From contig JAFSXN010000084.1 of the NCBI GenBank assembly GCA_017444015.1, positions 1 through 32,608 of the forward strand: a DNA stretch of 32,608 nt. Reading direction: 5' to 3'. Made by a program: the position numbers and the translations under genes. Origin of the DNA: Lachnospiraceae bacterium. Its GTDB lineage: Bacteria; Bacillota; Clostridia; Lachnospirales; Lachnospiraceae. Below, in pieces: positions 1-32,608 of this stretch (position 1 is its first letter; every line of letters starts with the position of its first letter). The notes under the pieces are model-generated. The model was given only the letters and a program-made list of their open reading frames with translations. It was not told where the DNA came from and did no database searches.

Positions 1-87
1 ATTATATCGTTCCTGTTAAAGTTACTGTTGTCCATAATAGCTTTGCAACACGCACATAATATTTGGCGAGTTCCTCCTTTACAAGCT

Positions 88-116
88 ATTATACACCACA
101 GAAATCATATGGTAAA
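88..116 (-). promoter_or_regulatory. Sigma-A-type promoter reading off the left edge
   Basis: On the minus strand a TTTACC -35 box (116-111) is followed after 17 bp by a perfect TATAAT -10 box (93-88). A strong Shine-Dalgarno, AAAGGAGG, lies just downstream at 80-73. The gene it serves starts at or beyond the window edge. An ATG at 57-55 opens only an 11-codon frame ending at 22; an ATG at 35-33 is open to the edge. The real start cannot be fixed here. Confidence 0.6.
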
Positions 117-917
117 TACCCTAAATTTATTAGTACACCCTCTGTTTACGCCGTCATAGTCCGTAAGAAATACCGTCCCGTCCGCGTCCGAGCGGATCTT
201 TGAGACTACCTCCGCGTAAGGCGCATCCGGAAGATCCATAACGCCGATAGGTGTGTCCTCAAAGCGGTAGGCTTCATTGGGGTGTACAATCATTCCAAGG
301 TTCTGATCTACGAGAAACGCATAGCTGTCGGGCGCGACCTCCGCCCCGCTTATGATATCCACCAACACATCCACAAAGATATCCGCAGCAAGTACACCCT
401 GCAGTGTATTCTCTTTGTAAACGCCTTTGGAGATCGTTATGACCGGCTTTTTCGAGTCCGTATCCATATACGGCGAGGAATAATACAGCTCCCCTGTTCC
501 CGCGGCTACGGTAAACCACTCCCTGTCATGAACATAGTCCACAGAGCCGTCCGGTAGAAAATCCGACGCACAGGCCATGGTATTATCCGGGTAGGTAAAA
601 TAGATGTCGTAGATTACAGCCTCCCGGTTTAACTGTTCCAGGCACCCCGCAAGAAAACTGTGGAACGCTTCATAATCTTCCTTATAGATCCCGCTTGCGC
701 TGATATCCGCCGCCAGGGTGTCGATGAGTGTAGCGTTGGAATTGATCCAGGCGGTAAGTTCCTGCGCGTACCGGTCTGCAACAACCCCATAGTTGTCCTC
801 CATCTGGGCGGACAGGCTGTCCCTTGCTCTCTGATAGGTGATCAGAAAAAGCAGGCCGGTACTGATCAGTACGACAAGTACAAGCATCGTCGTCATTTTC
901 AAACGCATACTTTTCAT
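105..917 (-). CDS. Truncated dCache-domain sensor lacking an output domain
   Basis: The 270-residue product has one N-terminal membrane helix (about residues 8-28) followed by an extracytoplasmic double-Cache ligand-binding domain, with typical features such as DREWF, SSPYMD and ISKGVY. In this family the Cache domain is followed by a second helix, usually HAMP, and then a chemotaxis, kinase or GGDEF output module. Here the Cache domain ends abruptly after DYDGVNR, and a few unrelated residues lead to a stop in AT-rich DNA that carries the next promoter. The start ATG at 917 follows a GAGGAG site and lies 54 bp after the hybrid kinase gene, so it is probably the last gene of that operon. I infer a 3' deletion; any product would be a membrane-anchored binding domain without signalling output. 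It might still sequester ligand or dimerise with a related receptor, but a pseudogene is more likely. Confidence 0.75.
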   Translation of the reverse strand: MKSMRLKMTTMLVLVVLISTGLLFLITYQRARDSLSAQMEDNYGVVADRYAQELTAWINSNATLIDTLAADISASGIYKEDYEAFHSFLAGCLEQLNREAVIYDIYFTYPDNTMACASDFLPDGSVDYVHDREWFTVAAGTGELYYSSPYMDTDSKKPVITISKGVYKENTLQGVLAADIFVDVLVDIISGAEVAPDSYAFLVDQNLGMIVHPNEAYRFEDTPIGVMDLPDAPYAEVVSKIRSDADGTVFLTDYDGVNRGCTNKFRVFTI

Positions 918-971
918 AGCCGCTGTTTTTACTCCTCGTTTTTAACGCTTCCCATCTCCTGTTCCAGACAG

Positions 972-3605
972 TCAGCCCTCCGGAAGAAACTCAAAGATCC
1001 CTTCCTCTTCCTCCTGCCCCTGTGTCCCTGGTTCCTCTGACGATCTATTCCGCGGCTCTTCCTCGCCCAGGTCGTCTCGGATCGCTTCCACTAAGGAAAC
1101 ATAGCTCTTTACAAACTCTCCATGCCTGCCGTTAAGAACTGCTTCTTCTCCCAAATCCGCCGCAGCCTGCAGCTCTTTCGCCGTTTCCGAAAAGGAAACC
1201 GCACCGATCATACGCGAGGTACCCTTTAAAGCATGGACGATAATCGCGTAGTTCTTCCAATCCTTCCGCTCATAAAACTTTCCAAGGTCGTGTATTTTCT
1301 CTTCCGCCTCCTGTACAAATCCCGAAAGAAGTGTCCGATAAAATTCCTCATCATTCTGACAGTACACAAGTCCTGCCTTTGTATCTATGCCTGCCTCGTC
1401 CAAATTAACATGATCCTTTAAAACGATCTCTTCCACTGTCGAAGGTGACATCCTGCCCTGCGGCAGATACCTCATCAACAGCTTTTGCAGCTCGCCTGAA
1501 TCGATGGGCTTGGAAAGATAATCCGCAAACCCCTGCGCCAGGTATCGTTCCCTTGCCCCGGAAACCGCATCCGCGGTCAGACAGATCACGGGGGTAAGAC
1601 GGTTCGCTCCGCCCTCCTGCTCTCTGATCCGGTGCATCGCCTCGGTTCCGTCCATTGCAGGCATCCTCTGATCCATTAAAATCAGGTCGTAGGGGATCGT
1701 TTTTGTAAGGTCAAGAGCTTCTTTACCGCTTGTCGCAAGGTCGATCTCCATTCCGGTATTTTTTAAGAGCCCTGCGGCTACCGTCAGATTCATCCGCGTA
1801 TCATCAACAATCAGAATATGCGCTCCGAAAGCGGAGAAATCCTCCTTCTTCGCATGCGCTTTCCGCATGCTTTTTTCAAATTTCTCCCGGAAATTTCCTA
1901 CCGGCTCCAAAGATATGACTGTCTGAGGGATAATAACCGTAAAAACGGAGCCTTCTCCGTATTCGCTCGAAACAAAGATTTTCCCCTCCATAAGCTCTAA
2001 CAGGCTCTTTGTAATGGCAAGCCCCAGCCCGGTCCCCTCCACCGTACTGTTGCGATCGAGATCCATGCGCTCAAACTTGTTATACAGCTTGCCCATATCT
2101 TCCTTCTGGATGCCGATCCCTGTATCCCTGACGCGGATCACCAGATCCATCTCATGGTCTTTACGTCTTTCTCCCTGCCCGCTTTCCACCGTCAGGTACA
2201 CGCCGCCCTTATCGGTATACTTGACCGCGTTATTCAGCAGATTGGTGATGATCTGTCTTACACGTATCTCATCCCCGAAGAGAACATTAGGTAGGGTTTC
2301 ATCCACCTCTACCTGAAAGCTCAGCTCCTTTTCCTTCGCCTTGAAGACAAACATATTGCTGATATCGTTCAGAACGGAGCTCAGCTCATAACTTGCGGAG
2401 TGTATCTCCATCTTTCCGCTCTCGATCTTGGAAAAATCCAGGATATCGTTGATGATCGCAAGCAGACTGTTTCCCGCACTGTCGATATCCCCGGCATAGT
2501 TACAGATATCGCTGAAGACCCTTCGAATCTCCTCCCTCTCCTTTGGCAGCAGATCCTTGGCCTTAAGGCTTTCCCGTAAAATGATCTCGTTCATTCCGAG
2601 AACCGCGTTGATCGGTGTGCGGATCTCGTGGGACATATTTGCGAGAAAGTCGCTTTTTGCGGCGTTCGCCCGTTCCGCGGCCTCCCCCGCTTCTCTGAGT
2701 ACTTCGCTCTCCACTACCTTCTGCTCAAAGTTGACCAAAAGGATAATCGCTATGGCAAAGGCCACGATAATCAGGGAGCTGATAAAGAGCACTACGGGAA
2801 TAACATCAAACACACTGGTTTCCGAAAGCCCTTCGGTTCCGGCGACTAACGTATTCCGGATCCAGATCCCAAGTAACAGCCCGCCGAAGCAGCAGACCAC
2901 CACCACTGTCAAATAAACCGCCCGAAGCTGTCTTCCGCGGACCCCGAGCTCATCCGGGATCAGTCCGCTGTCATGTCTGTTTTTATAGCACGCCGCCCAG
3001 ACCAGGAACAGAAGATCCAGAGAATTAAGAAAGGAGCAGTAATAATATAGATTTAAAAGCTCAGAGGGCCAGCCGAAGCAGGATGCGGTCCACATCCCGA
3101 ACTCAGAGCAGGCATACAGAACACCCGCAAGGCTTAGCAGGGGGAGTTCTTTGACGTGGTCTCTGTTTTTAGCGTACCAGCATAAGCCCTGTACCGAAAA
3201 TGCAGCGATGGCGGTAACCACCGTTACCTGATACACGTTATTGAATACACCTCCGTAGGGAAGATACAGCGTCAGCTGATAAAGATTTAACGGAATCGGA
3301 AGGAGCATGAGAGGATGAAAGAAACGACGTTCCTCTGACGTTTTTTCCTGCAGAATAAAGATCAGAAGCATCACATATCCGATGTTCCAGCCCAGATAGG
3401 ACAGAAAATCCGATACATTCGGCCAGTCCCCCATAATAAGCAGGTAAGACGTCCAGTAATAGGTACTGACCAGCGAACAGAGAAAAAAGGCGATCAGAAA
3501 CACAAAGCTTCTTTTTCTGTACTTTATATATTGGAACAGGCAGATCACCTGCAGCACGATAATAACAGACAGCTGCAGGATATTTTCCAGATAGTCCATA
3601 ATCAT
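972..3605 (-). CDS. Hybrid sensor histidine kinase (7TM-like sensor, HisKA, HATPase, REC, HPt)
   Basis: The 877-residue protein begins with a membrane region of about seven to eight hydrophobic helices (residues 10-295), with no large extracytoplasmic domain. HisKA follows, with the phospho-accepting histidine in NMSHEIRTPINA at about residue 326, then a HATPase_c domain with DTGIGI and GTGLGL boxes. A receiver domain (about 610-730) holds LILMDQRMPAMDG with its phospho-acceptor aspartate, and an HPt domain (about 770-850) carries HALKGTSRMIGA. All four phosphorelay sites are present, so His-Asp-His transfer within one chain is expected. The C-terminus is a low-complexity acidic tail. The ATG at 3605 overlaps the stop of the upstream REC-HD-GYP gene as ATGA, which implies translational coupling, and that regulator is an obvious candidate phosphate acceptor. 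The ligand is unknown. Confidence 0.92.
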   Translation of the reverse strand: MIMDYLENILQLSVIIVLQVICLFQYIKYRKRSFVFLIAFFLCSLVSTYYWTSYLLIMGDWPNVSDFLSYLGWNIGYVMLLIFILQEKTSEERRFFHPLMLLPIPLNLYQLTLYLPYGGVFNNVYQVTVVTAIAAFSVQGLCWYAKNRDHVKELPLLSLAGVLYACSEFGMWTASCFGWPSELLNLYYYCSFLNSLDLLFLVWAACYKNRHDSGLIPDELGVRGRQLRAVYLTVVVVCCFGGLLLGIWIRNTLVAGTEGLSETSVFDVIPVVLFISSLIIVAFAIAIILLVNFEQKVVESEVLREAGEAAERANAAKSDFLANMSHEIRTPINAVLGMNEIILRESLKAKDLLPKEREEIRRVFSDICNYAGDIDSAGNSLLAIINDILDFSKIESGKMEIHSASYELSSVLNDISNMFVFKAKEKELSFQVEVDETLPNVLFGDEIRVRQIITNLLNNAVKYTDKGGVYLTVESGQGERRKDHEMDLVIRVRDTGIGIQKEDMGKLYNKFERMDLDRNSTVEGTGLGLAITKSLLELMEGKIFVSSEYGEGSVFTVIIPQTVISLEPVGNFREKFEKSMRKAHAKKEDFSAFGAHILIVDDTRMNLTVAAGLLKNTGMEIDLATSGKEALDLTKTIPYDLILMDQRMPAMDGTEAMHRIREQEGGANRLTPVICLTADAVSGARERYLAQGFADYLSKPIDSGELQKLLMRYLPQGRMSPSTVEEIVLKDHVNLDEAGIDTKAGLVYCQNDEEFYRTLLSGFVQEAEEKIHDLGKFYERKDWKNYAIIVHALKGTSRMIGAVSFSETAKELQAAADLGEEAVLNGRHGEFVKSYVSLVEAIRDDLGEEEPRNRSSEEPGTQGQEEEEGIFEFLPEG

Positions 3606-4627
3606 TTCTTTTCGCCCTCATCCGATTCCTTCATCGTATAATCCGGATCGGCAGCCATCATATCCAACATAATATCCGCGAATACCGGATCAAACTGCGT
3701 ACCCTTTCCCTTTTCCAGCTCCGCTCTGACAACCTCCTTCGGAAGGATGTCGCGGTAGCTGCGGCGGCTGGTCATAGCGTCGTAGGAATCCGCTACCGCA
3801 ATGATTCTCGCCTCCTCCGGGATATCTCCTCCCGAAAGTCCATCCGGATAACCGGTCCCGTCGATCCGTTCATGGTGCCATCTGGCGCCGGCGGAGAGCT
3901 TTGGCATCTCGGTAAGCTTTCCGAGAATCTTACCTCCCACCACCGGATGTACCTTGATCTGCGCGAACTCTTCCTCCGTAAGCCTGTCCGGCTTATTGAT
4001 GACGGAATCCGGTACGCCGATCTTTCCGACATCGTGCAGAAGCCCCATAAGATAAATATCATCCTGCTGCTTTTTAGAGTAGCCGTATCGTTTCGCGATC
4101 TCTCTGGCGTAATACGCGACCCTGCCGGAATGACCGCTGGTATAGGTATCTTTGGCATCGATGGTTTCCGCTAACGTCTGTACAACGTGCAGGGAGAATT
4201 TCTCATTTTCCCGGGTCTTCTGCTCTACCTCATCCGCCAGGGACCTCTGCAGCCGAACTAACTCCAGGGTATGGCGCACACGAAGGATCAGAACATCCGG
4301 AACAAAGGGCTTGCGGATAAAATCCATGGCTCCAAGCTGCAACCCCTGTATTTCCAGATCCTCGCTGTCATCCGCGGTCAGAAAGATCACAGGGATCTCC
4401 TCCCCGGGCGTCATCACAGCCTGCAGCCGCTCCATGGTTTCAAAGCCGTCCATCCCCGGCATCCTTATGTCCAAAAGGATCAGATCCGGTGTGTTTGTCT
4501 TCAGATAATCAAGCAGCAGCTCTCCCGATTTCAGAGCCGTTACGCGCATATTCTGCTTGCTCAGGATATGCCCGGCAGCCTTTAAATTTGCCACATCATC
4601 ATCCACAACGATTATCCAGTCTGCCAT
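3602..4627 (-). CDS. Response regulator with HD-GYP domain, predicted c-di-GMP phosphodiesterase
   Basis: The 341-residue cytoplasmic protein has an N-terminal receiver (about 1-122) with phospho-acceptor D53 in LILLDIRMPGMDG. A short coiled linker leads to an HD-GYP domain (about 145-335). The HD pair is in LLHDVGKIGVPDS (H198, D199), and the second signature is HHERIDGTGYPDGL, so the metal-binding and GYP residues look intact. HD-GYP proteins of the RpfG type hydrolyse cyclic di-GMP, and phosphorylation of the receiver would switch that activity. It sits between two hybrid kinases: the upstream one ends 8 bp before this start and its stop overlaps this gene's AGGAGG site, while the downstream one overlaps its stop. 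This arrangement suggests a kinase to HD-GYP phosphorelay. Nothing appears degenerate. Confidence 0.93.
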   Translation of the reverse strand: MADWIIVVDDDVANLKAAGHILSKQNMRVTALKSGELLLDYLKTNTPDLILLDIRMPGMDGFETMERLQAVMTPGEEIPVIFLTADDSEDLEIQGLQLGAMDFIRKPFVPDVLILRVRHTLELVRLQRSLADEVEQKTRENEKFSLHVVQTLAETIDAKDTYTSGHSGRVAYYAREIAKRYGYSKKQQDDIYLMGLLHDVGKIGVPDSVINKPDRLTEEEFAQIKVHPVVGGKILGKLTEMPKLSAGARWHHERIDGTGYPDGLSGGDIPEEARIIAVADSYDAMTSRRSYRDILPKEVVRAELEKGKGTQFDPVFADIMLDMMAADPDYTMKESDEGEKK

Positions 4628-4635
4628 TTAAAACG

Positions 4636-7392
4636 TTACCTCCTGTCTCCTACGTCATGTTTTATCTCTTCTACTACTGCCCGGATCTGGCGGATCAGCT
4701 CTTCGTGATTTTTTCTTGCAAACGCCGGATCCTTCGTCTCCTTATGGGACAGTTCGACCTCTCTCGCAAGCTCGGAAAGCGCTGTCGCCCCGATCATTTT
4801 CGAGGAAGACTTTACAGCGTGGGAATATGTCTCATATTTGTCCCAGTTTTCTTCCTCATAGGCTTCCAAAAGCTTCTGATCGAAGTTTTCTCTGACGTAA
4901 GAGCCCAGCGCGTCTCTGTATATATCCTCATCCCCGCTAAAAAATTCCAGGGCGCTGTTTTTATCAAGCAGAGGCTCTATAGGTTCCTCCGGCGTGGTCT
5001 CTTCCGCCACCTTGACCGCTTTCTCAGCCGTAGCCGGTTCTCCTGCGTCTGTTCTCCTTTTGATCAGCTCCGCCGGAAGATATTTGTAAAACAGCTGCTC
5101 TAACTGCTTCGGATTGATGGGCTTGCTCAGATAATCCGTAAAGCCGTGGTCGGTATACATCTTCCGCGAGCCGGTAATCGCGTTTGCGGTCAGGGCAATG
5201 ACCGGCGTAGAGGAAAGATCAATCGCCTTATCGGAATGGATACACTCCAGAGTTTCAATCCCGTCCATCTCCGGCATCATATGATCCAGAAAGACGATAT
5301 CGTACCGGACGGCGTGCATCTTTTCGATTGCCTCGGCTCCGCTTAAGGCCGTATCGATATGGATCCCTGTGTTTTTCAGCAGCCCCTTGATCACGGCAAG
5401 GTTTAACTCGATATCATCGACAACCAGGATACGCGCCTCAGGGGCTTCGAATCCCTCATTGTACACCTCAACGCTGCGGTGATAGCTGTTTCGAAGCTTT
5501 TCAAAGTCGCCGATGGGCGCAGGATTTACGATTCCCTGGTCGAGATCAAAATAAAAATCGGACCCCAGCCCATACACACTGGTCAGCTCCAGACTGCTCC
5601 CCATAAGCTCTATATATTTATGTGTAATCGGAAGCCCCAGACCGGTTCCTTCGATCCCTCTGGTATGCTTCTCATCAAGTCTCTGGAAGGATTCCCACAG
5701 ATGGGCCCTGTCCTCCTCTCTGATCCCCCTGCCGGTATCCTTTACAGAAATGTGCAGACGAACAGTAGAGGTATCTATGGACAGGCAGTGGATGGAAAAG
5801 GTAACGCTGCCTTTATCGGTATATTTTACCGCATTTGTTAAAAGATTCGTAAAGACCTCTCTAAGGCGGATATCATCGCCGTAGAGCCTTACCGGAAGAC
5901 GGCTGTCAATGTCGTGGCGGATCGAAAGCTTCTTCTCCTTTGCACGGAACTCGATCATATCGAACATATCGTTCAAGAGAGCCGCCATGTCATATTCCAC
6001 CGGTACGATCTCAAGTCTGCCGGATTCAATCCTTGAAAAATCAAGAATCTCATTGATGAGAGCAAGGAGGGTCTGCCCGCTGCTTTTGATATTCGCCGCG
6101 TATTCCTTCGTCCAGGCTTCCCCGCTCTCCCGTAAGATCATCTCGTCAAACCCCAGGATCGCGTTGATCGGCGTACGGATTTCATGGGACATATTGGCAA
6201 GAAAAACGCTCTTGGCCTTATTGGCCGAATCCGCGATCTCAATCTGGTTTTTAAGGGAGGTAGACATCGCCGCCAGCGCATGTGAAAGGATCCCGATCTC
6301 ATCGGCGCTGTCCGTATCCATAATATCGCTGTAATCGCCCTCCTCGTAGTGCTTGGCAACCTCAGTCATCCACTTTAAGGGCGCTGTAACCGTCCGGATC
6401 CAGGAAAGACATACCACAATCGCAAGAACGAGGATCAGGGTCGAAACGATTAGCAGCTGGCGGGTCAGGGTTTTCTGCGGAACATTGATTTCATCCACCG
6501 GAGCATTCAGTCCGAGGATCATATCGTTGCGGAGCCTTTTCATAAGGATCTTCCGCCGAATCCCGTCGATCCCAACAAGAGTACGGACCTCATCCACCGG
6601 GTTATTTAAGACACTATTGATAAAGGGCATAAGGTTATCTGTCAGATCCTTGCTCCGCACGCCCTCCGGATAGTCAAAATGGAAAATGATATCCCCTTGT
6701 TTGGAGACCAAATAGGCGCGTCCGCTCTCGTAAAGATTGATATCCTCGACAAAGTTCCGAAGGAGACTCAGATCAATATCCATTCCGATCACGCCTACGG
6801 TATGTCCCTCATGATAATAGGGAATAATATAGGAAATCATATCGATCCCGAGATTTTGGTTGAAATACGGATCCATCCAGAGAGGCTGCCCGGTTTCTAC
6901 CGGAATATAGTACCAGCCTACATGCTCCAGATCATCCTTTTCATACAGGCTCATATCGGTAGGCTCGGCATAATTCCAGGTACCGTCCTCGATATTGATC
7001 GTATACCAGAAGCCCTCTGTCGCTCCATACTCGTCCGGATTATACCGAAGATACACAGACACGGCTCCGTCCGTCTGTTCGGTGATGCTTTTTCCAAGCT
7101 CCGCCACATCGTAGTTGAACCGCCTGCGCTCCTCCTCGTCGGTCAGAAAGTTCTTGTAGGTCTCGGCGCGTTTTTCCGCATAGTTGTAGATCGTACCGAC
7201 TGACTGCTCTACCGAGCTTAAGATCGCGTTCAGATCCCTTGCGCTCTGATCGAGGGTCAGGCTCAGAATACGGTCCGAATCCTCATCCAGTATCCGGTTC
7301 GTCCGCCTAATCGCCGTAAAGCCCAGGGCAAGCGTAACTACGATCATAATAAAGGTTATGATAACTACGATTTTCGTACGTATGGATTTCAT
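4636..7392 (-). CDS. Hybrid sensor histidine kinase (dCache, HAMP, HisKA, HATPase, REC, HPt)
   Basis: This 918-residue kinase has a first membrane helix (about 8-28), a large extracytoplasmic double-Cache domain (about 35-300), a second helix (about 311-332) and a HAMP linker (to about 385). HisKA follows, with the active histidine in NMSHEIRTPINAILG near residue 403. HATPase_c carries DTGRGI and GTGLGL, the receiver has DIVFLDHMMPEMDG, and a C-terminal HPt holds YSHAVKSSSKMIGA. Cache sensors usually bind small metabolites such as amino acids or carboxylates; the ligand here cannot be told. I chose the ATG at 7392, preceded by a GGGG ribosome site, over a TTG six bases upstream. It is the first gene of the operon continuing into the HD-GYP regulator. 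The C-terminal REC-HPt layout resembles the kinase at 972-3605, but the sensor halves are unrelated. Confidence 0.93.
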   Translation of the reverse strand: MKSIRTKIVVIITFIMIVVTLALGFTAIRRTNRILDEDSDRILSLTLDQSARDLNAILSSVEQSVGTIYNYAEKRAETYKNFLTDEEERRRFNYDVAELGKSITEQTDGAVSVYLRYNPDEYGATEGFWYTINIEDGTWNYAEPTDMSLYEKDDLEHVGWYYIPVETGQPLWMDPYFNQNLGIDMISYIIPYYHEGHTVGVIGMDIDLSLLRNFVEDINLYESGRAYLVSKQGDIIFHFDYPEGVRSKDLTDNLMPFINSVLNNPVDEVRTLVGIDGIRRKILMKRLRNDMILGLNAPVDEINVPQKTLTRQLLIVSTLILVLAIVVCLSWIRTVTAPLKWMTEVAKHYEEGDYSDIMDTDSADEIGILSHALAAMSTSLKNQIEIADSANKAKSVFLANMSHEIRTPINAILGFDEMILRESGEAWTKEYAANIKSSGQTLLALINEILDFSRIESGRLEIVPVEYDMAALLNDMFDMIEFRAKEKKLSIRHDIDSRLPVRLYGDDIRLREVFTNLLTNAVKYTDKGSVTFSIHCLSIDTSTVRLHISVKDTGRGIREEDRAHLWESFQRLDEKHTRGIEGTGLGLPITHKYIELMGSSLELTSVYGLGSDFYFDLDQGIVNPAPIGDFEKLRNSYHRSVEVYNEGFEAPEARILVVDDIELNLAVIKGLLKNTGIHIDTALSGAEAIEKMHAVRYDIVFLDHMMPEMDGIETLECIHSDKAIDLSSTPVIALTANAITGSRKMYTDHGFTDYLSKPINPKQLEQLFYKYLPAELIKRRTDAGEPATAEKAVKVAEETTPEEPIEPLLDKNSALEFFSGDEDIYRDALGSYVRENFDQKLLEAYEEENWDKYETYSHAVKSSSKMIGATALSELAREVELSHKETKDPAFARKNHEELIRQIRAVVEEIKHDVGDRR

Positions 7393-7461
7393 GATCAAAC
7401 CCCATACCCGCCCGGTCGTCCGGACAGATGCAAAACCTCTCTTATTGTCTCATGCCCTGAT

Positions 7462-7773
7462 TTAATCCGTAAATTTCACAGCAGTCCCATAAGCCATGAT
7501 CTCTGCCGCGCCCTGCATGACAGAAGCGGAGGAATATCTGACTCCCACGATCGCATTCGCTCCCATGGATTCCGCTTCCCGAATCATTCGCTCCGTCGCC
7601 ATCGCCCTGGCCTTGTCCATCATTTCATTATACTTCGTAAGCTCGCCTCCTACGATGGTCTTAAGACCTGCGCCGATATCCTTTAACGCGTTAACCGTCT
7701 GTACGGTACTTCCCTTAACGATACCGATGATTTCATAATTCCTTCCGATATTCTCTGTTGTCGATACAACCAT
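7462..7773 (-). CDS. YbjQ/UPF0145 family protein
   Basis: The 103-residue product matches the YbjQ family (UPF0145, sometimes called heavy-metal-binding domain) along its full length. It has the N-terminal VSTTENIGRNYEIIG strand, VKGSTVQ, and the C-terminal signature SMGANAIVGVRYSSA. Family members are small cytoplasmic proteins that form pentamer-like rings; their biochemical role is not established, so I assign none. The start ATG has a good GGAGG site eight bases upstream, and the gene has its own promoter at 7841-7869. It ends 69 bp before the kinase operon start on the same strand, so read-through into that operon is possible. There is no sign of damage. Confidence 0.88.
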   Translation of the reverse strand: MVVSTTENIGRNYEIIGIVKGSTVQTVNALKDIGAGLKTIVGGELTKYNEMMDKARAMATERMIREAESMGANAIVGVRYSSASVMQGAAEIMAYGTAVKFTD

Positions 7774-7840
7774 AAGACACCTCCAATATATTTTGCCCTC
7801 AGAACCGGATAAAAATCTACAATTCTGTTCTCTAATCCGG

Positions 7841-7869
7841 ATTATATCAGATTACCTCTGTATGTACAA
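7841..7869 (-). promoter_or_regulatory. Promoter of the YbjQ-family gene
   Basis: On the minus strand TTGTAC (7869-7864) and a perfect TATAAT (7846-7841) are separated by 17 bp. The predicted leader of about 60 bp runs to the GGAGG site and ATG at 7773. This is a canonical vegetative promoter with a slightly weak -35 box. Confidence 0.65.
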
Positions 7870-7913
7870 ATAGAAATACAACCCGATACTCTTTCTTCTT
7901 TTCCGTTCCCTGT

Positions 7914-8099
7914 ATGGCAAGGATACTTGATGCGTTAGTTAAGAACTTCCCCGACCACTATCGGCTCATAGGCGAGACAGACATCGACAAGACCTGCGAA
8001 ATGCCGAAATCTTTCATTAGTTATCGTAAGCCGAGACGGTTATCGGACGAGCAGAGAGAGGCGGCAAGGTCGAGGGCGGGAGCGTTGCGTGACAGGTAG
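7914..8099 (+). CDS. Short hypothetical ORF, probably a gene remnant
   Basis: The 61-codon frame has no recognisable ribosome binding site before its ATG. Its translation looks like real protein sequence, with a C-terminal basic helix rich in Arg and Glu following SYRKPRRLSDEQ. I cannot assign it to a family. It lies directly upstream of the decayed AAA-ATPase-like fragment, in a short stretch whose genes all look broken, so I read it as the tail of a lost gene rather than a functional small protein. An intact small DNA-binding or regulatory protein is the alternative. Confidence 0.35.
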   Translation: MARILDALVKNFPDHYRLIGETDIDKTCEMPKSFISYRKPRRLSDEQREAARSRAGALRDR

Positions 8100-8115
8100 T
8101 CTATGACGATGAGTT

Positions 8116-8774
8116 ATGTTAACGATTTTCGTTGAGGTTTTGGGAGATAAGACTGAACTGATTTATGAGCTTGTTAACGATACAGACAATGAAGTTACAC
8201 TCTTTACCAGGCCACGCAGGTTTGGGAAAACGCTCATGATGAGTATGATTGAGAATTTCTTCAGCATACGGAAGAATAGCGAGGGTATATTTGAAGGGCT
8301 TGCCATAACAGAACATAAAGATTTGTAAAACGCACTGATTTTGATGTTGCCGGCAAATTTGAAAAACTGCTGAATCATGAAACGATTGTACAGACGATAT
8401 CCGATGAATTGACTTATGATACCCTTCATTCCACGGAAGATAATCTTTGGAGTGTCCTTTTGATGACCGGCTATATAACAAAGGATGACCCTGATGAAGA
8501 TGGAGATACGGTTTCTCTGAGGATACCCAATAAAGAGAACGGTCTTGGAAGACCTGATATACTGCTGAAAGACAGAAAAAATCGAAGAGCCATTATTGTG
8601 GAATCTAAAAAGTCTAAAAAGAAAGCCGATCTGAATAAAGATTGTGACAAAGCCTTAAAGCAGATTGTAGATGAAATGTATGCTGAAGGGCTCAATGGTT
8701 ATGAACAGATAATCTGCTATGGAGTAGCATTTTTTCAGAAACAGGCGAAGGTGAAGCTACTGACTATGGAATAG
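8116..8774 (+). pseudogene. Decayed AAA-ATPase-like / PD-(D/E)XK nuclease family gene
   Basis: Two pieces of one gene are visible. Positions 8116-8328 encode the N-terminal ATPase start, with YELVNDTDN and the Walker A-like TRPRRFGKTLMMSM typical of this family (AAA-ATPase_like plus DUF1703). After a stop, another frame from about 8332 to 8774 encodes the C-terminal part, including ELTYDTLHSTEDNLWSVL, RPDILL and a VESKKSKK nuclease-like core. Intact members are usually about 500-600 residues, so roughly 300 residues are missing between the pieces, and the N-terminus is also damaged. These genes are commonly multicopy and degenerate in gut anaerobes, and their function is not established. The fragment ends five bases before the 3' end of the opposing broken GGDEF gene. 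Confidence 0.75.
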
Positions 8775-9026
8775 ACTCTTCAAGTCTTCCGGTTCCTCTT
8801 GTTCTCATACATCAGCTGATCCGAGCGGCGTACGGTGTCGTTTAAGCTGCGGTCGGTTTCGGGATCGTATTCGGCGATTCCAAGAGCGACGTGGACCTGC
8901 TCCCAGCGGTTCTTTGTAGACGAGCAGATCTCCTTCTGCGCCTCCTCGAAGCGGCGGATCAGCTCCTCCCTGTTCTGATAATCCTCTCCCATCAGGATCA
9001 TAATAAACTCATCACCGCCAATTCTA

Positions 9027-9092
9027 TACTCGCGAACGCAATTAATTGCCGTTTTTGATAAAGCAAACGTACTGGAATTGCGTTCGCGAGTA
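9027..9092. mobile_element. 66-bp palindromic miniature element, copy 2 (short form)
   Basis: The element begins TACTCGCGAACGCAATT and ends with its exact 17-bp inverted complement, AATTGCGTTCGCGAGTA, flanked by TA on both sides (9025-9026, 9093-9094). Its core matches the copies at 9361 and 25922, but it lacks their extra 33-bp arm. It lies inside the GGDEF domain of the broken gene and is open in that frame, adding about 22 codons. Deletion of around 50 GGDEF residues at the same point suggests recombination or insertion with deletion. Confidence 0.8.
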
Positions 9093-9360
9093 TAATTGTC
9101 GAACCCGCCCTTGTTGCGGACATGGGTCAGAGCGTCCTCAAAGACCTGTTTATTCAGAGCATGGATCAGGCGCTCCTCCTCGATCGCCTTCCGCTCGGCA
9201 CGGATGCTTCGGATCAGAAGAACTAAGATCAAGATCGGAGCGGTCTTTGCTTACCGCGAAAAAGAAATCCGAGGAGCCGATCTTCCAGACAGGAACAAGG
9301 GTTGCGGGATTTGTATAGATATCCAGGGTAACAAAGGCATCCAGTTCACTGTCAAGCTTA

Positions 9361-9459
9361 TACTCGCGAACGCAATTAATTGCCGTTTCTGATAACGCAA
9401 ACGTACTGAAATTGCGTTTGCGAGTCCGATTAATCGGCACCGAAAAGCGTTAACCAGTA
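9361..9459. mobile_element. 99-bp palindromic miniature element, copy 1 (long form)
   Basis: It runs from TACTCGCG to CCAGTA on the plus strand, flanked by TA at 9359-9360 and 9460-9461. Removing the element and one TA joins the host gene in frame across the solute-binding domain (EESLL to KLDSEL), which shows a two-base TA target duplication. By hand alignment it matches the copy at 25922-26020 at 90 of 99 positions. It is too short to encode a transposase, so it would be non-autonomous. TA duplication with terminal inverted repeats is typical of IS630/Tc1-mariner-derived miniature elements. Confidence 0.85.
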
Positions 9460-10011
9460 TAAGCAGCGATTCCTCCTCCGGACCCGAAAATTCTACAAGC
9501 TCCGCCGTAACCCCGTGCTCCTTCTCCCAGTTCAGAAAAAGCTCGCTCTGAATACTCCCTTTGGCGACGCCGATCCGCTTTCCGTTTAAGGAGGTATAGT
9601 CCTCGGAGACGATCTCCGTATTTTCGGGGGATACAAAGACATAGTAAGCCTCCGTCCCCATCGGCAGATAGGAATACTGGATTTCCTTTGCCCGCTCCTC
9701 TGAATAGGATATGTTCCCCATCAGGTCGATCTCGCCATCCTTTAACATCTGGAACAGCTCGGACCAGCTGCCCTCGACATACTCATAGCTCCAGCCGGTA
9801 TAGGCCGCGACCTTCTGCTGGAATTCATAGGTATAGCCCGAGCGCCTACCATATTCGTCAATGATACAGTAGGGAGCCTCATGCCAGCCGATCCGTACCG
9901 TTTTCGTTTCCGCTTCTTCGCTGCCCTGTACCGTAACGACAAAAGGCCGGCAGAAAACGCCGGCAACAACCATAAAGATAATTAAGGAAATTATTTTTAT
10001 TCGATTCTTCA

Positions 10012-12522
10012 TCAGACCTCTTCTTTTACCGTAAAGTCGATCGCCTCATCCGCGGGAATCGGCTTACTGAAGAAGTACCCCTGAATCGTATCCGCCTTAA
10101 ATTCCCTGAGGCGCTTAAACTGCCAGTCCTCCTCCACACCCTCGATGATCATCTCCTTATCGAGACCGTGCATCAGCTGTATGATATCCCGGATAAACTG
10201 ATCCTTGCCGTCTACCAGATAGTTATCTACCAGGGACTTATCCAGCTTGATGACATCCACCGGTATATAGGTCAGATAACCGAAGGAAGAATACCCCGTT
10301 CCAAAATCATCCATCAGAAGCCGGATCCCCATCTCCTTGAACCGGTTGAAGAGGTTTGCGGACTGAGTGGTCTGATCGAGGAAGAGGCCCTCCGTCAGCT
10401 CGATCTCAATATACTTCGTCGAAATATCATATTTCTCAAGCAGCTCCTCAACGAAATTCACATAGCCGATATCGTTGATCTGATTGCTGGAAAAGTTGAT
10501 GGAAACCGGATGCAGCTCCTTTCCCTCGTCCCGCCAGGCGGCAAGCTGCTTAATTACAAGCTCCGTTGTAATCCGGCCGATTCTCCAGATCCAGCCGTTC
10601 TCCTCGGCCACCGGAATAAACTTCCCGGGATACATCCCCGGCTCCTTCATACGAACCAGAGCCTCGTACCCGCTTACCTTAAGGGTCTGGGAATCGATCT
10701 GGGGCTGATAGAGCATAAAGAAGCCGTCGTTCTCAAAGGCCTCTAAGAGCTTTTCCTTGATTACGCTCTCTTCCCGAAGCTTTGCCTTCATCTCGTCCGC
10801 AAACAGGAAGGCGCCGTTCCCTCCTCTGGACTTCGCCTCGTACATGGCGTTTTCAGCGTTTAAGATATGCTGATCCGTCGTCGTAACGCCGTCGGAATTG
10901 GAAATACCAAGACTTGCGGCCATGGAAATCTCTCCGACGCCAACGGGAATCGTTGTCGAAAAGATTTTCAGCAGCTCCTCAACGATATCGTCCCCGACCT
11001 CAACGTGCCTGTCCGGCACCATAAACAGAAATTCATCGCCGCCGTACCTGGCAAGGAACCACCCGTGCTTTTCTGCGGCCTCCTTCAGAAGATTAGCGAT
11101 AAACCGGAGAACATCGTCCGTGGCCTTATGTCCGTAGCTCTCGTTTACTCCCTTAAAACCGTCGATATCCGCCATCAGAATCGAATAGGTATCCTCCGGC
11201 TTCAGATCCGCCCGAAGGTGCTCTCCCGCGGCTCTTCGATTCAATATCCCCATCAGATCGTCATGCTCTGCCCGATAGGTCATTTCCTCGTGGGATTTGG
11301 CAAGACTCTCCTGCGACTTCTTAAGCTCCTCGCTGATCCTCCTTGCCCTGGATAACGAGATCTGCGCAGAGAAGACCAAAAGCACCAGGGCGATCCCGAT
11401 CAGGACTACCGGTGGAAGGATCTCCCCGTAATATTCGATAAAGCTCTCCGGGCGGTTATAGATCTCAGCGCCCTCCGGGATCAGAGACAGATCCAGCTGA
11501 TACTTCGTAAGCATATTGTAGTCGTAGGCAGACTTGCCGGGGCTGTGCATTTCCAGGGGCATATCCTCGACATCCCGTCTCCCTTCGAGGATATCCACAA
11601 CCCTCTGGGCCGCCTGTCGGCACTGCTCGGTAAAGTCGAGGTAGGAGCCCCCGATCACGCCGGTATTCTCCGCTCCCTCATAATTTCGAAAGATTGGAAC
11701 ATTCGCTTCATTTACAACGGTATGGGTACGATCCAAAAGGGAATAGGTATTTCCGGAAATGTCGGAGTAACAGGTCATATAGAAAAGGATCCCGTCCTCG
11801 GGTATATTGTTCAGAGCCCGCTTCAGCTCGGTCAACGTCATCAGAGAGGTATTAATATCGGTAAAGGTATAGCTCGGGTAGTTTCCCGCAAAATCATAAA
11901 AGGTCTTGGCATCGGCAGCTCCCGCCGCGGACAGGTCATGCAGCCCTACGATCGTTCTCGAATCGGGAAAGAGCGCCATCGCCGTCTCCAACGTATCGTA
12001 GAAATAATCCGTTTCATAAAAACCCGTCACAAGCGGAGTCCCGTCCGCTCTCTGCGCCAGCGCCTGATCATTGATCCCGAAGAAAACGATCGGTATGCCG
12101 GAAAACAGGTCATTCTGATATTGAAGCGCAAATTGCAGCGCGTCGTCGTCTCCGACCAGCATGGCCTCGTACTGCCGCCTGTCGGTCATATGCGCCTTCA
12201 TGTACTCATAGAAGATCTGACGGTCCAGGACCGTACTGAAATTCTTTGCGTCCATAAAGACCACATCATATTCGATACCGTTGGGATAGAGGACCTCTTC
12301 GATCCCCGCGACCTGAGAATCATAGGTGAAATACAGGGGCGTATAGGAACACAAAAAGAGAACCCGATGCGAAACCTCCGCCGGGGCCTCTACGGATATC
12401 TCCTTCTCCGCAAGACTGTTATTGAAGATCCGAATAATCAGGAAGACAGCAGAAATTAGACAAATTATACTGACTCCGATGATGATTGCGCGGACGCGAC
12501 CTAGGATCCGTTCCTGCTTCAC
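10012..12522 (-). CDS. Membrane GGDEF-EAL protein with periplasmic-binding-like sensor domain
   Basis: The 836-residue protein has a first membrane helix (about 12-32), an extracytoplasmic domain resembling ABC substrate-binding proteins (about 50-345; VLFLCSYTP, GIPIVFFGIND, VPIFRNYE) and a second helix (about 369-388). A short coiled coil leads to GGDEF (about 418-580) with intact RYGGDEF at 492-498, and then EAL (about 590-830) with EAL at 620-622, MDDFGTGYSS, EGVEE and QGYFFSKP. Both catalytic signatures are conserved, so it may synthesise or degrade c-di-GMP depending on ligand binding. Translation starts at a GTG (12522) seven bases after GGAGG, and a strong promoter lies at 12595-12623. 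Its stop overlaps the ATG of the SBP-GGDEF gene as TGATG. An inverted repeat, AAGGAG with CTCCTT, in the leader may partly mask the ribosome site. Confidence 0.92.
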   Translation of the reverse strand: MKQERILGRVRAIIIGVSIICLISAVFLIIRIFNNSLAEKEISVEAPAEVSHRVLFLCSYTPLYFTYDSQVAGIEEVLYPNGIEYDVVFMDAKNFSTVLDRQIFYEYMKAHMTDRRQYEAMLVGDDDALQFALQYQNDLFSGIPIVFFGINDQALAQRADGTPLVTGFYETDYFYDTLETAMALFPDSRTIVGLHDLSAAGAADAKTFYDFAGNYPSYTFTDINTSLMTLTELKRALNNIPEDGILFYMTCYSDISGNTYSLLDRTHTVVNEANVPIFRNYEGAENTGVIGGSYLDFTEQCRQAAQRVVDILEGRRDVEDMPLEMHSPGKSAYDYNMLTKYQLDLSLIPEGAEIYNRPESFIEYYGEILPPVVLIGIALVLLVFSAQISLSRARRISEELKKSQESLAKSHEEMTYRAEHDDLMGILNRRAAGEHLRADLKPEDTYSILMADIDGFKGVNESYGHKATDDVLRFIANLLKEAAEKHGWFLARYGGDEFLFMVPDRHVEVGDDIVEELLKIFSTTIPVGVGEISMAASLGISNSDGVTTTDQHILNAENAMYEAKSRGGNGAFLFADEMKAKLREESVIKEKLLEAFENDGFFMLYQPQIDSQTLKVSGYEALVRMKEPGMYPGKFIPVAEENGWIWRIGRITTELVIKQLAAWRDEGKELHPVSINFSSNQINDIGYVNFVEELLEKYDISTKYIEIELTEGLFLDQTTQSANLFNRFKEMGIRLLMDDFGTGYSSFGYLTYIPVDVIKLDKSLVDNYLVDGKDQFIRDIIQLMHGLDKEMIIEGVEEDWQFKRLREFKADTIQGYFFSKPIPADEAIDFTVKEEV

Positions 12523-12594
12523 TGTAGTTCCTCCAAGGAGCCATGGGGTCTCCTTAGCGTTTCCTGCAACTAACCTTTATGTAAACCACAGAAA

Positions 12595-12623
12595 ATTATA
12601 CTTCATCGGAGAAATGTTTTCAA
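12595..12623 (-). promoter_or_regulatory. Strong promoter for the GGDEF-EAL gene at 12522
   Basis: TTGAAA (12623-12618) and a perfect TATAAT (12600-12595) are separated by exactly 17 bp on the minus strand. The -35 box overlaps the stop codon of the upstream GGDEF-EAL gene (12620), so 10012-12522 can be expressed independently of the genes before it. Confidence 0.75.
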
Positions 12624-14275
12624 TGATAAATTTTAGATTTTAAACGCTCTTCAAAGTCCCCGGGCGGCAGAGGTCTGTCGTAATAATAGCCCTGGATCAC
12701 ATAGCAGCCCACGCTGTTGATCAAAGCCAGTTGGTCGTCCCGCTCGACACCCTCGCAGAGAATATCCATCCCCAGCTCCTCGGCCATATGGATGATATTT
12801 CTTAAGATGATCTCGTCCTTCCAGGAAAAGTCGTCGGTATTTACAAAGGACCGGTCGAGCTTTAAAGTATGGACCTGAAAATCCCTGAGGGTCGAAAGAG
12901 AGGAATAGCCGCTTCCGAAGTCATCAATGGCGGTCATGATCCCCTTCCGGTAGAGCTTGCTGATAAAGCCGGACAAAACGCCCTGCTCCTCTGTATCGAC
13001 TGTCTCGGTCAACTCAACCTCGATCAGGCTCTTGTCGATCCCCGATTCCTCAACGATCTTATTGATATTATCCGCGAGTTTGCTATCCTTCAGATCCTTT
13101 CTGGAGAAATTGACCGAAACGGTCACCGGTTCGATTCCCTGAAGGATCCAGCTCTGGATATCCCTGCAGGCGCGTTTTAAGACATAATAGTCAAGCGCCA
13201 GACACTCTCCTGTCCCTTCCAGAGCAGGAATGAAAACCCCCGGAGAGATCATCTTCCCGTCATGGAACCAGCGCACCAGACCCTCCGCGCCTACCAGCGT
13301 TTTGTTCCTGGAATCCACCTTGGGCTGATAGTAGACGACGAATTCTTCTTTCCTAAGTCCCTCGGAGAAAAACTTCATAACCGAGCGCTGTTCATTCAGC
13401 TGATTGATCAGGCGGTCGTTAGCGTAGGCGATCCGCTGATGGATCACGTTCTTGGCCTGATTCAGAGCGATGGAGGGACGGCTTACGACTTCTCCCGGGT
13501 CGGCGACATCCGACTGGATATCCCAGATGCCGATGGTCGAGGACAGATGCAGTTCTTCATGCTCCTCCGAATCTAGGAAGATCTTGATATCCGAAAGCAG
13601 CTCGATAAAATCCTTCTGGCGCTTCTTTAAGATCAGAGCCATAAAGTTATCGCCGCCAAGATGCCCGGCCGCCTCATCCTTTGTAATAAAATCCCGGATG
13701 ATCTCGGCATAGTCCCGTAAAACCTCGTCGCCCCGCTCTCTTCCGAAATGCCGGTTGATCTCGCCAAAATCCTTCAGATTAAAGTAGAACGCCGTATAAT
13801 TCTTTAACGGGATATCGCGCTTCATCAGCTCCGTCACATCCCTTAAATACCCCGATGCGTTCGGGAGGATCTCAGTACTTCCTGCCTTCCCTTTCTTTTC
13901 GGACTCCTGTGTAAGATGCAGAAGCTCCAGATAGAGCAGGCACTCCGTAGCAAAGACCTCCAGATCCTCGCGCTCATACCGGGAGATAGCTCCCGTTTCG
14001 GAATAGATATAGAAAACGACATTCCGCTTCTGATTCAGCTTAAACGAAAAATTGAGCGGTTCGCCCGCCGGCACGCCGCCCTCCTTTTCATAGAGAATGA
14101 TATCCTTTTTTTCACCCTCGATCTTAAAGTTTCCTAAAAGCTCCGCCTCGATCCCGCAGACCCCGTAAAACGAAGCAACGATCTCAAGGCCATGCCGCAG
14201 TCTGTCGACCGAAAGCGGCTCTCCCGCGATCCTTCGCAGGAACTCAAGATGGAGGTTGTCAGTTTCCTGCGTCAT
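12620..14275 (-). CDS. Cytoplasmic protein with degenerate GGDEF and EAL-like domains
   Basis: The protein has about 551 residues, no membrane helix and an N-terminal region (1-125) of unknown fold. A GGDEF-like domain follows (about 145-295) with the motif LGGDNF, then an EAL-like domain (about 300-545) in which EAL is replaced by EGL (AEGLVRW). Other EAL residues remain: VNFSRKDL, ELTET, AIDDFGSGYSSL, CEGVE and QGYYYDRP. GGDNF departs from the consensus at the catalytic glutamate, so cyclase activity is doubtful. EGL variants vary in activity, so this may be a weak phosphodiesterase or a c-di-GMP or GTP-binding regulator. The start is ambiguous: ATG at 14287 abuts its AGAGG site, so I prefer 14275. 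Either start overlaps the 3' end of the hydrolase gene, implying coupling. Confidence 0.85.
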   Translation of the reverse strand: MTQETDNLHLEFLRRIAGEPLSVDRLRHGLEIVASFYGVCGIEAELLGNFKIEGEKKDIILYEKEGGVPAGEPLNFSFKLNQKRNVVFYIYSETGAISRYEREDLEVFATECLLYLELLHLTQESEKKGKAGSTEILPNASGYLRDVTELMKRDIPLKNYTAFYFNLKDFGEINRHFGRERGDEVLRDYAEIIRDFITKDEAAGHLGGDNFMALILKKRQKDFIELLSDIKIFLDSEEHEELHLSSTIGIWDIQSDVADPGEVVSRPSIALNQAKNVIHQRIAYANDRLINQLNEQRSVMKFFSEGLRKEEFVVYYQPKVDSRNKTLVGAEGLVRWFHDGKMISPGVFIPALEGTGECLALDYYVLKRACRDIQSWILQGIEPVTVSVNFSRKDLKDSKLADNINKIVEESGIDKSLIEVELTETVDTEEQGVLSGFISKLYRKGIMTAIDDFGSGYSSLSTLRDFQVHTLKLDRSFVNTDDFSWKDEIILRNIIHMAEELGMDILCEGVERDDQLALINSVGCYVIQGYYYDRPLPPGDFEERLKSKIYH

Positions 14276-15110
14276 CTGATGTCTCATCCTCTTTCAGATA
14301 ATAATTCATCCAGTTCTTCGCAAGGTTGATCCACTCGGTACAGTTCTCCTCTAACCTCGACCCGTCGTCCTGTCTCGTTTTCCAGTCGGCAAGACTCAAC
14401 CCATGCTCTCCCTTTTCAAAGATATGGCACTCCACCGGGATATGCTTTTCCATCAGGGCATTGACCCAAAGCAGCGTATTCTGGACGGGAACCATTTCAT
14501 CCTCACAGGTATGCCAGATAAAAGTCCTGGGAACGCTTTCGGAAACCTGATGCTCAAGGCTCAGCCTGTTCCACAGCTCCTTGTTTGATTTCTGGGAGCC
14601 TAAGAGATTCTCAAAGGACTCATAATGGGCATACTCTCCCGAAGTAATCACCGGATAGCCAAGGATCAGACCGTCAGGTCTCAGGACCTCCTTCTCGACC
14701 CCAAGCCTCGTCGCGACAAAGCTCTCCTCCCAGAAGCAGGCGTAGCTTGCCGCAAGATGTCCTCCCGCGGAAAAGCCAAGGAGAACAATCTTGTTGGGAT
14801 CCACGTGCCACTTTCTCGCGTTTTTTCGGATATGATTCAACGAACTCCCTACCTCAAGCAGCGCCTCCGGATACTCCGCCGGAGCCACCGAATACCGTAA
14901 GACCGCGGCATGAAAGCCCATTGCCATAAACTGTAAGGCGACCGGATCCGCCTCTCTGTCCGACGTAAAGCTGTAGCCTCCGCCCGGGCAGATCACAACG
15001 ATCGGCCGGTCATTGACGAACAGCTCATCCGACGCGTCCTGGATATAGGTACAGAGCCTGACCTGATTCTGCGCGCCGTCAGCGGCGATATCCCTGATCT
15101 CTATTCTCAT
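14259..15110 (-). CDS. Alpha/beta hydrolase (esterase/lipase-like)
   Basis: The 283-residue cytoplasmic protein has an oxyanion-hole region VVICPGGGYSFTSDREADP, the nucleophile elbow GFSAGGHLAASYA (serine near residue 115), a probable catalytic aspartate in WHTCEDEMVPV and a histidine in EKGEHGLSL. This is the layout of acetyl esterase / BD-FAE-like hydrolases that deacylate sugars or small esters, and no secretion signal is present. The exact substrate cannot be told. The ATG has GGAG upstream. The gene overlaps the start of the GGDEF-EAL-like gene and follows a run of hairpins after the HD-domain gene. Pairing with a signalling protein may simply reflect a mixed operon. Confidence 0.88.
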   Translation of the reverse strand: MRIEIRDIAADGAQNQVRLCTYIQDASDELFVNDRPIVVICPGGGYSFTSDREADPVALQFMAMGFHAAVLRYSVAPAEYPEALLEVGSSLNHIRKNARKWHVDPNKIVLLGFSAGGHLAASYACFWEESFVATRLGVEKEVLRPDGLILGYPVITSGEYAHYESFENLLGSQKSNKELWNRLSLEHQVSESVPRTFIWHTCEDEMVPVQNTLLWVNALMEKHIPVECHIFEKGEHGLSLADWKTRQDDGSRLEENCTEWINLAKNWMNYYLKEDETSDDAGN

Positions 15111-15152
15111 TCTTTTTCTCCTCGAATTCTAATCTCCGTGCCTCATTTATTG

Positions 15153-15275
15153 ATAGGAAACGAATTTATTCGTTTCCTATTGCGCCGATTGCGGAGCGCT
15201 GAAAGCGCCTTCCAAACCGCAATCGTGCGCATCAATACGTATCGTAAACGAATTTATTTAATTCGTTTACGATAC
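15153..15275. repeat. Three adjoining palindromes between two genes
   Basis: Three hairpins follow one another: ATAGGAAACGAA with its complement (15153-15180, 4-nt loop), a GC-rich stem with an inner hairpin (15182-15230), and GTATCGTAAACGAATT with its complement (15239-15275). The third includes the stop codon of the HD gene (15269-15267). There is no T-run on the minus strand, so these are not simple terminators. Related but degenerate sequence lies at 26265-26335. Confidence 0.6.
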
Positions 15276-15743
15276 CGGCTTCAGCTTCTTAACGTCCTTC
15301 CTGATCGTCTCCTCGAGGGAACAGAGCTTATCCGCGATACACACAAGCACCGCCTCCCTGCACCTTGGGATATGCGTTAACGTCAACGGCCACATATGGC
15401 TTTTGATGATATTCTGCTCCCGCTTCGTCAGACCGAAATCCTTCTTCGCGTTTGTCAGAGCGATGTGGGGATGGTGGTAACCATGCAGCTTGTCCCCGTG
15501 ATCATGCCAGTCATAGAGAAAATAGTCGTGTAGCATCGCGCCCTTTAACATTTCCTTTTCGTTGACGCGGATATGCAGCCTCCTGGCTAACTTCCGGCTC
15601 TTTCTCGCCACCCTCAGACAATGGGTATAGGTCGAGATATTCCCGTGCTGGGTATACTCCTTTAATTTCCGGTAGCGTTCATCCTCCTGAAGCCTTCGGA
15701 CCTCCTCGGAAAACTCTCTGTTTTCCAGTTTAATATAGCGCAT
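15267..15743 (-). CDS. HD-domain phosphohydrolase-like protein
   Basis: The 158-residue cytoplasmic protein has the metal-binding pattern of the HD superfamily: an upstream histidine in STYTHCLRVA, the HD pair in GAMLHDYFLYDW, further histidines in HGYHHPHIA and IKSHMWP, and a distal aspartate in VCIADKLCS. HD proteins hydrolyse phosphate esters of nucleotides, and many small stand-alone ones in Firmicutes have unknown substrates. There is no GYP signature, so it is not a c-di-GMP phosphodiesterase of that class. It follows the ECF S component by 8 bp and probably shares its transcript. Its last codons and stop lie within a palindrome, which may have replaced the original C-terminus. Confidence 0.85.
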   Translation of the reverse strand: MRYIKLENREFSEEVRRLQEDERYRKLKEYTQHGNISTYTHCLRVARKSRKLARRLHIRVNEKEMLKGAMLHDYFLYDWHDHGDKLHGYHHPHIALTNAKKDFGLTKREQNIIKSHMWPLTLTHIPRCREAVLVCIADKLCSLEETIRKDVKKLKPVS

Positions 15744-15751
15744 CCATACTC

Positions 15752-16312
15752 CTAAACCGACGCATTTAATCTCCGTAAGAGCGGGTACAGCGCCGTAGAT
15801 AACACGACACCTATAATCCCCTGGATCAGATTGAAGGGTACTCCCGCCAAAGCCCCCGCAAACGAAACGGAAAGCCCTCCCGCTCCTTTTAGTACCACAA
15901 GCCCTTCATACAGGAAATAGCCCGCCGTCATCACCAACTCGCTTATTATACCAGAAAAAATCATGTTCGGCACCATAAATTTTCCGATGGGCGCGCCCGT
16001 CCGGTTATTACGGGAATCTAAAAGAGCAAACAGCTTTGCCGCCGTAAACGCGCAGAGCGCCTTGATCACAAGCGTCGCCGGGGCATAGATCACATAGCCG
16101 GAGATCAGGTCAGCGATCCCTGCGCCAAGCCCGGCCGCAAGAGCCCCGTACACAGGTCCTAAAAAGAGCCCGGACAGCAGCACGATCCCATCGCCAGGGT
16201 TCACATACCCGGTTCCCGGGATCGGGATCTGGATCACGAGGGTCGCGAGCGCGGTCAACGCCGCAAACAGTGCGGTTCTTGTAATAATAGCGGTTTTGTT
16301 ATCGTTCATCAT
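15752..16312 (-). CDS. ECF transporter S component (substrate-binding membrane subunit)
   Basis: The 186-residue, very hydrophobic protein has about six membrane segments and the ECF S-component pattern: an N-terminal TRTALFAALTALATL helix, GTGYVNPGDGIVLLSGLFLGP, and a GLGAGIADL repeat region. S components capture vitamins or precursors such as folate, pantothenate, pyridoxine or hydroxymethylpyrimidine for a shared energising module. No EcfA or EcfT gene is adjacent, consistent with a group II system. I cannot settle the substrate, and no riboswitch is recognisable upstream. The ATG at 16312 follows GAGGAAGG by seven bases, and a consensus promoter with inverted repeats lies just upstream. 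Confidence 0.88.
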   Translation of the reverse strand: MMNDNKTAIITRTALFAALTALATLVIQIPIPGTGYVNPGDGIVLLSGLFLGPVYGALAAGLGAGIADLISGYVIYAPATLVIKALCAFTAAKLFALLDSRNNRTGAPIGKFMVPNMIFSGIISELVMTAGYFLYEGLVVLKGAGGLSVSFAGALAGVPFNLIQGIIGVVLSTALYPLLRRLNASV

Positions 16313-16342
16313 CTGACAGCCTTCCTCTTCTCTAGTTTACCT

Positions 16343-16415
16343 ATCGACATAATAGGTTTTATGTATCATACTCTGAAGAAAGGCGATTGTCAACCAGATT
16401 TCTTTCCCGGTTGAC
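16343..16415 (-). promoter_or_regulatory. ECF S-component promoter with two inverted repeats
   Basis: A perfect TTGACA (16393-16388) and TATGAT (16369-16364) are spaced by 18 bp on the minus strand. Two dyads surround the promoter. GTCAACC with GGTTGAC (16389-16415) overlaps the -35 box, and ACCTAT with ATAGGT lies just downstream of the -10 box around the expected transcription start. Either could be an operator; the second could also fold in the leader RNA. This suggests repression according to vitamin status, but the regulator is unknown. Confidence 0.65.
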
Positions 16416-16473
16416 ATCATTCCCCCTGCCTGCTGCCGTGTTATAGTAAGTGAATATAAATCGTTGTCTATAT

Positions 16474-19400
16474 CTACAGCGGATTCTCGTAGACCCGATA
16501 GGTATTTCTTCCGGCATCCCTTGCCTGATACAGGGCCAGATCCGCCTTGGGATAGAGCTTTACGAAGCGGTCGGTCGTATCCTTTGTAAAGACGACACCG
16601 ATGGAGGTCGTAATCCTTATGATCTCGCCGGTCTTTGAGGTGGCATCCAGCTCATAGCAGGTTTTTTCGTTGATCTGCCCAAGCCTCTCACAGATCTCTT
16701 CTCTGCTCTCCGCGTCCGGGACAAAGGCCACGAATTCATCGCCGCTGATCCTTCCCGTTACCGCGTCCTCAGGAAGCTCTTCGGTAATGAGCTTTGCGAT
16801 CGTTTTTAATATGCTGTCCCCGACATCGTGCCCGAAGACATCGTTGACCCGTTTAAAACCGTCCAGGTCGATCAGGATAAACGCGGATTCCTGCGTAAGT
16901 CCCGACCGGATCCGATCGTCCAACTGCCGGTTGATGGTCTTTTCAAACATGACCCGGTTATAGAGTCCGGTCAGAGAATCATACTCCATGATCCGGCGCT
17001 CCGCCTCTTTTCTGTTCTGCTCGATACAGGTAAGCTTCAGTCCGATCTCGATATGCTTTGTCTTCGGATTCTCCCCGAGCAGTACCATCGCCTCATACCA
17101 GGACCATAGCGGCCGTCTTAAGGTCTGTCCCATAAAGTCCGTTCTAAGGAGCGTATTGCCGAGCCTGTACTGTCTGAGCAGCTCCTTCCTCGAAAGGAGA
17201 CTTAATACCCTGTCGTGATCGTTCTCGTCAATATTGTTCCGAAAGATCCGAAGCATCTCATCATAGCCGCAGCTCTCCGTGATCCCGTAAGGCGCGAGGA
17301 TCCCGTTCAGCTCCTCGGCGTTTATAATCCGGTTATCGGTGATATCCGCCTCAATATAGACATCCGCGTCGCTCATCAGCTCCATATACCGGTCATGGGC
17401 CCAGGAAAGATGATGGATCCGGTATTCTCCGGTCACATCCCGCATAAACCCGATGGCGTAATCCCCTCTGGGATCCTTCTTTCTGAAGTAAGTCACCCGA
17501 TCCCACCGATCCCTGAGCTTTCCGTCGACCTCATGCTTTACAAGAATATCCCGTTCAAGGCTCTCCGCGCCGTCCCGAAGCGCCTGATAGACCTCCTTTG
17601 CGCCCTTAAGAGCCTCCGAGGTATCGTTTGCCTTCGCAAGCGCCAGAACGTTTCTGCTGGCGTTATATTCCAGAACTCTTTTATAATCGCCGTCCGGCTG
17701 CTTCAGATAGTGATCAATGACATCGTTATCAATATAGTAGCGCCAGATATCAAACTCTCCGTCCTTCTCGTAATACCGGGAGAGCGCGTCTACGATATCA
17801 ATGACCCGTCGTTCGAGCGACGAAGTATTCTCAAGCAGGATCAGATCGATCTGGACCATTTCAGACAGATATTTAAAGGAAAAGGCTGAAACGATATTGC
17901 ACAGACTCCCATCCCGCTGCTCAACGCTGTATTCCCGAAGGAGGAAGGGATCCTTATTCTGGATCGCCGTATACACATTCCGGTCGACCCCGAAGAGTCC
18001 GACATAGACGATCCGGGACAAAAGGCCCGATAGCGTCTTTTTCTGCTGCGCTTCCTCTAACGTCAGTACGTGCAGGGTCAGGAAGCGGTCATTGACGTAG
18101 GAAAGCTCGAGAATATTCAGCTCTTCGGAAAGATCCACCGTGACTCTTACGATCCCGGCGATGCTGTTTTCGAAGAACGAATTCATCTGCTGCCGTAACA
18201 GAGCGCCCTTTCCCATCATCCGAAGCTCCGCCCGCTCCGACTCCACAGCGTAATACTCGATAGCATGCTCCATCCGGTTCTTCAAAACCGATGTATTGTA
18301 CGGCCGGGTAACGATATCCAGAACTCCCTCCCAGATATGGTGGGCGATGGAATCCACCGTTTCCGCCTTCGCGATCAGCATGATCGGAATATGCCCGTAG
18401 AATCTCCTTCCGGTCACAGCTTCAAGGAAGCGGTCACAGTCCGCTCCCACCGCGTCATAGTCGATCAGGGCAAGGCTCACGTTGCCGAAATACTGCTCCA
18501 GATATTTAAGCGCCTCCTCCGAAGTCTTTACAACGGTAAGCTCGGCTCCATTCTCCAACAGCCTTACGATCTCATCCGCCTCCTGCTCATCCGTTCCGAA
18601 ATACAAAAGCCTGCTGTACGCTCCGAGGGAATCCGCCGACATCTCCTTTTCATCCAGATCGAGCTTGGCTTCAAATTCCTCCGCGGGCAGGGGCTTGTAA
18701 AAGTAGTAGCCCTGGATACAGTCGCAGTCCATGTTCTTTAACATCTCGAACTGATTGACCGTTTCAACGCCCTCCGCGACGATCTGCATTCGTATCGTCT
18801 TTGCCATCTGGATAATACTGTAGAGGATATTTCCGGCCCGCTCCGAGGTATCGATCGAGTCCATAAACTTCATATCAATCTTCAGAACATCGACCTCAAA
18901 ATCCTTAAGCATATTCAAAGAGGAAAAGCCGCTTCCGAAATCGTCCATCAGAACCTGATAGCCGGAGCCCCGAAACTTATTCATGGTACTCATCAGCTCC
19001 AGCGTCTGATCCATATAGGCGCTCTCCGTGACCTCGACCTTGATATGTCTGCCGTCGAGACCGTACTGCTTTGCTACCGCGTTCAGCTCCTCGTAGAGCT
19101 CGGAATTATAGAAGTCCATCCTGGAAAGGTTCACAGAGACCGGAACCGTCCGCTTCCCTGCCTCTATTCGCCTGGCCTGGAAGTCACAGACCTCCTCCCA
19201 GACATAGCGATCCACCCGGGAGACAAAGCCGTTCTTTTCAAAGGTCGGAATAAAGGCACCCGGCGAAACGAAGCCTCCGTCGGGCTTGCGCCAGCGTACC
19301 AGAGCCTCGGCAGCGACGATCTCCCGGGTCTTCGCGTCTACGATGGGCTGATACATCACAAAGAATTCGCGGTTTTTCAGCGCTTCCTCCGAATCCTTGA

Positions 19401-20748
19401 CGATCTCCTGTTCAACTAAGAGGGAATCCCGCATCTCTCTCGTAAAATAGTTGATCCGGTAGACATAGCTGTCCTTGATGGCCTGAAGAGCGATATAGGC
19501 GCGGTCGCAGGCAATCTCGATATCCGTCTCCCCCGGCTCCAGCTTATACATACCGACGTGCATAAAGACCGAATAATCGAGGTTATGCCACTTTTCTTCG
19601 CCGTTGACGATCGCCTTAAGTCTTCTCTCCGCCGCGCGGTGAAGGCCCGCGGAGCAGCAGGTGATGAAATGATCGGACTCGACCCGTCCGTAGGTGCATT
19701 TCGCTGAATCCAGATTCCTCTTCAGGAATTCGGCAAACTGAACGATGATCCCGTCCCCGGCCCGGGAGCCGAACATTTCATTGACTGCCTTGAAACGGTC
19801 GATATCCCAGACCGAAACAATATATTCCTTATTCGGATTCTCACTGACTAACTTCTCCGTCTCTTCAAAAAAGGTCTCCCGGTTATAGATACCCGTCAGG
19901 GAATCGACCCTTGCCATAAACTGATATCTGGCGATTTCCTCCCGGTAAGGCTTCAGGTCAGCCTCCTTCGTATATTCCGGTCGGAGTACAAGCGAAAACT
20001 GCTTTTTGCTCCGGACCACGATAACATTCCGAAGGCAGATCTCAAAGGCGGTAAAGCTGCCGTTTCTGTTTTTCAGCCTTGTACTGAAGCGGGTCGTCGT
20101 TGTCGGATCGGTATGCCCGAACAGCTTCTGATCAAAGCCCTCCCTGTCGTCAGGGGCAACGAACTCCCCGAACAGTCGATCCTGTAATTCCTCCGGCCGC
20201 TTTTCGGGATCGTAACCGAGCATGGACGCGGCTCTTTTTCCGATATATTCTATGGTATAATCTTCGTCCGCCTCTGTAAGAACGATCAGGCCGATATTCA
20301 GGGTCTCAACGACAATGGAAGAGCGTTCCAGATGCTCCGTCCAGCGCTCTTCATCCTCCTTGACATCATTGATATAGGTATAGACCAGATTGTTGACGAT
20401 ATTCTTAACAAAGCTGGGATCCAGGGGCTTTGACAGGGTATAGCTCGCGCCGATACGGATAGCCTTTTCCGAGATCGCGTCATTCATGGCATCATGCGTA
20501 ACGCCGATCAAAATGCTGTGATATTCTTTGCTGTGCTTGATATCCGCGCAAAAGCTCAGAAGCCCCTCGGTATCCTCCGAGAGATCGATCATAGCAAAGT
20601 CGATCGTATGCGCCTCGATGATCCCCTCCGCGGTTTCCCGGTCGGAGCAGAAATAAACGGTATAATCCGTCTCCAACAGAGCCTTTAAGGTCTCGGCTCC
20701 GATCGATGGCTGCGACAATATCAGTATTTCAGCTTTTCTTGATGCCAT
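16474..20748 (-). CDS. Giant multidomain c-di-GMP protein (REC-PAS-GGDEF-EAL-REC-PAS-GGDEF)
   Basis: About 1,424 residues, without membrane helices. Order: receiver-like domain (3-125), PAS (about 145-260), GGDEF-like domain (about 280-445) whose signature is replaced by VESDHF at 356-361, and an EAL domain (about 450-695) with EAL at 481-483, VNLSRMDF, MDDFGSGFSS, AEGVET and QGYYFYKP. A second receiver-like domain (about 710-830) and PAS-like sensory regions (about 850-1240) follow. A terminal GGDEF domain (about 1250-1420) has SLTGLYNR, DLDGFKRVND and SGDEF at 1335-1339. I expect an intact phosphodiesterase, one plausible cyclase (SGDEF is a tolerated variant) and one degenerate cyclase that may bind GTP allosterically. 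In the first receiver the acceptor region reads FAMIDLSED, so phosphorylation is uncertain. I chose ATG 20748, eight bases after GGAGG, rather than an upstream TTG that lies within the ribosome site. Confidence 0.9.
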   Translation of the reverse strand: MASRKAEILILSQPSIGAETLKALLETDYTVYFCSDRETAEGIIEAHTIDFAMIDLSEDTEGLLSFCADIKHSKEYHSILIGVTHDAMNDAISEKAIRIGASYTLSKPLDPSFVKNIVNNLVYTYINDVKEDEERWTEHLERSSIVVETLNIGLIVLTEADEDYTIEYIGKRAASMLGYDPEKRPEELQDRLFGEFVAPDDREGFDQKLFGHTDPTTTTRFSTRLKNRNGSFTAFEICLRNVIVVRSKKQFSLVLRPEYTKEADLKPYREEIARYQFMARVDSLTGIYNRETFFEETEKLVSENPNKEYIVSVWDIDRFKAVNEMFGSRAGDGIIVQFAEFLKRNLDSAKCTYGRVESDHFITCCSAGLHRAAERRLKAIVNGEEKWHNLDYSVFMHVGMYKLEPGETDIEIACDRAYIALQAIKDSYVYRINYFTREMRDSLLVEQEIVKDSEEALKNREFFVMYQPIVDAKTREIVAAEALVRWRKPDGGFVSPGAFIPTFEKNGFVSRVDRYVWEEVCDFQARRIEAGKRTVPVSVNLSRMDFYNSELYEELNAVAKQYGLDGRHIKVEVTESAYMDQTLELMSTMNKFRGSGYQVLMDDFGSGFSSLNMLKDFEVDVLKIDMKFMDSIDTSERAGNILYSIIQMAKTIRMQIVAEGVETVNQFEMLKNMDCDCIQGYYFYKPLPAEEFEAKLDLDEKEMSADSLGAYSRLLYFGTDEQEADEIVRLLENGAELTVVKTSEEALKYLEQYFGNVSLALIDYDAVGADCDRFLEAVTGRRFYGHIPIMLIAKAETVDSIAHHIWEGVLDIVTRPYNTSVLKNRMEHAIEYYAVESERAELRMMGKGALLRQQMNSFFENSIAGIVRVTVDLSEELNILELSYVNDRFLTLHVLTLEEAQQKKTLSGLLSRIVYVGLFGVDRNVYTAIQNKDPFLLREYSVEQRDGSLCNIVSAFSFKYLSEMVQIDLILLENTSSLERRVIDIVDALSRYYEKDGEFDIWRYYIDNDVIDHYLKQPDGDYKRVLEYNASRNVLALAKANDTSEALKGAKEVYQALRDGAESLERDILVKHEVDGKLRDRWDRVTYFRKKDPRGDYAIGFMRDVTGEYRIHHLSWAHDRYMELMSDADVYIEADITDNRIINAEELNGILAPYGITESCGYDEMLRIFRNNIDENDHDRVLSLLSRKELLRQYRLGNTLLRTDFMGQTLRRPLWSWYEAMVLLGENPKTKHIEIGLKLTCIEQNRKEAERRIMEYDSLTGLYNRVMFEKTINRQLDDRIRSGLTQESAFILIDLDGFKRVNDVFGHDVGDSILKTIAKLITEELPEDAVTGRISGDEFVAFVPDAESREEICERLGQINEKTCYELDATSKTGEIIRITTSIGVVFTKDTTDRFVKLYPKADLALYQARDAGRNTYRVYENPL

Positions 20749-20767
20749 GCGCTTGTCCTCCAAGGTA

Positions 20768-20797
20768 ATTATACATGATAATAGAGGGCTTTTTCAA
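20768..20797 (-). promoter_or_regulatory. Candidate promoter for the giant GGDEF-EAL gene
   Basis: TTGAAA (20797-20792) and TATAAT (20773-20768) are 18 bp apart on the minus strand. The -10 box ends only 19 bp before the ATG, giving an unusually short leader of about 12-14 bases that includes the GGAGG site. A promoter further upstream cannot be excluded. Confidence 0.45.
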
Positions 20798-20871
20798 CTT
20801 CGAAAACGTTTTTGTAAAATGTTTAATAAATGCTTTAGAATTCGGGACATCGGAAAATAGTCGGCATATGA

Positions 20872-20900
20872 TTGATTTTTTGGCTGATTCGTTATACAAT
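20872..20900 (+). promoter_or_regulatory. Promoter of the amino-acid ABC transporter operon
   Basis: TTGATT (20872-20877) and TACAAT (20895-20900) are separated by 17 bp on the plus strand, 72 bp before the lipoprotein start. It is divergent from the promoter of the large GGDEF-EAL gene within a 224-bp intergenic region. Confidence 0.55.
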
Positions 20901-20972
20901 ATGCGGGACGTTTTTGTGTAACGGTCACGCTTTTTTGTGATCGTTATGATTCAGAAAGAGGAGGAAACGATT

Positions 20973-21818
20973 ATGAAAAAAAGACTTTTGGCAGTTCTTG
21001 CCGCTACGGCAATGATCACGGGCCTTGTGGGATGCGCAGGCGTTCCGGCGGCTACGGCGGCTCCCTCTGCTCCCGCGGCTGAGACGACAGAAGCGGCTGA
21101 TACGGCGGCTTCGGATGAGGCGGACGCTTCCGGAAGCGGCAAGGTATGGAGCATCGCTACGGATACTTCCTTCAAGCCCTTTGAGTATACCGACGAGAAC
21201 GGCGACTTCGTAGGGATCGATATGGATATCCTCGCTGCGGTAGCTGAGGATCAGGGCTTTGAGTACGAGGTTCAGGTACTCGGCTGGGACGCTTCCATCG
21301 CGGCTTGTCAGGCAGGTCAGGCGGACGGAATGATCGCGGGCGCTTCGGTAACCGAAGAGAGAAAGGAATCCGGCTGGATCTTCTCCGATGGCTACTATGA
21401 TGCCAATCAGTGTATGGCAGTTGAGAAATCCTCTGATATTACCGGCTTTGACGGACTCGAGGGAAAATCGGTAGCTGTAAAGACCGGAACCATGAGCGCT
21501 TCCTACGCGGAGAGCCTTTCCGAAGAGTATGGCTTTACGGTGACCTACTTCGAGGATTCCCCGACCATGTATACAGCCGTCATCGGCGGACAGGTAGCGG
21601 CCTGCTTTGACGATACCCCGATCATGGCAGCGAATATCAAGGACGGCGATCTTTCCATGAAGCTCGTGGACGGAACAGGAAATGATCCCGCTGCTTACGG
21701 CTTTGCGATCTTCAATGCCGACAATCAGGAATTGGTTGATATGTTCAACGCCGGGCTTGCCAATATCAAGGCAAACGGGACCTACGATGAGATCCTTGCG
21801 AAATATCTCGGAGAATAA
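20973..21818 (+). CDS. Amino-acid ABC transporter solute-binding lipoprotein
   Basis: The 281-residue product begins with a lipoprotein signal peptide (MKKRLLAVLAATAMITG, lipobox LVGC) and an Ala/Thr-rich linker. A family-3 solute-binding domain follows: WSIATDTSFKPFEYTDENG, GIDMDILAAVAEDQGFEYE, AGASVTEERKESGWIFSDGYY, and GKSVAVKTGTMSASYAE. These are typical of receptors for glutamine, arginine or other polar amino acids; the ligand cannot be assigned more closely. The start ATG has GAGGAGG upstream, and a longer frame from 20937 has no such site. It is followed after about 70 bp by the permease and ATPase, with an attenuating hairpin in between, the usual way to make more binding protein than transporter. 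Confidence 0.93.
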   Translation: MKKRLLAVLAATAMITGLVGCAGVPAATAAPSAPAAETTEAADTAASDEADASGSGKVWSIATDTSFKPFEYTDENGDFVGIDMDILAAVAEDQGFEYEVQVLGWDASIAACQAGQADGMIAGASVTEERKESGWIFSDGYYDANQCMAVEKSSDITGFDGLEGKSVAVKTGTMSASYAESLSEEYGFTVTYFEDSPTMYTAVIGGQVAACFDDTPIMAANIKDGDLSMKLVDGTGNDPAAYGFAIFNADNQELVDMFNAGLANIKANGTYDEILAKYLGE

Positions 21819-21841
21819 TCAGACAGTGTTTTGACTCAAAT

Positions 21842-21879
21842 GGCGGGCTTTCCGTTTTTTATGGGGAGCCTGCCTTTTT
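21842..21879 (+). terminator. Partial terminator between binding protein and permease
   Basis: GGCGGGCTTTCC pairs with GGGGAGCCTGCC (with wobble pairs) and is followed by TTTTT. Its position between the lipoprotein gene and the permease suggests an attenuator that lowers permease and ATPase transcription relative to the binding protein. Confidence 0.65.
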
Positions 21880-21890
21880 AAGAGGTGCTT

Positions 21891-22565
21891 ATGGTAAAAA
21901 TAATTACAGTCTACGGCTCGCTGCTGCTTACAGCCATGGGGCGGACCCTGCTGCTGGCGCTGCTCGGTCTCTTCTTTGCCTGTATCGTCGGTTTGTTCTT
22001 CGGAATGCTAAGTGTCCTTACGAACCGTGCCTGCAATATCATCGCGCAGATCTTCGTCGATGTCGTACGGGGCGTCCCCATGATCGTTTTAGCGTTCTTT
22101 ATCTACTTCGGTATGCCGTATTTCTTTAATTCGGTGATCGGAGGCTTCAATGTCACCCTGACCGCGCTGCAGGCCGGTACGATCTGTCTGGCCTTAAACT
22201 GCGGCGCTTATATGTCAGAGATCATCCGCGCCGGGATCCAGTCCGTCGATATCGGGCAGATGGAGGCGGCAAGGTCCTTAGGGCTTTCCTACGGGATCGC
22301 GATGCGAAAGGTCGTTCTGCCGCAGGCCATCCGGACCATGATCCCCAGCATTATCAACCAGTTCATCATCACCTTAAAGGACACCTCGATCCTTTCGGTC
22401 ATCGGCTTTCCGGAGCTTGTCAATACGGCCAAAAACGTCCAGGCGAATACCTTTATGGCCTTTCAGACCTGGGCCATCGTCGGAGTAATGTATCTGATCG
22501 TAATAACGATCCTTTCAAGATGCGCGAAGATGCTGGAAAGGAGGCTGAACGTTGGGCGGGAATAA
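21891..22565 (+). CDS. Amino-acid ABC transporter permease
   Basis: The 224-residue membrane protein has about five hydrophobic helices and belongs to the HisM/GlnP permease family. Family hallmarks are [20 protein letters not shown], the EAA loop [20 protein letters not shown] that docks on the ATPase, and [19 protein letters not shown]. It should form a homodimeric channel for a polar amino acid delivered by the upstream lipoprotein. I chose the ATG at 21891, with AGAGG five bases upstream, over a GTG at 21885 that lies in the ribosome site. Its 3' end overlaps the ATPase start by 14 bases. Confidence 0.94.
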
Positions 22566-23301
22566 TACAGCACAGACAAAGATCCACGTTTCCCATTTGA
22601 AAAAGAATTTCGGAGAGTTGGAGGTCCTGAAGGATATCTCTGTGGATGTGACAGAGGGCGAGGTCGTTGTGGTCATCGGCCCCTCCGGAAGCGGAAAATC
22701 CACGTTTTTGCGGTGCTTAAACCGCCTCGAGGAAACAACGGGCGGAGAGGTCTTCATCGACGGCGTGGATATTACGGAAAAAAAGGTCAATATCAATCAG
22801 GTCCGCGAAAATATCGGAATGGTTTTCCAGCACTTCAACCTGTTCAATAATATGAATGTCCTCGACAATATGACCCTTGCTCCGATCCAGTTAAAGAAAT
22901 GCAGTCCGGAGGAAGCCAGGCAAAGAGCGCGGGAAATGCTGAAAAAGGTCGGGCTTGAGGAGAAAGCCGAGAGCTATCCGAATCAGCTTTCCGGAGGCCA
23001 GAAGCAGAGAGTCGCAATTGCGAGAGCTCTCTGTATGCAGCCGGATATCATGCTCTTTGATGAACCGACCTCAGCGCTCGATCCGGAAATGGTCGGCGAG
23101 GTCTTAAAGGTTATGAAGGACCTTGCGGCGGACGGTATGACCATGGTGATCGTTACCCATGAGATGGGCTTTGCCAGAGAGGTCTCCGACCGGATCCTGT
23201 TTATGGACGGGGGCTATATTATCGAAGAGGGAACGCCCGAGGAGCTCTTACAGCATCCGAAGGAAGCAAGGACGATAGATTTTCTGAATAAGGTACTCTG
23301 A
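22552..23301 (+). CDS. Amino-acid ABC transporter ATP-binding protein
   Basis: The 249-residue ATPase has every nucleotide-binding motif: Walker [13 protein letters not shown]-loop MVFQHFNLF, signature [15 protein letters not shown], Walker [15 protein letters not shown], and the switch histidine in [10 protein letters not shown]. The length and sequence are those of the GlnQ/HisP group of polar amino-acid importers, which completes the SBP-permease-ATPase set. Translation appears to start at a TTG (22552) seven bases after AAAGGAGG, inside the end of the permease gene; no nearby ATG fits. The TTG start may temper expression. Confidence 0.94.
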
Positions 23302-23312
23302 GGGTATCTATT

Positions 23313-23446
23313 AGTACAGTCCGAAGCGCTTGCCGCTGAGGACGTACCAAAACGTATATTATGCGATGCGGTTCGTCCTTTTGCGAAGCAAACTTATATG
23401 ACGAACCGCGTAACTGTTCAGAAAACAAGGGGTTCTGAACAGTTAC
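23313..23446. repeat. Abutting hairpins in the leader of the cytidylate-kinase-like gene
   Basis: Three inverted repeats follow the ABC operon: an imperfect GTAC-GTCC / GGAC-GTAC stem (23313-23346), GCGGTTCGTC with GACGAACCGC (23368-23409), and GTAACTGTTCAGAA with its complement (23410-23446). The last ends four bases before the AAGGAG site of the gene at 23465. No T-run follows, so termination is unlikely; RNA processing, mRNA protection or translational control is possible. Confidence 0.55.
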
Positions 23447-23464
23447 CTCTAAGGAGAGCTTGTT

Positions 23465-24064
23465 ATGAAGAATATTATTACGATCAGCAGACAATTCGGA
23501 GCAGGAGGAGGCGAGATCGGAAGAAAGGTAGCGGATCAGCTCGGCTACTACTATTGCGACCGCGATATGATCATCCACTCGGCGATGCAGGATCAGAGCC
23601 TCCCGAGGGACCTGTTTCGGATCTATGACGAAAAGCTGCCCTTCAGTCTCGGCTTCGGGCAGAGTCTGTTTGATTTTTACAACAGACCCCTTTCAGAAAG
23701 CCTGTTCAACGCCCAGAAAAAGGCGATCCTTGCCATCGGCGAGAAGCGCGACTGCGTCATCGTCGGCCGTAACGCCAATGTCATCCTGAAGGAATTTGAC
23801 CATTCGCTTCATATCTTTATCGCTGCCGAGCAGTATTACCGGGTCAAGAGGATGCGGGAGCGGATGCCCGATGTTTCCGACGACGAGATCATCGAGCGGA
23901 TCAAAACCGTCGACAAAAAACGGAAAAAATACTGTTCTTATTATACCAATACGGTGTTTGGCGACGCCTCCGCCTACGATCTCTGCTTAAAAAGCTCGAC
24001 ACTCGGAATCGATACCTGCGTCGAGCTGATCTGTCAGATCGCAAGAGGAGAAGCCGTGACATAA
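23465..24064 (+). CDS. Cytidylate kinase-like family protein
   Basis: The 199-residue protein begins ITISRQFGAGGGEIGRKVA, the P-loop-type start of the cytidylate-kinase-like family (Cytidylate_kin2), followed by CDRDMI, a GRNANVIL strand, an Arg-rich lid (VKRMRERMPDVSDDE) and KKRKKYCSYYTN. Members are distinct from the canonical Cmk and are frequent near transporters in Firmicutes; the nucleotide or other substrate has not been settled. The ATG is preceded by AAGGAG. It may be read through from the ABC operon or from its own hairpin-rich leader. A strong terminator follows at 24215-24253. Confidence 0.88.
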   Translation: MKNIITISRQFGAGGGEIGRKVADQLGYYYCDRDMIIHSAMQDQSLPRDLFRIYDEKLPFSLGFGQSLFDFYNRPLSESLFNAQKKAILAIGEKRDCVIVGRNANVILKEFDHSLHIFIAAEQYYRVKRMRERMPDVSDDEIIERIKTVDKKRKKYCSYYTNTVFGDASAYDLCLKSSTLGIDTCVELICQIARGEAVT

Positions 24065-24088
24065 CTTCTGTTATTTATTACTGCGAAT

Positions 24089-24200
24089 CGAGTAGGGGAG
24101 ACGAAGTCGAACCCTACTCGCCGCGCGGCCCGATGATTGCTACGCAATCATGGGTTGCGCACCCGCGTCCGGCTTCAGCCGGAAAACTTCCATACGCGGG
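24089..24200. repeat. Series of hairpins downstream of the cytidylate-kinase-like gene
   Basis: CGAGTAGGG pairs with CCCTACTCG (24089-24120), ATGATTGC with GCAATCAT (24133-24151), and CCCGCGT with ACGCGGG enclosing CCGGCT/AGCCGG (24162-24200). They precede a conventional terminator. No coding potential is evident here. It could be a structured 3' UTR or an old repeat cluster. Confidence 0.5.
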
Positions 24201-24214
24201 CCTGCGCATAAAGA

Positions 24215-24253
24215 CGCCGGACGGACAGCCTTGTCCATCCGGCGACTTTTTTT
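24215..24253 (+). terminator. Rho-independent terminator
   Basis: CGCCGGACGGACA pairs with TGTCCATCCGGCG around a four-base loop and is followed by ACTTTTTTT. It ends the plus-strand ABC and cytidylate-kinase-like transcription unit. The T-run touches the stop codon of the opposing FeS/receiver remnant. Confidence 0.85.
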
Positions 24254-24471
24254 AGCGCAGCAATCTCTCTAACGTCGAGAATACCATATTAGGCTCTACC
24301 GGCTTGGAGAGATGCTCGTTCATCCCTGCGTCCGCCGTTTACATCGATCCGCCTCTCCTCACCGTCCACATCCACGGACATACAGGCGCCCATGGCAGGA
24401 CAGGCGTTGACGCATTTGTTGCAGCCGATACATTTGTCATTGGTATAGACCAAAGAAGTGTTTGTACTCAT
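24252..24471 (-). pseudogene. Remnant of an FeS-domain hybrid sensor with receiver tail
   Basis: From the ATG at 24471 (GGGGGA site upstream) the frame encodes a ferredoxin-like N-terminus, YTNDKCIGCNKCVNACP, with a CxxCxxCxxxCP 4Fe-4S motif. It breaks off after IDVNG near 24335. The bases that follow, in another frame, read DAGMNEHLSKPVEP and VFSTLERLLR before a stop at 24252, which is the typical C-terminal end of a receiver domain. I infer that a large hybrid protein, probably an [FeFe]-hydrogenase-like or other FeS sensor fused to kinase and receiver domains, lost its middle by deletion. The central architecture is a guess from families with similar N-termini. Confidence 0.7.
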
Positions 24472-24555
24472 AAGTAATCCCCCGATTGATGTGAATACAG
24501 GATCCAGCGGGTAAAACTCCAGACTGTGAGCCGAAAATTTTGACATGGATGATCC

Positions 24556-24604
24556 AAGAAAAACCCCCGCAAATAACTATGTTATCATATCATAACTTGC
24601 GGGG
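24556..24604 (-). terminator. Terminator of the alcohol dehydrogenase unit
   Basis: Read on the minus strand, CCCCGCAAGTTAT pairs with ATAAC-like sequence and TTGCGGGG across a loop, then GTTTTTCTT. It lies about 65 bp after the stop of the gene at 24669-25757. Confidence 0.7.
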
Positions 24605-24668
24605 TCGGGCAATCATCATAAACGGATTTAATAAATTCGTTCCCTGTATATATAATGTATACCTGATA

Positions 24669-25757
24669 TTACGAATATTTGATTTCAGAAAATACAATTT
24701 CTCTGAGGATTTCCGGGCTCAGAGAATAGACGGCCGATTTCATCTTGGAAGGGTTTGAGGCAACAACCGAAAACGCGCGCTCCAAAACGCTCTCCGAAAC
24801 AGACAGCGGTTCAAACAGACGGTCCAGAAATCCCGAGAACTCTGATAGATCTGTAAAACCGGCCTGCGAAAGCAGCCCCTCTTTCATAGAATGAGGAGCA
24901 TGATCCAAAAAAGCCGGAAGAAAATACCCTACTGCTCTGCCATGCGCAATCCCGCAGTCATAGGTAAGAATATAACTCAGCGCATGCGGAAGCGAGGTAC
25001 CGGTCTGCGCGATCGCGATCCCCGCGAGGGTAGAAGCTCTCATCATATTCTCATGATCTTCAGGCTCCGCCTGTTTTGCTCCTGTAAGCGCTTCCTTTGT
25101 TTCCTGCCAGACAGACAGCCCTTCCGACACCGCCATATGGCTGTAACAGGAGGCCTTCGCGCTCAGTCCGCTTTCCATTAAATGCGCCAGAGCGTCGATC
25201 GAGGTATTCACAAGCATTTCCCGGGGCGCCTGTTTAAGATATTTTCCGTCAATAAGCGCCAGCTTCGGAAAAACTCTGGCGGGAAAGGACATTTTGGTAT
25301 GCAGGGAATGCCTGGTCAGTACGGAAACACCGGTAACCTCGGAACCTGTCCCGCAGGTAGTCGGGATCGCGGCAACCGGCAGTGCCTCTCCGTCAGTCTC
25401 GCCATAAAGCTGCTCTTCCTGCCAGGTAGGATGCGCGATCATAAGAGCGATTCCCTTGGCCGCGTCGAGAGGAGAACCGCCTCCGATGCCGATCACAAAA
25501 TCAACCTTTTCCTCAAGTCCAAACTCCCTGCCCCTGATCACCGTTTCAACACCAGGATTCTCCTCCACCTCGGAGAACAAGGCATACTCTTTGCCATATT
25601 CCTTTAATACGGAAATCACTTCGTCAAGAGAGCCGTTTTTCTTCGCGGAGCTTTTTCCTGTCACGATCAATGCGCGCTGCCCCAAAGCGCAAAGCTCCTT
25701 CGCATGCTTTTTCACACAATCGGACTCGTCGTAAATTCTAACAGGCAGGTAAAACAT
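24669..25757 (-). CDS. Iron-containing alcohol dehydrogenase
   Basis: The 362-residue protein is a family-III (Fe-ADH) dehydrogenase. The N-terminal NAD(P)-binding half carries VIGIGGGSPLDAAKG and IPTTCGTGSEVT. The C-terminal half supplies the metal ligands: the D and H of SIDALAHLMES, the H of GTSLPHALSY, and the H of CGIAHGRAVG. All four ligands are present, so it should be active, reducing an aldehyde or ketone or oxidising an alcohol; the substrate is unknown. The start ATG overlaps the stop of the upstream cupin gene as TGATG, so expression was coupled to a gene now broken by an element. Disruption of the cupin frame may therefore lower translation of this gene. Confidence 0.92.
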   Translation of the reverse strand: MFYLPVRIYDESDCVKKHAKELCALGQRALIVTGKSSAKKNGSLDEVISVLKEYGKEYALFSEVEENPGVETVIRGREFGLEEKVDFVIGIGGGSPLDAAKGIALMIAHPTWQEEQLYGETDGEALPVAAIPTTCGTGSEVTGVSVLTRHSLHTKMSFPARVFPKLALIDGKYLKQAPREMLVNTSIDALAHLMESGLSAKASCYSHMAVSEGLSVWQETKEALTGAKQAEPEDHENMMRASTLAGIAIAQTGTSLPHALSYILTYDCGIAHGRAVGYFLPAFLDHAPHSMKEGLLSQAGFTDLSEFSGFLDRLFEPLSVSESVLERAFSVVASNPSKMKSAVYSLSPEILREIVFSEIKYS

Positions 25758-26223
25758 CAGTCTTCTCCTTTGTAAACAATGACTGCAACCAGATCGACGG
25801 TTTCCTCGGTTCTGTTTGCGATCCCATGCCCTGTTCCCGGAGGACAGATCGTCACATCTCCCGCGCTTACGGTTTTAACCTCGCCTCCATCGTTATATTC
25901 AGCAGTTCCGTTCAGAATATATACTGGTTAACACTTTTCGTTGCCGATCAACCAGACTCGCAAACGCAATTTCAGTACATTTACTTTATCAAAAACGGCA
26001 ATTAATTGCGTTCGCGAGTATAAAACAGCTCACTGTCCTTTTCATGAACGTGATAGCCGATACTTGTTCCGGGCTCTAACGTAATTCTTGAAAACAGACG
26101 CCCTTTATTACACAGCTCTTCCGGGGAGACAATAAGATTTGTCAGCTTAACCGTTCCATCGCCATCCCTCATATGCTCCCGGTATTCAATATTGCATTCT
26201 TCTTTTTTCCTTATCATAGTCAT
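25757..26223 (-). pseudogene. Cupin-domain gene interrupted by the 99-bp element
   Basis: The gene begins at 26223 (or ATG 26217) after AGGAG and encodes a small single-domain cupin. The first half has the metal-binding motif GTSIGYHVHEKDSELFY. At 26022 a 99-bp element shifts the frame and introduces a stop after nine residues. On the far side the protein resumes with ILNGTAEYNDGG and AGDVTICPPGTGHGIANRT, ending at 25757 within the TGATG overlap with the dehydrogenase. Excising the element and one TA restores ELFYILNG in frame and a protein of about 121 residues. Cupins of this size bind metal and sugars or act as isomerases; its job beside an Fe-ADH is not known. Confidence 0.85.
25922..26020. 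mobile_element. 99-bp palindromic miniature element, copy 3 (long form)
   Basis: It runs from TACTGGTTAAC to CGTTCGCGAGTA on the plus strand, opposite in orientation to copy 1, and is flanked by TA at 25920-25921 and 26021-26022. Hand alignment gives 90 of 99 identities to copy 1. Removal with one TA restores the cupin frame exactly, fixing the TA duplication. It encodes no protein. Confidence 0.87.
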
Positions 26224-26440
26224 TCCTCTCCTGAAAATTCAGTTTATCTGTTTTTATTAAGAAACACATTTCTTCGTTTCCTATTACGTATATATACGAT
26301 CCGTTTGCTATATTTATACGATAATTAAACGGTTCTGACAAGTGTAATCGTCTGCCGGAGACATTATACTCCAAACAGTCCCAAAGTACTTTTCAGCCCC
26401 TTCCGAAACCATTGGGATTTTTAAGGGCTTAGAATCCATT
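26224..26440. other. Intergenic region with degenerate palindromes
   Basis: This 217-bp gap separates the pseudouridine synthase stop from the cupin start. It contains TTCGTTTCCTATTACG and further AAACG-containing half-palindromes resembling the hairpins at 15153-15275, but imperfect. The cupin promoter must lie here, but I see no convincing consensus boxes. Confidence 0.4.
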
Positions 26441-27214
26441 TCACAAAAACAGCTCCTCTCTTGTCACCTCCCGATACTCTCCGGGCTTTAGCGAAGGGTC
26501 CAGAGTAAGCTGCCCGATCGCCAGGCGCTTCAGATAAATAACCCTGTTATTTACAGCGGCAAGCATCCGTTTGACCTGATGGTAGCGGCCTTCGTAGATC
26601 GTAAGCTCTATGACAGGCTGCCACGCCTCATCCGCTTCCTTTCGAACACACTCCGCAGGAAGCGTCAGCTTCTCATCTCCGATATCGACACCCTCCCGAA
26701 GCCGCCCTAACTCCTCCTCCGTTATCTCTTTCTCCAGATGGACCTCATAGACCTTTCCGACATGATGCTTCGGAGAAATCAGCCGGTGTAAAAGCGCTCC
26801 GTCGTCCGTCAGAAGCAAAAGCCCCTCCGTATCCTTATCGAGTCTCCCTACCGGACTTAAGCCCCGGCGAAGCTCCTTCGGAAGAAGCTCCAGTACCGTT
26901 TTCGCTTCCGTATCCGTCTCCCCTTCCACCTTTCTGTCTGGATCCTCCGTGACTTCCAAAGGCGCTTCCTCCCCAGGCTCCCGCTTCGTAGAGGATATGA
27001 CTCCGGCCGGCTTATTTAGCATATAATAATGAAAGGCCCGGTAACCGATCCGTCTGCCCCCAAAAGAAACCACATCGCTTTCAGGCTCTACCTTCTGCTC
27101 TGCTTCCCTCGTTACAGCGCTATTTACTGTTACCCGCCCTTTTTTGATTTCTTCCTTGACCTGCTTTCTGCTTAGCCCGGTCTGCTCCGCTAAAAATCTG
27201 TCCAGTCGCATCAT
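26441..27214 (-). CDS. RsuA/RluB-family pseudouridine synthase
   Basis: The 257-residue protein starts with an S4 RNA-binding domain (MRLDRFLAEQTGLSRKQVKEEIKKGRVTVN) followed by the pseudouridine synthase domain. The catalytic aspartate is in PVGRLDKDTEGLLLLT, with YMLNKPAGVIS before it and IYEGRYHQVKRMLA after it, all hallmarks of the RsuA group. It should isomerise a specific uridine in rRNA; small-subunit (RsuA-like) and large-subunit (RluB-like) targets cannot be told apart here. The connecting loop at about residues 80-100 is acidic and longer than usual. The ribosome site before ATG 27214 is weak. It stands alone between intergenic regions. Confidence 0.92.
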   Translation of the reverse strand: MMRLDRFLAEQTGLSRKQVKEEIKKGRVTVNSAVTREAEQKVEPESDVVSFGGRRIGYRAFHYYMLNKPAGVISSTKREPGEEAPLEVTEDPDRKVEGETDTEAKTVLELLPKELRRGLSPVGRLDKDTEGLLLLTDDGALLHRLISPKHHVGKVYEVHLEKEITEEELGRLREGVDIGDEKLTLPAECVRKEADEAWQPVIELTIYEGRYHQVKRMLAAVNNRVIYLKRLAIGQLTLDPSLKPGEYREVTREELFL

Positions 27215-27462
27215 AATAAGAAATTGCGCATAGCTGCTTATATTTTAAATCTATCTACCTTGTCCAATCATAGCTGCCCTGCTATCCCGAGCAGATATAT
27301 CGATCCATTACCGATCAGCAAAATAAAGGATAGCATCGCATCAGCATAAAATCAAGCAGGCCTGATCATCCGGCAGCTACCGTTCACAGGGGCGGTAAAA
27401 TACACTCCTATTTCCCCGATCGTGCCGAAAAAAGATTGACGAGCCCGCGAAAACGGAGTAAC
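27215..27462. other. Intergenic region without identifiable genes
   Basis: This stretch separates two divergently transcribed units (pseudouridine synthase and uxuA). It is AT-rich near 27230-27350. No ORF with a ribosome site, no tRNA and no clear terminator are seen. It presumably carries the promoter of the pseudouridine synthase; TTGGAC and TATAAG near 27265-27240 on the minus strand are weak candidates. Confidence 0.4.
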
Positions 27463-27501
27463 TTTAACCTTAGGAAAAGGATGTATATAATTTGTATACA
27501 A
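27463..27501 (+). promoter_or_regulatory. uxuA promoter with palindromic operator
   Basis: TTTAAC (27463-27468) and a perfect TATAAT (27486-27491) are spaced by 17 bp. Directly after the -10 box lies the perfect palindrome TTGTATACAA (27492-27501), at the expected transcription start. TTGTATACAA-type sites are bound by GntR-family (FadR-subgroup) repressors that control hexuronate genes, so repression relieved by a hexuronate intermediate is likely. The repressor gene is not in the window. Confidence 0.7.
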
Positions 27502-27537
27502 TATATACAGGCTATTGTAAAAGGAGGAAAACAGCTT

Positions 27538-28626
27538 ATGGAAATGACATTCCGCTGGTACGGCTCGAAGTTCGATACCGTGACCTTAAAGCAGATCCGG
27601 CAGATCCCCGGAATGACCGGAGTCATAACAACGCTCTACGATACGACCCCCGGAGAAGAATGGCAGCCGGAAGCGATCCGGGCTCTGAAAAAGGAGGTGG
27701 AGGACGCCGGCCTTCATATTTCCGGAATCGAAAGCGTCAACGTCTGCGATTCGATCAAGGTAGGCGATTCGGACCGGGACAAATATATCGAAAACTATAT
27801 TAAGACCCTGGAGCATCTCGGGAAAGAGGACATCCACATGGTCTGCTATAACTTTATGCCGGTATTCGACTGGACAAGAACGGAGCTTGCCAGGGTAAAG
27901 CCGGACGGCTCTACAGCTCTTGCCTATAACCAGAAGGCCATTGATGCCATCGACCCCGAAAACCTGGCAGCATCTATTAAGAAGATGTCCGGCGGGACAG
28001 TGCTTCCCGGTTGGGAGCCGGAGCGGATGGCCAAGGTCCAGGAGCTGTTTGAAATGTATAAGGACGTGGATGGAGAAAAGCTCTTTGAAAATCTGGTCTA
28101 CTTCCTGAAGGCGATCATGCCGGTCTGCAACAAATACGATATCAAAATGGCGATCCATCCCGACGATCCCGCCTGGAGCGTTTTCGGGCTGACAAGGATC
28201 ATAACGAGCGAAGAAAACATCGTCCGTCTGATGAAGGCCGTCGACGATGTGCATAACGGTGTGACCTTCTGCTCCGGCTCCTACGGAACCAACCTGGAAA
28301 ATGACCTGCCGCATATGATCCGGACCCTGAAGGGAAGGATTCATTTTGCCCATGTAAGAAATCTGAAATTCAACGACACCTCAAAGGAGAATTATGACTT
28401 TGAGGAAGCGACACACCTTTCAAGCGACGGCAACTTCGATATGTACGAGATCGTCCGTGCCCTCTATGAAACGGGCTTTGACGGACCGATCCGGCCCGAT
28501 CACGGCAGAATGATCTGGGATGAAAAGGCTATGCCCGGATACGGACTGTATGACCGGGCTCTGGGCTCGATGTATATTCAGGGACTGTGGGAAGCGATTG
28601 AAAAGAACGATAAGAGGAAAAATTGA
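27538..28626 (+). CDS. uxuA: Mannonate dehydratase
   Basis: The 362-residue protein matches UxuA over its whole length: MEMTFRWYGSKFDTVTLKQIRQIPG, SGIESVNVCDSIK, VCYNFMPVFDWTRT, MAIHPDDPAWSVFGL, FCSGSYGTNLENDLP, HFAHVRN, and the C-terminal DGPIRPDHGRMIW. UxuA converts D-mannonate to 2-keto-3-deoxygluconate in the cytoplasm, a step of glucuronate catabolism. The metal-binding His, Cys and Asp motifs look intact. I chose the ATG at 27538, ten bases after AAGGAGG; the frame extends upstream to 27436 but that part covers the promoter. The next gene begins one base after its stop. Confidence 0.96.
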   Translation: MEMTFRWYGSKFDTVTLKQIRQIPGMTGVITTLYDTTPGEEWQPEAIRALKKEVEDAGLHISGIESVNVCDSIKVGDSDRDKYIENYIKTLEHLGKEDIHMVCYNFMPVFDWTRTELARVKPDGSTALAYNQKAIDAIDPENLAASIKKMSGGTVLPGWEPERMAKVQELFEMYKDVDGEKLFENLVYFLKAIMPVCNKYDIKMAIHPDDPAWSVFGLTRIITSEENIVRLMKAVDDVHNGVTFCSGSYGTNLENDLPHMIRTLKGRIHFAHVRNLKFNDTSKENYDFEEATHLSSDGNFDMYEIVRALYETGFDGPIRPDHGRMIWDEKAMPGYGLYDRALGSMYIQGLWEAIEKNDKRKN

Positions 28627-28627
28627 T

Positions 28628-30238
28628 ATGAAGCTGACATTAGAAGGATTAAAGGACAAAAGCTCCTGGGAGGAAGCAGGCATACTGCTGCCCTCTTACG
28701 ATATTTCAAAAACAGCAGAAAAAACAAAGGAGGCTCCGATCTGGATCCATTTCGGGATCGGAAATATCTTCCGTATCTTTATCGGCGGACTGGCGGATAC
28801 GCTGTTAAACGAGGGTAAAGCCGATAAGGGAATCACCTGCGTCGAAACCTTTGATTTCGATGTAGTAGACAAAATCTATAAGCCCTATGATAATCTTGTT
28901 CTGGGCGTTACGTTAAAGGCGGACGGCTCAACGGAAAAACGGGTCATCGGGTCGCTTACGGAGGCCATAAAGGCAGACAGCTCCGACGAAACTGCCTGGA
29001 GCCGCTTAAAGGAAATCTTTGTACGTCCCGATTTTCAGATGTGCTCCTTTACGATCACGGAAAAGGGCTATGCTCTAAAGGGTTCCGACGGGCAGTTCTT
29101 CCCGTTCATCCTGAAGGATATCGAAAACGGCCCGGAGAGGCCGGTCTCCGCTATGGCAGTCGTTACCGCTCTGCTTTTTGAGCGGTTTAAGGCAGGTAAA
29201 TATCCGGTAGCAGTCGTTTCTATGGACAACTGCTCCCATAACGGTGAAAAGCTGAAGGGCTCTGTTCTGACAATGGCAAAGGAATGGCAGAAGAAGGACT
29301 TTGTTCCGGAGGAATTTACGGCTTGGCTTGATGACGAAGCCTGTGTGGGCTTCCCATGGTCGATGATCGATAAGATCACACCGAGGCCTGCAGAGAGCGT
29401 AGAGAAAGAGCTCGAAGCCCTCGGGATCGAAGAGATGCACCCCGTAGTAACTTCAAAGAATACCTATATCGCTCCCTTTGTTAACGCCGAGGGACCGCAG
29501 TATCTGGTCATCGAGGATCAGTTTCCAAACGGCAGACCTGCTCTTGAGGCAGCGGGCGTTTATTTTACCGACCGGGAGACCGTGAACAAGGTCGAGCGGA
29601 TGAAGGTCACGACCTGTCTGAATCCGCTCCATACCGCTCTTGCTGTCTATGGATGTCTTTTGGGCTATACACTGATCGCGGACGAAATGAAGGATGCGGA
29701 GCTTAAGGAGTTAGTCCGAAAGATCGGTGAGATCGAAGGGATGCCCGTGGTCACGGATCCCGGAATCCTCTCTCCGAAGGATTTTCTGAAGGAGGTCTTA
29801 AACGTCCGGATCCCGAATCCGTTTATGCCGGATACGCCCCAGCGGATCGCGACGGATACCTCGCAGAAGGTCGGCATCCGCTACGGCGAAACGATCAAGG
29901 CCTATACCGAAAAATACGGAAACGCAAAAAAGCTCTCGGCGATTCCACTGGCTATCGCCGGATGGCTACGTTATCTTTTATCTGTAGACGATGAAGGAAA
30001 CAAATTTGAACGCTCCTCCGATCCGATGCTTGAGGAGCTGACGGAAAAGCTCTCGGGTATCGAGCTCGGGAAGCCGGAGAGCGCGGAAGGGAAGCTAAAG
30101 CCGATCCTTTCCAATGCCAATATCTTCGGAAGCGACTTATATCAGGCAGGGATCGGAGAAAAAATCGAAGGGATCTTTATGGAAGAGCTTGCCGGCCCCG
30201 GAGCGGTCCGCGCAACCCTGAAAAAGTATCTGAGGTAA
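28628..30238 (+). CDS. uxuB: Fructuronate reductase (mannitol dehydrogenase family)
   Basis: The 536-residue protein belongs to the long-chain mannitol dehydrogenase family: an N-terminal Rossmann-like domain (WIHFGIGNIFRIFIGGLADTL, CVETFDFDVVDKI, VVSMDNCSHNGEKLKG) and a C-terminal helical domain with the catalytic Lys/Asn/His pattern KVTTCLNPLHTALAVYG. Next to uxuA it is best read as UxuB, which reduces D-fructuronate to D-mannonate with NADH, the step before UxuA. The ATG at 28628 is one base after the uxuA stop, with AAGAGGA upstream; an open frame into uxuA is not the real N-terminus. A strong terminator follows. No UxaC or KDG kinase genes are present nearby. Confidence 0.94.
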   Translation: MKLTLEGLKDKSSWEEAGILLPSYDISKTAEKTKEAPIWIHFGIGNIFRIFIGGLADTLLNEGKADKGITCVETFDFDVVDKIYKPYDNLVLGVTLKADGSTEKRVIGSLTEAIKADSSDETAWSRLKEIFVRPDFQMCSFTITEKGYALKGSDGQFFPFILKDIENGPERPVSAMAVVTALLFERFKAGKYPVAVVSMDNCSHNGEKLKGSVLTMAKEWQKKDFVPEEFTAWLDDEACVGFPWSMIDKITPRPAESVEKELEALGIEEMHPVVTSKNTYIAPFVNAEGPQYLVIEDQFPNGRPALEAAGVYFTDRETVNKVERMKVTTCLNPLHTALAVYGCLLGYTLIADEMKDAELKELVRKIGEIEGMPVVTDPGILSPKDFLKEVLNVRIPNPFMPDTPQRIATDTSQKVGIRYGETIKAYTEKYGNAKKLSAIPLAIAGWLRYLLSVDDEGNKFERSSDPMLEELTEKLSGIELGKPESAEGKLKPILSNANIFGSDLYQAGIGEKIEGIFMEELAGPGAVRATLKKYLR

Positions 30239-30264
30239 CAGTCAGAAAATATCCTTTCATATTT

Positions 30265-30299
30265 ACAGCCCCGCAGGAAGCCGCGGGGCTGTGTTTTTT
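30265..30299 (+). terminator. Rho-independent terminator after uxuB
   Basis: ACAGCCCCGC pairs perfectly with GCGGGGCTGT across an eight-base loop, followed by GTTTTTT. Confidence 0.92.
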
Positions 30300-30310
30300 A
30301 TCAGTGCATA

Positions 30311-30533
30311 ACCACCAGATCCTCAATCGTAAGAAAAGCCCGGAAGCCGAAGCCTCCGAGCTCTTCTGTTTGGCCTGTCCTACTGGTGGTAGGATAGGTT
30401 GCTTGCTTACGATTAAGAAATCAGTCTAAACCGGGCTCGTCATAAGTCCTGAAACCTTGATTCCTCAAGGCTCCGAACTTATTCTGATTATAAGGCCGGT
30501 CTACGAAACGTGATTCACTTAGCAAAAGCACTC
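30311..30533. repeat. Long hairpin-rich repeat, copy A
   Basis: This copy matches 32393-32608 over about 220 bp and the first 90 bp match 31372-31463. It holds AGCCCGGAAGC / GCCTCCGAGCT (30337-30362), which on the minus strand ends in TTTTCTT and can terminate the PIN module. It also holds CCTGTCCTAC / GTAGGATAGG and CCTTGA / TCAAGG with AAGTCC / GAACTT. AATCGTAAG and CTTACGATT could form an outer stem. No ORF is convincing. The region 30534-30572 is unassigned. Confidence 0.8.
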
Positions 30534-30572
30534 ATTTTGTAACATTTTCTTAACGGTGACTGTCACCCTATA

Positions 30573-31035
30573 TTAGGTGTGTTCCGTATCATCAGACGCA
30601 GGCGGCTCTTCGTCCTGCTCCCCTCGCTCGATAATGTCCATCATCTCGGCAGGAGTGACGATGAAGTCCTTAACAGGATAATGCTTCATGTTCCCTGTCA
30701 CCAGATACGCATCATCGTCCCGCTTCTCCATTGCCACTTCATAGAAAATGAGGTCGTCCATGTCTATGAGGATTTCGCCGGTCGGCTGTGGGAATACTTC
30801 GATTCCGTTGTCAATGATACTGTCAATGGCTTTGCGGATTTTCGAGTCATCAATCTTAAACTTAGGTCTATGAAGGACATCCTCGTACTCATCAAGTATC
30901 TCCTCATGATACAAAGGAATTATCCGCCCATTTGTAACCTCATCCATCACCAGCACTGTAGCCGAATCATCATGCTTTGAAAGCAACGATGCGAGAAAGC
31001 ACATTAGTATCAATGACTGCATAATACTGTGTCAT
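30573..31035 (-). pseudogene. PIN-domain toxin with N-terminal frameshift
   Basis: The natural start is the ATG at 31035, which overlaps the antitoxin stop as ATGA and reads MTQYYAVIDTNVL, the first PIN strand with its catalytic aspartate. That frame stops after about 20 codons. The rest of the protein is in another frame from about 30997: ASLLSKHDDSATVLVMDEV, PLYHEEILDEYEDVLHRPKF, DDLIFYEVAMEKRDDDAYLVTGNMKHYP, ending at 30573. A single extra base near 30990-30997 would explain the break. Intact relatives are toxin components (PIN_3 / TIGR00305-like) of about 145 residues and act as ribonucleases. As sequenced, the shortened frame lacks the first metal-binding aspartate and should be inactive; a sequencing error is the alternative. 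Confidence 0.75.
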
Positions 31036-31301
31036 CTTGCAGCCGCCTTTCTTGCTTTCCGTTCAGCCCTCACCTCGGCGATCTCCGCATTGATTTCGTC
31101 AAGAGTCATTTCAGGAACACCAGCAGCTTGCACCTGACGGCGCATTTCATGAAATGCCTCCCATCCCTCCTGCCTTGTAACTTTCTTGCGACCGGTAGCC
31201 TTCGGCTCCTCATACTGCTTATTCTTGATAACGAACTGCATAACCTCTGTTTCCGGCATCACGTTTATGATGTTTATTGCCCTCTGTTTAACAGCCGTCA
31301 T
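31032..31301 (-). CDS. Antitoxin of the first PIN module
   Basis: The 89-residue product starts at ATG 31301 (MTAVKQRAINIINVMPE), with AAGGAGGG upstream; a GTG at 31310 lies in the ribosome site. The N-terminal amphipathic helices resemble antitoxins paired with PIN toxins in Firmicutes, and the C-terminus is a charged helix (EINAEIAEVRAERKARKA) that would wrap the toxin. The N-terminus MTAVK is shared with the antitoxin of the second module at 32328, and the upstream leader is also shared. The stop overlaps the toxin start. It was identified from context and layout rather than a well-defined domain. Confidence 0.75.
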   Translation of the reverse strand: MTAVKQRAINIINVMPETEVMQFVIKNKQYEEPKATGRKKVTRQEGWEAFHEMRRQVQAAGVPEMTLDEINAEIAEVRAERKARKAAAR

Positions 31302-31371
31302 ACGAATCACCCTCCTTCCTTTCGGACTCTTCCGTTCAAATATACTAACTCAAAAATAATATACCACGAAG
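31302..31371 (-). promoter_or_regulatory. Shared upstream leader, module 1
   Basis: The region before the first antitoxin, including GAACGGAAGAGTCCGAAAGG and a GTTAGTATATTT box, matches the leader of the second module (32329-32392). CGGA-AGAG-TCCG is a small inverted repeat next to the ribosome site and may be an operator for autoregulation or a leader hairpin. Consensus promoter boxes are not clear. Confidence 0.5.
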
Positions 31372-31463
31372 CTACCAGATTCGCAATCGCAAGAAAAGCC
31401 CGGAAGCAGAAGCCTCCGAGCTCTTCTGTTGTTTTGGTCTGTCCTACTGGTGGTAGGATAGGT
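31372..31463. repeat. Hairpin-rich repeat, copy B (short)
   Basis: Ninety-two bases match the first part of copies A and C: AGCCCGGAAGC / GCCTCCGAGCT and CTGTCCTAC / GTAGGATAG stems. It lacks the 130-bp distal part. It lies between the two modules, where it can terminate the second module's transcript on the minus strand (T-rich after GGGCT). Confidence 0.8.
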
Positions 31464-31467
31464 TCTC

Positions 31468-31608
31468 TTATTTCTTCGTCAGATTCAGTACCGGCATTAT
31501 TTCTTCCTGAAGTTTATTAAGGAAGTCACTGTCATTGGCTGCTTCTTTGCCCCAAGCAGTCAAAGTTAGCACGGCAGTTTCGACAAGTAGAATAGATTTA
31601 AAGTGCAA
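31468..31608 (-). CDS. Candidate small protein between the two modules
   Basis: A 46-codon frame with TTG start (31608), nine bases after AAAGGAG, encodes a helical peptide starting HFKSILLVETAVLTLTAWG and ending MPVLNLTKK. It was not derived from a longer ORF. The preceding AAAGGAGTTGATT is identical to the ribosome site region of the antitoxin at 32328, so this may be a diverged antitoxin start or a third gene of the module. The alternative is chance. I do not recognise the family. Confidence 0.4.
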   Translation of the reverse strand: MHFKSILLVETAVLTLTAWGKEAANDSDFLNKLQEEIMPVLNLTKK

Positions 31609-31645
31609 TGGAATCAACTCCTTTGTAGGTGTAGTGGTCAGTTTA

Positions 31646-32053
31646 CTACGTTAATAGCTCTTCCGTCCGGTAGACCGTCAGCTGCGGAATCACGCTCTTC
31701 ATCATGTCGAAGTGCTTATCGTTCGCCCAGACAGGAATGCCATTTATTATACCAATCGCAGCTATCGTCGCATCCGTGAACGGCACGGTGAAGCCGTTTG
31801 ACTTGTACTGCCTCAACTGATGACCAAGTTCGTCCCACTGGCCGTCCTCAAGGTTCTTTGTCCCGTAAAGACTCAGGACCCCCGAAACTTCACGCTGGTT
31901 CCTTTCAGACTTAGCCCCTTGAAACAGCTCTGCCCTGACAACTCCGCAGGCAATAACCTCATTCTTAGACATAACACACCTGATGGATGCTTTCTCATCT
32001 TCCGAGCCGCGCCAGAGTTTGATGAACACATTCGAATCTGCCAAAAGTATCAT
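31646..32053 (-). CDS. PIN-domain toxin (VapC-like ribonuclease)
   Basis: The 135-residue protein has the full PIN active site: D6 in ILLADSNVFIKLW, E42 in VVRAELFQG, D94 in PFTDATIAAIG and D112 in WANDKHFDMM. VapC toxins cut tRNA or rRNA when released from their antitoxin. Its ATG overlaps the upstream antitoxin stop as ATGA (32050-32053), the usual toxin-antitoxin arrangement. It looks intact, in contrast to the toxin in the neighbouring module. Confidence 0.88.
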   Translation of the reverse strand: MILLADSNVFIKLWRGSEDEKASIRCVMSKNEVIACGVVRAELFQGAKSERNQREVSGVLSLYGTKNLEDGQWDELGHQLRQYKSNGFTVPFTDATIAAIGIINGIPVWANDKHFDMMKSVIPQLTVYRTEELLT

Positions 32054-32328
32054 ATCATGCTTGCCTCCCGCAAATCCTTGATGGCTTGCTCGTCAATCTC
32101 AATGCCTTCGGATAGGGCAAAAGCGCGAGCCATTCTCTCGTCGTGATTCTCGTCTGTTATTTCCGATCCAAAATCCAGTCCGCTGTCTGCAATGTCGGTA
32201 CGCTTTGGCTGTTCCTCCGGCTTGTTCCACTTCACCAGTATATTAATCATGTACTGCACTTCAGCGTCAGGTACTCCCGGCAAGTTCTGCGGTAGCATTT
32301 GCATAAACTGTTCTTTAACAGCGGTCAT
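32050..32328 (-). CDS. Antitoxin of the second PIN module
   Basis: The 92-residue protein starts at ATG 32328 (MTAVKEQFMQMLPQNLPGVPD) with AAAGGAG upstream; the open frame continues to 32412 but without a ribosome site. The N-terminus is helical and the C-terminus acidic (ENHDERMARAFALSEGIEID). Its MTAVK start and leader are shared with the antitoxin at 31301, though the bodies differ. It should bind and inhibit the PIN toxin encoded immediately downstream and repress its own promoter; that role is inferred from context. Confidence 0.8.
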   Translation of the reverse strand: MTAVKEQFMQMLPQNLPGVPDAEVQYMINILVKWNKPEEQPKRTDIADSGLDFGSEITDENHDERMARAFALSEGIEIDEQAIKDLREASMI

Positions 32329-32392
32329 ACCAATCAACTCCTTTCGGACTCTTCCGTTTAAATAAACTAACACAAGAACAATATACCACGAA
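32329..32392 (-). promoter_or_regulatory. Shared upstream leader, module 2
   Basis: This leader matches the one before module 1, with GTTAGTTTATTTAAACGG followed by AAGAGTCCGAAAGGAG. The matching block begins right after the repeat, so repeat plus leader form one duplicated unit upstream of each antitoxin. Confidence 0.5.
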
Positions 32393-32608
32393 ACCACCAG
32401 ATCCACAACCACAAGAAAAGCCCGGAAGCCGAAGCCTCCGAGCTCTTCTGTTTGGCCTGTCCTACTGGTGGTAGGATAGGTGGGTTGCTTACAATTCAGA
32501 AATCAGTCTAAACCGAGTTCGTCATAAGTCCGGAAACCTTGATTTCTCAAGGCTCCGAACTTTTTTATGGTGGGTTTGCGAAATGTGATTTACTTAGCAA
32601 AAGCACTC
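32393..32608. repeat. Long hairpin-rich repeat, copy C (runs to the window edge)
   Basis: This copy matches copy A over its visible length, ending at AGCAAAAGCACTC in both. AAGTCCGGA pairs with TCCGAACTT around CCTTGA / TCAAGG and is followed by TTTTTT on the plus strand, so the distal half can act as a plus-strand terminator here. The proximal half carries the same two stems as copies A and B. No gene is present in 32413-32608. Confidence 0.8.

Follow-up and report, generated by a model that had tools for sequence, protein, structure and literature searches.

The RUP element of pneumococcus is described as a 107-bp sequence present in 108-110 copies, with terminal inverted repeats (TIRs) and TA targets, that sometimes breaks genes (PMC2229807, PMC3049150). 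Its mobilisation by IS630-Spn1 has been proposed, the ends of RUP being said to resemble those of IS630-Spn1 (PMC2229807, PMC3049150), and copies of RUP are reported to lie sometimes inside other repeats (PMC10969869). The Correia (NEMIS) elements of Neisseria are presented with a 107-bp form, a 24-bp TIR and TA ends (PMC2229807). The ERIC/IRU elements of enterobacteria are listed as short, with TA termini, a 7-bp TIR and a duplication (Table 1 of PMC2229807), and their RU-1 form is given as 127 bp (PMC2759123).

The window analysed here, a stretch of 32,608 nucleotides, is contig C19 of a 3.77-Mb Lachnospiraceae assembly of 201 contigs, and it holds three copies of a short palindromic element. 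Two of them, at 9361-9459 and 25922-26020, are 99 bp each, lie on opposite strands and agree at 90 of 99 positions; the third, at 9027-9092, is 66 bp long and has perfect terminal inverted repeats of 17 bp. An earlier sequence-only reading had given these coordinates, lengths and matches, and all proved exact on recomputation. TA stands directly outside both ends of each of the three copies. The elements, their parts and their host genes are as follows.

8780..10012, minus strand: SBP_bac_3 + GGDEF signalling gene, host of both left copies, broken
9027..9092, plus strand: 66-bp palindromic remnant, single in the genome, with TA at 9025-9026 and 9093-9094; read as a deletion scar
9361..9459, plus strand: 99-bp element whose subfamily numbers 14 identical copies in the sample, with TA at 9359-9360 and 9460-9461
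25760..26217, minus strand: cupin gene split by the right copy (coordinates without the stop codon)
25922..26020, minus strand: 99-bp element whose subfamily numbers 20 identical copies in the sample, with TA at 25920-25921 and 26021-26022
25996..26020, minus strand: 5' terminal inverted repeat, 25 bp, TACTCGCGAACGCAATTAATTGCCG, with 17/25 matches to the 3' repeat in the own-genome representative
25922..25946, minus strand: 3' terminal inverted repeat, 25 bp, inward reading TACTGGTTAACACTTTTCGTTGCCG
25955..25971, minus strand: internal arm, complementary to the 5' repeat, making the first of two adjacent predicted hairpins

The copy at 25922..26020 interrupts the cupin gene, and the one at 9361..9459 sits within the solute-binding part of the SBP/GGDEF gene. 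The latter gene carries two inserts, is missing about 60 GGDEF codons and has an additional frame break between its two domains; it is therefore a pseudogene. The proposal that deleting an element together with one TA rebuilds sensible reading frames holds at both sites: the cupin frame becomes continuous and the solute-binding frame runs on. At the 66-bp site, for which no such claim had been made, the same deletion rebuilds no frame.

The three copies are a small part of a large family. With at most two mismatches allowed, the 17-bp end occurs at 353 places in the genome (175 forward, 178 reverse), a count that includes the internal arm of every copy; the reversed control pattern occurs nowhere, so the copies are not due to chance. 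A 24-base version of the 5' end is found at 181 places (83 + 98), and the family thus comprises about 180 copies genome-wide. A BLAST search of the genome with a 99-bp copy gave at least 41 matches among the best 40 of 217 candidates; as just 40 of these 217 were scored, the pattern counts were used instead. Of the earlier description as three copies in two forms, all three copies are real, but they represent the window's share of about 180, and the 66-bp form occurs at one place in the genome.

Lengths and contexts were studied in a subset of the genome, namely 347,375 bases that include the window, plus loci with 1.5-kb flanks; the stretches were picked because copies were present in them, except C158, which was picked for its IS630. 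Among the 91 distinct contexts in this sample, 78 copies are exactly 99 bp long, two are 106 bp and one is 100 bp. The remaining contexts, comprising both readings of the 66-bp copy and eight without a recognised end, are excluded from the 99-bp counts, while the two 106-bp copies and the 100-bp copy are retained in the counts of ORF avoidance and palindromes given below (81 contexts, 80 after duplicate removal). By anchored readings, in which some elements were possibly counted from both ends, 98 of 111 are 99 bp. Longer TIR-bounded pairs in the sampled loci, from 106 to 633 bp, are read as the 106-bp copies and as nested, truncated or adjacent copies. Three sequences are represented by 20, 14 and 13 identical copies, each copy at a different site, which points to recent bursts of movement.

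A short sequence of 99 bp that has TIRs, lacks coding capacity and is scattered in about 180 almost identical, sharply bounded copies (length 99 bp in 78 of 91 contexts) fits a miniature inverted-repeat transposable element (MITE), that is, a non-autonomous DNA transposon. Our favoured explanation, to which we assign a probability of roughly 80%, is that the family consists of gene-less MITEs of about 99 bp with imperfect 25-bp TIRs, which insert at TA and are most likely mobilised in trans by an IS630/Tc1/mariner-type DDE transposase, and that the 66-bp copy is a deletion product. Such a transposase would recognise TACTCGYKAACGCAATTAAYTGCCG-type ends.

The anatomy of the 99-bp copies is uniform in outline. 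In their commonest form they start with the 5' repeat listed above and end, in inward reading, with TACTGGTTAAC...GTTGCCG; the two TIRs are imperfect (about 25 bp, 17/25 matches in the own-genome representative). Besides the two TIRs there is an internal arm that can pair with the 5' one, and the fold predicted for a single strand accordingly has two hairpins side by side. With DNA parameters, the predicted folding is more stable than that of shuffled sequences (z -3.3 to -6.4). This stability would suit a functional structured RNA or a regulatory repeat that is not a mobile element, but Rfam has no match at the element site, and the presence of insertions inside other repeats and genes, together with the many identical copies at different sites, makes such a function very improbable. 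A single weak Rfam match elsewhere in the window looks like chance. As a separate observation, an 18-base stub of the 5' end is followed at L036 1271-1430 (the same as L064 8055) by a palindromic unit resembling the 3' end, TACTGATTAACGAAAAGC...GCTTTTCGTTAATCGTA, possibly a nested or derived mini-element.

Insertion at TA is nearly invariant. TA stands left of the 99-bp copies in 78 of 78 cases and right of them in 75 of 78, and empty sites, as would be expected of insertion of the IS630/Tc1/mariner type, tell the same story. Following the suggestion to look for empty orthologous sites, we found relatives' cupin genes without the element, which is absent from nearly all relatives. The upstream piece of the cupin gene has a match in 9 of 37 same-genus genomes, own included. 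In all eight close relative loci (L150 to L156 and L158) the reading frame is uninterrupted and carries no insert, SELF being followed by YIL, and in the distant cupin L157 the frame likewise runs uninterrupted across the site. In relatives L161-L163 both pieces of the solute-binding gene lie in one frame; each is one codon longer near the site than the window minus the element, which limits the exactness of the boundary there to the frame.

Insertions into other repeats provide a second class of empty sites. Eight of 80 copies lie at the centre of an inverted repeat of another kind, which is rebuilt on deleting 99+2 bp (net score of at least 11, up to two mismatches allowed), against 0.37% of 3000 TTA control sites, genic as well as intergenic. 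Ten palindromic sites with a score of at least 8 were compared with the rest of the sample: the empty, core-identical palindrome recurs there for L015, L016 and L024, near matches alone were found for L003, L022 and L080, and no empty copy was found for L004, L028, L031 and L081. In the carrier genome G295, an element of 99 bp is nested in a second one and flanked there by TA left and right; the second spans 200 bp, of which 99 remain once 101 bp are subtracted. All these cases fit the gain of the element plus one TA, although an insertion of 101 bp without duplication would fit them too. With TA at either end of the element itself, the two routes give the same product and cannot be told apart. 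The insertion at TA with the boundaries put forward earlier is thus borne out, whereas the duplication of TA, although TA stands on both sides and empty sites lack the element plus TA, is matched equally well by a 101-bp insertion.

The target is asymmetric: the right flank holds about 3.7 bits over +3 to +7 and the left about 0.9 bits over -3 to -7. Among 80 right flanks in the own genome, AAT follows in 41 and TAT in 15, with no mirror of this on the left side, and the target motif can be written as T-TA-AATWA. This one-sided AATWA bias is strong in the own genome, hinted at in the carrier genome G020 and absent from the carrier G296. Tc1/mariner targets are usually symmetric around TA, and the asymmetry therefore counts against the favoured explanation. 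An asymmetric target, two adjacent hairpins predicted in the 99-bp copies and empty sites equally compatible with a 101-bp insertion without duplication would all suit a single-strand HUH/Y1 element, IS200/IS605 or REPIN-like, whose hairpins are recognised and which inserts directionally by a short target and without duplication. We nevertheless regard this as improbable, given that the own genome has 0 matches to a Y1 transposase (PF01797), that what the genomes have in common is an inverted repeat at either end and that the end paired by the internal arm seems, by inspection, to vary between genomes. To our knowledge, TIRs are not expected for HUH elements; here, inverted end repeats are present alongside the predicted hairpins.

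A MITE would be expected to avoid genes, and this one does. When sites were examined after removing the element and one TA, copies fell in ORFs of at least 200 aa at 14 of 81 sites, compared with 68% of 3000 random TA control sites and 71-75% of controls with target-like motifs; for ORFs of at least 100 aa the figures are 23 of 81 and 85% of controls. The solute-binding copy (ORF of 253 aa) is one of the 14 and the cupin copy (121 aa) one of the 23. We infer that insertions in genes would mostly be lost by selection. The same avoidance is an argument against every system in which the element is taken out of genes or messages. Removal from DNA or RNA, whether by IES-like excision or by translational bypass, would keep the host genes working, and the cupin frame is indeed restored by taking out exactly 101 bp. 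Nevertheless, we reject this possibility almost outright because copies strongly avoid ORFs; moreover, the SBP/GGDEF gene with its two copies is broken in further ways.

The 66-bp copy had been taken for a second form of the element, but several of its features resemble a recombination scar. It occurs at one place in the genome (search with exact 16-base arms and a loop of 22-50). Over its first 58 bases it is identical to a 99-bp subfamily, the only differences being at positions 59 and 66, exactly the bases that distinguish the terminal from the internal arm. Moreover, at its position the GGDEF domain passes abruptly from NKGGFDN to RIGGDEF. The downstream piece begins at position 78 of 161 of the PF00990 profile, and the short piece upstream of the copy has no Pfam match by itself. 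The NR-to-GGDEF spacing is 7 residues, compared with 65 and 69 in two intact GGDEF domains at own-genome loci, so that about 58-62 codons are absent. The reading that fits best is a deletion joining two 99-bp copies, although no intermediate of it was seen. The two copies would once have stood in one gene in opposite orientation, so placed that the first copy's internal arm and the second copy's terminal arm formed direct repeats (15/17). Recombination or slippage between these arms would leave a 5' arm, a loop and a perfect arm, that is, the 66-bp remnant, and the same deletion would take out the GGDEF segment between the two copies. Its flanking TAs and its perfect 17-bp ends might instead mark a true second mobile form made of two 5' ends, the GGDEF loss being coincidental; this is unlikely, considering that the form occupies one place in the genome versus about 180 long copies and coincides with the GGDEF gap. 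The deletion model suggests a way in which host DNA can be lost between inverted copies that have an internal arm, with a perfect palindrome left behind that mimics a separate element.

Which enzyme moves the family? Judged from the TA flanks and the ends, a transposase of the IS630/Tc1 type is likely but unproven. The earlier proposal of such an enzyme agrees with TA at both ends and with ends starting TACT, but no transposase with matching ends was found in the own genome, at 29 loci of relatives or in three carrier genomes. The enzyme had been reported absent from the window. The sole DDE_3 (IS630-type) gene found in the own genome, at L061, has the ends TATAGTAAACGAATTAA, unlike those of the 99-bp element, and on this ground the resident IS630 was rejected as the mobilising enzyme. 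The L061 ends share the layout of the element, TA and then TAGTAAACG, and by eye they resemble short AAACGAATT palindromes of the same genome. DDE_3 matches occur in 30 of 195 genomes, own included. The 29 loci of relatives that were searched, a part of all DDE_3 matches, yielded no pair of matching ends, with candidate end pairs available for just 10 of them and the other 19 having none; L118 shows a weak single end match with 5 mismatches. The carriers G295 to G297 have one DDE_3 gene, in G297, and the best inverted pairs of that IS630 start with TACT in one reading and are otherwise unlike the element ends. Overall, no IS630-type transposase gene bounded by the same TIRs was found in the genomes searched. 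Short-read assemblies often lose multi-copy insertion sequences, so the absence of a transposase from an assembly is weak evidence.

Two other regions of the window are also repetitive. Positions 15154-15274 hold a TA-flanked repeat cluster, composed of a GGAAACGAAT palindrome, a GATTGCGG...CCGCAATC core and a 35-bp TATCGTAAACGAATT palindrome, whose ends resemble the TIR of the L061 IS630; similar AAACGAAT palindromes number 14 in the 347 kb sampled. At 30310-32608, direct repeats of 174, 114, 46 and 32 nt, about 1-2 kb apart, surround two PIN-domain ORFs at the contig end.

The element is rare among relatives. A search for the 5' end in 295 genomes, own included, found matches in the own genome and in G020 only; 35 of 36 other same-genus genomes are without the 5' end, and G020, the remaining one, has a diverged form. 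A scan of named genomes for the element end gave at least seven places; those in Polaromonas and Blautia, with no TA in front, are read as chance. In viral contigs, the exact 25-base pattern and the IUPAC end pattern had 0 matches, and eight matches to a looser pattern, none with TA in front or with a second end in 130 bases, are likewise ascribed to chance. Plasmids and phages gave no match to the element at E 0.1.

Four carrier genomes could be compared with the own genome: G020, G295 (L083, Lachnospiraceae), G296 (L085, Eubacteriales) and G297 (L086, Lachnospiraceae). In these, 25 of 29 readings are 97-101 bp long with a mode of 99, some elements being counted from both ends; the remaining four readings (67, 117, 182 and 198) were taken as mis-called, nested or tandem, and 6 of 12 contexts in G020 and 1 of 8 in G297 had no end. 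The TIRs recur in all four genomes and their ends are alike, as judged in part from 13 hand-chosen representatives, the likeness of the 5' 24 bases being partly selected by the search pattern and that of the 3' end not so. Among seven representatives, also chosen by hand, interiors are near shuffles (z <2) in 18 of 21 pairs, the exceptions being G000 with two G297 types (3.3, 3.0) and these two types with each other (8.6). At L174 in G297, two 98-bp relatives stand in tandem with TG between them instead of TA.

The length kept despite the divergence of interiors is the least ordinary point of this family. In five genomes, ends are kept and interiors have for the most part become unrecognisable, while the total stays at 97-101 bp (mode 99, ~9.4 helical turns). 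These could be mini-transposons of gauged length with an asymmetric target, perhaps served by an unrecognised type of transposase that reads one target flank only, but we consider this idea speculative and doubtful. If it were true, the transposase, or the folded DNA on which it acts, would measure the end-to-end distance.

As a MITE, the family is a further representative of a known kind, its interesting features being the fixed length and the asymmetric target. A limited literature search found no description of such a MITE family in Lachnospiraceae, to which a heavily amplified one is now added. It offers a testable system: the minimal element measures 99 bp, there are signs that it moved recently, an orphan transposase can be sought and the length appears to be constrained. 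Within its own genome, the IS630 at L061 is similar in its TA-bounded layout (TATAGTAAACGAATTAA) and differs in end sequence. Compared with the elements outlined at the beginning, ERIC/IRU as listed there, for which a duplication is given, is similarly short, with TA termini and a TIR, but its TIR is 7 bp and its 127-bp form is longer. The Correia/NEMIS elements as described come near in size, TIR and TA ends (107 bp and 24 bp there, 99 bp and 25 bp here); however, their 155-bp form has 50 bp extra inside, whereas the present family has a main form of 99 bp and, as its short form, a single probable scar. RUP of pneumococcus appears, by description, to be the closest known analogue, sharing a size of about 100 bp, copy number, TIRs, TA targets, gene breakage and nesting in repeats; the difference is that the ends of RUP are reported to be like those of IS630-Spn1, whereas the ends of the IS630 resident here differ from those of the element.
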